Shown: in pieces, positions 1-64,000 of the stretch
Layout: every line of letters begins with the position of its first letter
Numbering within the stretch: the first letter of the stretch is position 1
Assembly (NCBI GenBank): GCA_949152475.1
Contig: OX424562.1
Coordinates: 36,848,657 to 36,912,656, forward strand
Length of the DNA: 64,000 nucleotides
Source of the DNA: Terebella lapidaria
Lineage: Eukaryota > Annelida > Polychaeta > Terebellida > Terebellidae
Reading direction: 5' to 3'
Notes under the pieces: generated by a model
What the model saw: the letters and a program-made list of their open reading frames with translations, nothing else
The model's database searches: none
What the model was told of the DNA's origin: nothing
Made by a program: the position numbers and the translations under genes

Positions 1-183
1 AATATATGTAACAGGAAACAACTCTATTTGGCCTGATACTTGTAAAATTTTCACAGCACTAGTATTCAACAACTCTCACAATCATGTACACTGTACACCC
101 TGGGTTGGGAAAAATAAATTGGGAATATGGGTCCAGGCTTAGTACTGAATTAGCTCTTAAATATTGTATGATTATTCTTACAG

Positions 184-1183
184 TTAAGTCTACTAACCGG
201 GACATCAACAATGTAAAACGCTGGTTGATGGTCAATAAGTTCGAGACAAGAGAACTGGAGGAGATTCCAAGTGATGAGCTTGATGTCTATTTAGCCCAAC
301 TGTGGATTTCCATCCGGAAAACAGACGGCACCAACTACGAGCCTAGTAGCCTCCACCAGATCAAGTCCTCTATCGACCGCCATCTTCGTGAAAAAACTGG
401 AGGAAGAGTCACACTGCGCTCCAATGATTTTGAGAGGTCCAACCAGGCACTAACTGCGAAGAAGGTGGACCTCAAACAGCAGGGGCTTGGCCGGCGTGCC
501 CACAAAGCCTTGGCGATCACCGATCAGGAGGAGGAGCTGCTTTGGCAGAAAGGAGAACTCGGCACTGACAGACCGAGTTCACTGCAGTTCACCATTTTCT
601 ATTATTTTGCGAAATGCTTCGGCTTCCGTGGTCGTGAGCAGCATAGAAAGCTTCGCTTTGGTGATGTAGTCGAGGGCAAAAACTCTGGTGGTTTGGGATT
701 CCTGGAGTTTCGGGAGCGTGACTCCAAAACCATGGATGGGTCTGGGAAGCAGGACTGGCGCCCAACTGTTCCAAAGATTTTTTCAAATGGTACTGAGCGT
801 GACGTTGTTGCCATCTTCAACACCTTTGTAAGCAGACGGCCTGCTGATGCGTGCAAGGACGATAGTCCCATGTACCTGACGCCAATTCCACTGAAGCGGA
901 TTCGGGCTGATGACCAGGTGTGGTATTACATCACACCTATGGGTCATAACACACTTGGTCAGCTGATGAAGACGGCGTGTGAGAACGCAGGCATTGAAGG
1001 GAAGAAAACAAATCACTCCCTGCGAAAAACCACGGTCAAGACTCTCCAGAAGGAGCAGGTGGCTCCTCACAAGATCATCCAGGTGACGGGCCACAAGAAT
1101 CCAGCGTCCCTCAAATCGTATGACGATGAGCTTGAGGAATCAGAGCAGATCGATTACTCGAACATTCTCTGTGGTGTATCCAG
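184..1183 (+). CDS. Crypton-type tyrosine recombinase gene, main exon (5' part outside window)
   Basis: The exon opens after the acceptor ttattcttacag and closes at CAG|GTACAA in phase 2. The open frame runs further left to 84, but the acceptor and the family-like sequence both begin near 184, so 84 is probably not the true start. The product resembles the DUF3504/Crypton-derived tyrosine recombinases. A helical N-terminal part (KRWLMVNKF to the SSIDRHLREK region) precedes the catalytic core. In the core FGFRGREQHRK supplies the likely first arginine, NHSLRKT the H-x-x-R, VTGHKN the second histidine and LKSYDD the candidate nucleophilic tyrosine. Known Cryptons cut and rejoin DNA through that tyrosine; many host copies are domesticated. 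The frame is uninterrupted. Transposon or domesticated gene cannot be decided here. Confidence 0.8.
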
Positions 1184-1569
1184 GTACAAGTATCCCTGCA
1201 GAAGTAAAAAAAACTTTTACACCAGATTCTATATCAATTCAATACTTTAGCATGTAATTACAAATTATCGATATAATATTTAACTAATACCATCTATCAG
1301 AATCCTAGATTCCTTGTTTAGTTTTGAAATGAATGACAAAAAAACAAGAATCAATGTCATGCTGGGTTACCAAGCAGCTAACACCCATAGACAAGTTGAA
1401 TAAGGAAACTAAACGTTTCCTATAGCCTGGCAGCGGAGTCTACCCGCAATACATGACAAAGAAACCTGTTTTTTACTAATCTGTTGAGTGGCAGTTGTTT
1501 TTATGGCAGTTGTACTTGTAGGCAATATGCAAATCTAATTTTTAAATTCCAATCTTTCTATCTTTTCAG

Positions 1570-1933
1570 CAAAACCAAACCGTTACCGTGCAACCTTAAC
1601 CCGGCACCTTCACTGGCTTCAGCTCGACCCGTGCTTGGCTTACAGTCCAGCAACCAGCAGGCCCCTTTGCCACTGCAGTGTTCGTCGCAGACCGTTGACA
1701 TCGGCCCTGCCAGTGTGGACGTGCGACGCTCGGCTGTTGGCTCCCTTGGCCTCGCTCGCCATGAGGTTGGGTCGACTGCGCTTGGTGCCGCTGCTGCTGA
1801 GCCATCCAACTTCAACTTTTCGGGCGCGCAATTCAACAATTGTACCATCAATTTCTACTCAAAATCGCCACCACTGAAACGAAGGCGTACTTATGTTATT
1901 GAGTCTGATTCTTCTCAATCACAGAATGATTGA
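1570..1933 (+). CDS. Crypton-type recombinase gene, terminal exon
   Basis: The exon starts after ctatcttttcag, restores the phase-2 codon left by the exon ending at 1183 (AG+C gives Ser) and ends in TGA. Exons 184-1183 and 1570-1933 together give 454 codons including the stop. The product is a low-complexity Ser/Ala/Pro tail, then FNFSGAQFNNCTINF, a motif I associate with the tails of DUF3504-type animal proteins, then a basic cluster (PPLKRRRTYV) that could be a nuclear localisation signal, and an acidic serine end. Matching phases and the family-like tail argue that both exons belong to one gene. Confidence 0.7.
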
Positions 1934-2315
1934 ACTCACCACAAATGCTTCTTTTTGCCGTCACCTGGTCACAAAATTTGAATTTCTTGTTTCCACGTTT
2001 TGTCGTTTGGCCGGTTTCGTCATGAAAGGCCTATTACGCACTCCGTGTGTTGTGAATAACTTGCACCTTGTTGAAAATCGCCCAAAAACGGCGTGCTAGA
2101 TGTAGTCAAGTAAATAGATGTAAATGTAATATAAATAGCTTGCGAAATGATTTTTTCCTTGGTAATTTATCAGCATTTCACCTTGGAACAAATTTGCACG
2201 ATTACGTATATGTGTTGCGTTGTAGGCTTCTCATAGTCTCAGGCTTTTATGCAAATGAGCATTCTTGATCTTGTATTCATACGCGTCGTGTTCGCTCTCG
2301 TTCTACGCGCCGATC

Positions 2316-2321
2316 AATAAA
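2316..2321 (+). terminator. Poly(A) signal, recombinase gene
   Basis: AATAAA lies 383 bases after the stop of the recombinase gene, in AT-rich sequence. It is the first canonical hexamer on this strand downstream of the stop that I found. Confidence 0.5.
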
Positions 2322-2418
2322 TATATGTAAACATTTTTAAAAGTGTGTTATTTGGAAGAAAATGTCACAATTCCGTTCCAATTTCTATTTTATATTCGAG
2401 AAAGGCATATAATAATAA

Positions 2419-2545
2419 GGTAATTGACTGGATACCGTGTTTGAGGCCCTCGGTCGTGTCTGGGCCGCGGACGCACTCGCAAGCTCGTGCGTGCTACGGC
2501 CCAGACACGACCTCGGGCCTCAAACACGGTATCCAGTCAATTACC
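2419..2545. repeat. Long foldback element
   Basis: Two inverted arms of about 46 bases (roughly 2419-2466 and 2499-2545, ggtaattgactgg ... ccagtcaattacc) flank a GC-rich spacer of about 30 bases. The arms are almost perfect, so the copy looks young. It resembles a foldback miniature transposon just beyond the recombinase gene. No clear target duplication is seen. Confidence 0.75.
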
Positions 2546-4430
2546 TATAAAAACTTGTTTTCTTCTTGCGCATCTCAACACCTTACATGCTTATAATTCA
2601 GGTTTTGTCATTTACCCATTGCCAATTCCGCATTCAAAAAATCTATCTTTCGTATTTAAAAAGTTTGTGTATGAAATTTCGTATTTGGAAGTCTTGAAGT
2701 ATGTCACGAAGTATGTCATGAAGTATGTCGTGAAGTATGTTAGAGGAGTGTGGAAATGAATATTCCCCTGATCCTGCCTCCCTGCCGGTGCAAAGACTCC
2801 TGGCTGGTGATGGATTGTCAACAGTGTCTGCACAGCCGGCTTCGACAAAACTATCATGTTGTACCCATCAACTAGCCGTTTTTACTCCGCCAAACAATAT
2901 TCCATGAAGAGAAAAGTAACGGTGAGTTCTCTACTCCAAGTTTTCGAAGTACACAAACAATTTTTTTTTCTGGGTGATAATTAGGGCTTTTATATTTCTT
3001 TCAAATTTGTATTAGTGATGACTGTTGTTATGGCCTGAAGTCAAGATAATCGACTGACTGGAATCAGTCACAAAGCCACCAAGTTGATTGACAGCATCGC
3101 GACTCAAGATCACAGGCGGACTGAAGGCAGCATGACTCCTGATCGAAGGCTGACTGGAAGGGGGTGACACGCAAGAGGTAGTCTTCAGAATCTTAATATA
3201 AGTAAAGAATTTGATGCCTAAAAGAGCCTAAAACAATGTCCTAAAAGAGCCACTGTAATTATGTGCATGGAATCCAAAATAAATATATTTCCGCAAAACT
3301 AACAGAAACAACTTGTCATGAACTTGCCGTTGTTGTTGTTGTTGTTGATATACAATAACATTAGTTGTCTTATTATAGAGTTTTAAACAGATAATGTACC
3401 TATTGTCGTTTGTGGTTTCTACAATCTGAAGTTCACATGTCTACAATTGATAGTTTAGCTTTCTATAATCTCGAGATAAAATTGAATATACTCCTCTATG
3501 GTATTGTCACCCTTACGGATTGGATGAACGGATGGGAAAAGGTAGAAAATGATAGAAAATATTGTATCCGTTGTCGCATCCTTTGGCAGCAGGGTTTGGA
3601 AGCTATAGCGGATGGATAATAAACGCAACGAGACAATCAGAGATTGCAGACCCTCGCCCTTCAGATTTAGTCACTAAAATTAGGCGATAATTGAGAGTTT
3701 TGGTCTTAAGACCATCGGTTGTACGCCATACGATTGGGAATTGGCCAAAGAAAAATACAAAAATAGGTTGAACATTTAATATTGATTAGAACCGGAGTTA
3801 TAGTCAATTATGTGATTTTATTTTTTCAGTTGCCATGGCAACCGTTTTCACCCAATTTCAAAGGGACTGAGCCATTACCATAGCACTCCAGCCCTATAAA
3901 TTTTAAATCTATCGGACCGTTTGCCTTTGAGTTATGAGCGCAGACATTTGCACTGAAACGTCGCTGGCCAAAAATAACCGAAATCGTGACCCCCAATTTT
4001 TCGACATCCGGCGATAATGGAGAGTTTTCGTCGTACGACCATCGGTCGTACACCAAACGATACCCCTAACTGTGATCAACTCATATATTGTTGTTGTATA
4101 TATTGTTGTGTAATGTTATTGCATATTGTTCTTGTTGTGACGAGACTGCAAACATCATTTTTTCAATGTACCTAGGTCTATCGACTCATTGTTGTATATT
4201 ATTGTTGGTGTACATTTTTTGTAATGATATTGTACATTCTGTTGTAGTTGTTGTTGTGTCGAGAGTGTAAACAGTGTCTTCTAATTTACCTACGTCTATG
4301 AATTATTCGAATATTACATGCTGGAATGCTAAAAATTTATTTCGAATTTGATATTTTGACTGCCGTAGACATGTGACCTCTCTGATATGTGTGAAATTGT
4401 ACTCATACTAGATAGGCTAGTGGGATATCC
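2546..4430. other. Stretch with no convincing gene
   Basis: It holds a 12-base tandem repeat (aagtatgtca plus two variable bases, four copies, 2699-2743) and a short (gtt)n run near 3329-3349. A block beginning ggcgataat.gagagttt with the paired word gaccatcgg.tgtac occurs twice, near 3682 and 4012. A two-copy tandem of about 135 bases rich in ttgttgt lies at 4090-4310. No supported exon was found on either strand. Confidence 0.5.
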
Positions 4431-4433
4431 CTT

Positions 4434-4500
4434 TAGCTCATCTGGTAGAGTGGATGGCTGGTGTGTGAGAGGTCTCGGGTTCAAATCCCAGTCCGGCCGA
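4434..4500 (+). repeat. tRNA-derived SINE head (A and B boxes)
   Basis: The RNA polymerase III box A (TAGCTCATCTGGTAGAG, 4434-4450) and box B (GGTTCAAATCC, 4478-4488) are at tRNA-like spacing. The acceptor stem does not pair and one T-stem pair is mismatched, so this is not a working tRNA. A tRNA-derived SINE or tRNA relic is the best reading. The reverse strand gives the DLNPRP-type peptide often produced by such sequences. Confidence 0.55.
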
Positions 4501-5050
4501 GTCATTCCACGCTTGGTTACAGACAGATACATATTTTCCATCCGTATAGCCCATACGTAAAATTGCATTCAATACTGTGATTCTACAGCACCGATTGTAT
4601 ACCTCATGTAGTGCCATGAACATATGAATTTTCAGCAAGACTTCAGCAAGATTGTATTCTACAAGTGGCATCATGACCATGTCACTTCCTACACATGTCG
4701 CAGATGCGATTTCCAGGGATGCTGTTGGAGCAAGCCGCGTGGCAACATTTCAGGCACGAAGAACACTGAATCCAATCGTCGAATGGTGGTTGGATGTACT
4801 GCTTATTACAATATATACCAAAAACTTCTTCCTAGTAGTGATTCAATTATACAAATTATTATGAATTATAGATGTCTTCTGTATAATAGTTCATGCACTG
4901 AAGATGATGTTTCTTGTCCCCGTGTACATCATATAGTGTTAATGGTGTCGAGCATACATTGTTTTGAGCAGTAATAAATGATATTCACGAAATCTTCCTC
5001 GTTTAATCTTTGTTGTGCAGCTTGTACAATTGAATTCTTTTCTGTTGCAG

Positions 5051-5271
5051 GACATGGCGTTCCACAATGTGCAATCCGGTGGAATGTCCACCTCTCTGAG
5101 GGACATCATCGTGTCCGGCGACAGCGGGGAGCTGCGGTGCACACTCTGGCGCGATGCGACGAAGCTGCAAACACCGCCGGTGTGAAAGTTTGCGTCAAGG
5201 ATGCCACCTTGACCTTCAATTCTTTTCACAAGACAATGGTCACCTCTATCAACGCTCCAGATGAGATCGGA
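5051..5271 (+). CDS. OB-fold-like protein, exon 1 (reading frame broken)
   Basis: The exon starts after ttctgttgcag and ends at GGA|GTGAGT. The first frame gives DMAFHNV..., then LRDIIVSGDSGELRCTLW, which resembles the first strands of an RPA-like single-strand-binding OB fold. The matching continuation (VKVCVKDATLTFNSFH ... INAPDEIG) is in another frame, and the two parts meet near 5180. The break is a one-base class shift: either a sequencing error or a true lesion. The second part ends in phase 0 and fits the next exon. Earlier exons, if any, were not identified. The function is inferred only from the fold-like pattern. Confidence 0.5.
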
Positions 5272-5580
5272 GTGAGTATTGATATGTATTCAATATAATC
5301 GTCATCACATATGCGAAGTGTATGTACTTTTTATGCTCTCATCACTATTATCTTCATTAGTTCTGCACTGACTGTGTCTATCAAGCATTTATAAACAGTG
5401 TAGTTTCAGTGAGTTTACAACACCTACCAGTTCTGATTTCAAAGTTCTGAATTTTTTTTTCATCTCATTGTGAGCACTGTACTTTGGGACACAGTATTGT
5501 AACGTCCTTCTTGTCACAATCCATCCATAACTCGATGTTTTTTTCATCAATTATGTGAATTGATAATTTTATTTTTTAGG

Positions 5581-5815
5581 CAGTCCACCAGTCCAAAGGA
5601 AGTCGAATCACTTTACTGGGCCTCGGCGCTTCAGATGAGGACATCCTCACGATGTTAGCTCGTGTCGACTACATTGACACGGAGCTGCGGGTAGCCAAAA
5701 ACCTGCTCCTCAACGACAAGTCCGAGGACGACTTAATCGATTATCTACCACTTGCTGGTGAAGGCCTAGTCGACCGAAGAGAACTTAAGGACTTCCATCC
5801 TGACACCGCTTTGTA
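5581..5815 (+). CDS. OB-fold-like protein, terminal exon
   Basis: The exon opens after ttttattttttag in phase 0, matching the donor at 5271, and ends in TAA. It encodes about 77 residues: AVHQSKGSRITLLGLG, then a largely acidic helical part (DEDILTMLARVDYIDTEL, then DKSEDDLIDYLPL) ending FHPDTAL. I do not recognise this C-terminal part. The coding sequence is GC-richer than its surroundings, as expected of a real exon. Confidence 0.55.
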
Positions 5816-7200
5816 AATTGTAACTCAACCAGGGCTGGTTCATTAGCCTACTTAGTTCCATGTTTTGAAACATATGTTTTACCTCACTCGTTTAGATACA
5901 GCCTTTTAGTTGACTTAGTTTATGTCTCCTACCTGACAAGTTTTTCAGTTTCGTGTTTGGAAAAGTCTTTTAGTTCACTTAGTTAGTTCGTGTGTTTTAT
6001 CTGACAAGTTCTTCAGTTTTTTTGTTTAGATTTTTTGAGATACCCTTAAAATCTAAATATTGATCAGACGATTTTTGAGAAAAAGGCCACCAAAGTCCAA
6101 AATTGGCAATTTTTCGTCAAAAATGGCCGCCAAATCGGCAAAAACGATTCAATAAAAAAAAAAAAATTAAAAACGTCTTTAAATATTAGCTAAGGTATGT
6201 TCTGACAAATTTATAGGGAAATTCATCATGTCAAAAAAAAGTTACAGAACCACGAATATATTACTTCTATTTCCACGTCGGTCTTGGGTATATATGGAAA
6301 TTTTAGTATTTCCTACGTATGTGTTAGTATCCCATACGTGTGACTTAGTAACTTATACATATGAGTTAGTATCACATACATATATGTGATAACTATCTCA
6401 TACGTATGTCATACGAACGGGGCGCCTTAATAACACGTGTGAACGTGTTGTAGCTTTTGCTAGAAAATACTTTTTACGCGCATGTCACCTATGGGCTTCC
6501 GTAGTAACAGAATATATCAAGGCTAATAGCAACATCCATGAAATATCTGGTTTGGGAATAAAGTTGTGCAATCAATTTGGGCATCGAGGGATAATGATCG
6601 AATCACCTCAGGGGAGCGATTTGGATGGATGCAGTGTCGACATTTCGTATATGTACGGATGACATCGCAAGGCTTCAAATATTCGGCGAAGACGAAACGA
6701 AAGTAGGCCTATCAAATGGAACTAAGTTTCCCTATCGCGCTGTCTGCATGATCTGGACAGGGATGTGAAGGGGATTCGAAAGTATGAGTTAAATTTTTCA
6801 TACTCCTGTCAAAAAACGAGGGTTTCATCCCCCTCCCAAGTCACCTACAGTTACATCCAAGTAATATACTCTGAATTGCACTGATATTCAACGTGTTACA
6901 ATGAAGAAATGTAGGTACCTCATTGAATGTGCAGCTGTGCTCAATTCAATCACGGTGTTCAGCCGCCAGAGAAAAAAAAACAGTGTGATAATAATTTTAA
7001 TTGATATAGATCTATCACCATTACCAAGTAATGCCTTTCACAATGATATGTGTGAATTACGCAACGTCACGCTGAATATACATTGAAATAAATACGCACA
7101 TTTATATTTGAGACGTATTCAACAGAATTTGAACAGAAATTTGCTTTGAGACAAATAAAGTGATGTGGTCTTGTCTCTATCAATATTAAAAATTTGAACA
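5816..7200. other. 3' flank of OB gene and repeats
   Basis: After the stop there are three diverged copies of a cagttt/ttagttcacttagt-type word (5850-6030). Next comes a fragment of the element containing aaaatggccgccaaa (about 6040-6150), which recurs at 13.6, 30.6 and 32.5 kb. A tract rich in tacgtatg words lies at 6290-6410. No supported coding exon was seen. Confidence 0.45.
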
Positions 7201-7204
7201 ACTT

Positions 7205-7665
7205 AATGGGTGGTTGCTCCCTTTCAACATGTAATATATTGGAATTTGCACAATGCTATAATTGTGACTGTATAATTGTATAATGGTGATTTTTTCTCTC
7301 GCACAAAATATAGGAGAGGCCCAATACATGTTTGTTTCGAATTTCTAAATTGGTTTAAGAAGTTGTCAAGCAATTGTGCACTAATTCCATGGTGTACAGT
7401 AGAAACAACTCTAAAATAAATACACACTGTCTGCCCCTGATGACGCCAGTGTCTTCAGATATGGGTGGTTGCTCTTTTCAACATGTAATATATTGGAATT
7501 TGCACAACGCTATAATTGTGATTGTATAATTGTGATTTTTTTCTCTCGCACAAAATATAGGCAAGGCCCAATACATGTTTGTTTCGAATTTCTAAATTGG
7601 TTCAATAAGTTGTTGAGCAACTGTGCACTAATTCCATGGTGTACAGTAGAAACAACTCTAAAACT
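7205..7665 (+). repeat. Tandem duplication of about 256 bp
   Basis: Two adjacent copies start at tgggtggttgct (7205 and 7461) and continue through attggaatttgcacaa and ggcccaatacatgtttg to ccatggtgtacagtag. The first copy ends with tgtctgcccctgatgacgcc, a block that recurs at 10430-10450. Confidence 0.8.
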
Positions 7666-7666
7666 A

Positions 7667-7800
7667 GACGCTTCCGGTCGCCTACGACCGCTTGGGTGTA
7701 TCCCCCGTAGCCCTATCATCTCTGTTGCCCCAAATATATCACTGTCAAGTGTGAAAAACTAGAGCAAGGGCTAAAAAAGATTACCAGAGAAATGTTAAAT
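7667..7800 (+). repeat. Dispersed element start, shared with 57.7 kb
   Basis: The block from agacgcttccggtcgcctac through gagcaagggctaaaaaagat is nearly identical to 57719-57860. It resembles the GCCCAAGGGCTAAGATAGGTTACC start of the elements at 12.5, 29.2 and 30.7 kb, so it is probably a relative of that family. Confidence 0.6.
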
Positions 7801-7929
7801 CTCAAGTCACAACTGTTTTCTTTTCCCCACCAAAATTGCTTTTGAAGGTCGAATTCAAAATCACCACTGGAATCTTTATATGAATTTGATAAAATAACGA
7901 AAATACAGATAGATCAATCTTTTCACCTA

Positions 7930-8865
7930 TTTATATTTCAACTCAGAATATTTTACAAACTTGGTTCCAAGTTGAAATTCAAAGTAAAATTTGACCAAAA
8001 ATGCATTTCAAGATGACGAAATTGGAGCCAGATTGAACTTCTCACCATAAGTTATATTTCGACTCATAATACATGTATGTGCCAAACATGGTTTCAAGTT
8101 GAAATTCAAAGTAAAAGTTAATCAAAACTGAATTTCAAGATGACAAAATTGGAGTCAGATCAAACTTTTCGTCATGAGTTACATTTTAACTCATAATACC
8201 TGCCCAACTTGATTTCAAGTTGAAATTCCAACTAAAAGTTAACCAAAACTGCATTTCAAGATGACGACATTTGAGCCAGATCAAACTTTTCGCCATGAGT
8301 TATATTTCAACTCATAATATGTGCCAAACTTGGTATTAAGTTGAAATTCAATGTAAAAGTTGACCAAAACTGCATTTCAAGATGACAAAATTGGAGCCAG
8401 ATAGAACTTTTCGTCATAAGTTATATTTTAACTCATAATATGTGCCAAACTTGGTTTCAAGTTGAAATTCAAGCTAAAAGTTTACCAAAACTGCATTTCA
8501 AGATGAAGAAATTGGAGCCAGATCGAACTTTTCATCATAAGTTATATTTTAACTCATAATATGTGCCAAACTTGGTTTCAAGTTGAAATTCAAACTAAAA
8601 ATTGACCAAAACTGCATTTCAAGATGACGAAAATGGAGCCAGATCGAACTTTTCACCATGAGTTATATTTCGACTTATACTATGTGCCAAACATGCTTTC
8701 AAGTTGAAATTCAAAGTAAAAGTTGACCAAAACTGCATTTCAAGATGACGAAATTGGAGCCAGATCGAATTTTTCACCATAAGTTATATTTTAACTCATA
8801 ATTTGTGCCAAATATGGTCTCAAGTCGAAATTCAAAGTAAAAGTTGATCAATGTTTTCATAAAAA
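7930..8865 (+). repeat. Satellite array, about 121-bp unit
   Basis: There are about seven to eight head-to-tail copies, marked by ggagccagatcgaactttt near 8026, 8152, 8273, 8394, 8514, 8635 and 8756. Copies are diverged by point changes but keep their length. The array lies just inside the dispersed element that starts near 7667. Confidence 0.85.
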
Positions 8866-9745
8866 GCTATTGTGATCAATAATAGACTTAACTAGCAAAA
8901 AAATAATGTTAACTTATTTGGTCACAGCCACAAAATCTCTACTGGACAAAGTCTTCACCTTGTTGAGCCCAATAATAAATATTTCTTGTCTTAACTATTT
9001 TCATTGTGGTCAATAATAGACTTAACATGTAAAAATAAAGTTAACTTATTCGGTTACACCCAGAAATTTCTACCGGACAAAACCTTAACCTTGTTGAGCT
9101 CAATAATAATTGTTTCTCATCTTAACTATTTTTATTGAGGTCAATAATAGACTTAACTAGCAAAAAAAATGTTAACTTATTTGGTTACAGACATAAAATG
9201 TCTACTGGACAGAATCTTTACCTTGTTGAGTCCAATAATAAATATTTCTTGTCTTAACTATTTTTATTGTGGTCAATAATAGACTAAACTAGTAAAAAAT
9301 AATGTTAACTTATTCAGTACACCCATGAAATCTGTACTGGACATACTTTCACCTTGTTGAGCTTAATAATAAATAGTTCTCATCTTAACTATTTTTATTG
9401 TGGTCAATAATAGACTTAACTATTTTTATTGTGGTCAATAATAGACTTAACTAGTGAAAATAATGTTAACTTATTCGGTTACACCAATGAAATTTGTACT
9501 GGACAAAACATTTACCTTGTTGAGCTTAATAACAAATATTTCTCCTCTTAACTATTTTTATTGTGGTCAATAATAGACTTAACTATTAAAAATAATGTTA
9601 ACTTATTCAGTTACACCCATGAAATCTGTACTGGACAAAACCTTTACCTTGTTGAGCTTAATAATAAACGTTTCTCGTCTTAACTATTTCTATTGTGGAC
9701 AATAATAGACTTAACTAGTAAAACTAATGTTAACTTATTCAGTAA
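8866..9745 (+). repeat. Second tandem array, about 131-bp unit
   Basis: There are about seven copies of a unit marked by gtggtcaataatagacttaac, ttaacttattcggttac and ttaccttgttgagct. A short internal duplication lies near 9405-9440. A single diverged end-copy occurs at 18810-19015, which shows this unit belongs to a dispersed element and not only to a local satellite. Confidence 0.85.
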
Positions 9746-9978
9746 TATTGTCCTGTTTTCACTGAAAACTTCAGTTCTCCATTTTGAACAAAAAACCAGT
9801 GTCATTACCTTCCATTGTACAGGCTATTGGAATGATCGTATATGTCAAAATGGATATTTCAAAATTCTGTAATAAGTTAGGCTGTTAACATATTAATATT
9901 TATATGATCATTCTAAAAAACGATTGGTTTCGTGTGACAGCCCTTCCCAACAACACTTCAAAATATTATCCAGATTCG

Positions 9979-10350
9979 TCAAAAATTGCCATCTGTAGAG
10001 CGTTCACAAGCCATGTGTCTCAAACAGGCTGTTTTCAATGCAAAATGTGTCCCCAAATGACCAATTCAGTTGCCACGGCAACCAAAATCGATTGGTGTCG
10101 GGACCTTACCATAATATATGTGCCTGCAAAAAATAATGGTGATCGGGTGAGAATTGCGGCCTGTAGCGCGTTCACAAGCCATGTGTCTCAAACAGGCTGT
10201 TTTCAATGCAAAATGTGTCCCCAAACGACCAATTTAGTTGCCACGGCAACCAAAATCGATTGGTGTCGGGATCTTACCATTATATATGTGCCTGCAAAAA
10301 ATAATGGTGATCGGGTGAGAATTGCGGCCTGTAGCGCGTTCACAAGAAAA
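9979..10350 (+). repeat. About 168-bp unit, 2.2 copies
   Basis: The unit contains gcgttcacaagccatgtgtc and gttgccacggcaaccaaaat and is repeated in tandem. It makes an open frame of 215 codons at 9904-10551. The frame persists only because the repeat length happens to be divisible by three, so I do not call it a gene. Downstream is a (gcggac)n-like tract. Confidence 0.75.
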
Positions 10351-10551
10351 TCGGACGCGGACGCGGACGACGAAGCCAAATCCATAGTATCCGCCGAACT
10401 TTGTTCGGGAGATACAATAAATACACACTGTCTGCCCCTGATGACGCCAGTGTCTTCAGATATGAATGTTCGGTCGGGCTTTGTTTCCATTCTGAAGGTA
10501 TTTGATGTTAGGTTTTTATTGGTATCATGGGAGTCTGGTTATAAGCGTTAA

Positions 10552-12459
10552 GTATCAACCTACCACTAACAACCCAACCAGATGTTGATGATGACAACAG
10601 GAAAAACTCTTCAATATTACAAACGACAAGATTTCTCTGATTATTTTTAAGCTTATAATATCAACGAAAAGGTGTGTATGTTTGCTCAGATCATTACTTG
10701 TAGAACTTGTACTCCTCTGTTGCTAATGCCCATGTAGACCTACGAGTATATCGCAGAGGCACACAATACCAATTTAAAAATTAGTACATTTACTCAATTT
10801 GACCTGATTATCAATTTGCGTGATTTTCAAATCGTTATTCATAGACCGGTAGGCCGTAGGTGCATAAATGCACTGCGTATAAGTCTCGTGAAAAATTCTT
10901 GTAGTATTACTAAACGCCTTGCATACAATCACTGTGGTGAGACTGGATGCACTAACGATCGTTAGTGCATCCCGCAATGGCGAACCCACTCGCGGTTCGT
11001 TTGAATTTTCTTCATTTTCGCGATAATTACGATTGTGATCGATACACACATACATCTGCTGATTCTTATGCGCACGAAACAACCGTTCGTTGCAAATACA
11101 TGGCGATTTATGTTGGTTTGAGCATGAAAAACTCGTCTGAAAAAAAGCCGAAAGATTCCCTAACGATTGTTTTTGTACATGGAAGATTCCATAACGAACA
11201 TGTGAAGATTCCCTAACGATCTTTTCTTTATTAATTCAAATCTACGTTATTTGAATGTTAAACGTGAAATAAAGTACCAATTGACATGTATTGAGATGAG
11301 GAGATGACGTGTATTGGCTACTTTTGTATATAAGCTGCTAATGTTCATCTTGTTCTGGGACGGAGCTATGGAGACTTGAATTTTGTTTTTATCATTGTTT
11401 TGTATGGCCGAAGGAATTTGTGAAATCTGTCCTGAAGGAAATACATGTATTCTATAATTTCTACTCTAGATTGAAATTAACGTTGATGTTGCATTCCCTT
11501 ATTATGATTTTGGTGCAAAAAGATTAAAATTGGCTTTTCCTCTGTGTTTTTGATGTATTTTTTACATAAACCGTTATTATCTGTCGCCGTAGCCACTACA
11601 AATGACATTGACAGTGGAACTAATCATCATTGCAGCTCTAATTCAGCTTGTAAGAGAGCGACTTGACATTGAATCCGGAGTCTCACACGGCATTCCATGG
11701 TGGAATAGGGTTGATACCAACGTTTCAGCAGTGGAAGAAATTGGCCAAGGACGTGAGTATCTGATTTTATATACACACACAGTTCAGAGCCCCGTTCAGA
11801 CCCCGTTATTTATGCTTTTTCTGACATTATGCATATGTTTGGTCGTTATATTCACGTTTTATCATTTGCTGGTCCGCTTTCTGCACGTTTCTGTACGCTA
11901 TTCTTCCTATTATTTGTCAGTTATGGGACAGTTCAACCCGTTGCGTTTGCGTTATTTATCTGTTTAGCGGTCATATCGACGGATAGCTACAGGATACCAG
12001 CAGACAAGCAGAGAAGGAAAGAATTAGTACAGGACAAAACGAATGGCTGGAGGACAGAGAACGTATGGCCATCGCATGACGTCTCCGTTTGGTGTTTGAC
12101 GAAATTTTTGTGCATTCACAAAACTTTCCAACGGACTTGACGGATTCGACCAGACATCAACTGATCAGGAACGCATTCAACGAATGCTAAAATGATTGAA
12201 ACCAGATATCGACGCACATCAACGGATCTCGTTTTTTTTTCTATCCTTTTCCCGTCCGTTCGTTCAATCCGTTAGTGTGTGACAGGGGCATTAGTTTTTT
12301 CAATATTATCGTTTTTATGATCATCATGATTACTCACTGTGGCTACACATGGGAGAAATCGTTGGAGCCAAAAACAATCTAACATGAAATTCATACTGTG
12401 ACGATAAATATTGGTATCATTACTGTGATAACTGCACTCAACAGAAATTACAAAAATTA
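10552..12459. other. Stretch with no convincing gene
   Basis: It contains a perfect 28-base palindrome at 10945-10972 and repeated gattccctaacgat words at 11153-11222. A weak open stretch at 11602-11751 is followed by a donor-like GTGAGT. The part at about 11770-12290 begins and ends with gccccg/ggggc-type words and may be a decayed miniature transposon. Confidence 0.4.
10945..10972. repeat. Perfect 28-base palindrome
   Basis: Reading outward from the centre (aacgatcgtt), all 14 base pairs match, with ggatgc/gcatcc at the ends. Confidence 0.9.
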
Positions 12460-12460
12460 G

Positions 12461-13858
12461 GCCAAGGGCCAAAGATAGGTTACCGGACAATGTTCAATAT
12501 TTTAGGTGTTAGCCAGGTCACTGGCTGAATTCAAGGTCAAGAGAATATTCAGCATATATAACATTAAGCATATATCATGTCCACAGTTGATTGCTCTGTA
12601 AGTTCAATAATCAGAGAGATATTAGCAATTTTATGCTGTAGCCTTGAAAATGAAGGGGCAAAGGTCAAATTCAAGGTCATCAAAATATTCAGTGTATATC
12701 ATTTTCTATATCATGTATATCATGTCCACAATTGATTCCCAAGCCATACAGTCAATAGAGGAGCAAGATATGAGCCAGTTTGTCCTTGGACCTTCGAAAT
12801 GAGGTCAGAGGTCAAATTCAAGGTCACGAGAATATTCAGCATATATCATTTCCTATATGTCCACAATTGATTCCTAAGCTGTAAAATCGATAATAAATGA
12901 GATATTAGCCATTTTGTCCTGTGACCTTGAAAATGAGGTCAAAGGTCAAATTCAAGGTCATGACAATAATCTGCATATATCATTTCCTATATAATTGATT
13001 GCTAAGCTGTAAAGTCGATAACAAGCGAGATATTAGCCATTTTGTCCTGTGACCTTGAAAATGAGGTCGAAGGTCAAATTCAAGGTCATCAGAATATTCA
13101 GCATATATCATTTCCTATATGTCCACAAATGATTCCTAAGCTGTAGAGTCGATAATAAGCGAGATATAAGCCATTTTGTGCTCTGACCTTGAAACTGAGG
13201 TCAGATGTCAAATTCAAGGTCACGAGAATATTCAGAATATATCATTTCCTATATGTCCACAATTGATTCCTAAGCTGTAGAGTCGATAATAAGCGAGATA
13301 TAAGCCATTTTGTGCTCTGACCTTGAAAGTGAGGTCAGAGGTCAAATTCAAGGTCACGAGAATATTCAGCATATATCATTTCCTATAGGTCCACAATTGA
13401 TTCCTAGTCTCTTATCTCAATATCAAGTGAGATATTAGGCATAATGTGTCCCATTATAAAGCATAGGAGAATTTAACATGGGAAAGTCCCATTTGAGCCG
13501 AGTTATTGAAGCGCAACGAAATTTATAGAAATCATAGGAGTACATATGAGGAGTGTTATTTATCAAAAAGAAAAAAAGTTACTGAACAGATTTTGAGAAA
13601 ATGGCCGCCAAAGTCCAAAATCTGGCATTTTTCGTCGAAAACGGCCGCCATTTTGAAAAAAATGCGAGAATCAAAAAACTAAAAAATACCTCCTTCTTCA
13701 ATTATTTTTAAGTATTTTTGTGCAAAATTTCAAAAAAATTCGCCTGTAAACAAAAAAGATAAAATGTGGACGACGACGACGACGACGACGGACGACGACG
13801 ACGGACGACGGACGCAACGCCATGCCAATAGGTTATCGGACCATAGGTCCGGTAACCT
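12461..13858. mobile_element. Non-coding element with AGGTCA-rich tandem array (copy 1)
   Basis: It starts with gccaagggccaaagataggttaccggac and ends ggaccataggtccggtaacct, so the ends carry a short inverted match (aggttaccggac / gtccggtaacct). The middle is a tandem array of roughly 133-bp units with the words gaccttgaaaatgaggtca and tcaaattcaaggtca. After the array come an aaaatggccgccaaag block and a (gacgac)n tract. No coding capacity was seen. It is probably a non-autonomous DNA transposon; the class is unknown. Confidence 0.6.
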
Positions 13859-16272
13859 AATGATGTTTGTAATTACCTGATTTGTACACGTCCAATTTCT
13901 AATGACTAGGTCGCATTGAAGTATTGTCTTTAAGCTATGAGTTACCAACTCAGGACACTTTTGTATATCATGTTCAATCAGTTGAACAGGGGTGAATGCA
14001 AACAAGATCTTTAATTTAGTTTATTTAAAGTTTTATAACCGTAAGCCAGATTCCAGTATCAAAGAGTGTTATTCCTGTATTGTGGGCCACCGTCTTGGCC
14101 GATGTGTACTGCTGGAGAGGGCAGAGCCTCTGATCGCTAACTCGCCAATGGTCAGTTATGGATCAGGAGCGCCATATAAATCTATATATCTCATTTTTGG
14201 CCGTTTCAAATATGAAAATGTATTTTTGTCAAAACTCAACGAATTAACGCATACAGAGCCAGCTTCTTGGCCGACCTAGGCTTTGTGACGGTAGATTCCT
14301 CGTCTCAGACTATGAGGATACTCAGTATTATGTATCTGAAGTTAAAGCAGATGATGCAAAGAAAACTGCTGGAAAGAATGATCAGGAAACTTCGTCATAT
14401 TAAATGAGTGGGCAAAACTGCTTGGCAACAAGGAATATGGCCAACGCACCTGAAACTGGTCCCGAGATAGAAGCCACTGGGAAAAGACCTTGCCAGCATC
14501 ATAGAGGGAGCCCTCGCGTTCAGCGCCAAGCAATGGAGCAGGGTTTGACAAACTTCTGCGATCTCAGGTGGATTCACGCCAGTTTTCACACGATCGTCAC
14601 CCAAGGACATTGCGTTTGCAGTAAGTATACTCGTCATCATGGTGATGGACAAGGACCGCTGATCCCGCCAAACACCAGTTTGTCAAATCTTGGGGTGAAC
14701 AATATCACTAGCATGACTGAGGATCTGAACCCATTAGTGTACCTTGCTGATAAGGATCCTGTCGTATATCGTAGTTTGTCCCGTCACCATGTCATGAGAC
14801 AGAAGAAGAAGGAATAAAGTTTAACAACACTTTGGGCTCAAGAACACAAGAACACCGAGGAACTACATGTTAGCTGCTATTGAAAAACCAGATGAGTCAG
14901 TACGACTTAGCATGATGCAACATGTCCACTATATTTTGCGTTCAATGATGAATGCGTTCAGAAAGTGATGAAAAAATTAAATATCATTGGATGTTATTGT
15001 ACCTGGGTTATAATGTTGTAAAATTGATCTAAAATCGGTCTCTCGATCAGTCGGAATGAAACCATATCAATATCACAAGTCAGGTGTCAAATTGAAATTT
15101 TCTCGTCACAAAGATGTAACATATCTTGTAGATACCAGGTTAATGATAGGAGCATCTAAAGCTTCATATATTTCCGCCGTTTGCCGCAGGCGAACGGTAG
15201 GTACATTATTTGGGCGACCACGTTGTAGCCCATTTAGATATTTTTTTTGTTTTGTTAAGGAAATTATTTTAACACAAGTAGACAATGTCGATATGATTTG
15301 TGGCTATTACTCAGAGAATTGAGTAATTCTATCGCTTGTAAAAAGTAGGGGGGTCATACCCACCAAGTCCTACTTGTGTACCTTGGTGTTAAGATTAATG
15401 AAATTGAAATTACTATTAGGTTGTCGTATGGTTATTGCAGAGTTATTGCAGGTACTACTCAACTTGGCTATCAAAACAGAAGACTTTCGTTTTGCAAGCG
15501 AAGTCTAGCAGGAAAACTGAATTCGTCATGTTATGTTATAAATTGTGGAAGAAGTGACCTACGCAATATAATTAATACAATTTTTCTACTCCGTAAGCCC
15601 AATCATAAGGTTTGTCTTACAAAGGATGTGAAGGAGCAAGAGAGAACAGAAGTTCCTAGTTGGTGATGTAGCAAACAAGTATCATCATGTCTCTTCTTGC
15701 AATAAGTCATTAGAAACGAAATATACCATCGCAAATCAAGAATTTATCAAATGATGCTTTACTATACAAATATTCGTGGAAAAATACACAACAATCGCAT
15801 TATATTGTTAACAGCAGTCAAAATAACATTCACTAAAGTCTATACAATAATGTATATATAACTGAAGAAAATGATCTGCTAACACAACCCTATACATGTT
15901 ATCTGTACACATTTTGTTGATATCACAAGATGCCAAATCTCTCGTTTATTATGCACACATAAATAAAATTGATGTAAGTGTATGATATTGCTTGGATCTT
16001 GGCCAATACAATGTACATGTACAACTATGCCCATTAGAAATTATAATTAGAAATTCACTGATCTTACTGTGATACCAATTACATGTAAAAATAATTAGCA
16101 CAGATATATGGAATAGATCTCGTTCCATTAAACCCAAATCTAATAGTTTACCTATCTAACTATTATCAAAGGCAAACTGTTTGTGTTGAAAGTAATGTCC
16201 TGTGTCACTGACACCAATTTTTTCAAAAAAAAATTCTTAAAACTTTAGGAATGGAATGCTATCACAGCAATA
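13859..16272. other. Stretch with no convincing gene
   Basis: Open frames here (for example around 14404-14817) show no family features and overlap others on both strands. The likely 3' flank of gene A occupies the right-hand part, including a minus-strand AATAAA at 15945-15950. Confidence 0.4.
15945..15950 (-). terminator. Candidate poly(A) signal, gene A
   Basis: AATAAA on the minus strand lies about 320 bases beyond the gene A stop codon. I did not see a closer canonical hexamer. Confidence 0.4.
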
Positions 16273-16443
16273 CTACGTTAAAGTACTTTCTTCAGCAGCA
16301 CCAGGGCTACTTCTGTCGTTTTGTTCATTTGGAATGGTAACGGAGTATGGGTCTATTTTCTGTGGAATGTGCCATGTCGGTAGTGTTTCTTCACTTTCAG
16401 CATCTTGTGAAGGTAGCTTGGGAGCCCTTCTCCATCTCACAAT
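16273..16443 (-). CDS. Gene A, exon 3 (terminal tail)
   Basis: The exon starts after ttgctcag in phase 0 and gives 56 residues then TAG: IVRWRRAPKLPSQDAESEET ... AAEESTLT. It is acidic and low in complexity apart from the first basic residues. It fits the phase-0 donor AAG|GTAGAG at 16626. If that donor is not used, exon 2 reads on for another 20 residues to its own stop. Confidence 0.6.
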   Translation of the reverse strand: MVRWRRAPKLPSQDAESEETLPTWHIPQKIDPYSVTIPNEQNDRSSPGAAEESTLT

Positions 16444-16625
16444 CTGAGCAATTCAAATAACATAAAGACATTTTTTACTGAATTTTGCAGATTTGTTTGT
16501 TTTGTTGACTTATTCTTAACTCGCTTTCCGATTATTGTTGTTAATATTTCAAGAATTATTCATTTCATAGTCGAATATTTTGCTTTGGTATATTGCGGCT
16601 GGATATTGTTAGCGGGCATCTCTAC

Positions 16626-16751
16626 CTTTGATGCATGGACATGAACACTGCGCTGGTGTCTCTGTAGGTTGTATGCCCTCTTACTCGTGTATGAACAGAG
16701 GTCGCAAAAATATACTCGAACTGATCCCCTTTTTTTGCGCAGGTCCAGTAC
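16626..16751 (-). CDS. Gene A, exon 2 (single C2H2 finger)
   Basis: The exon opens after ctcgttccag and is 42 codons long, phase 0 at both ends. It encodes one C2H2 finger, C-x2-C-x12-H-x4-H (YFCDLCSYTS ... LQRHQRSVH), preceded by a basic stretch (DLRKKRG). The finger type resembles those with a YTS/Y-x-L-x-RH core. It is the only zinc finger found behind gene A's first exon. Confidence 0.75.
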
Positions 16752-19175
16752 CTGGAACGAGACAGATGTTTCAAGAGTGGTGTTATAATTTTGTTTTCGA
16801 TCGATAGCATTCAGTTTGTTAGCATGTTCAATTAGTGTTAGAACTTTGTGAAATTTGAACATTTTATCTATGCAGTGCAGCTACAGAAGTATGAGAAGAA
16901 ATTGCTGGAGCTTCATGTTTATCTTGATCAGGCACCAAGTGATATAAACAAAATGTGGCAGTCAACTATATATATTGAATGAATGTGCACTGGCCATAAT
17001 ACACATAACTTGCCAGAAGTACAGATAACCGAGTCATAGACAATTTCAATGACGGCTCATGTTTATGCCACTGCCCTGAGTGAGGAAACGAAACTGTAGA
17101 TTTTACCAAATAACAAACCTTACTGTGACCCTCTTGATAGTGAATTATCGAACTAGGAAGGTATAGACAACTCTAACGAAAATAGCAGCTCAGAGATTTG
17201 AAACACAACTCAACAAACTGATAAACAGTTCGTTTTGAATGGGAAATCATGAGATCCACAGAGTCAACGAATATATGCTCTCATAATTTCAAGCCTGTTC
17301 ACCATTGGGTCTACTAAACTGTCATATTTGGGCATTTGAGCAATGCTACAAACTGGAAACAAGTGTGTCACATGCAACATCAGAGTAAAAATGAATAAAA
17401 ATTTGCGCAACTCATTCCAAGTGATTGTCTTCAACAGTTTGATAATTTACTGAAACAAGGGGGGTTTCAGTTTCATCCATTGTCATTTTTTATTACCATC
17501 ATGCAACCTTTATACAATCGAGTAATCCCGTGTACACAGAAAATTAATCACAGTCATGATAGTGAAAAGTTGCAGTACAATATACTGCAAAATAATATAT
17601 CTTGATATACTAGCATCTACGTATCTTTTTATGGAGGTCAAATTAACTTGATTGAAATTAGACATGTATTATAATACTGTGAATCAGTTTCCAAATGTGT
17701 GAGAGTGCATGCATAAGTATCTGGAAGTCTATGGCCCCTAAAAATTACAGGAAGGTCAAACAAACACAAAACAGTTTTATTTATTCACTAGTATGAAATA
17801 TATTCAAGTACTTATATGGACTTTCTCCCTGTAATTCTTATGGGCTTTTGTTTTCATTGTCATCAGAGGCATCTATGTCATCTTTCCGGTCTGACCAGAG
17901 GCAGAACAATAGCAAGAGAAGCAACTGCTGATCATTACAAGAATTTTAATCATCAAGAGGATAGCATGTATTTAGAAATTTTACGTCAGACTAAAAATTT
18001 GAAAGGAATTTTTAAGCAGTCTGGTCAAACTGGAGGTATATAGTATATTTGTATTGTATGAAATTGTTTGTTTATGAACAGTTGCAAATCCTCGCACAAC
18101 TGCGGTGACAACATGAACACACATGAAAATTTCCACGACAAATTTTGAAATATATAACGAAAATTTGAAGCAAGTAATCATCTGTTATTTCAAAAAGTTT
18201 TTCACTGCATATGTTTGTGGATTTACAACAATTGCAATACATCAACTGCATCATGAATATTATTTTTATGTACATTTTTGGTACATACAGTATTTTGTGA
18301 GACATACACAGATGTATCCACCATGTTGTCATGGTTGGTATTGATTGCTGTAGGGTTATTTTGCAAATGCATCATGGGTACCGGTAAGCAGTATTACATG
18401 TATCTAAATGAACTCAAGAATGATACAGTTCCATGTTCAGTTGTTAACTCATTTGGGCTGGCATACGAACAAGATGAACAAAATCCATAGCAGTATTGCC
18501 TTGATATACAGACACAATTTACTGCTTAAAATCCTCAAGCACATGGAACCAGTGATTATGATCGTCTAAGTTTATGGATTTACAACTAGAGCAATGTGGA
18601 AATAATTTTCCTGGTGCTTGTCAAATGACTCAAGTATATTCCTAAATTCATTCATTCCTATCCTAAATTCACATCTCTATTGATGTCAAACCGCTGTTGT
18701 CAACACTGAAAACATTATCCTTGTGATTCAAAAGTTAACAATATTTACTAATTCATATTACTGCTACATCCACAGAATCTCTGTGGGCCGTAAGTCGGAT
18801 AAGGGCCATAATAGACTTAACTAATGAAACTGATGTTAGCTTATTCCGTATTATATCAATCTGTTGTTTCTGTTCTCACAAAACCATCAACTCTATACTT
18901 TCGCACATATATAGTGCCATTTGTGTTCAAATTATAGCCAATTGGAATGGTCACAGACCTCTAGCCTCATATTTCACAATAATGTAATCAACTTTATGAA
19001 TATTCAATCTTTCTGGAAAACAATAGATGTCTGGACAATTCTTGACATGCCACGTCGAGGTATCACAAGAAGTGTTGCCAATCGGCCACTTTAGCTGCTA
19101 TGACGATCGCAAATCCATTCAGTATCCTCCTAACTTTGTTAAATTGTTATGCCATTATTAGAAAGTATCACCCAC
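16752..19175 (-). other. Gene A intron 1
   Basis: It carries no further zinc-finger exon that I can see. It holds a diverged end-copy of the 131-bp repeat family at about 18810-19015. A very short acidic open piece after a tctggtcag acceptor near 17912 (KDDIDASDDNENKSP then stop) is not in phase with gene A's donor. Confidence 0.5.
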
Positions 19176-19889
19176 CTGTTGTGGTCCCTGTCCTTGTGAG
19201 GTATCTGCACCTAGAGCTGATGGTTCGCGTCCTCTCAATGGAAATTGACCAGGTGAAGCGACACTTGGGTCACTACCATATGACAAGTCACCAGGGAATG
19301 GCCAGGCACCAGTGTTACCGGATGATTGTGCTTGGGACATGTCAAAATTCTGACTATGTGAGGAACCAGCCTCCGCCAGGTCTCCAAAGAAAGGTTGCAG
19401 ATTTCCGGGACTGTTTGAGGTATTGTCATGAGCACTGTTGTCCCAATTGTCTAGTTCTTCCTTGATCATAACCAAGTCATCACTCTCCTCTTCATCTGAC
19501 TGTGGTTCCTTTTTGGACAAACTTTCGTTCTGTTGAGCTCCCTCAGCAAATGCACTGAAGGTTTCACTTTCCTCACCATCTGTTGAAACGTCAACGCTTG
19601 AAGCATCTTTCGCCTGTTTGACACGATGACGTTTTCGACGTTTCCTAGGAATACCGCTGGTTTTCGCAGAATCCTCATGTTGGTGTTCTTGCGTGTCTGG
19701 CGCCTTGTACGATTCAGACTTGACTATTTCATTAATTGAAACAAGGAATACTTCATCTTCGTCTAGAGTGACTCCTATAACTGCGTCCACAGCAAAATTT
19801 TGTTTAAATTCCAGTCCATTCCTACACAGAAGTGTGATTGTGTCCTTGAGAAGAGTCTTAACACGTTCCTGGTCTGGCTTCAGCACCAT
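19176..19889 (-). CDS. Gene A, first coding exon: shared N-terminal domain
   Basis: This 238-codon exon encodes the N-terminus of a nuclear, probably DNA-binding protein. Residues 1-58 are the shared domain (ERVKTLLKDTITLLCRNGLE, then VDAVIGVTLDEDEVFLVSIN). Residues 82-91 are basic (RKRRKRHRV) and could direct nuclear import. Residues 140-150 are the acidic VMIKEELDNWD motif with a psi-K-x-E SUMO-type consensus. The end is rich in Gly, Ser and Pro and closes GQGPQQ at donor CAG|GTGGGT, phase 0. The start is the ATG 8 bases after a ctggacag acceptor, so a non-coding 5' exon must lie upstream. Paralogs begin at 43198 and 57587. I know no name for the domain; its place matches that of BTB domains in lola-type genes. 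Confidence 0.85.
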
Positions 19890-22800
19890 TTTTCAATCTG
19901 TCCAGAAAAATAATAATAATTGTTTGTGCATATACATGGCATAATACAGGAGTTATTATACTGTATACTAGTATACCCAGTAATAAAACCTGAGTTTTGA
20001 TACATGCATGATGTCTTGCTCATAACCCAGGATACCAGTTATTCCCCACAACAGGTGGTCTTACACCAAATATTTACTTCTAAAGTAGTTTCGCATATGT
20101 CACTAATTGGTCTTAAGTCTTGTCTATTGATGAGGTCTTCCAGTTGGTCCGTCTGTCTGTGATTGTCAAGCAGAAACCTTGTGTAGTTTGTTGATGATAG
20201 GTCCAGTCCAAATTTGTACCAGCAGTTTGTTTTCCACAAAACGAGTTTCTGAGCTCTGATAATATTGAGCTGGCGAAGTTTGGGATGCGGCAAAATTAGG
20301 ACGGATGGCTCGTAGCTCGCAAACTGTGCAAGCAAAAGCTAAGGTTTGGAATTATGCCGCTTCATATATCCAAGTCTGTAAACAATGAAGTACGAAAGCC
20401 AAGAGTTGTACCGTGTACCGGGAGTCCCCGTTTTAATAAGCCCCGGGCGTATTTACGGAAAATGTCCCATTTGAAGTAAAAAAGCTGTTGAAAAAAATAC
20501 TCCCATGGGCATAATTTCAGAATAATGTTTTAAATAAGGTTTTGAACAGCGATTATTGGTAGGATTTTAATGTGACGATTATTTGTGTGACGTCATGGGT
20601 GTATACGGGTTATGGCCGCAGCCGGGCTGTGGCCGCAGATATATATCGGAATTGGGTTGGACCCGTTCATGGGTCAGTGACTTTTTGTAGGCGTGATTTT
20701 ACTGTTTGTTGTTCCAACAGGTCAATTGACACGGACATGTCGGCGTGATCACTGGACCAATCAACCGAGACATAAACTTTGATAGAAATAACGTGATTAA
20801 TTTCACATTTCGTGAATACCGACGCAAGAAGTATGCCCAAAATAGCCTCGAGTTTTTATTTGCATAACCATAAGACGTGATTAATTTCATTTTCGCAAAT
20901 ATGAAGTATGCCCAAGATAGCTTCAAAGATTTTATTTTCATAGCCGGACAATATAGCAAAAGCGTATTTCTGCAGAAATACCATTTTCCGTATTTTTGCA
21001 GAAATACGAGATATTGTATTCACAATACAGAAATACATGAAACTGTATTCCTGATGTCCATACAAAATACACAATATCGTATTTGTAAACTCTGAAACCT
21101 GTAAATTCTTTTAACTTTATTACACATTGTCAACACATAGTTGGGCGATTTCTATGAAAAAATATAATGCAAATATCCATTTATTTCAGCACACATTTAT
21201 CGAGTTTCCATTGATATCGAGTATCAATGGAATTGATTTATCGAGTCGCCATATGCCATTGTGCGCATGCGCAGGTCAGAGGTCAGCTAAATATTTGCAT
21301 ACTAGGTCGAGGTCACATTAGCTGCCCATGCGCACAAACATGCGCAGATAATGAGACCTCGACCTAGTATGCTAATATTTAGTTGACCTCTGACATGCGT
21401 ATGCAGAACAGCCCAGAATATGGCGGCAGATGTCAACAAAAAACTTCACGAAATACATGTGGAAATAAATAGTGAGGTTGTTTGGAATTTTCGGTAGAAA
21501 TTGCCCAACTAAGACTGCAACGATGTCGCTGCACGCTAGCTGGAACAGACTAGCACTATTCACGGGCAGAGCCCTATACAACCACAGGCTAAAATGTTTC
21601 AATCTAAGGTTTGGCGCCAAAAGTCCCAAAAGAGAATATTTCCCGGATTATGACATCACACCCATCATCAGCTGATTGCATGATGCTCCCTGATTGGCTA
21701 AATTGAGTGGCAGCTTTGTAGCATGACAAAACTGCACCATGATGACAATGTAAACAAACAGCTGTCAAGTGACAAAGTATGGAATAAACCTAAAATTGAG
21801 GGACATAAATCGTTGGAAACAACTGATAGGGGAAGAAAATGATACTCAGTGTGTATTTCATGCATTCAGAACATGTTTTGTTCTGAAACAAGCTCACAAA
21901 TCCTGACCCACTGTGACAGGGTGTCAGGCGAAAACCGTTGTCGGCTCAGGAAGGGACTAACACTTAACTCTGTTATTGGGCTGAACTAGGAACAGACCGC
22001 ACAGTTTTTTGGAATGCACTGCACGATAATTATGCCTCAAATACTTCGATCGAGATTTTCAATTTTCCCGGCCAGGCGCAAGCCATTGGCTCGGCACAGC
22101 GATGTATACAATACAGCGCTGTACACAGTAAGTCAATTCGTTGCTTTCAGGCCGTGGGGCTAGACCAGACTGGTACCCGGGTTGGAAATTTTCGACTCGT
22201 CCGGTTTATCTTGGCACACGTCTCTTTATCTAGGCCTCGCCTCATGGGACAATGTATTCGAGAGTGTCAAAAGATGCTGTTTGACACGCCCCGACTTGTC
22301 GGAACACGTTTGGGTCCACGTCCAATCCGAATTTTGTCCTGCGCCAAACATTCATCAACAATTCACGATTATTAATCTCTGGATCTCACCATTTAATACG
22401 TTCTAATTTCGATATCACGAACTGGTTAACATACTATGAACATTGAGGTTTACCTTAACCGTAAAATTCTACCAGAAAAGTATGCATAACGCGCACAAAT
22501 TGCTCGATCCACTTTGCTTGTGAGGAATATTCTAAAACATGGCGGCGAATGCAACACAACTAAATTGCGTCTAAATACGTAAGTTTGAAACAGTTACTGC
22601 GGAAAATCGAAACGCAAAGCATAGCTTTTCTGACTACGGTGGGTCGAATATGACAACTGTTTGTAATGTGACAACTGTTTGCTACAGTGCTGTACCATGA
22701 TAGTGGCAATCAAACCAAGGAAATTTGTGACTCAGGTAACCTCGGAGAAAGGTTCCCTCGGAGGGGGAACATGGCAGGTCAACCATGGAAAAAAAAGCAA

Positions 22801-24129
22801 TGGAAAAATGGCCGTCAACACTAGAAAGGCCATGTGATGATATTTAGGCCCTATTAACAATGAAAAATTACATGGTCGCTCTATCCATTTCCTTACAAGA
22901 AATATGTTTTCGGAGATTGCTCTTGGAATAGCTTCTTGGGCCATATAATTGTTCCTTCAGAGAGGTTGATGGTCTATTAAACCCAGGTATAATAAAATAA
23001 ATGGTTTTCCCGACAAACTATTTATTTTATTATACCGAAAGTCACTGATTTTATTGTGACGTTATACACATTATCCCAAAATTTACGTAATATGTCGTTG
23101 GTAAAGTCGGCAATCTTCGGAAGTCTTCGACCGAAGCAGTAAACAATTTTGGCAATGTTTCATGGCAGGACAATGTTCCCCGCTAATATGGACGTTGATC
23201 ATTACGTTTGACGTGGAACATGCGTTTTGTTTCACGGCTGATTAACAAATCGGCGGCGAGGATTCTAACATGAGATACACTAAATCTCAATGATCAGTGA
23301 TGTAATCCGCTGAGTGGTATGCCTGGGGCCTCTCCCATGAATAATAAATGTACAAATCAAGAAATACAGAAGAGCAAACGAGTTTTTATATCACCTTTCA
23401 GGACTCACCTCAATCACAGACAGTCATTGTACAGCCGAAACCATGTTATTTATTTATACCTGATATCAAACGATCAAGCCCCTTCCTACTCGTCAATTTT
23501 TTTGGTTCCTGTTCACGTTAACGTCAATATTAATTTCAGCATATGCTCTACTCATGTCTTTAATTAGTTGTTCCACATTTCAATTTTTCAGTTAGGGAAT
23601 AATGTCTCATAGACTGCCCTTTGGATACAGTCTTCAGAGGAGTCAAATATGTATGTAAATTAGTATTGTATTTATATAACTATCATTTTGGGGGTATTGT
23701 TGTACAATGTAATTTTTTATGTCAGTCGTTTTACGTTTTTCTTCTACTTTTTACATTCATTCGTGTACATTCACCTCTTGCTGGAAGTTTCCGATCATTG
23801 TTTTCTCTTTTATACATGTGGGACCACTGTGGAATGAGGTCTTTTGACTCTTTGTGCTATCACAGGTGAAACTTCATGTAATAGTCATCATAATTTCATA
23901 TCGTACATTGTGTGTGTAGCCGTGTGTACATATATTCACGTATATATACATCTTCACATGTACATACTCATTTTATTTTCATTCCATAATTAACATGTTT
24001 TACTAATTCTACAGTTCACAGATGCCAAGTCCTTTAGTTTTTCCCGCCAATATTACTTCATTTCTTGCTTATTGCTGCCTGGTATAAAAACAATTTGGTG
24101 CCATGTTCATCGTCTTTTGCTCTAAACAA
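19890..24129. other. Region upstream of gene A, no supported gene
   Basis: It should contain gene A's 5' non-coding exon and promoter, which I cannot place. Two ATGGCGGC starts are visible (21421 and 22540) but give short frames. A 51-codon frame from 21523 (MSLHASWNRLALFTG ... DYDITPIIS) has an arginine-rich start like a mitochondrial leader, without other support. Foldback sequence lies at 21263-21404 and a 45-base AT hairpin at 22988-23034. A block at 20261-20310 recurs inverted near 43270-43325. Confidence 0.4.
21263..21404. repeat. Foldback element with AGGTCA half-sites
   Basis: Arms of about 47 bases (aggtcagaggtcagctaaat ... gaggtcacatta and its inverted partner) surround a spacer containing catgcgcacaaacatgcg. 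Each arm holds two to three AGGTCA/TGACCT words, one pair spaced as AGGTCAGAGGTCA. Confidence 0.75.
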
Positions 24130-27100
24130 CTGACGGATGAACATTGGCGCGTTATTTCATACATTGCATCATTACATGGCACATCTTTGTATATATTTCA
24201 GTTTTTCCATTCGCACGCCTGTAACTAAACATTGAACACCACATCGAGTCGTTCATTCCACCGGCGACATGTGCCAATTCAACCTGTGAACCATGTGTTT
24301 CTCCACCTCCTCCCCTGTTTTGATTGCGTTCATTTAATGCACGCAATGCGTTAGCAGCGCCGTCGATTCTCTGTCCAAGTGTTTCCATTGTGCATTGGTT
24401 TGACGACTCATTAACCTGCATAATAAGGGGGCTAGTATGATTCCTCGATCACCGATCAGCTAGTCCCTGAGGCAATGAATACCAGCCTACCGGTACCTTT
24501 TGGTGAGGAAAAGGACTATAGGATGTAATCGGTACTTTCTATTTTCGGTCACTGAACGTAAAACTGGCCTCTTCATAAAAGTTCAACTCCCTTTTGAGTA
24601 CGATCCAGACCCTTTTGATGACTATCCAGACTACCTTTGCGGAGTCCGTCGGAGAGACCAGTAACAGGCCTATGGCCTGTGGCCATAGTGCACGATCACA
24701 ATGGGTGACCTACGTGTAGGTACTAGTCATGTGTGTGAATGATTTGCTTATCGGATGCTGAAAGATAAAAAAAATGAGCGATGGACAGACCACGTCACAG
24801 TCGTACAAAATCAGGGGACTCATCGTTCTGCCAATTGCTCTAAAGGTCAAGGAGTTTTAACAGAGGTGGTTATCAACTATTTTCCTTTACCAGCCGCTGA
24901 AGGCGGACATACCTATGGTCACACCAGCTTTCAGTGAGACCGTAGTGGAGGCCCAGCCAAGCCAAGCTCTTGTGCCCATCCACAATCTTTCTTGCATAGT
25001 GCAGACAGTGAGTACGTTCGCCTGAGATACGGTCTTGGTTTTGGCGGTGCCTTGATCAAGTCCAACTGCAGTCATGGTGAGCCCAACAGGTGCGCTCATT
25101 ATACTCTCTTGTGAAAAGGTAACTGCAACAAGCATGCCTGCTGCAAAGACCTTCTCGAATGGCCCACACCTGGGCAAGTTGTGTTGGGGAAGACACTAGA
25201 CAAGAGTCCCCAATGACTGGCTCGTTGATGAGCACCAAGCGTTGCTCCACGGACTGTTATTGCAGTAAGCGGATGTATTCATGACGATGCATTTGGCGAA
25301 AAAGATGTCCCCACACAACGCACCAATCTCTTCCCTGAGCAGCCCATCAAATATCATCTACTGTGCACCAAGATGTCTTTGACCAGGAGATAAAGAAGAC
25401 GCTTGAGCTAGATATGATCAAACCCAGTGACAGCCCTTGGGTGAGTCCAGTGCTAATGGTGATGAAGAACGATGAGTCATGTAGGGATTGTGTCAACTAG
25501 TGCAAGCCAGGAGATCAGTCATTAACGCATGCCCTCTTTCACACATCGAGGACACCTTTGATGCCCTGGCCAGATCACACTACTCTGTGTGCTCGATCTT
25601 GCTCGATCGTGCTTTTAGTAATCTGGTTGCAATTTGGACATGGCACGCTAATGAGCAGCACACCGCCAGTGCCATGGAAGGAAAGGAGTGACGTCTCCTG
25701 CCTGCCATCATCACTACATGGCACATCTTTGTATATATTTCAGTTATTCCATGCACGCCTGTGAATAAACATTGAACACCACATCGAGTCGTTCATTCCA
25801 CCGGCGAAATGTGCCGATTCAGCGTGTGAACCATGTGTTTCTCCACCTCCTCCCCTGTTTTGATTGCGTTCATTTGATGCACACGTTGCGTTAGCAGCGC
25901 CGTCGATTCTCTGTCCAAGTGACGTCACGCTTATACGAGTGTTTCCCTTGTGCATTGGTTTGTCGATTCACTACAACCTGCCTAATAAGGGGGCTAGTAT
26001 GATAGCTCAATCCCTGATCAGCTAGACCCGAGGACACAGTCCCTGAGGCAATGGATTTAAAATGGCCAATGGATGGATAAGGGAGATAAACCAGCCTACC
26101 GTTTGGTGAGGAAAAGGGCTATGGGATGTAATCGGTACTTTCTGTTTTCTCTCATTGAAGGTAAGACTGGCCTCTTCATAAAAGTTCAACTCCCTTTTGA
26201 GTATGACCCAGACCCTTTTGATGACTATCCAGAGTTCCAGACTACCTTGGCGCAGACCGTCGGAGAGACCAGTGACAGGCCTGTGGCCTGTGGCCTTAGT
26301 GCACGATCACAATGGGCGACCTACATGTGGGTACTAGACATGTGTGTGAATGATTTGCTTAACCGACGGTACTGACCTGGTGATGTCGGCGATGCCCATG
26401 GCAGACGCCACAAAATGTTTGAGGCCTTATGATCCGGCGTGAACGTGACAGGCAGACACTGCTAGGTGATCCAGAGCCAAAAATGATCCACTGGTCCCGT
26501 GAACAGGATCAAACCGATGAGTAGCCAATGCAGACTAACTCGTACCCCTGAGTCCTGTGTCTCTCCGAGTGACACTCTCCCCCCGAATGGGGATGCTGAA
26601 AAATAAAAATGAGCGATGGACAGACCACGTCACAGTCGTGCAAAATCAGGGGACTCATCGTTCTGCCAATTGCTCTAAAGGTCAAGGAGTTTTAACAGAG
26701 GTGGTTGTCAACTATTTTCCTTTACCAGCCGCTAAGGGCGGACATACCTATGGTCACACCAGCTTTCAGTGAGACCGTAGTGGAGGCCCAGCCAAGTCAA
26801 GCTCTTGTGCCCCTCCACGATCTTTCTTGCATAGTGCAGACAGCGAGTACGTTCGCCTGAGATAGTCTTGCTGTACGTGCAAAATCAGGGGACTCATCGT
26901 TCTGCCAATTGCTCTAAAGGTCAAGGAGTTTTAACAGAGGTGGTTGTCAACTATTTTCCTTTACCAGCCGCTAAGGGCGGACATACCTATGGTCACACCA
27001 GCTTTCAGTGAGACCGTAGTGGAGGCCCAGCCAAGTCAAGCTCTTGTGCCCCTCCACGATCTTTCTTGCATAGTGCAGACAGCGAGTACGTTCGCCTGAG

Positions 27101-28965
27101 ATAGTCTTGCTGTACGGGGCCTTGATCAAGTCCAACCGCAGTCATGGTGAGCCCAACAGGTGCGCTCATTATACTATCTTGTGAAATGGTCACTGCAACA
27201 AGCATGCCTGCGGCAAAGACCTTCTCGAATTAACCCCACCTGGACAATTTGTGTTGGGGAAGACACTAGAGTCCCCAATGACTGACTCGTTGATGAGCAG
27301 CAAGAGGTGCTCCAAGGAATGTTATTACAGTAAGCGGATGTATTCATGATGATGCATTTGGCGAAAAAGATGTCCCCCCCACAACGCACCAATCTCTTCC
27401 CTGAGCAGCCCATCAAATATCATCTGTTGTGCACCAAGATGTCCTTGACCAGGAGATAAAGAAGACGCTTGAGCTAGATATGATCAAACCCAGTGACAGC
27501 CCTTGGGTGAGTCCAGTGCTAATAGTGATGAAGAACGATGAGTCATGTAGGGATTGTGTCAACTAGTGCAAGCCAAGAGATCAGTCATTAACGCATGCCC
27601 TCTTTCACACACCGAGGACACATTTGGTGCCCTGGGGCAGATCACACTACTCTGTGTGCTCGATCTTGCCTCTACCAGTTATAGGCAATATCGTTCAAGC
27701 GATGGAGATGATCGGATTCTTCCTCAGACTCCTGAGTTGGACACCCCTTACAGGCTGCAGTGGTGACGGCCGCAAACAGCGTCTATAGATGTTCATCTGT
27801 GCAGGACTCGACGGTTCAATTAACTACTAAGTCCTACAACTGTAGGAGCAGCGAATTCGGTCAAGTTCTGAGGATGATTCCCAGTCGACCGCACCGCAGG
27901 GTGCTCACGTGTTCAGCTCGGAAAAGGAGGCCGAGTGGTGGCCCTCACCTACAGGGGCAAGGCCACTGCAGTGCAACCGGATGAACAGCTGTCTTTTATG
28001 GTGGCTATTTCGTTGAACAGCTTCTACAGTTGATGACCCTCTACAGTTGGCTTATCAGGCATGACCAGATTATCAGCAACGGCCGCCTTTTACCGAAAAG
28101 ACACATTAAAGCTCTAACTTCTAGGTGACAACAGCTGTCTTTGTATGATGGCCTTATATACCAGCGGGTAGAGAAATGAATCTTGCAGATGGTTCTTCCA
28201 GCAGCACTCAGCACTTCCACCCCACCAGAGGACAATAGCTCAGTTGCAAGTGCTTTTAGTAGTCTGGTTGCAATTTGGACATGGCGCGCTAATGCGCAGC
28301 ACACCGCCAGTGCCATGGACGGAAAGGAGTGCCGTCTCCTGCCTGCCATCCATTATTAAAACCAGTTATGTGGCGTGAAATTTGACCGAATCATTTTTTA
28401 TAATCTGGAACACCTTTTGGCTACCGGTATATCCTGGTGATCTTTGAACTATTTCATCGGTACATTAACGCCTTCCCTCTCGGTCGTCAAACCATGGATG
28501 AGCTGGCTTGTGGACTGGTAATTAGGTGGGCGGTGCAGCATGGTGTACCTAAGCGTGTAAACTCAGATCAGGCATGTGAGGTGCGCACTACACGCCACAG
28601 TCTGATGGGCGATTGCACAAATGATAGGGATGACTACTTGCTGTATACCTTCACGGCACATAGATCGTTGGTATATGCACCCACCGACTGTACGCAGTGT
28701 GATGCTGTACAATTGGGAATTAAATCTGCCCATGGACTCAATGTACCCCATGCATGGTGAAAGAAATTGGCCCAGCTCAACAATGTAGCCCCGAGTTCAA
28801 TGGTCATGCTCTGGACAGCGCCCATGACTGCGCAATCGCACCTTGATAAGGTGTTCAATGCCCATTCGTAAAAAGCTTGACTATAGGACTCCTGCAAAAC
28901 AAGATTTCTTTTCAGTTCTATGACGAGGTGTGCTTTTTTGCAATAGGTAGAGCTAATCACCATAC
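24130..28965 (+). mobile_element. Fossil Gypsy-like (Metaviridae) LTR-element remains
   Basis: Recognisable parts on the plus strand are reverse-transcriptase-like segments around 25370-25600 and again at 27405-27700 (LELDMIKPSDSPWVSPVLMV) and an integrase-core-like segment around 28437-28580 (AFPLGRQTMDELACG). The region has been duplicated internally: 24150-24420 matches 25710-25955, 24740-25480 matches 26570-27540, and 26640-26875 is repeated at 26880-27115. It is clearly broken, with many disruptions. The flanking LTRs cannot be delimited by eye. It is old, judging from the divergence of its duplicates. Confidence 0.7.
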
Positions 28966-29205
28966 TGCAGATGACGAGGATTACCAGACTCTGATCCTAA
29001 GTGTTCTTCACACCTGAAGTAGTATGAAGGCCTGTTGCAGCTTAATACCCGTCTTGATTGATGGAGCAGTAACGCAACAGAGCTACATTGGCTTTGGTTA
29101 CTGTAATAGTATACTAATTCATAGGTATGGGCCTAGAATGACCCTTCTAGTAATGATGATGATAGAATGATGGAAATGCATGCTGATCACTGATTAGCTA
29201 AAACA

Positions 29206-30722
29206 AGCCCAAGGGCTAAGGTAGGTTACCGGACAATTTTGGTTTTAAGCATTGTATGTGACAAATGATTTCGAAATTTAGCAGTCAAGGTCATCTTTGT
29301 GAATTCCAATGTATCCATTAGGTATGCTGCATATGACTTTATTTCTATTCATAATACAAACATATAAGCTTTATCAACAAGTATTTCGTTTGTAGAGGCC
29401 AATCTAAGATTTTGAGAATTGCCCTTCAAGGTCGTTTAAGGTCAAGTTCAAGGTCACCGAAAGATGTGCCATTTATACATGACTTTTTATAGGCTTATAC
29501 GCAATCCTACCCTGTATGTGCAAAAGTTTAAGCTCCAGATGCCACTTTACAGATTTCAAGCCAGACATTTAGCACTCAATGTCATCCAAGGTCAAAATCA
29601 AGGTCATCATTAGTTGTTCCATATATGACTTCCTACATGTTCATGATGCAAGCTGAAGCTCTATCTACATGCATTTCATCTGTAGAGGCAAATTTGGGCT
29701 ATTTTTTTAACCCAAAAATGGCTGTTTTGACCTTTCAAGGTCATCAAAGGTCGAATTCAAGGTCATCTCCCAAATCGCCATATATGACTTCCTATTTGAA
29801 AGTGCCAATATCTAAGCTCTATCTCTATCTATCTAGCGTTCTATGAGTACAGTCCTGGCAGCTCCCATTATGGAGAAAAGTGCCGAAAATTTTTTCAAAG
29901 TGTGAAAATTTTTTTTTGCCTAGAAATGACCCAAAATGGATAGTAATGCGATTTGGGCAAAAAAAAATTTTGCCGACCCGCCAAAAATTCAAATATGGCC
30001 GCCACACGGAGTGCGGCGATTCAAGGGCTACAAAACACCATAAAGGTACATAAGGGGAATCTTTTGAAACAATAATCTCAAAACGGATTTGACAGTTTTC
30101 GGGAAAAGACAGACCAGGTGCAAATTTTAGCATTTTTCGGCCCAAAATGGCTGTTTTGACCTTTCAAGGTCATTCAAGGTCAAATTCAAAGTCACCACAC
30201 AAGTCGCCATATATGACTTCTCATTTGAAAGTGTCAATATCTAAGCTCTATCTTCAAACGTTCTATGAGAACAGTCCTGGCAGCTCCCATTATGAAGTTA
30301 AAAAGTGCCGAAAATTTTCAGTCCAAAATTTTTTACAAAGGGTGAAAAATGTTTTTTTTGCCTAGAAATGACCCAAAATCGATAGTAACGCGATATGGAG
30401 CAAAAAAAAATTTTTCGCCGACCCGTCGAAAATTCAAAATGGCCACCACACGGAGACCGGCGATTCAAGGGCAACAAAACTTATACACGTCATGAAGGTA
30501 CATAAGGGGAATCTTTTGAAACAAAAATCTCAAAACTGAACAGACAGTTTTTGAGAAAATGGCCGCCAAAGTCCAAAATTGGCCATTTTTCGTCAAAAAT
30601 GGCCGCCATTTTGAGAAAGATGCGGAAATCACAAAACTAAAAAATACCCCCCTCTTGAAATATTTTTAGACATTTTTGTGCAAAATTTCAGGAAGATCCG
30701 CCTGTAAACTTTAAAGATAAAC
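29206..30722. mobile_element. AGGTCA-rich non-coding element (copy 2)
   Basis: It begins gcccaagggctaaggtaggttaccggac. The middle has repeated words cctttcaaggtcat and tcaaattcaaggtcat with gccatatatgacttcct, and two copies of a 400-base block containing cagtcctggcagctcccatt (29850, 30270). The right end is the gccgccaaagtccaaaattg block. It lacks the usual right terminus and abuts copy 3. Confidence 0.6.
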
Positions 30723-30725
30723 ATT

Positions 30726-32736
30726 AGCCCAAGGGCTAAGATAGGTTACCGGACAATCTATAATAGCTATTTTGTCTCATGACCTCGAAAATAAGGTCAA
30801 AATCAAAATTACGAGAGTATTCTATATATGATTTCCTATGTGTTCACAATTGATCACTAAGCTGTAAATTCAATAACAAGAGAGATATTAGTCATTATGT
30901 ATTGTGACCTTGAAAATGAAATCAAAAGTCAAATTAAAGGTCATCAGAATATTCAGCATATATCATTTGCTGTAGGTCTAAAATTGAATCCTAAGTTGCA
31001 AAGTTGATGATAAACAAGATATTAGCCATTGTGTCCTGTGAGACATTGAAAATGAGGTCAAAGATCAAATTCAAGGTCACGACAATATTCAACATATATC
31101 ATTTCCTATATGTCCACAATTGATTCCTAAGCTGTAAAGTCGAAAATAAGCGAGATATTAGTCATTTTGTCATGTGACCTTGAAAATGAGGTCAAAGGTC
31201 AAATTCAAGGTCACAAGAATATTCGGGATATGTCATTCCCTATATGTGTACAATTGATTCCTAACCTGTAAAGTCGATAATAAGCGAGATATTAGCAATT
31301 TTGTGTCTGACCTTGAAAATGAGGTCAAAGGTCAAATTCAAGGTCATCAAAATATTCGGCATACAGCATTTCCTACACGTCCACAATTTAATCCCAAGCT
31401 GTAAAGTCGATAATAAGCGAGATATTAGCCATTTTGTTCTGTGACCTTGAAAATGAGGTCTAAGGTCAAATTCAGGGTCATCAGAATATTCGGCATATAT
31501 CATTAACTATATGTCCATAATTGATTCCTAAACTGTAAAGTCGATAATAAGCGAGATATTAGCCATTTTGTGCTCTGACCTTGAAACCGAGGTCAGAGGT
31601 CAACTTCAAGGTCACAAGAATATTCGGCATATATCATTTCCTTTATGTCCACAATTGATCCCTAAGCTGTAAAATCGATAATAAGTGAGATATTAGCCAT
31701 TTTGTCCTGTGACCTTGAAAATGAGGTCAAAGGTCACATTCAAGGTCATCAGAGTATTCGGCATATATCATTTGCTATATGTCCACAATTGATTCCTAAG
31801 CTGTAAAGTCTATAATAAGCGAGATATTAGCCATTTTGTGCTCTTGAAACCGAGGTCAGAGGTCAAATTCAAGGTCATATATCATTTCCTATATGTCCAC
31901 AATTGCCACAATTGATTCCTAGTCTCCAATCTCAATATTAAATGAGATCTTAGGCTTAATATGTCCCATTATAAAGCATAGAATTTAACATGGGAAAGTG
32001 AGTTTGGGCTGAGTTTGGGCCCAAAATGGCCCACTTCGAGCGATTCAAGGGCAACGAAATTTATACATGTCACAGGGGTACCTAGGAGGAGTGTTATGCA
32101 TCAATAGGAAAAAAGTTACTGAACAGATTTTGAGAAAACGACCGTCAGAGTCCAAAATTGGCCATTTTTCGACGAAAACGGCCGCTCGGACCTTGAAACC
32201 GAGGTCAGAGGTCAAATTCAAGGTCACGAGTATATTCAGCATATATCATTTCCTATATGTCCACAATTGATTCTTTGTCTCTAATCTCGATTTTAAGTGA
32301 GATATTAGGCTTAATGTGTCCCATTATAAAGCATAGGAGAATTTAACATGGGAAAGTCTCATTTGGGCCGAGTTTGGGCCCAAAATGGCCCTCTTCGAGC
32401 GATTCAAGGGCAACAAAATTTATACATATCACAGGGGTACATATGAGGAGTGTTATGCATCAATAAGAAAAAAAGTTACTGAACAGATTTTGAGAAAACG
32501 ACCGTCAAATTCCAAAATTGCCCATTTTTCGACGAAAACGGCCGCCATTTTGAAAAAAATGTGAAAATCAAAAAACTAAAAAAAACCTCCCTCTCGAAAT
32601 ATTTTTAGGCATTTTTGTGCAAAATTTCAGAAAAATCCTATCGTAAACTTTAAAGATAAAACTGTTGACGGACGGACTCGGGACGACAGACGCAACGCCA
32701 TGGCAATAGGTTATCGGACCATAGGTCTGGTAACCT
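30726..32736. mobile_element. AGGTCA-rich non-coding element (copy 3)
   Basis: It has the same ends as copy 1: gcccaagggctaagataggttaccggac at the left and ggaccataggtctggtaacct at the right. The inner array has at least eight roughly 130-bp units with gagatattagccattttgt and gaggtcaaaggtcaaattc, then two copies of the block cccattataaagcatag ... aaaacgaccgtca. No coding frame. Copy 1 and this copy are the best guides to the complete element. Confidence 0.65.
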
Positions 32737-32777
32737 AAAAAGAAAGAAATCTTCAAACAAATGTTTCTATTTCAAGT

Positions 32778-32783
32778 TTTTAT
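32778..32783 (-). terminator. Candidate poly(A) signal, gene B FLYWCH form
   Basis: AATAAA on the minus strand, about 660 bases beyond the stop at 33447 and just outside element copy 3. A 3' UTR of 32.77-33.45 kb would therefore hold the 38-bp repeats. Confidence 0.4.
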
Positions 32784-33311
32784 TTCTTGGTTCAGAAATA
32801 TACAATCTTGTGAAATATTAACAGAATACTTCAAAACATCAACATTTTACCATGAATATTGAATAATTCTACACATGAATGACTGTCAAAACCAAAAAGT
32901 GTATAGCATACTTCAATGTTTTGTTTTTACGCAACATACTGTACAAAATCACCCTGAACATGCTCAAGGAATAATTTGTATTAACTATTCACTTCCAAAA
33001 TATCCACATCATATCACCAGTTACCAAGTAATAATTTGTAAAACATAAATATACACATGGGTATATTATTAGTCACACACAAAATTATCATCCCGCATTG
33101 TGTACCGAAAAATTCAAATAAACACCACATACCACTCAACATTTTCTGTGATGTCCCCTCAGTACGGTGAAAAATTACTCATATCTACCAGCAGTAACCT
33201 CAAGGTATTCTGGTTATGTACAGTGTTATCTTATAATATAAACACCAGGACACAAGTGTCCATCCATGGGAAGCCAACAGGAACAAAGTTAAAGCTATTG
33301 AACTGTGTCCT

Positions 33312-33450
33312 GAAGGGCCACCTATGGAAGGCCCACTGCTCAATGTCCAGAAAGGCCACCTATGGAAGGCCTACTGCTCAATGTCCAGAAAGGCCACCTA
33401 TGGAAGGCCTACTGCTCCATTTCGAGAAAGGCCACCTTTGGAAGGCCTAC
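33312..33450. repeat. 38-bp tandem repeat in the 3' end of the FLYWCH form
   Basis: There are about four copies of aaaggccacctatggaaggcctactgctcaatgtccag, with variants cccactg and catttcg. The array touches the stop codon of the last FLYWCH exon. It produces overlapping plus-strand open frames that I regard as artefacts. Confidence 0.8.
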
Positions 33451-33545
33451 TGCTCCATGTAGACCAGCACCATATCTTGGTTCGGGATTTGATACTGATG
33501 AACCACCTGGTTACCATGGCTACCATCAGTCACAGCAACCACCGT
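33447..33545 (-). CDS. FLYWCH module, exon F10 (terminal)
   Basis: It opens after tgcttttaacag in phase 0 and encodes 32 residues (TVVAVTDGSHGNQVVHQYQI then PNQDMVLVYMEQ) followed by TAG. It matches the phase-0 donor of F9. No domain is recognisable. Confidence 0.65.
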   Translation of the reverse strand, partial: TVVAVTDGSHGNQVVHQYQIPNQDMVLVYMEQ

Positions 33546-33747
33546 CTGTTAAAAGCAATGAAAGTTAACTGAATAAATTTCAACGTGCCCATCAAAAATA
33601 TTTGATTTGGCAGAATTCAACTATTACAGTAAACATCGATATGGAAAATCATTCACACCCTTCCATATTCAGAAAATTAAGAATACTGCTTCGCTGTATC
33701 ATTTTCAGTGATTATTACAATACTGTACCACAACTGACATAACTTAC

Positions 33748-33909
33748 TTCGTACTGATGGTCGAGGGGTACAGACTCGATGGGTATGGCCGTCTGTACGT
33801 CTGTGTGTGTGTCCGTGTGTATGGGGAGTGCCTCCTCGACCTGGGAGGTCTGAGCCACCTCAAACGACACAGCAGACATCTGCGGCTCTTCCTCAACCGT
33901 CACACTGCT
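33748..33909 (-). CDS. FLYWCH module, exon F9
   Basis: 54 codons, phase 0 at both ends, acceptor gtgtttccag and donor GAA|GTAAGT. The product is acidic with a Thr/Asp-rich run (HTDTHTDVQT) and no recognised domain. Confidence 0.7.
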
Positions 33910-34420
33910 CTGGAAACACAATAATTTTGATATACTGTAAACGTATAAAATTTCGCGTGTATCAATGTTCCTGTTTTCAACATCTCAACATGTTCGTGTG
34001 GATTTAAGTTTGTGACTGTTGTGAATGGGCAGCCCCCCAATGGAATAACCGTGTATTCGCGCACATATTTATTTTCGCGTTTTTTTTTCAAACGCGAAAT
34101 TCACAAAATTAATACATCATGAAATTTCATACGTTTACAGTAGTTAGTCTCTGGGTTTGCTCGGGTATGCTGTGTAAATAAGTTTATATTTGCTTAATTT
34201 CTACATTTAATTGCTTCATTTCAGAGGAATACTCAGTAAGTCTGGTATTATGGTACATGTATATTGGTATATTTACTGTATATCATTGATATTTATTATA
34301 TTTCCATCTGTTACTCTAAATCAGAGTGCCTTTTAATACTATACTGGAAATTAAACCTATCACTGCAGGTGTAGCTAGACACAATTTTTTTTTTGCTGTG
34401 TTTCAGAGAGACAAAGGTGA

Positions 34421-35019
34421 CTATACTCTGATTTTTCTAACTCGTTTACACAGTTTTTTGCCTTTGTTTCAGTCAAATTACCTCAAGCGAACTATTCAAC
34501 TGAATATTACATGTCTATGATGCAAACGGCAATAGATTTTCACAAACCTGGCTTCCGAAACGCTACAAGTTTCTTTCAAAACACAAAAGTTCGATTTAAG
34601 CGAGGATTTTTACTGCTGTAGGGCGCTGCCATATTGCCTTACTCATTACGTAATTCAAGTGGACAAGTCCAAGTTAAGTACTATGGGGGCGTGCGCTGTA
34701 TTATTATGTACCAATTACATGCTGGAACCGTCCCATTCCTAACCCGCGCTCCCTGTGTGAATCATCCAAATAGACTGTTCCGTCACGCGCTCAAAATAAA
34801 CAATGTCTGTTGACATGCAGACGAAAAGTTTTCAGGAGGAATTTATCATTGCAGTAGATTACTAACTTTATCAGTTTCATGGGTAGAAGACTGAAAGTTT
34901 GCAGAAAATTGCCGTTTGGTCCCAAGGTGAGCTATGCCAAGTTACAACACGATACGATTTAGCATCGCAAAAATATCAGCAAAAAACGGTGTAAACGAGT
35001 TAGAAAAATCAGAGTATAG
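34421..35019. mobile_element. TIR element in intron F8-F9
   Basis: Terminal inverted repeats of about 30 bases (ctatactctgatttttctaa ... and its inverse). The outermost bases allow a TA target duplication, as in Tc1/mariner relatives. No coding frame. A second copy, inverted relative to this one, lies at 43686-44579. Confidence 0.65.
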
Positions 35020-35040
35020 GACTACAAGCTAGACACTGAC

Positions 35041-35226
35041 CATCATAGTGAAGTCAGGATCAGAGGTCATCAGTTTTTTCCGGAGCCGTTTGGCCTTGTT
35101 CTTGAGCTTTGTCTTCTCGAGCTTGGCCAGTTTTACTGCCTCGGGATCGGCATCGTTAACCTGGATCATGTTGTTCAGGACGTCGTCTAGCACCACATTG
35201 CTGTTGTCTTCAACAAGATTACGAAC
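35041..35226 (-). CDS. FLYWCH module, exon F8 (basic helix)
   Basis: 62 codons, phase 0 at both ends, acceptor ttgacttccag and donor ATG|GTCAGT. It encodes an acidic start, then a strongly helical basic part (KLAKLEKTKLKNKAKRLRKK) that could be a coiled coil or nucleic-acid contact and also a nuclear localisation signal. Confidence 0.7.
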
Positions 35227-35423
35227 CTGGAAGTCAAGTACGCAAGTGGAACAACTCAAGTGTCTGTCAATCCTCATATTATTCAATAGCAATAAGTTTT
35301 AAATCCTATCCAATATCAAGTTGTTTACTGACAATGGTCCAAATCTGGATACGTGACATTACTCTAGATAGCATGGTCTGTGTCTCTGTGAAACCCTTCA
35401 CCCATCCTGTGGATGTGCGTTAC

Positions 35424-35582
35424 CTGTGCTCCGGCCTTGACCTTGCGAGCCTCGTCCGGGTCGGGTGGATGGATGTGTCTGACACAGCCCCGCTTGAACT
35501 TGTTGCCGATCTGTGTGCAGCTCGCCAAGCAGTTGATCCGACCACATCTCATGCTACACCACCAGTGGATCTTGTCCCCGCG
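35424..35582 (-). CDS. FLYWCH module, exon F7 (second half of FLYWCH 2)
   Basis: 53 codons, phase 0 at both ends, acceptor gtagcgacag and donor CAG|GTAACG. It holds the metal ligands of the second FLYWCH finger: cysteines in IHWWCSMRCGRINC and the H-x-H in RHIHPPDP. The HPPDP end is typical of the family. There are extra cysteines compared with FLYWCH 1, so the exact ligand pair is uncertain. Confidence 0.8.
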
Positions 35583-35785
35583 CTGTCGCTACAAACACAT
35601 TGCACATTCAATACTATGTACATTATACACTTCATCAGACTAAAGGCGAGATCCTAGCACTAGCCAAAGGACAATTTTTTCACTATGGAAAACAATATGA
35701 GTAACTGGTGAGAACTGTTCCAGGAATCATGCACTTTTTACAATCCCGTGACAATGTGGGCTACTATCCACAAAGTGTATCTGAC

Positions 35786-35873
35786 CTTGAAGTTGTAGCT
35801 GTAGCCAATGTTATCGACCAGTTTGTCTTTGCCTCGGACCGTTCCACCCTTGACAATCTCATACTTGACAGGT
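35786..35873 (-). CDS. FLYWCH module, exon F6 (first half of FLYWCH 2)
   Basis: 88 bases, entering in phase 2 after attttgcag and leaving in phase 0 at AAG|GTCAGA. The product is PVKYEIVKGGTVRGKDKLVD then NIGYSYNFK, i.e. the strand region before the first cysteine. The intron sits at the same place as in FLYWCH 1. Confidence 0.75.
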
Positions 35874-36002
35874 CTGCAAAATTGAGGGCACTGAGTCATG
35901 CAAAAATCAGTACAGCCTATAAAACTGAATGAGATTTTTATAGAGATTCTAAAGAAATTTCAACATGGGTTAGATTTATACAAGTTACACTGGTTTCCAG
36001 AC

Positions 36003-36172
36003 CTTCCAGCCACATCCTGTCTATGCTCCTCCCCTGTGTCGCCCTCTCCGCCCACACTTCCACCAGCAACCAGCTCGTCCACCGCAGTCGATGACTCCTC
36101 AGGGTCCAGCAGCTCTCCGTCCTCCTCCGTCACCCGGTGACGCTCCTTTGTTAACCTTGGCAACAGCTCACC
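36003..36172 (-). CDS. FLYWCH module, exon F5 (acidic linker)
   Basis: 170 bases, entering in phase 0 and leaving in phase 2 at AAG|GTCTGG. It encodes a linker rich in Glu, Asp and Gly (GELLPRLTKERHRVTEEDGE, then VDELVAGGSVGGEGD). It joins the two FLYWCH fingers together with F4. Confidence 0.7.
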
Positions 36173-36554
36173 CTGGGGGACGGGTGAGGGATAGACAAGA
36201 GTTCAAGTGTTTAGCATGCTCACAGTATCCATGGTAACTGTTATATCACAGGAAAACATCACATTTGACACCTGCCGCATCTCTTCTCTCATTCCCTCGT
36301 CGTGTTATTAGTCACTCTCATGTTTATTTCTTCGTTTTTGTTTTCTTTTTGCAAATCTTTTACAGTACAAGTAAAACAGCACAAGCTATGCGCAGTTCAT
36401 ACAATTCTAATTATCTCTGTTATTGTTTTCTACCACTTGTTTTTTATTTAAGCTGTAATTACTTTGTTAAATTAACTTCTATTCTATTCTATTTGAGATT
36501 ATAAATTGTCACTTTGTCTGGCACATGTGGTGAGATTTTTTAGCCGATACTCAC

Positions 36555-36704
36555 GTTTGACCGGCGACGGTGTCTATCACCTGCCTTGACGAGTTTGTCA
36601 CTCGGAGGCAGAGTCTTAGTGAAGTTATCCACCTGTTCTTGAATCACAGCGTTCACAATATCTGTGACTGGGATTTCTTTGTCTTGTGTGACTCTCGACA
36701 GCAC
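36555..36704 (-). CDS. FLYWCH module, exon F4
   Basis: 50 codons, phase 0 at both ends, donor AAC|GTGAGT. The predicted product is helical (VTDIVNAVIQEQVDNF) and ends in a basic cluster (RHRRRSN). No known domain. It continues from F3, whose donor is repeated in the neighbouring minisatellite. Confidence 0.7.
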
Positions 36705-36784
36705 CTGCCATTAGAACAAATGAGATCAAGTCAGTTACACTAATTTCGAAATGTATAAGGTTTTAATCACAAATTTATGCGTCA

Positions 36785-37735
36785 AGTGGATCAACAATGA
36801 TGGATATGTTGGAATCCCATGGATGGTTGTGAGAGATGTTGCCATGGTTACCTCTGAGCGGAGTTTGACAGTGATGGGAATGCTGGGGTCGGGTGGGTGG
36901 TTGTGAGGGATGTTGCCATGGTTACCTCTGAGCGAAGTTTGACAGTGATGGGAATGCTGGGGTCGGGTGGGTGGTTGTGAGGGATGTTGCCATGGTTACT
37001 TCTGAGCAGAGTTTGACAGTGATGGGAATGCTGGGGTCGGGTGGGTGGTTGTGAGGGATGTTGCCATGGTTACCTCTGAGCGGAGTTTGACAGTGATGGG
37101 AATGTTGGGGTCGGGTGGGTGGTTGTGAGAGATGTTGCCATGGTTACCTCTGAGCGGAGTTTGACAGTGATGGGAATGCTGGGGTCGGGTGGGTGGTTGT
37201 GAGGTATGTTGCCATGGTTACCTCTGAGCGAAGTTTGACAGTGATGGGAATGCTTGGGTCGGGTGGGTGGTTGTGAGGGATGTTGCCATGGTTACCTCTG
37301 AGCGAAGTTTGACAGTGATGGGAATGCTTGGGTCGGGTGGGTGGTTGTGAGGGATGTTGCCATGGTTACCCCTGAGCGGAGTTTGACAGTGATGGGAATG
37401 CTTGGGTCGGGTGGGTGGTTGTGAGGGATGTTGCCATGGTTACCTCTGAGAGAAGTTTGACAGTGATGGGAATGCTTGGGTCGGGTGGGTGGTTGTGAGG
37501 GATGTTGCCATGGTTACCTCTGAGCGGAGATTGACAGTGATGGGAATGGTGGGGTCGGGTGGGTGGTTGTGAGGGATGTTGTCATGGTTACCTCTGAGCT
37601 GAGTTTGACAGTGATGGGAATGCTGGGGTCAGGTGGGTGGTTGTGAGGGATGTTGCCATGGTTACCTCTGAGCGGAGTTTGACAGTGAGGGGAATGCTGG
37701 GGTCGGGTGGGTGGTTGTGAGGGATGTTGCCCCGG
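36785..37735. repeat. 74-bp minisatellite made of an exon end and splice donor
   Basis: There are about 12-13 copies of a 74-base unit. Read on the minus strand, each copy contains the last part of FLYWCH exon F3 (ccacccgaccccagcattcc ... ctccgctcagag) followed by its splice donor GTAACC. The copy nearest F3 is the true exon end. The others lie in the F3-F4 intron and keep both the coding-like part and the donor with few changes. The leftmost copy (36785-36840) is degenerate. Confidence 0.9.
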
Positions 37736-37833
37736 GTGATGTGGTCTCCATTTTGATGTAGGATTGCTCCGCAGATGGTGTTTCTTGGGTTTCTGATGCC
37801 ACAACGCCAGCGGTCCTTCTGTCCTTTCAGAGA
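37666..37833 (-). CDS. FLYWCH module, exon F3 (second half of FLYWCH 1)
   Basis: 56 codons, phase 0 at both ends, acceptor attttctccag and donor GAG|GTAACC. It contains WRCGIRNPRNTICGAI and the H-x-H of PHNHPPDP, the metal ligands of a FLYWCH finger, then SIPLTVKLRSE. FLYWCH fingers bind DNA or proteins in animals and occur in the variable ends of Drosophila mod(mdg4). Confidence 0.85.
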
Positions 37834-37972
37834 CTGGAGAAAATAGAATATTTGAATAAACTTGAATATTTTTTATATGAAACATTTACCTACAAAGCAA
37901 AACGTGTATGTTTAGTACTGAGTGGTGTTACATGTAGGTGAATACAACCACTAAGTAATCTTTTTATCTTAC

Positions 37973-38117
37973 CTTTTTAGTGTAAGAATATCCCGAGCTC
38001 TCAACCAGCAGATCTGTGCCCAGTTGGGATGCTCCCTCGTAGATCTCAAAGGTCGTATTGTTATCCTCAGTCACAACCCCTCGGTCAACAACCACTGGCT
38101 TGTCTTCCTCCTGTGGT
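37973..38117 (-). CDS. FLYWCH module, exon F2 (first half of FLYWCH 1)
   Basis: 145 bases, entering in phase 2 and leaving in phase 0 at AAG|GTAAGA. It encodes an acidic start (PQEEDKPVVVDRGV) and the first strands of the FLYWCH fold (GTDLLVESSGYSYTKK). The Gly-Tyr-Ser-Tyr segment is shared with FLYWCH 2. Confidence 0.75.
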
Positions 38118-38269
38118 CTGTCACAAACACACAACACACATCTCATCATACAATCGTCTCATGTCCTGAACTTCAACATAGAGGAGTTTCTGAGAATCTT
38201 TATTTATGGTAACAACGAGGTGTAGATAATACTTGCACACCACATCTTCTATAATAGGTTGACACCTAC

Positions 38270-38511
38270 TGTATGATGATGGGGGTCACGGTTTCTGTCT
38301 GGACAGGTGTACTCGTCTCCCCGCCACTCCTGGATCTAGCACTGGTGCTCCTTGTGCTCATTCTAGTCACTGACACGGGAGTGACGGGCTTCTCTCCGGG
38401 TTTCCATGACGATTTCTGTGGTGATTTCTGGGGAGTTTTACGTGGCGATTTCTGTGGCGTTTTCTGCGGTGTCAGCTCTACTCTCTCAACCCGTCCAATC
38501 CTCTTCCCAGG
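38270..38511 (-). CDS. FLYWCH module, exon F1 (basic repeat linker)
   Basis: The exon begins in phase 0 after ccactgtag and leaves in phase 2 at ACA|GTAGGT. It codes for PGKRIGRVERVELTPQ, then TPQK/SPQK/SPRK repeats of AT-hook or CDK-site flavour, then a Ser/Thr/Arg-rich stretch ending VTPII. The phase-0 entry lets it join gene B's first exon directly. Exons F1-F10 then give 522 residues. Confidence 0.65.
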
Positions 38512-39226
38512 CTACAGTGGAAGGAAAAATGTACCCCGAAATATGAAAAAGTACTATTTCAGGTCCTTTGTCACCTGTGAAATTGTTTGTCGGATGTTTT
38601 CTTCTTATCAATATGGCTACACAAAAGGAGTTAGAACTTTCAAGTTGAATGGAAATCATCAATCTGTTTCGTTCATTTGTATATGGCAAGTGGCCCCAAA
38701 ACTTTTCATCTAGACATTGTAATTCACTGTTAATATCCAAGCTGAAAATCGCTACATACAGTAAACTTATTTTCTGCTGCAGTCATGCACAAACAGTTCA
38801 CTAACAGTAATCATGGTGGTTGTGGTAATCACATTTGGATGAGAAATACAAGTATTCATGAACATGTAGGAGTACATGTACATCGTCGAAAAAAAGAACA
38901 CAGTAGAACATTCCGCTTTCGCACTGTCATGGCTGATTATTATGTACAAGATATAGATATGACAATTATATGCAAAATAAAAGCATTCATTTTCAGTACA
39001 CAGTATGTATGGTTACACTGATGAGATATGTGGAAATATATCATACTATACAGAAAACGGCATGTGAGCACAACATATGAATGTACAAAGTTTATGAGTT
39101 CTGTCCACTGTATTGCATGAGGAAAAAAATTCTTGATAGCAAAAATCAAAGGAGAATCAACTGAATTACAAATTGGAAATCAACTGAATTACAAATTGGA
39201 AAACTTTGGATGCCTCCGAAAAAATA

Positions 39227-39520
39227 TTAAGGAAACGTCATAGGCCCACGCCAGGGCAGTCCATGAGTTTGAGTCATGTGGTCGATTAGTACACCCATCC
39301 GACTGAAGGACTCGGAGCAGTGCTGACACTTGTGTGGCAGCTCTCCAGTATGTCCGAGCTGATGAGCGACCAGTCTCTGTTTGGACGTGAAACCTTTCTG
39401 GCAGGTCGAACAGGAGTATGGGTAGATCCCAGCATGCATCTTCATGTGTCGCTGGAAGTTGCCTCGGGAAGTGAAGGATTTCTCACACATGTGACAGGTC
39501 CCAGCGTCCGACAAAGGGCC
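39227..39520 (-). CDS. Gene B, C2H2 cassette B2 (three fingers)
   Basis: The exon opens after gtctcttgcag in phase 0 and encodes 97 residues then TAA. It holds three classical C2H2 fingers: CHMCEKSF..., CSTCQKGF... and CQHCSESF..., the last two joined by a TGELPHK linker, with a stop soon after (LPWRGPMTFP). It is most like cassette C1 of gene C (GHTGxxLHxCQHC), so both probably come from an ancestral arrangement. It would give gene B a 306-residue form. Confidence 0.8.
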   Translation of the reverse strand, partial: GPLSDAGTCHMCEKSFTSRGNFQRHMKMHAGIYPYSCSTCQKGFTSKQRLVAHQLGHTGELPHKCQHCSESFSRMGVLIDHMTQTHGLPWRGPMTFP

Positions 39521-39840
39521 CTGCAAGAGACACAAACAGGCCGTATTAGTAAATGAATTCCTTACTCAAGGAGGTTGACATGGTCATGTGTATGCAGGTC
39601 CATCCACGTCTACAAAGACATTGGCTGGTTGTGTCACAACTGAATTGATAAAATAACTTCAGCATCATCAATCATCACCTCAAAGCATTTTGTATACATG
39701 GACATCATGCTTGTACATGAAACATGTTCTTGGAAACTTCATCCTGTGGGCATAGGTACAAGGTAATCATAATACTGATTAACAATGTTTTCAGAATATT
39801 CCTTGTGTGTCCTTGTGAGTAATCCATATTGCCACTATTA

Positions 39841-40112
39841 GTTATCCCATGTTTGTTCACAAAATACGGATTCATATCTATGTCTAGCCTTCGGCCTCAT
39901 GGGATACGGACAGCTAGACATTGATATAATTCCGTATTTCATGAACAGACATGAGGTAACGAATTTATCACTGACTGTGAACGAGACTCACAAGGGATAC
40001 GGGAACTTGTATCGAAAGTGGCGCGTGCCAAATTAGATATTCAGGATACAGGTTTATATCACCGTTGTGATTGGCCAATCACAGTCTCGGGTTTGTGTTC
40101 AGTCAGTGATAA
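39841..40112. repeat. Double foldback repeat in gene B intron
   Basis: Two nested or adjacent inverted pairs: gttatcccatg.ttgttca...aaatacgga at 39841-39871 with its partner ending 39960, and ttatcactgactgtgaac near 39965 with its partner ending 40112. Probably a miniature transposon. Confidence 0.5.
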
Positions 40113-41057
40113 ATGTATTTACCTGTAACCTGTCCACTGGTCAGTAAAGACCCATGGAGGATATAACGTAGAACTTCACTGACCCCTTTCCAGGCACATT
40201 CAAGAGCCTTTCAAGTGACTATCTCTACCACCATGTAACCTTCAGGCCCCTGAGTTATCCAGTGACCTTCCAATGACCTATATTGACCTCAAATGACCTC
40301 CAGTGACCTTCTCCGGGCACAATAGGATCTTGGCTCTGCGTAGGAAGGTCATGTCCCACCCCACATGAATACTAGTATAATCTAAGAATCTAGCAGACAC
40401 AGACATTGAATTATGTTCCATGATTCGGAAGTATGTCCATACACATCACATGAACTGGCACAAACTGGCACGAACTGGCATGAACTGGTTTTTTTTTTTT
40501 TATTATTGTATATTGATATTTATAGTAGTGAGAAACATACCTCCCTTGTTGCCAAGAACATGAAGAAGGTTTTCCAACAGTCTATTTTTTTTATTCTGCA
40601 ATTCTGTCCAATAATCCAGATATTTTGTATGAACAATGCAAAAGACTTCTCTCAAATCTACCAGTTCAATTAATGTGGTTAATGTGGAATGTGGTCGGTA
40701 TCATTCTTTTATACTGGTGTTTCAAAGACGACAACGTCATTTAATATTTTATCATTTGACAGAATTTGACTACATACTAATGCACCATTTACTAGCTAAA
40801 TGTCAACTACTACATGCAATACAGAAAACAAACACATGTACTATGTACATGTACTATAAAAAGATGAACATGATGTCGATGATGTACCGGTATAATACCA
40901 AATTTGGAGTTTCCTGTTGCAAGTTGAATTCCTCGCCAAGTTACTAATTCAGTAAATGCAATTCCAACAAAAAGCCAAAATCTACAAAAGCAAAGTGAAG
41001 CAGTCAATCTGAACTCAAAGTCAATTGATATTCATGAAGCATTGTTCATTACAATGA

Positions 41058-41474
41058 TTACTGATACATGTATTCATTATCATCAGGACCATGTAGACGT
41101 TGGACAGCGTCAGAATGACTGATGGGGGAAGCGTCCACACTCGATTCTTTATCCACATCATCAGTCGAGTGCACATTGTAATGTCTCTGTAATGACTGTT
41201 TGAAATTAAACTCCTTGCCACAGATAACACACTTGAATTCCTTGACACCCGAGTGGTGGGACATGTGTCCTCTCAAACCCGTGCTGGACGTGAACTCCTG
41301 GCTACAGACTTCACAAGTGTATACGGTGCGTTTAATACGTTTATACTGTCCACTGTGTAATTTAACATGACCCAGGGGGTTTCTGTCTCGATTGAGCATC
41401 ACGGAAGGACGGGGACACGTGAGCCCCGTGGACGTGAGGTCATCTCCCGCCGGCGACATCATAGCAGCTACCGT
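41058..41474 (-). CDS. Gene B, C2H2 cassette B1 (two fingers)
   Basis: The exon opens after gatctgtttcag in phase 0 and encodes 138 residues then TAA. After a Ser/Pro-rich start (TVAAMMSPAGDD) and a basic run (YKRIKRTVYT) come two C2H2 fingers, CEVCSQEF... and CVICGKEF.... It ends with an acidic tail (DDVDKESSVDASP). Joined to the exon at 42572 it makes a 347-residue protein. Confidence 0.8.
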   Translation of the reverse strand, partial: TVAAMMSPAGDDLTSTGLTCPRPSVMLNRDRNPLGHVKLHSGQYKRIKRTVYTCEVCSQEFTSSTGLRGHMSHHSGVKEFKCVICGKEFNFKQSLQRHYNVHSTDDVDKESSVDASPISHSDAVQRLHGPDDNEYMYQ

Positions 41475-41817
41475 CTGAAACAGATCAAAACGTGCGACAT
41501 TAGGCAATCGAATGGCATTACTATCTGCAAAATCTCCAGCGCGAGAAATCTGAAAAGTAACTTTGACTTCTGATATTGGGCATGCTGCAAATAAAGAGTA
41601 CCTGGAACAAGAACCTAATTTTTGTGGTGTGGTACCTGCTACAGCAGAAACATACATATTATGTAGGCCTTGCAACAAATTTTAGCTAGTCCTGCAAAAA
41701 AAGAACTAAATCAAAATAATACTTTTTGATTTAGAATCTCATTCTGAAATACCGGTAATCATATTTTCAGAGTACTTTAAGACTGTATGTTCAGGGAAAA
41801 CTGCGACCAACAATCCT

Positions 41818-41836
41818 CCCCCCCCCCCCCCCCCCC
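41818..41836. repeat. Poly-C run
   Basis: A run of 19 C bases. Similar runs are at 54280-54334 (two blocks) and 59299-59315. Confidence 0.95.
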
Positions 41837-42571
41837 AGAGCCTGGTTCATCAATTCACCACACAGCACCTACCACAAAGTGTTATACATTTACATGTAGT
41901 CTACATGATCTATCTGGGCTCACCCGTGACAAATTTTGCTCATCAAAAATTGCTAAAGATTTAGAATTTCTTTTAGCGTTTTATAATTTCTTTTAGCAAT
42001 AATTCTTGCATGTATTCCGCATTGTACAAAGGACTATTCAATAACTGATGAAAATACTTCAATGATTATGATGATTGAAAGAAATACAAGAGTCAGACTA
42101 TTAATTATTATGACAAATTATAATTCTTCATGACAATGCCAATTACACTTTCGCAAATTGTGCGAAAGCAAGCTATTTCAGTTTAGCATTTTGAGCCTTT
42201 GATTAGCAAAATGCTACAGTGCGATCAGCTAGAGTGAGCCCAATCTATGCTGGCCCAAATTGTTCTTCGCTTGGTGTCTTTTGACGCAATTTGCTGGCAT
42301 GTTTTTTTTTTTAAATAAACAACATCTCACTCAAGCACATTGAGAGGTTATACTAGTAGTCCCACAGGTTTGACATGGTTTGTACATGTACACTAAATAC
42401 ATACCGGTATACAACATTTTGATGGCCATATACTAGTATATATTAAAGAAGGCCTAGAGAGTGTACCATACTGGTAATGAGCACAACACTTCGCCTGGTG
42501 ATGAATATGGTATGAACATGGTGAGAACCAGCACACTGCACATACACTGACACATGTATCTTATAATGTAC

Positions 42572-43198
42572 CTGCTGCGACACGTCTCCGAATGCTGAGG
42601 TGTTTAGTTGCTGGGCGACTGACGATCGTGCACCGGCCGTGTGGTGTACAAGCCATGCAGACGCTCGCTCCTGGTCAGTGGCCTCCTCAAGTCGGACATC
42701 GGACAGCTCCAGTGGGTTGCCATGGTGACTAGTGGAGGGTAGACTGGTGGAGTCGAAGCTTGTAAAGTCCAGCTGCTCAACCTCTTGAATGCTTTCATCC
42801 CAGTCGTCTGCTTCGTCTTTCACAACAACAACTTCATCGTCATTTTCATTCTGTCGATGTTGCGTTTGTGATGCACTGACGGATAATTTTGATGTTGACT
42901 TTTTATCACCAGCAGACTGACTTCTGTCCGAGTCTGCTGTAGAAGTTCTCCGTCTCTTACGAGTTCGTCGTGGAGAGACACCCGTTTCTTTGCTGGAACC
43001 ACTTTCCACCGAGTCGTCATTTGCAGATTTGATGATCTCATCAAAGTTCAACAGAAACACATTCTTATCATCCAATGTTATTCCAATGAGTGCTTCTATG
43101 CGGAATTTTGCATCAAACTCCAGACCATTTTTGCACAGAAGAGTTAGAGTGTCTTTCAAAAGAACTTTCACACGCTCCTGATCCGGTTTCAGCAACAT
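42572..43198 (-). CDS. Gene B, first coding exon: shared N-terminal domain
   Basis: 209 codons, encoding the N-terminus of a probable nuclear regulator. Residues 1-57 are the shared domain (KPDQERVKVLLKDTLTLLCK, then IEALIGITLDDKNVFLLNFD). Residues 77-84 are basic (RRTRKRRR). Residues 123-133 are the VVVVKDEADDW motif with the psi-K-x-E consensus. The exon ends FGDVSQQ at donor CAG|GTACAT in phase 0. The start ATG is 15 bases inside the exon, which opens after the acceptor ccaaatttcag, so a non-coding 5' exon is expected as in genes A and C. Downstream choices in phase are B1, B2 and the FLYWCH module. Gene A is the closest paralog in the first 25 residues. Confidence 0.87.
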
Positions 43199-43685
43199 GA
43201 TGGCAACTGGTTCTGAAATTTGGAAATCTATTTTTCAATAATAAAACATAGTAACAAATAATCACTGGGCCAGTACGAGCCATCCGTCCTAAATTCACCA
43301 CATCCCAAAATTCGCTAACACTGTTCCAGGGCAATTTAGTGTATTACCATGACACAAGACATGAATCCTCCATGTGGGAGGAAAAAAATTGGCTATGTTT
43401 CCAGAGTTATGCTGGTACAAAGACTGGATATCAGCTGATCAGTATCTCGACTGATGATCAGTACCGGGTATGAGGCCTGAATCACTGGTGTTGACGAACG
43501 ATGACTTTAGCATGAATGGGTTCAATGGTTCATAGTCTGGCAAATATTTCGGACTATTTAGAGTATTGAACAGTGTTATAGGTTAGTTGGGCAGGTGGGT
43601 CTAATGATATTCTAATATATAGATGCATATGCCTATGGTCAGTTCAGTACCCACACTACATGCACTACTAGAACTATTGCATGTA

Positions 43686-44579
43686 CTATACTCTGATTTT
43701 TCTAACTCGTTAACACTGTTTTTTGCCGATATTTTTGCGATGTTTAATGGTATCGTATTGTAACTTGGCATACTTCACCTGGAGATCAAACGGCATTTTT
43801 CTGCAACTTTCAGACTTCTGCTCATAGAACTGTGAGAGTTAGCAATCTACTGCAATGATAAATTTTCCCTGAAATCCTGTCGGTTGCATGTCAACAAATA
43901 TTGTTTTCCTTTGGCACGTGATGGGTGATTCTGTTCCGATAATTTGCATAGGGGCGAGAATTAGGATTCCGGACCGTCCACGCAGGTAAACTGATTCGAA
44001 ATTACTCGCACGTGCAGGCACCTTGACGACAACTGACAACCCGATCCCCCTATTATGACTAATTTGAACTTGTCCATTTGGATTCAATCATCACCTGTCG
44101 AGAACCAAGCAATATGTCGGCGCCCATGGTTCGAGACATCCTCGATTAAAGGGCCACTGTATGGGATTCGGCTTTTGGGGGATTTCCAAGATTTTTCTCC
44201 CGACGCTTCTATTTATAGAACAAAAGGTCAGATTACGTTTTTGACCCAGAATCTCTGCCGAGCAAATTGTCAGATCAGCCCAGGTCGGCTAGGCAGAGAT
44301 CCTAGGCCAAAAACGTCATCTGACGTTTTGTTCTATAAATAGAAGCGTCGGGAGAAAAATCTTGGAAATCTTCTAAAAGCCAATCCCATACAGTGGCCCT
44401 TTAAATAAAACTTTTGTGTTTTGAAAGAAACAGATAGCGTTTCGGAAGGCAGGTTTGTGTAAATTAATTGCCGTTTGTATCACAGATATGCAATATTCAG
44501 TTGAATAGTTCGCTCGAAGTAACTTGACTGAACTGAAGGCAAAAAACAGTGTAAACGAGTTAAAAAAATTAGAGTATAG
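43686..44579. mobile_element. TIR element, second copy, carrying a nested element
   Basis: It shares terminal inverted repeats (ctatactctgatttttctaa) and internal sequence with 34421-35019 in the opposite orientation. A 251-bp hairpin element has inserted into it at 44150-44400. Confidence 0.65.
44150..44400. mobile_element. TTAA-flanked hairpin miniature transposon
   Basis: The inverted arms of about 105 bases (agggccactgtatgggattc ... ) are nearly identical, and TTAA lies directly on both sides (44146-44149, 44401-44404). TTAA duplication is the hallmark of piggyBac-type insertion. No coding frame. It is nested inside the element at 43686-44579, so it is younger. Confidence 0.75.
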
Positions 44580-45091
44580 TAGCAGACTTGCTGTGTGCAG
44601 ACACCACAGCGCAACCGGTTCTTAGCTTCCAGATTTTTACTGATTTTAGTGGAACAGATTTTATTGGATTTTACGGACTGCATCTTACACTGTGAACAGT
44701 GGTGCTCCCAGCAGGGAGGTATTTAACAACAACAACAACAACAATATGGTTTCATGCGGTGAACAAAAATAGAGTCGGACCACATCACATTTTCTATTAA
44801 TTTGGAGCTAAATGTCACCGAATTTCAAAGAATTCGGGTCTAACATTCACTTTGTGTTTACGATGTTCCGTGATTTTACCCAGTTGGTGTCAATATTCCA
44901 GACAAACACGTTTTAATTCATCTGTTTTCTTTCAAAACAAATCGAATGCATCAACCGAATTCTACTTTTTGTATGGAATGCTAGATTGGCACACGCGATA
45001 AAAACTCCAAATTAACACCAAGGGTCCTGTAGCTTACCGTATAGAATGTTCCCAGTCTCTGCATCTCATAAATGTCCCACTACAAAAAAAT

Positions 45092-45900
45092 GTGAAACAT
45101 GACATCAGAGCTGGAGACAGCACAACAATGATGGCATTGTTAATTTTTTCTAATTTTTGTGATGTTTTTAAGGAAAAATACAATATGTATGTTCCTATAA
45201 AAAAGGTCAAGATCAATAACAGGTGTAATTATAAAGCATGGCATATATCTGGTTTGAAAAATGCTTGTAAGAAAAAGAATAAATTGTATAAAAGCTACTT
45301 GAAATTCAAAACTGTTGAATCAGAACAAAAGTGTAAAAAATATAAAAACAAATTGACTAGTATACTGAGGTCTGTGGAAAGAAAATACTATTCTGATCAG
45401 CGCTGTATGAGTACAAAAATGATATCAAGAGAACTTGGAGTGTATTAAATAAAGTCACAAGAAGAAAAATGGCATTGGTTCAGAATCATAATTTCGCAAT
45501 GGTGATGATTATACATCAGAGAAAAAAGAAATCGTCAATATTTTAATTTTAATAATTTCTTTGTGAATGTCGGACCAACATTAGCCGCTAAAATCAATTC
45601 TTGTTCCGATACATCATTCCGTGATTTTATAAATAATATTTTCAACAAAACACTATTTCTTGAACCAGCTTGTGAGGAAGAATTGGTGAAAATAACTTCA
45701 AAATTCAAAAGTAAAAAATCTTGTGGCTATGACACCCCGCCTATGACAGCATTAGTATGATGTTAGTCAAAGCAGTTAACATTAATATTAATATATTAAT
45801 ATTAAAAATTCCTCTTACATTTATTTGCAATAAATCTTTACAAAGTGGAATTTTTCCAAATGGAATATCGTTTTATTACTTGGCACCATTCATCTGATAG
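45092..45900 (+). mobile_element. LINE fragment (linker and start of reverse transcriptase)
   Basis: The first part encodes VPIKKVKINNRCNYKAWHIS, ACKKKNKLYKSYLK and ILRSVERKYYSDQ, typical of the region between endonuclease and reverse transcriptase in CR1/Jockey-like LINEs. The second part gives FNNFFVNVGPTLAAKI and KSKKSCGYDTPP, the start of the reverse transcriptase. The two parts are in different frames with a break near 45450-45545, and a stop follows KSCGYD. Both ends are missing, so this is a dead copy. Confidence 0.75.
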
Positions 45901-46929
45901 TCAAATGCAATAAAAGTCTAGCATTATTCACGGGCAGGGCTGAACTAATAGAAGTCTGAATTTCAGACTTCTATTGCAAAAACTGAAATAGTTGGCAATC
46001 TATCCCAATGTTAAATTTTGCCACATCAGTAAATTTCGGGTACACACATGATTTTGTGAATTTGATCGCTTTTGTAGTGGTGCAATTTTTCGAAATCACC
46101 ATGTTCGTTTTTAATGCACCTCAATAGGCCTATGTATCATATGTATCATATGGTCCAAAATTACAACAATACTTTGATTCCTGATAGACTCGACCAAATC
46201 CCGAATATGCTCAAATCCTCGAGATTCCGTTTTGCGCTGAAATTTACCCTCTGGGTAGACTGACATGCCAACTTTTCCAACTTTTGCGAAGTCTGAAATT
46301 CAGGAAAAATAAAACTTCCGTTTGACTACCAGGTGAAATATGCCAAGTTGTAATACGATACTACGGAGCGCCAGGGAGCGCCTGATGCGACGTACCGAAA
46401 ATATTTATTAATCTGTGCACACGAATTATTGAATCGTGCACCGTTCAAAATGATGACCTTGAATGTGACCCTCAAAGACATTCAGATTCTAACACTGAAT
46501 TTTTAACTCGGTTTGTTCGGGAAATTGGATATAGGGCATAAACGGTTACTGATAGTCTATTATCATTGAACACTAATAGGAAGTACTGTATGACCTTGAC
46601 CTGGAATGACCTATTATGCGAAACATTGACTTCAAAGATTGAGATAAGAGTAATAATACATGGAGGTGAGATATCCAGTTATATTTTGTTATAAACACTG
46701 TACTAGGACATAGTGTATTACATGGTTTCGAAATTACGAGCAATTTCTCCTCACTTTCTTCCCGTCTAGGACTTAAATTTGTTTGTATTCATGAGGTTTT
46801 GACATTATGACCCTGAACCTGGTCTTTATCTGGTCCCCTAGGGTCTGTGTATCATAAGAATGATTTTTTATAACCAAATGTAATTTACGGGCACATTTTC
46901 CCAATGCTTGTTCAGGATGTGTGGCTGTT
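45901..46929. other. Stretch with no supported gene
   Basis: Part of 45915-46360 resembles the internal sequence of the elements at 34421 and 43686 (attcacgggcagggc, aatatgccaagttgtaatac). The rest shows nothing I can name. Confidence 0.4.
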
Positions 46930-47826
46930 CTTTAAAGCCTAACTAGAGTGAAAAAATAACTTTTTTTAGTTTAGTGTCAATATCAAAGACGGACGTCTGG
47001 GGATCATTTCTGTTTTTACAAGAATGAAATATCTTGAATCTTGAACTATTTTACGGAGGTTTGTTTATGACATGTCCTATTGACCTTTCGATGTCATATG
47101 CAAATATGCAAATGAGCAATGATGACGTCATATGAGTCACTGAAAGATAATGAGCTCATTGAAACCAGTACTGCATAATATTAAAGAGCATGAAAATAAT
47201 TTTTGTTCCACATAATGACTACATACAGAAAATATTCAAGTTTTGAATAAATTTTGTTGGTGTCATGGCAACCAGAGCCGGAATATGGCCCATAGCAACC
47301 ATGTTGCTATGGAGATTTTGTTGCTAACCACTGATGATTCCACATATAGGACCTCAACTTTTGTGACATTATGATCCTTTGTGAAAATGTTCAAATAAAG
47401 TAGCACTTTCGCATGTCCTAACAGGTCAATTGTCCATAGCAACCCACCCAACAACTGGTTGCTAAGGGGCGCTAGCTCTGATTGTGTAGCCTTGACAACA
47501 TGCTGGCAAAACAAAAGACTGACTATGCATTACCACAAAACATATCCGTCTCTATAGGAACCTTTATCTACATTATAACCCTTGCATAAATGAGGTTTAG
47601 ATAGCTAATTATAGTACTTGACTCATATGACGTCATGAATATCTAATTATAATAATTAATGAGGTCCTGCAAATTGCTGATAGATTGGAAAAAAGTAATT
47701 CACGAAAATAGAAATATCTCAGGTTGTGATAGAGATTTTCAAGTTCTGTAAAAACCAAAATGATCAGGGAAACCATCTTCACGGTATAAGAACATAAAAA
47801 TTATACACTCTAGTTAGACTTTAAAG
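46930..47826. mobile_element. Non-coding element with 21-bp inverted ends
   Basis: The left end ctttaaagcctaactagagtg and the right end cactctagttagactttaaag are inverted with one mismatch. The interior (about 850 bases) has no coding frame but many short gttgctatgg/ccatagcaac words. The class is unknown. Confidence 0.6.
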
Positions 47827-48430
47827 TCAGTGTTAAAAGTATATTACCCTGTTAAATCACTTTCAACATGTTCAATACATTGCACTGAGCATCATTCACA
47901 GCACTGTCCACCAGTATATTAAATGGAGCTGTGGCATGGGGCGTGATAAGGAGTCCATAGCGACAGAACGTCTAGTACCGGTATTTATACGGTATGTGTA
48001 GGAAAATGTGGCCCAAATAGAGTGCTGCCTAATACTACTTGTTCACTGTGAACATGCCATTTAAGGTCCTTACTGAATATAGAAGAACAAGATGTATAGC
48101 CCTCCTGAGTTGAAAATATTTTGATATATTTACTGGATGATGAAAATCACAAACACAAGTCTTGTATCAAGCCCAAATTTATCATATCTCATCAAAGGCA
48201 CAAGCTTCTCAGGAGAGTTATTATATTTTGAGAGTACACATGATCAATGCACCTTAAAGTAAAGTTTGTTTTCAAACATGGTACACTATTCATTTTTATT
48301 GCAACAAAATTTCTGGTGTACTGTACAGTTGAATGCTAATTTCAGTATTCGTATATACATCATAGTTTTGTACACAGTTGTATAACATTTGGATCTGCAT
48401 GATATACTATTTCCAAATATGCGCAATTAA

Positions 48431-48567
48431 CCTATCGCCAAATGCCCCAAAAGTTGTCCGAGTTTCACATATTACGTCGGCCAACTTCTCTTTGGCCAAT
48501 GATAACGTTTTGCAGAATGCGTCGTAAATGGCGTAAAAAGACTCGGACAAATGGGCTCGGCGATAGG
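48431..48567. mobile_element. Miniature TIR element beside gene C's last exon
   Basis: The ends cctatcgcc...ttgtccgagt and actcggacaa...ggcgatagg are inverted. It lies just past the poly(A) signal of cassette D4. Confidence 0.6.
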
Positions 48568-48609
48568 TCAATTCATTGGCGCTTTCTCAGTGTTCTACAA
48601 AGCATTAAT

Positions 48610-48615
48610 TTTATT
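48610..48615 (-). terminator. Poly(A) signal, cassette D4
   Basis: AATAAA on the minus strand 28 bases after the D4 stop codon, a strong sign that D4 is a true last exon. Confidence 0.65.
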
Positions 48616-48643
48616 CCCTCAGCAGTTCTGGAATTGCCAAAAT

Positions 48644-49363
48644 TCATCCAAAACACTGTAAAGTCTCCACTTCTGTCTCTATGACTGTGGTTTCCAAGTC
48701 GAGGATGCCCTGTTCGAAGTCTGGTAGGGCACCAAGTCCTGAGGCGCTGGGCTCAGTCACCCGTGGATCAGTGGGAGTGACTTTTTCATCCCCTTTTGGT
48801 ACCGGTTCACTGCTTCCAGTGACTCGTGTAAAGGTTGCTTCACTCACATCTGAAGGAGCAGTTTGGGCAAACACTTGTTTTTCACCAGTGTCAATAACTT
48901 CAGTAAACTTAGCTTCACTTTCATCTTCACTGGAATTACTTGAATCACTGGAACTTTCATCCTCGTCCGTGCTCTCTGCTTCTTCTTTGCAAGCCACCCT
49001 GGCACCAGCAAGATTGTCTGCCTGCTTGCGACCTTTAGCAAACTTGCAGCTCCCATCCATGTGCTGCTGGTAACCTTTCTTCGTCGTGAATTTCTTGCCG
49101 CAGTTTTCGCAGGTGACTTGCCCCTTGCCGTGAGCCATGTCCAGGTGGCAGCGGAAATCGTGCATCTCCACGAACTTGTTGTTACAGAGTGGACAGATCA
49201 TATAGCTCTTCTCGTGGTGGCGCTTGTAGTGCCTGATGATGCTCGCTCTGTAGGGAGTCGTGTAGTCACATCCCTCAAACTTACACGTCCTAACCTTCTG
49301 CTTGCTCCGCTGTCGGGCCATCTCCCGCGCGTTCTGGAACTTCTGCTCGATATCGTGCTTCAT
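48644..49363 (-). CDS. Gene C, C2H2 cassette D4 (three fingers, acidic tail)
   Basis: The exon opens after cttcgtgttctag in phase 0, its first codon being ATG, and encodes 239 residues then a stop. A basic helix (KFQNAREMARQRSKQKVRT) leads into a C-x4-C finger with the YRASIIRH core, then CPLCNNKF... and a third finger ending in Cys (CENCGKKF...DGSC). A long acidic Ser/Glu tail (EDESSSDSSNSSEDESE) follows, which could act as an activation region. It is a tandem duplicate of D1-D3. With the gene C first exon it gives 501 residues. Confidence 0.82.
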   Translation of the reverse strand: MKHDIEQKFQNAREMARQRSKQKVRTCKFEGCDYTTPYRASIIRHYKRHHEKSYMICPLCNNKFVEMHDFRCHLDMAHGKGQVTCENCGKKFTTKKGYQQHMDGSCKFAKGRKQADNLAGARVACKEEAESTDEDESSSDSSNSSEDESEAKFTEVIDTGEKQVFAQTAPSDVSEATFTRVTGSSEPVPKGDEKVTPTDPRVTEPSASGLGALPDFEQGILDLETTVIETEVETLQCFG

Positions 49364-49487
49364 CTAGAACACGAAGAGGATTTGCAGTGACCTTCAAGTA
49401 ACATTTACCAGGAAACTGGAGAAACGCAACATCTGAACAACATGTATCATTCATAGGATGGATCGCTAGTGAGCACAACACAACTAC

Positions 49488-49802
49488 TTAATACACAAAA
49501 ACATGATAACACGTGCACAACGCATAGACATGGATGCTACTGTACATATCACAGTGAGGCAACAACTGTCCACGAACCAGAATAACGGCTTCGGAATCCT
49601 CAAGTTTGTCGTGCTCCTTGTTGATGTGGTTGCGGAGGTTACAGAGCCGGTCATAGCCACGACCGCACAGCTGACAGACGAACTCGTGGTCGTCCTTACG
49701 GTGCTGGCGCATGTGCTGGCCGAGCCCGGCCCGAGACATGTACGTTTTCCCGCACTGGTGACAGTAATAGATGGTGTTCTCATGCACCTGCTGCACGTGA
49801 CC
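49488..49802 (-). CDS. Gene C, cassette D3, second exon
   Basis: The exon opens after ttcggttgccag in phase 0. Its first residues GHVQQVH supply the two histidines of the finger begun in exon 50088-50375. Two more fingers follow (CHQCGKTY..., CQLCGRGY...). The frame continues 38 residues past the last finger to TAA. A weak donor (CTG|GTTCGT) after SEAVIL could instead pass in phase to D4. Confidence 0.78.
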   Translation of the reverse strand, partial: GHVQQVHENTIYYCHQCGKTYMSRAGLGQHMRQHRKDDHEFVCQLCGRGYDRLCNLRNHINKEHDKLEDSEAVILVRGQLLPHCDMYSSIHVYALCTCYHVFVY

Positions 49803-50087
49803 CTGGCAACCGAAAAGTTGACACACATGGACGATATATTGCTAAGAAGAGAAGGCCAGGCATTTTCAACAATTGAGGACATTGATAATTAATGTTGCGT
49901 GTGAAATGAGCTGTTAGAACTATAACTGGTATATATTTCCGTTTTCCATCATAAAATGTCATACTATAACTCAAACATCAATACTGAAAACTTTGAGATA
50001 TGACAGTGAAAGGATTTAATGAATCATTGTCCTTGGATCCATGTGTCAGGAGCACGTGAGGTGATAGTGACTGAAGAGGAAACTAAC

Positions 50088-50375
50088 TTGGAGCTCGGAC
50101 TGGTCAACAAAACGCTTGCCGCAGGTTTGGCAGAGTGTGAAGTTGTTGGCATGGCGACGCTGGTGCCTGGACATGGTTGAGCGGTAGGGAGTGGAGTAGG
50201 TGCAATCATCAACGCAACACGTTCGTATGGCAATATTCCTCTTCTCATCCCAGACGACTTTGACCTTGTTCTCCTCGGCGTAGGATCGCGGAGTGCGCTC
50301 CGTCATGAACTGCGACAGTACGTCAGCGATCACTTCCTTCGTCTGTGGCATCAGACTGTTCAGGTCAGCAACACC
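50088..50375 (-). CDS. Gene C, cassette D3, first exon
   Basis: 96 codons, phase 0 at both ends, acceptor ttggtctgttgcag and donor CAA|GTTAGT. A helical start (MPQTKEVIADVLSQFM) precedes a C-x4-C finger (CCVDDCTYSTPYRSTMSRH) and the first half of a second finger (CQTCGKRFVDQSELQ). The finger is completed by the next exon, which supports this splice junction. Confidence 0.8.
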
Positions 50376-51028
50376 CTGCAACAGACCAAGGGGAAAGGCA
50401 TGGATTATTCATTCAAGACTTTGACTTACCGATACATGACAGACAACTGAAACACGTTCTACTTTAATGGCATTTTCTTGAATTATCCCGCTCTTTTCTT
50501 TTTTCTTACAGTACTGCCCAATGCTAGCATTGCTTCTTGGCACACTAACGCATATGACATCCACATTTTTTGTTCTGGTGAAGACGATTATAAGCTTGCA
50601 TGCATTTGAAAGCACATTGGCGAGTGGTTTATACACTTCAAACAACTTGCTAAGGAGCAAAATGATACATTTCAGTGTTTTGTTTAGGATTGAGATCTTT
50701 CAGATAAATCATTTTGAGTTGAACTATTGTCATGGATGAATTGGTTATATTCTATAACATCAAATAGGGCTACACTGTTTACTCATTTGTTATGTTATGT
50801 TTGACTCAGACAGCCGCCTCATGTCGTGCGAGTTGATGCTGGCCTCATATCGCCAGTACTTACACTGGCTAGCACTTAATATATATAGCCCTCCCATCAC
50901 TAGTGAAGATTTGCGAAATCGGTTCTGTTTATCTGGTGTTTTAAAGCGAGACTTTGATTCCATCAGAAAGCAACATATCAAGTCAGTTTCCAGCTTTTTT
51001 TTACCAAGTTTATGCTAGCTTTCAAATA

Positions 51029-51212
51029 CAGTGGTCCCCTCAGATAAGACCCCCTCAATCATGTCAATAGAGACTTCCCACTCTGTGGAGACTTTTTCTT
51101 GTGGCCCTAGGATGACTTTGACATGTAAATGAACCCTTCTAATAAGGGACCCCCTTAGATAAGACCTCAATTCTTTGGCAGAAGGGTAGATCTTATCAGA
51201 AGGGGACCACTG
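51029..51212. mobile_element. Mariner-like miniature element
   Basis: The ends CAGTGGTCCCCTCAGATAAG and its inverse are flanked on both sides by TA, the Tc1/mariner target duplication. 184 bp, no coding capacity. It sits in the intron between D2 and D3. Confidence 0.75.
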
Positions 51213-51686
51213 TATATAAATTGAATCACCATATTCATATGACAAATCACCATTATGGCAATGTTCACTCAGTAAATGTCATCTTATTAACCGACAGTTT
51301 ATTTGAAGAATATTGTTCAAGGTTCCCAGAACAGATTGATAGAAGTACTTCCTGTAGCATGTGTAGACTTTCTGCAGGAACAGAACCGTTGATAGCAGAT
51401 CAACAAGTCACAGTCCTTCTATGTTCTTTAATGTTCCAAGGTAACTCCTAATGCTTCTTTCAACTGACTGTTTGTCTTGACAGTTTGCAATTTAGCACAT
51501 ATTTGTTCTGAGTCATGTCTAAAATTAAATACACATTCAAAATACAAAAATCCCAACTTAAAGAAACCTTGTAAGTTGCAGATAAAGCAAAAGAAGGATA
51601 TGCAACAATGCTGAACAGAATCAATTTTACAGTAATAAGAAGAGTTCAACTTCAACTCGAAGGGCACACAGTTCAACTCGAAATAT

Positions 51687-51692
51687 GAATTT
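51687..51692 (-). terminator. Poly(A) signal, cassette D2
   Basis: AATAAA on the minus strand 25 bases after the D2 stop, supporting D2 as a last exon. Confidence 0.65.
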
Positions 51693-51717
51693 ATTACTGT
51701 CTACTTCAGCAAACATG

Positions 51718-52050
51718 CTATGTTAAAGTGTGTTCAGACAATGTGGAGTCCACGCCAGTACATTTTTTCAGATGAACGATGACACTACTCTTGTGTCTGA
51801 AAGTTTTAGGACACTGCGGGCAGCCGAAGCGGATGTTTTCGTGGGCAGATTTGACGTGCTTGTCCATGTTGTACTTTTCGACGAACGCTTTGTCACAGTA
51901 GTCGCACTTGATGAACTGTTTGGTGTGCTTGGTCCTGACATGGCGTAGCATGCTGGACCGGTACACCGCGGAAAAGTCACAGCCATCGTGAGAACACTTG
52001 CGCTCGGGTGGTACTGTGGCCTTTCTAACCGCCTCCAACTTGTAAGTCAC
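51718..52050 (-). CDS. Gene C, C2H2 cassette D2 (three fingers)
   Basis: The exon opens after ctctttgacacag in phase 0 and encodes 110 residues then TAG. A short basic lead (VTYKLEAVRKATVPPERK) runs into a C-x4-C finger with the AVYRSSMLRH core, then CDYCDKAF... and a C2HC-type third finger (CPQCPKTF...LKKC). It could be joined to gene C's first exon (372 residues) or to D1 (518 residues). Confidence 0.82.
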   Translation of the reverse strand: MTYKLEAVRKATVPPERKCSHDGCDFSAVYRSSMLRHVRTKHTKQFIKCDYCDKAFVEKYNMDKHVKSAHENIRFGCPQCPKTFRHKSSVIVHLKKCTGVDSTLSEHTLT

Positions 52051-52299
52051 CTGTGTCAAAGAGTGAAACAAACTTGAAGCATCATGAACTAGTGAACAAC
52101 CATTTACATTCATCACTATTTGGTAATGACTCTACCATGTTACGCAGTAAACTTTACTATTGTACAGTTAAACATAAACAGGATACAGCGACACGTTTTT
52201 ATATATTATAGTTGCACTGTATTTTGGTAAATGATGGGCAGTACGTAATGCAGCAGTTACCATGGTTACTTCTGAACAACTACATGATTGAAAACTCAA

Positions 52300-52305
52300 T
52301 TTATT
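52300..52305 (-). terminator. Poly(A) signal overlapping the end of cassette D1
   Basis: AATAAA on the minus strand lies only a few bases beyond the D1 splice donor and just before the read-through stop at 52296-52298. Confidence 0.5.
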
Positions 52306-52313
52306 TGACTTAC

Positions 52314-52751
52314 CAAGGAATTATCAACTCCGTGAATCTCTTCCATGTGCGTCTTCAAGATATCCAAGTCATCGAAATACTGGAAGCACGTTTGACACTC
52401 GAAGTGAATGCTCCTCTCGGGAGACTTCGATGCCTGGTGTCGCTTCTCGTGGGACGACAGACCGGACCTGCTGGCCAGAACTTTGCCGCACTCTTGGCAC
52501 ACAAACTTGTTGTTCTCATGCTGCGAGCTGATGTGCACCTTCATGTCATACTTCTCCCTAAAGCGGCGATCGCACTGCGGACACTTGAAGAACACATTCC
52601 TGTGGCGACGCATATGTCTCATCATTCCCGAGCGGTAACGAGCCTCGAACCCGCAGCCCTCCACTTTGCAAGCGATGACTTTTGACTGGTTTCCAGATGG
52701 TTGTTTCCTCCGAGATTTTTCCGTGATGACTTTCGGTCCATCCGATCCCAT
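52314..52751 (-). CDS. Gene C, C2H2 cassette D1 (four fingers)
   Basis: 146 codons opening with ATG right after the acceptor cctcttgtgtcag, phase 0. A basic lead (KSRRKQPSGNQSK) is followed by a C-x4-C finger with the ARYRSGMMRH core and three more fingers (CPQCDRRF..., CQECGKVL..., CQTCFQYF...). The exon ends VDNSL at a consensus donor TTG|GTAAGT. Reading through that donor adds VSQIN and a stop at 52296. So D1 can end the protein or pass in phase to D2. Confidence 0.82.
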
Positions 52752-54081
52752 CTGACACAAGAGGAAGGGAGACATCAGCAATGACCAGTGTGGCTAGAGG
52801 CTCTCCTACAAACATGTCATCTTATTGAACTCGCGTTGTCAGAGTTAACGATATAAATAGTCATTTCTGATCGATTCACTCAGAGTCAAAGTATCCAATG
52901 TGTGCCTTGTGGGAGCAAACAGTAATATCCAAAAAAAAAAAATCAAGATGAAGCTAATATGGTTGTCCTTTTCTAAGTATGTGCTTTAAATATTTAACAA
53001 CAAATTTGTAATCAATGTCACAAGAAGAATACATGAATTGTGATATCACACGAATGAAAATGAACAAGGAGTCATTTCTTGGTATGATTTTCATCAAATT
53101 TTATTCCTATCGTCCTGGCAGTTGGACGTTTATACGCAGTGGAATGTATTCTATCTGAACCTGTACTCAGGAGCGACAATTTTTGCATTCAACAACACAT
53201 TCAATTTGACATACATTTAGAAAACATCTTATCAGAGAAGTCAATCTTATTAAACAGCAGAAACACCTACAAATACTGATCATTTGCTCTGAGTCAGAGA
53301 CCTGTATATGGTGAGGCTACTGTAATCAGGTAATTGTATTTTCAAACAGATTATATGTAGCATATAAAAAAAATTTCGGTGGAAAAAAGAAACACAATTT
53401 CCTTCATTACCTCGAGTGAGCAGATACAGTACATGGATGCATGTCATTATTAGGTATTTCTCATAGAAAATACATTCAAGGGGGAGAAAATTTCCATCTT
53501 TCCTGAAGAAAACATTCATTCAAAGTACTCTCGGGACTTCCATTCTAGGGTAGATATGATTGAAAGTTTTTGTTAAACCAGCAAGAAACTTTCTGGTCAA
53601 GCAGCGAGTTCTCTTAACATACCCCTGAAAAAGTCCAAATATAATATCTGATTTGCTTTATAGAGCACCACTTCTGAGATCAAGGAGATATGGCCGAAAA
53701 TTACAAATGTTGACTCAGCAAAAACTTCGGGGCAGAGACACAAGTTAATTTGAAGTACCTAGTGACGAGATGAGGTGAGACGGTTTCGAAAATAACATCT
53801 GTCTCAATGATGCACCATATATCTGAGATATGGCCAAAAAACACCCTCTCTGACTCCATATAAATTGTGTAAAGTTTCAAAGTTTAGACTATTACATAAC
53901 GACTAACGAGACATAGGACCTGCCCTGCCTATTTCACAAAGAATCTAAATCTGATTTGGCCGACTAAGTTCGGCATTTAGCATGGGAGATAGTAGGCTAA
54001 ATCCTATTCTAGTCAGCTAAGGTTGATTCAGATTCCTCGTATATGGTACTAGTAGGTTTCCGGTACATAAGATGTGCGGTA

Positions 54082-55371
54082 CAGTGATTGCCAAAGACGT
54101 CGGACCACGACCCAAGTCCGGTAAAAAGAGGGCTGGTCCGGAAAAAAATACCAGCTTGTCTGCCCAACGGTCCGATGGGTTTTGCCCCATGAATAACGAT
54201 CTAACAATTTGATCGCAATCGTCAAATTACCCATGTGCTTCTCGAATTGAGAGCCATCAGAGACACACAACCCTCACAACCCCCCCCCCCACATCCACCT
54301 GCGTCTCCGCCCCACCCCCCCCCCCCCCCCCCCACCATCCTTCCCAGGGCTAACACTGCCTTTGATCATGTTGATTGCTGGTAGAATCTCACGTTCCTGA
54401 TTGTTTGGAGAAGGGTGGCACGTCCGGCAAATTTTATGCACCCGGGCCCATTACTCGGCTGCTCATTGGCTAATCGTGTCTGCAACAACGGCTTGTGCTG
54501 ATGAATAATTAATGAGATGGCATGACGGGATTGAAATCTCCACCAGAAAACTTCGCAAGCCAGTACAAAACTGTGAACTTTAACAACTGGGCACCTGCTT
54601 GGATCAGATACAGCAGTACTTAATAAGAATTCATTTGATCAAACAAACCACACACTCTCCCCATTGAATCCACCTCTGGTGGATCTCCCTGAAAGGTAAC
54701 CAAAGTTATTTGTCCGACAGGTGAAGTGCCTTGCTGGTCAGGGCAGGTTTGTCTGTCAGCTCCCTCTCCCCCCTTACATAATCAAGCATTAAAGAGCGGC
54801 TGCACCAGATATGCACTGGAAAAAGCAACAAAATTGGCTTTTGATCGTCCACTTTCTGTGGTGATTACATAGATACTTACCCAGACACACCCAGTAAAAC
54901 TGGTATAAGCAACCAATGTAACAGAAAATCACGGCAAATCAGTCAGGAGAAGTGAATGGCAAAGTTTGCTTGCCAGATGGAGCAAAAGTGAGAACAAATA
55001 GTTAAGTTATGCGCTGAACTAAGAGTGCCACAATGAATAAGATGATTAGATAAGATTAGATTTCAAGAAATATCCACCCCCTATTCTATTATTAAATTTG
55101 CTGTCCAATGTCCAATCCATACTAATATCATTTTTATTCTACCGTGTACTATTATTTGGAAGATGACAGTAGATGAAATCATTATCCTAATATGTCTTGA
55201 CCCATTTAAGCCTATTTCATGGCTCAGGATACTCATCAACGCTGAATTTTTAGGGTATTGAATGTTAGTGATAAAAAAGCTGGACCAGTGAAAGTTAGGC
55301 TGGGCAGGTAAAAAATTTGGGTTCACCTGCCCAACGGTCCAGTAAAATTCTGACCACTTTGGCAATCACTG
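54082..55371. mobile_element. Non-autonomous hAT-type element
   Basis: The ends CAGTGATTGCCAAAG and CTTTGGCAATCACTG form a 15-base inverted pair. The bases directly outside are identical 8-mers, gtgcggta (54074-54081 and 55372-55379), the 8-bp target duplication of hAT transposons. No transposase frame is seen. Two poly-C tracts lie inside (54280-54334). It separates cassettes C1 and D1. Confidence 0.85.
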
Positions 55372-55514
55372 GTGCGGTAACTGAGTGGAAAAAACATTCC
55401 TACAAAACCATCAGGACAAAAGAATACAAAAATTGGTACAAACTCAAGTTAAAATCAGAAAATTGTCTCAAAATATGCATTCTACAAAGAGATCAGTGAT
55501 GAATATGAGGACTG

Positions 55515-55787
55515 TCACATTTTGTCTTTGTGCATGAAGACCATGTGTTCTCTCAAGGACTTCTTGTGGCTATATTTCTTGACACAGTGCTGACATTGGT
55601 GAAGTTTCTGGCCTGTGTGACCAGACATATGTCCTTCATAATCCTTTTTCGCAGCAAATCCCTTCCTACAATAAATGCAGTTATATTTGAAGCCTATCCT
55701 GTGCATTTCCTCATGCCGTTGGTGACTCGCTGAGTCGTGGAATGTTCTTGGACAAACGGAACACGACAGGACATTCGCAAACATCAT
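55515..55787 (-). CDS. Gene C, C2H2 cassette C1 (three fingers)
   Basis: The exon opens after tttcttttgcag in phase 0, its first two codons being ATG, and encodes 90 residues then TGA. It is almost nothing but three C2H2 fingers: CSVCPRTF..., CIYCRKGF... and CQHCVKKY..., with a TGQKLHQ linker. It ends MHKDKM right after the last histidine. It is the first cassette behind gene C's first exon and the counterpart of B2 in gene B. The joined protein would be 352 residues. Confidence 0.83.
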   Translation of the reverse strand: MMFANVLSCSVCPRTFHDSASHQRHEEMHRIGFKYNCIYCRKGFAAKKDYEGHMSGHTGQKLHQCQHCVKKYSHKKSLREHMVFMHKDKM

Positions 55788-56007
55788 CTGCAAAAGAAAG
55801 AAAAACTTTGTGTTAGTCTGGAAAGCATGCTCAGTGCTCAAATATTCAAATGACCTTGTAGATCTGGGTACTGCAGAAAACGTTGAAAAGACAAGTTTAG
55901 TATATTCTAGAACAGAACAATTTGTTTTCAATGGGACTCTGGTCTTAACGAGGACTGCAATGGAAGTACATGTAAACACGGAAGAAACAAACAAGTCGAA
56001 CACGTAA

Positions 56008-56086
56008 TGTGGGTCACATTTGGGTCACAATGTGACCCAAAATTGTGACCCAAAACACATTATGTGGGTCACATTTTGGGTCACAT
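56008..56086. repeat. Interleaved gtgggtcaca repeats
   Basis: Four to five direct and inverted copies of gtgggtcacattttgggtca lie in gene C intron 1. Can fold on itself. Confidence 0.7.
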
Positions 56087-56801
56087 CTTGAAGAAGTTAC
56101 AGGGTACAGTTGGTGTAAATACCAAAGCTACACTACAAAGAAATAGATATAATGCCTAACTGAAAATTTAATGCTCATGAATTGCATGCTTGTGATTGAC
56201 TGGGGTTTTAGTTCTCAAAGGAACATGAAGAATCGACAGATAATTTCTGATTGAGATCGTGTACATTTTGAGAAACCTCTGATATTCAGTATTACCTGTT
56301 GAGTGAAAACAAACAACACGAAACTTGAGAGCTTTGTAATTTTAACCTGGGCAGTTTGCATATTACTCTACAGACATGTGAATTTCAAAACCTCCAATAC
56401 CCCCCGGTAGATACTAATATATCGGTCACAACCATGTTAGCAATGTGATTTGAATTGTGTGTGAGAAAGTATGATGAGTGTCATTCTTAAAACAGAAATC
56501 ATTCAAGTGATTCTATGTGGGCAATTATATGTAAATATGTTAGCAATGTTAGTGTGATTACGATTGCATGATTCAGTTAGCAATGATCCATTTATAACAA
56601 TACACTTGGACAGGATTCAGGCGATGATTTCTGAACAATGTAAAGCATGTGTATGTGTGCTACTATTCCTGATATTATCCACAGAGATCCATGATTTCTG
56701 ACAGTAGATAGTATCCCTTTATAACCCACCCCAGCCACCTCCCCCACCCCTACCCCCACCTCCCACCCCACCCCACTCACAAACCATGGAAGCTGACCCA
56801 C

Positions 56802-57587
56802 CTGTTGCTGGTTGAGTTGTTGACTGTCTCCCTGGGACACTGACATGCCGCTCATCTGTAGCTGTTCTTGGATATCGCCGGCTGTTACCAGGGAGACCGC
56901 ATCAGGCAGGGACATGTTGGACGAGTAGGCAGCTCCCTCTGGAGCTCCCAGCATAGGATCAGACATGTCGGGTGTCACTTTATGTGGCTGTACGGCGCTG
57001 GTCGACGGCGCTCCGTCCCAGCTGTCAACAGCCTCCTGTTTGATGAACAGAATTTCTTCTGTCTGCGAGGTGTTCTGGTTTGTGCCTTTGGGCTGCTCAT
57101 CACCATGGTCATCATCCTGCTTGGTGTCATCCAGCTGACTGTCATCACCATGGTAACTAACAAGGTCTGCACCATTGTCGTCATTGTTGCTGTCGGAAGT
57201 CGGATCTTGGGAGTTGTCCTTCGGTGTGTTACTGTTGTTGACAGCTGGCCTACGTTTCGAAGAGGTCACTCCTGTTGAGAGCCTGGGGCTGACATCCAGT
57301 CGACGTTTCGGGCCTCGCCGCCTCTTCCTGCCGGGGCCGGGATCAGAGTCCCCACCGGAAGAGTCACTGTCACCATGGCCACCAAACAGACCAGGTTTAT
57401 GACTGGAGTGCTTCACCAACTCATTGATGGACACCAACACCACTTGGTCCTCATCAAGAGTCACCCCAATCAGAGCCTCCAGGGACAACGAGTTGCTGAA
57501 CTCCAGCCCATTCTTGCAAAGCAGCGTGATTGTGTCCTTCAACAAAGTCTTCAGCTTTGTGACACGGTCGTGTTCTCGGAGCACCAT
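56802..57587 (-). CDS. Gene C, first coding exon: shared N-terminal domain
   Basis: 262 codons, the longest of the three paralogous first exons. Residues 9-60 are the shared domain (KLKTLLKDTITLLCKNGLEF, then LEALIGVTLDEDQVVLVSIN). Residues 85-97 are very basic (PGRKRRRGPKRR). A long Asp/Asn/Gln-rich middle follows. Residues 179-191 hold ILFIKQEAVDSWD with the psi-K-x-E consensus. The exon ends QQLNQQQ at CAG|GTGGGT, phase 0, the same donor as in gene A. The frame is open upstream, but the acceptor atttttaacag lies 4 bases before the ATG at 57587, so that ATG is chosen. Cassettes C1 and D1-D4 lie in phase behind it. Confidence 0.87.
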
Positions 57588-58600
57588 TGTTCTGTTAAAA
57601 ATGAAATTAAGCATACTTGAATATATACCACAATTGGCTGTTCAATAATGGCTGTTCAATATACGAGTTCAAAAGCAGATGCAATATTTCTAAAGCAAAA
57701 CATTTCTTTTTTAAAACCAGACGCTTCCGGTCGCCTACGACCGCTCGAGTGCATCCCCCATAGCCCTATCATCCCTGTTGCCCAAATATATTACTGATAA
57801 GTGTGAAAATCTAGAGCAAGGGCTAAAGAAGATTACTGGAGAAATGTAAAATCTTAAGCCACAACTGTTTTTTTCCCACCAAAATTGCCACATTGACCTT
57901 TCAAGTTTATTGAAGATGGCGAAATTGGAGATCGATCAGATCCAACTTTTCACTATAAGTTATATTTTAACTCATAAGGCCTTTATTTTTTTAATACTTG
58001 TTTAACAAAGCCGCCGACTGCACTGTAAAATCGCCACAGGAAATAAAATTGGCCTTTTTATCTTTTTTTTCTATATTTGACTGACCGACCGACAATTCAG
58101 TACCACAATATCTTAGTGACGTTATGAACATTTTGGGCACATGAGTAAAATTCATTTTCACTTCCACTACTCTCCCTCACAGAGACGAATAATAGAAAAA
58201 GTTGTGTTATAATTTGAAAAATAGCTCATACAAGGTGATAACATATTTAGGTTTTCACATAATAAAATTTCCCATTAAATATATATAGCAAAATTTTCTT
58301 TAATGCCACGATAACTTAGTGATCCAGGCTAACATGCAATGAATTAGTGATATCAACACCGATATTGTGATAACAACTTTAGAATGACTAGGCTCGCCAT
58401 TTGGAATTAGCTGTAATTTTTCCGTTAGTTTCTTACGACTGTACTTGTTTTGAGCTGTCAAATAGTGAATATTAGGTTCGCATCAAGGTACACATTTTAC
58501 AACGCATGGAAACTCGTCTTTTGGACATGCGGTTCTCAGCAGGTACCCCCGAAATACATGCTTTCATATGGTATAACCAATGACATAGATCTATTATTCT
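57588..58600. other. Upstream flank of gene C and repeat piece
   Basis: It should include gene C's 5' non-coding exon, which I cannot place. At 57719-57860 there is a copy of the dispersed element start seen at 7667. No coding exon was found. Confidence 0.45.
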
Positions 58601-58625
58601 CTGTACGGTGTACACGATATTATAA

Positions 58626-58762
58626 GTTATCATGGGCTTCAGACCCCAACACGGCGTGATATCTGCCTGAAGTCACCATATACCACGAGGCCGCAGGCCG
58701 AGTGGGATATGCTGACTGAAGGCAGATATCCTGCCGTATTGGGGTCTGAAGTCCATCATAAC
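58626..58762. repeat. Foldback element
   Basis: Inverted arms of about 47 bases (gttatcatgggcttcagacc ... ctgcctgaag and its partner) flank a GC-rich centre (ccacgaggccgcaggccgag). Similar in form to the hairpin at 2419 but unrelated in sequence. Confidence 0.75.
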
Positions 58763-58959
58763 GATTTTATCATTGGACTACACGGAACTCTCCAAAACGT
58801 CATTCCGTATTACCCGCCTGAAGCCCACGATACAGAAAATATTGTGGGGTCGCGTCACAGCTCTCTAAATACGGCGTGGTATTGTCGGAGAATTGACCAA
58901 TCAGAATGGCGCATTTGCAGCAATCCGATGATAAATTATGATACAGGGTGTTACCCTGT

Positions 58960-59640
58960 ATGTAGCATGACAAACGCGACATGTGAGAAAATCGAACACC
59001 ATGTATGTCGCGTTTCTCACGGTCGAATGCTTATTATCGCCCATGTCGCATTTTTCACGCCTGATGTGATTGGTGGATAATATTTTATTCTAATCTGCTT
59101 GCAATATCCACATCATGGATTATTTGGCTTCTAAATACGTTCCAATTTAATCATTGTTGCAATAGGAAATGTAAACAGACACACTTGATGTCAATTTGTG
59201 TGTTTTGCCAATGGAATGCTTTGAACTCGTAGGCCTACTACCGTATCTTCTCACTCATGATCACCATTTGCACGACTTATATATATATCGCACCATAACC
59301 CCCCCCCCCCCCCCCTCCCTGTTGTGCCAGATCGTCCACTACCACTCGATTTCAGCGCTGTGTCCTGATTCAATATTGCGTTGTCCATGAATTGGACGAT
59401 AATATGGTCATGCATGTCGTGAATTTCACGAACAAAAGCTATTTCAATAGCTCCGCAGTTAATGTCGGATATTTCACGGGCATGTCGCTTTTTTCACGGC
59501 GGAAATACCAACCGTGAAAAAAGCGACATGGTCGGATATTTCACGTGAAAAAAGCGACATGGTTGCTTTTATCACATGAAAAAGCCGACCATGTCGGGGT
59601 TTTCACAATATTCGGTTTTATCATGCAGCACCAACAGCTG
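58960..59640. repeat. Clustered gcgacatg / tcacgg repeat words
   Basis: Many direct and inverted copies of ccgtgaaaaaagcgacatg and relatives. A 19-base perfect inverted pair is at 59481-59499 and 59512-59530, with another direct copy at 59545-59562. The first copies appear at 58970-59065. No gene. Confidence 0.7.
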
Positions 59641-61080
59641 ATAGAGATCTAGGCTAGCTCATTATGCATGCGCCTCGTTTTGGATCGCATGTTCTGCTCC
59701 AGTTGGGGAAAGGAGCAAACGTAGCCAACTCCGAACTCGAATTAACAGGCGTGAGCCGGGGTGAGGGGTCGTTTTCGAGTTTACTTTATACTGTTGTTTG
59801 AGGTTTTCATGTTGATTAACTGATCAACAGTGAATCTACCGTATGTTTACGCGATTTGAAAGGTAAACCTGATTTGAAATACGAACGTACTGTCTCAAAC
59901 AGGCTTGGACGTTTTCAGTGAACCGTTTTCTTTCCTGGTCCTTCCATGAATAAAATTCAGAAACAACAGAGAATCGGCAATCACCAATCGTACGGAAACC
60001 TACATGCGTCAATATCAGGTTGATTTTGATATTTCCTTGAAGGGAGGAAGTTCCCGCGCTAAAAAACCGTACGGTCGGTCATTAAGCTATTAGCCCCGCC
60101 CACCGCACCGTCTTGGGTCTTCCAGACATCTGGCTTCCTGGCCTGACTGATCCAGCTGGGAGTAATTATCATTAGTCCGATAATAAACCTGCGTTTTTCA
60201 ACAATTTGACAATTAGGTGTGATTCTTGACACATGTACATGTAGATTACACTCCTACTGATCTGTTATTTGATCATAGGCTTCAATTGGTATATTTGATT
60301 GGTCATATTTTAATCTTTTAGATCTTTTGAAAATCTTTCCAGCAATATATACTTTCCCATATGTCTCTAGCAAAATATACAACTCTACAAGGTCGAGTAT
60401 GGGTAAAATTCGCCAAAATGGCAGTGTCTCCATGAAATATTGAAATATTGGTGCTGATATTGCATCATCAAATTCCTTAACTCCTAGAAAGTTTTTTGTT
60501 TATTCACATTTACGATTTTCATGGTTTTTCAAAACAAATATTGTTTGTATCCTGAAGGAATGTTTTTTAGATGTATAATAATATACATTTTGTCTTTTAA
60601 GTTGATGTTAATTCCGTTACCATATTACGCTGTGCTCACACAAATGTTTATTGGAGCATCATATGGCTAACATTTATGTTATTGGGGATGAAATGTTGCT
60701 GTGCTTTGAAAAAATACGTTAAAAATCTGGTAGCAAACAATGAGTTATTACCACAAACGATGCAAGCTTCATGAATCATGAGATTTTTTAAGAAGGTTAA
60801 ATCCGTTACCATCACCGTGTCTATAATCTGTGTAGTGGATATATTCTATTTGCCAAACATGTTAGTCGATAAGCTATGCAGAACACAACTTAAGATGTTC
60901 TTGAAGTGACTTTAGGAGTTCTGGTGATAAGGAAGTTCCCATTTCGTTAATTCCGTGACCAGACGTTTTTGTTTACACAAAAAGAACGTGATTTTTTTGT
61001 TGCTAGGTAACCGACAATCGTTGCCAACGTACTCCGGTTTTGTTCTATTGTTCAATATTCTATTTTCTACATTCATTTCT
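59641..61080. other. Stretch with no supported gene
   Basis: AT-rich non-coding sequence. I see no supported exon, hairpin or tandem array in it. Confidence 0.4.
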
Positions 61081-61081
61081 G

Positions 61082-61317
61082 GGGCCCGTTTCACTAAGAT
61101 AGCGAGCTCGTTATATAAAGTCCTCGTTGAAGTTTTTAATGATGGAAATAAAAACATAAAATAACTATGACAACATATTGTAAACGATGGATACAACGAG
61201 CATTTCTAACGATGGAAATCTTAGTGATTAAAAAACGCTCGGTATTAGCGAGGATTCTTCAATTTAACGAGAATTTGGCTGCTAACGAGCTCTTTATCAT
61301 CTTAGTGAAACGGGCCC
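61082..61317. mobile_element. Miniature TIR element with CTG target duplication
   Basis: The ends gggcccgtttcactaagat and its inverse enclose 236 bp. Both sides carry CTG (61079-61081, 61318-61320), a 3-base duplication like that of Harbinger-type transposons. It also repeats taacgag words inside the arms. No coding frame. Confidence 0.75.
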
Positions 61318-61787
61318 CTGGACTTGTATGAAGTCATACTTACCACCAGTGATCGAGTTTTCAGTGCGTCTACCTTTTCTCCGGAATCAGAACATCATAA
61401 TAAAAGTTACTGAGGTTTGTAATCAATTTTCAATGTATAATATGCAAGAAATGTTTGTCTTTGTTACTGAGTAGTTGAAAGCTGATACCGTAGTTTTATA
61501 TTGTCAAACTTTACATGGATTCAAGGTTAACGGAATTAACACAAAAGTAACGGAAATAACCGATACCCGTTGTGGCTTGTTTGTCATGTTTATTCGAAAC
61601 AACCAAAGAGCATACATTGTACATGACGTTGACATTGATGGTAAACATAGATACGTGGATTTTTCATGATTGTAGACATACATTAGACCACCAAAATCTC
61701 GTATATCTCGTATTGGTGGTAATAGGTTGATACTTACCTGCACATTATAGTGTTGACCGGGAGGCATCCGGCTTGCGTGACTCAGAA

Positions 61788-62080
61788 ATGGGAAGGTCAA
61801 GAGCGGAGATTCAAAAGGCTTATAGGGAACGCAAGAAAGCAGAGGGACACGAATTCCTGAAAAAAGATTGTGAGAGGAAAAAAGCAGCTTATATTCCAAC
61901 TGAACTAGTTACCGCTGCTGAGAAGAAAAGGAGACGAGAAATTGCCAGAGAGGGCATGAGAAAATTGAGGCAGAAACGTGCAACTATAGCGCTCATGAAG
62001 AACCAGACTGATGTTACTGGTGACGTTGCAGATGCCAGTCGTGATTGTTCAGATATGTCCATCAACTCTACACCGGGAAG
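61788..62080 (+). CDS. Small basic protein, first coding exon
   Basis: The ATG at 61788 opens MGRSRAEIQKAYRERKKAEG, followed by ERKKAAYIP and KKRRREIAREGMRKLRQKRA. The whole is a strongly basic helix of a type I have seen in invertebrate proteins without known function. The exon leaves in phase 2 at AAG|GTATGA. An exon after ttccag at 62190 adds 11 residues (RDTLGKAISRI, the first codon split across the junction) and a stop at 62221-62223, giving 108 residues in all. Nuclear location is likely from the charge alone. Confidence 0.55.
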
Positions 62081-62189
62081 GTATGATGTATACCAGTTTA
62101 CTTAACATATGCATACCAAACATGCACTCTCGGTAATTTGAGTTGACATGAAGCGTCATGTATTCACTTGTATGACACTAATATTCCAG

Positions 62190-62223
62190 AGACACGCTGG
62201 GAAAGGCGATCTCCAGAATCTGA
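62190..62223 (+). CDS. Small basic protein, candidate terminal piece
   Basis: It is the phase-2 continuation of the exon ending at 62080. In another frame the same exon is open to a good donor (AAAG|GTACGT near 62310) and encodes a basic stretch (SEVERRNWRLNARIRGN) that looks more protein-like. The phase does not fit, so the true structure is unsure. Confidence 0.3.
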
Positions 62224-64000
62224 GGTTGAACGCCGGAATTGGAGGTTGAACGCCCGAATCAGAGGAAATCACGAAAAGAAACAAAACATTGTGAGGGAAA
62301 AGCCCTCAAAAGGTACGTAAAATCGTCCGTGTCATCGATATAACAGTGTGCATCAGTTATGCGAATGATCAGTGTCCCTCGGTAGAACAAAAACTCCTTA
62401 GTATATCACACAGTTATCTGATAAACCGCGGCACAGTTTTAGGTATTGAAACAGGATCTAGGCGACAACACGCATCGAATGAATAAACCAGTTTAATTCC
62501 CCAAATAACCAAATATAGTACTTGAGATTGTACAGAATGGTTGTTTAGGTGCAAAAGACGTTATATCTGACCAGATTTCCTGAATGTTTGGCGAAATTAT
62601 TGAGTATTCAACGTGAAATGAAATAAGGCTGCAACTCCGTGAGTATGACGGCTCATAAAAACCGGCAACACCGGAATTTACGGAACAGAGTGACGAGTGC
62701 TACCAAGAACACATTGCTCTCAGGGTTTGATGACGTCTCTGCTTTGGTGATTTGGGGTTCATGACATACGAAATATACAGCCATGGTCTTATTCTTCGCA
62801 CATGCACCCAAACTCAAGATCCGTTAGATTAGTGTCAAAGAAATCTGCAAACATAGCATGATATACATGCAAGGACAAAACTGTATCTTACCTATCTACA
62901 TGTACTCTTTCTATGCTTCACTTACTGCTACGTGTAGCGTTTGCCATTGTCTTCACATGTACGCAGAGGAACAAGGCCAAAATAAATATTTATTTCGTTT
63001 GTGACCCCTTGCGCGTCGTCTCAAACTTTTTTTTTACTTTGATGGTATTTTACAATCATCGGCTACATTTCATTTTGTGTAGGTTAATTAGTGTCCCAAA
63101 ATGGCTGTATTAGTCACTATGGTCAATGATTGCTTGCAGAAACCGATCAAGCAATAGATTGTCAAAACAACGAAGCAATCAATTAGCAAAAAAATCCTTT
63201 ACAAATTCCTTTTTTCAAGATTATACAGTAATCATGATAATACAGTAATACCGGTATAACAAGGAGAGTCGTTCAGTACACGATTTTGTAATTTCGAACA
63301 ATGGCTTATCTCTTGCGGCGGAAGAAAGGACACTTGATTTTTTCAAAGAGTCGGCCTTATTTCATTGATTAACGGCAGATCATTCTCACAGAACCGCATA
63401 GTGGAAAACTTGTTTTCTATATATAATTCCATGCGTGCGATATAGGCCCTCTTGTTTGGAAAAATATGTGTTTATATAGTTGATATATTTGGAAGCTGCC
63501 ACAGTGTTTTGTAAAGATTTCTTTTATATTTATTTTTGATTATTGCAATTGTTTTGGGATATATTGTTATTTTCATATCACGTGTTCAACTTTTTATTTG
63601 ATCCAATAATTCGATTTTTTAATATTTTGTATGTTTACAGTTTCAGATAAAATATATGTCTATGTTACAAACAAACGTCTTATGGAAATGAAACCGAAAA
63701 GCCGATACACAAAACAGGTACTCCGAAAATAAAAGAAAACCAAGCTCCATACAACCAGTTAGTTACGAAGCATAACTGGGACGCAAACCGAAACATTTAA
63801 CTTTTTTACCTAAGTGAATTTCCCACGTCTGCTACAAGTTTTCATGCCTAAATCAAGTATTTAACCCGGCCAATTAGCGCTCAAATTGGACCATAAGAAT
63901 GGATTCATATATATGTATTTTTTCAATCCCCAAGTCTGTCCTCATCCAAGTGAACCTACATGGGGGGGAGGGGGGCGGGGTAGAGGGGAGTATGCAGGTG
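62224..64000. other. Right end, nothing supported
   Basis: No convincing exon. The last 40 bases are a G-rich run (63962-63990). Confidence 0.4.

What the first reader, a model, noticed from the sequence alone, without database searches (positions are those of the whole stretch)
33447..57587. A lola/mod(mdg4)-like locus with a non-BTB shared N-terminus and alternative zinc-finger ends
Behind the first coding exons of genes B and C lie at least six units: B1, B2, C1, D1/D2, D3 and D4. Each opens with a phase-0 acceptor, and each unit ends in its own stop. The donors of all three paralogous first exons are phase 0. In insects, lola and mod(mdg4) use one shared BTB N-terminus with alternative C2H2 or FLYWCH ends, the latter partly by trans-splicing. 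Here the same logic seems to exist with another N-terminal domain. Splice choice is inferred.
Basis: partly seen in the sequence, partly recalled or inferred. Interest (0 to 1): 0.92.

Follow-up and report, generated by a model that had tools for sequence, protein, structure and literature searches.

The report
Swappable-end zinc-finger genes without BTB
This animal DNA carries three related genes that each begin with the same small protein domain and are followed by zinc-finger endings that look ready to be spliced on in turn, an arrangement known from the fly genes lola and mod(mdg4) but built here on a different starting domain.

Summary
Three paralogous first coding exons lie on the minus strand (A 19889-19176, B 43198-42572, C 57587-56802), each ending in a phase-0 GT donor. 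Behind them are nine zinc-finger acceptors, all phase 0: one after A, three after B, five after C. One B unit has ten exons and two FLYWCH fingers; with exon B it makes one 733-residue frame, GT-AG at all ten introns. The first exon is not BTB. Its 60-residue helix-hairpin domain has no Pfam match above cutoff and no clear PDB match. Of 144 relatives in hand, 141 fit the domain motif; 17 of those also carry C2H2 fingers. Of 20 relatives with another end, five have a partner 83-93% alike that reads into a phase-0 GT where the first goes on into fingers. So the exon is joined to finger cassettes in other animals. That one gene chooses among several cassettes is inferred: no RNA evidence, and no single-species pair of different ends. 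Probably a lola/mod(mdg4)-like design on another N-terminal domain: a new variant of a known kind.

The parts
56802..57587 (-). Shared first coding exon of gene C, 262 codons: N-domain, basic cluster, FIKQE motif, donor CAG|GTGGGT phase 0
55515..55787 (-). Unit C1: phase-0 acceptor, 90 codons, three C2H2 fingers, stop
   Evidence: 75 bits with the 3-finger profile of relatives
52314..52751 (-). Unit D1: phase-0 acceptor, C2H2 fingers, donor TTG|GTAAGT phase 0
51718..52050 (-). Unit D2: phase-0 acceptor, three fingers that align with those of D1, stop; no Met before first finger
50088..50375 (-). Unit D3a: phase-0 acceptor, first fingers, donor CAA|GTTAGT phase 0 (read from the sequence, not scored)
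49488..49802 (-). Unit D3b: phase-0 acceptor, further fingers, stop at 49488 (a weak-looking GTTCGT about 29 codons before the stop could be a donor towards D4)
48644..49363 (-). Unit D4: phase-0 acceptor, three fingers, acidic Ser/Glu-rich tail, stop, AATAAA 29 bases on
42572..43198 (-). Shared first coding exon of gene B, 209 codons; donor CAG|GTACAT phase 0 (weak)
41058..41474 (-). Unit B1a: phase-0 acceptor, C2H2 fingers, stop
39227..39520 (-). Unit B1b: phase-0 acceptor, three C2H2 fingers with HAGIYPYSC linker, stop; first Met lies between the first two cysteines
   Evidence: (77 bits)
33447..38511 (-). Unit B2: ten exons (38511-38270, 38117-37973, 37833-37666, 36704-36555, 36172-36003, 35873-35786, 35588-35424, 35226-35041, 33909-33748, 33545-33447), two FLYWCH fingers
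   Evidence: PF04500, 2.7e-10, 2 stretches
19176..19889 (-). Shared first coding exon of gene A, 238 codons; donor CAG|GTGGGT phase 0
16273..16751 (-). Unit A1: exons 16751-16626 and 16443-16273, one zinc finger by eye, stop

Best explanation
Three tandem paralogous transcription-factor genes of a probably spiralian animal share one plan. A single coding exon gives the protein a small helix-hairpin domain (probably a protein-protein or multimerisation module), a basic cluster and a psi-K-x-E motif. Its phase-0 donor is spliced, one at a time, to alternative downstream cassettes, each with a phase-0 acceptor and most with their own stop. The cassette sets the DNA-binding or recruitment part: three-finger C2H2 ends, duplicated D-type C2H2 ends, or a FLYWCH end. 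Shown: coding exons, phases, separate stops, homologous N-domain, and joined forms in relatives. Inferred: choice between cassettes in one gene, cis-splicing, and the N-domain's role.
For: Exons, donors, acceptors and phases. tblastn finds the three N-domain copies and, besides them, only 14-15-residue matches at E 0.45 or worse; a scan for ATG exons with a phase-0 donor showed A, C, D1 itself and one inside B2 (its pattern missed exon B). B1b, D2 and A1 lack a usable Met ahead of the fingers. Of 144 relatives in hand 141 fit the motif, 17 of these also carry C2H2 fingers, 13 with three. Of 20 relatives with another end taken for comparison, five have a partner 83-93% alike over 231-361 aligned columns that reads V then S, C or stop: P0036/P0038, P0048/P0108, P0047/P0135, P0052/P0086, P0054/P0111; the alignments part there or run up to four residues past it. 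B1b and C1 score 77 and 75 bits with a profile of 13 relatives' finger ends. P0046 is a C-type relative elsewhere, again with Q then V at the exon end.
Against: No RNA data. No pair of different ends on one shared exon in one species was found. Most joined relatives come from unnamed assemblies; the six Paralvinella entries carry only 'hypothetical protein' names. No relative in hand joins the N-domain to FLYWCH (no PF04500 in the precomputed Pfam columns; only one search's length limits would admit a 733-residue protein) or to a D-type finger (pattern scan). The finger profile is not specific: D and B1a units score 38-68, held-out relatives 21-48, and A1 only 10 bits. Exon B's donor is weak (2.2; 143 of 3809 GT sites reach 2). 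C1, D1 and D4 open with ATG. A single shared exon is not universal: P0003, P0068 and P0079 read V-S near residue 76-82 where P0001 goes on, which suggests an intron inside the shared part there.
Confidence: 0.65

Rival explanations
1. Ordinary tandem genes: each shared exon is spliced to only one cassette (for example C to C1, B to B1a), and the other units are independent genes with their own noncoding leader exons or unrecognised first exons.
For: C1, D1 and D4 start with ATG right after the acceptor; B2b has an in-frame ATG at 38149 without needing a splice; the 17 finger-bearing relatives each show one finger end.
Against: B1b, D2 and A1 have no Met ahead of the fingers; the scan for other ATG exons with a phase-0 donor found none between the units apart from D1 itself (its pattern was strict enough to miss exon B); B1b and C1 score best with a profile of the finger ends joined to this N-domain elsewhere.
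Confidence: 0.25
2. Linear multi-cassette transcripts: D1-D2 and D3-D4 are consecutive exons of a single long finger protein, so gene C has one or two ends, not five.
For: Phase-0 donor at D1 (TTG|GTAAGT, 5.1) and one at D3a; D1 and D3 have more fingers than D2 and D4, as if a two-part unit was duplicated.
Against: C1, B1a and B1b end in stops, so gene B needs a choice if all its units are used; between D3b and D4 there is a stop and only a weak-looking donor.
Confidence: 0.07
3. Units are partly dead or captured copies, not used in any mRNA.
For: No expression data; transposon-like inverted repeats nearby.
Against: Open frames with intact fingers and GT-AG splice sites over up to eleven exons.
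Confidence: 0.03

Closest known systems
Drosophila lola
   Same: One shared N-terminus and several alternative ends; 17 of 20 isoforms have different C2H2 fingers (PMC11426971, passages)
   Different: Shared part is a TTK-type BTB in lola; here another domain. lola isoforms involve trans-splicing (same passages); here only cis order is seen and no RNA
Drosophila mod(mdg4)
   Same: Shared N-terminus with alternative ends; FLYWCH among the ends. Cis-spliced homologues exist in beetle, bee, ant and Daphnia (PMC4667647, passages)
   Different: BTB N-terminus from four common exons (PMC5666082, passages), about 30 isoforms mostly FLYWCH, some ends on the opposite strand (PMC4667647, PMC11426971, passages). 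Here one common coding exon, one FLYWCH unit with two fingers, C2H2 units otherwise, all on one strand
CST complex STN1 C-terminal domain (PF09170, STN1_2)
   Same: 11 of 18 N-domain members match at E 0.1 or better, best 4e-4; where coordinates were printed, always at about profile positions 53-114
   Different: Below the curated cutoff wherever the score was printed (13.5-16.5 against 27.2 bits); no PDB match by N-domain profile

Membership tests
lola / mod(mdg4) | BTB (TTK-type) domain in the shared N-terminus | tested here: not met
   No BTB match for any of the three shared exons in Pfam; only subthreshold MAJIN (B) and STN1_2 (A, C)
lola / mod(mdg4) | Several alternative terminal units behind one shared donor | tested here: inconclusive
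   Units and phases present; use of more than one per gene needs RNA
lola / mod(mdg4) | C2H2 or FLYWCH ends | tested here: met
   C2H2 units and PF04500 FLYWCH twice
lola / mod(mdg4) | Trans-splicing | not testable with these tools
   All units lie on the minus strand downstream of the shared exons
STN1 C-terminal domain | Match above Pfam gathering score | tested here: not met
   13.5-16.5 bits against 27.2 where the score was printed; the best member's bits were not printed

The most novel reading that the evidence does not exclude
Spiralians carry their own, independently evolved lola/mod(mdg4)-type system: a widespread helix-hairpin domain absent from Pfam serves as the common N-terminus, and tandem paralogous genes share a phase-0 code that would let any first exon join any cassette, C2H2 or FLYWCH, including across neighbouring genes.
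Probability: 0.3. Interest if true: 0.82.

Novelty: new variant of a known kind. Interest (0 to 1): 0.64.

Why it matters
The TTK-type BTB domain of lola and mod(mdg4) was reported only from arthropods (PMC11426971, passages). The same gene design on an unrelated N-terminal domain in another branch of animals would mean that one-head, many-tails transcription-factor loci arose more than once, and would give a second system for asking why such loci use in-phase cassettes and whether the common domain must multimerise. It also points to a conserved domain with no Pfam match above cutoff.

Full report
What is there. The window is animal DNA by its gene content. On the minus strand three paralogous single coding exons were found: A 19889-19176, B 43198-42572, C 57587-56802. 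Each starts at an ATG 4 to 14 bases behind a likely acceptor and ends CAG|GT in phase 0. tblastn with the three N-terminal stretches finds these three copies; the rest are 14-15-residue matches at E 0.45 or worse. With a donor matrix recalled from general knowledge, A and C score 5.7 and B 2.2; of 3809 minus-strand GT sites 36 score 4 or more and 143 score 2 or more.

Units behind the exons. Nine acceptors open a unit in phase 0: A1 at 16751, B1a 41474, B1b 39520, B2 38511, C1 55787, D1 52751, D2 52050, D3a 50375, D4 49363. B1a, B1b, B2, C1, D2, D3b, D4 and A1b end in stop codons of their own. D1 and D3a carry phase-0 donors, so D1-D2 and D3a-D3b are probably two-exon ends. Shared exon B plus the ten B2 exons is an unbroken 733-residue frame, GT-AG at all ten introns, with two FLYWCH stretches (PF04500, E 2.7e-10). 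Of 17 C2H2 pattern matches of the window 16 lie in these units; the remaining one is in the intron after exon B; the reversed sequence has none.

Is the pattern more than chance? The fingers make the units coding sequence. Phase 0 alone is weak, since 10 of 12 introns inside the units as modelled are phase 0 as well. The stronger points are the separate stops, the lack of a Met ahead of the fingers in B1b, D2 and A1, and that a scan for other ATG exons with a phase-0 donor found none between the units except D1 itself, though its pattern missed exon B. The first fingers of D1 to D4 align with one another, so cassettes seem to have multiplied in place.

Relatives. Searches with the shared exon (18 proteins), with its first 62 residues (24 proteins) and with an alignment (120 listed of 765) gave 144 different proteins in hand; 141 fit the core motif and 17 of those also carry at least one C2H2 finger, 13 of them three. 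The only names with an organism are six entries of Paralvinella palmiformis (P0001, P0022, P0030, P0053, P0054, P0056), an annelid within Spiralia. The window's host is therefore probably a spiralian, but it was not identified. I compared 20 relatives with another end (the 17 with fingers plus P0001, P0031, P0142). Five have a partner 83-93% alike that reads V followed by S, C or a stop, as a phase-0 GT donor would, where the first goes on into fingers; the alignments part there or run up to four residues past it. The other 15 have no such partner in hand. Thus the exon end and its joining to cassettes recur in other animals. B1b and C1 score 77 and 75 bits with a profile from 13 relatives' finger ends; five of those 13 have exactly an H-x-G-I-[YF] linker, as B1b has, others variants of it. 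The profile is not specific: D and B1a units score 38-68, four relatives left out of it 21-48, A1 10. Other ends on this N-domain: a zf-Tnp_2 finger in a Paralvinella entry (P0001) and ends without Pfam match (P0031, P0142). In P0003, P0068 and P0079 the frame turns into V-S near residue 76-82 where P0001 continues, so the shared part may be split by an intron in that group.

The N-domain. AlphaFold2 on gene A's first 72 residues with 38 sequences gives helix 5-25 and a hairpin 31-42/46-57, mean pLDDT 85.7. No PDB match stands out by fold or profile. Pfam shows STN1_2 below its cutoff, in 11 of 18 members at E 0.1 or better, best 4e-4. By loose patterns without a control, 111 of 131 members of 200 residues or more have a psi-K-x-E motif behind the domain and 74 of 131 a basic cluster; A, B and C have both. 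That this domain multimerises is a guess by analogy with BTB.

How it most likely works. The shared exon is spliced to one cassette at a time, giving proteins with one head and different DNA-binding or recruiting tails. Joining is supported by relatives; choice within one gene is inference.

Against it. No RNA; no two ends on one exon in one species; no FLYWCH end (precomputed Pfam columns, of which only admits so long a protein) or D-type end joined to the N-domain among the 144 proteins; ATG straight after three acceptors.

Comparison. In lola and mod(mdg4) the common part is a TTK-type BTB, reported as not found outside arthropods (PMC11426971, passages); mod(mdg4) has trans-splicing and mostly FLYWCH ends in flies, and cis-spliced homologues in other insects and Daphnia (PMC4667647, passages; PMC5666082, passages). 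By the BTB criterion this is not a member; it appears to work like one.

Noticed in passing
36820-37731: Tandem array of 12.3 copies of a 74-base unit (95% matches) that begins in the FLYWCH exon B2c and repeats its end; the exact exon-end-plus-GTAACC word occurs five times, so several possible donors lie in a row.
   Followed up: partly
34420-35022 and 43683-44580: Two inverted copies of a transposon-like element, each with inverted repeats of about 41-44 bases near its ends.
   Followed up: no
63-1250 (+): ORF with DUF3504 (2.7e-25) and phage-integrase (5.2e-7) matches, a Crypton-like recombinase by recollection.
   Followed up: partly
38149 (-): ATG in frame with exon B2b inside the preceding intron; a possible independent start of the FLYWCH unit.
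   Followed up: no
P0041, P0043, P0044: Relatives with two N-domains in tandem in one protein.
   Followed up: no
P0001 against P0003, P0068, P0079: V-S read-through near residue 76-82 suggests an intron inside the shared N-terminal part in this group.
   Followed up: no
5580 (+): Phase-0 coding-like stretch of 78 codons on the plus strand, outside this locus.
   Followed up: no
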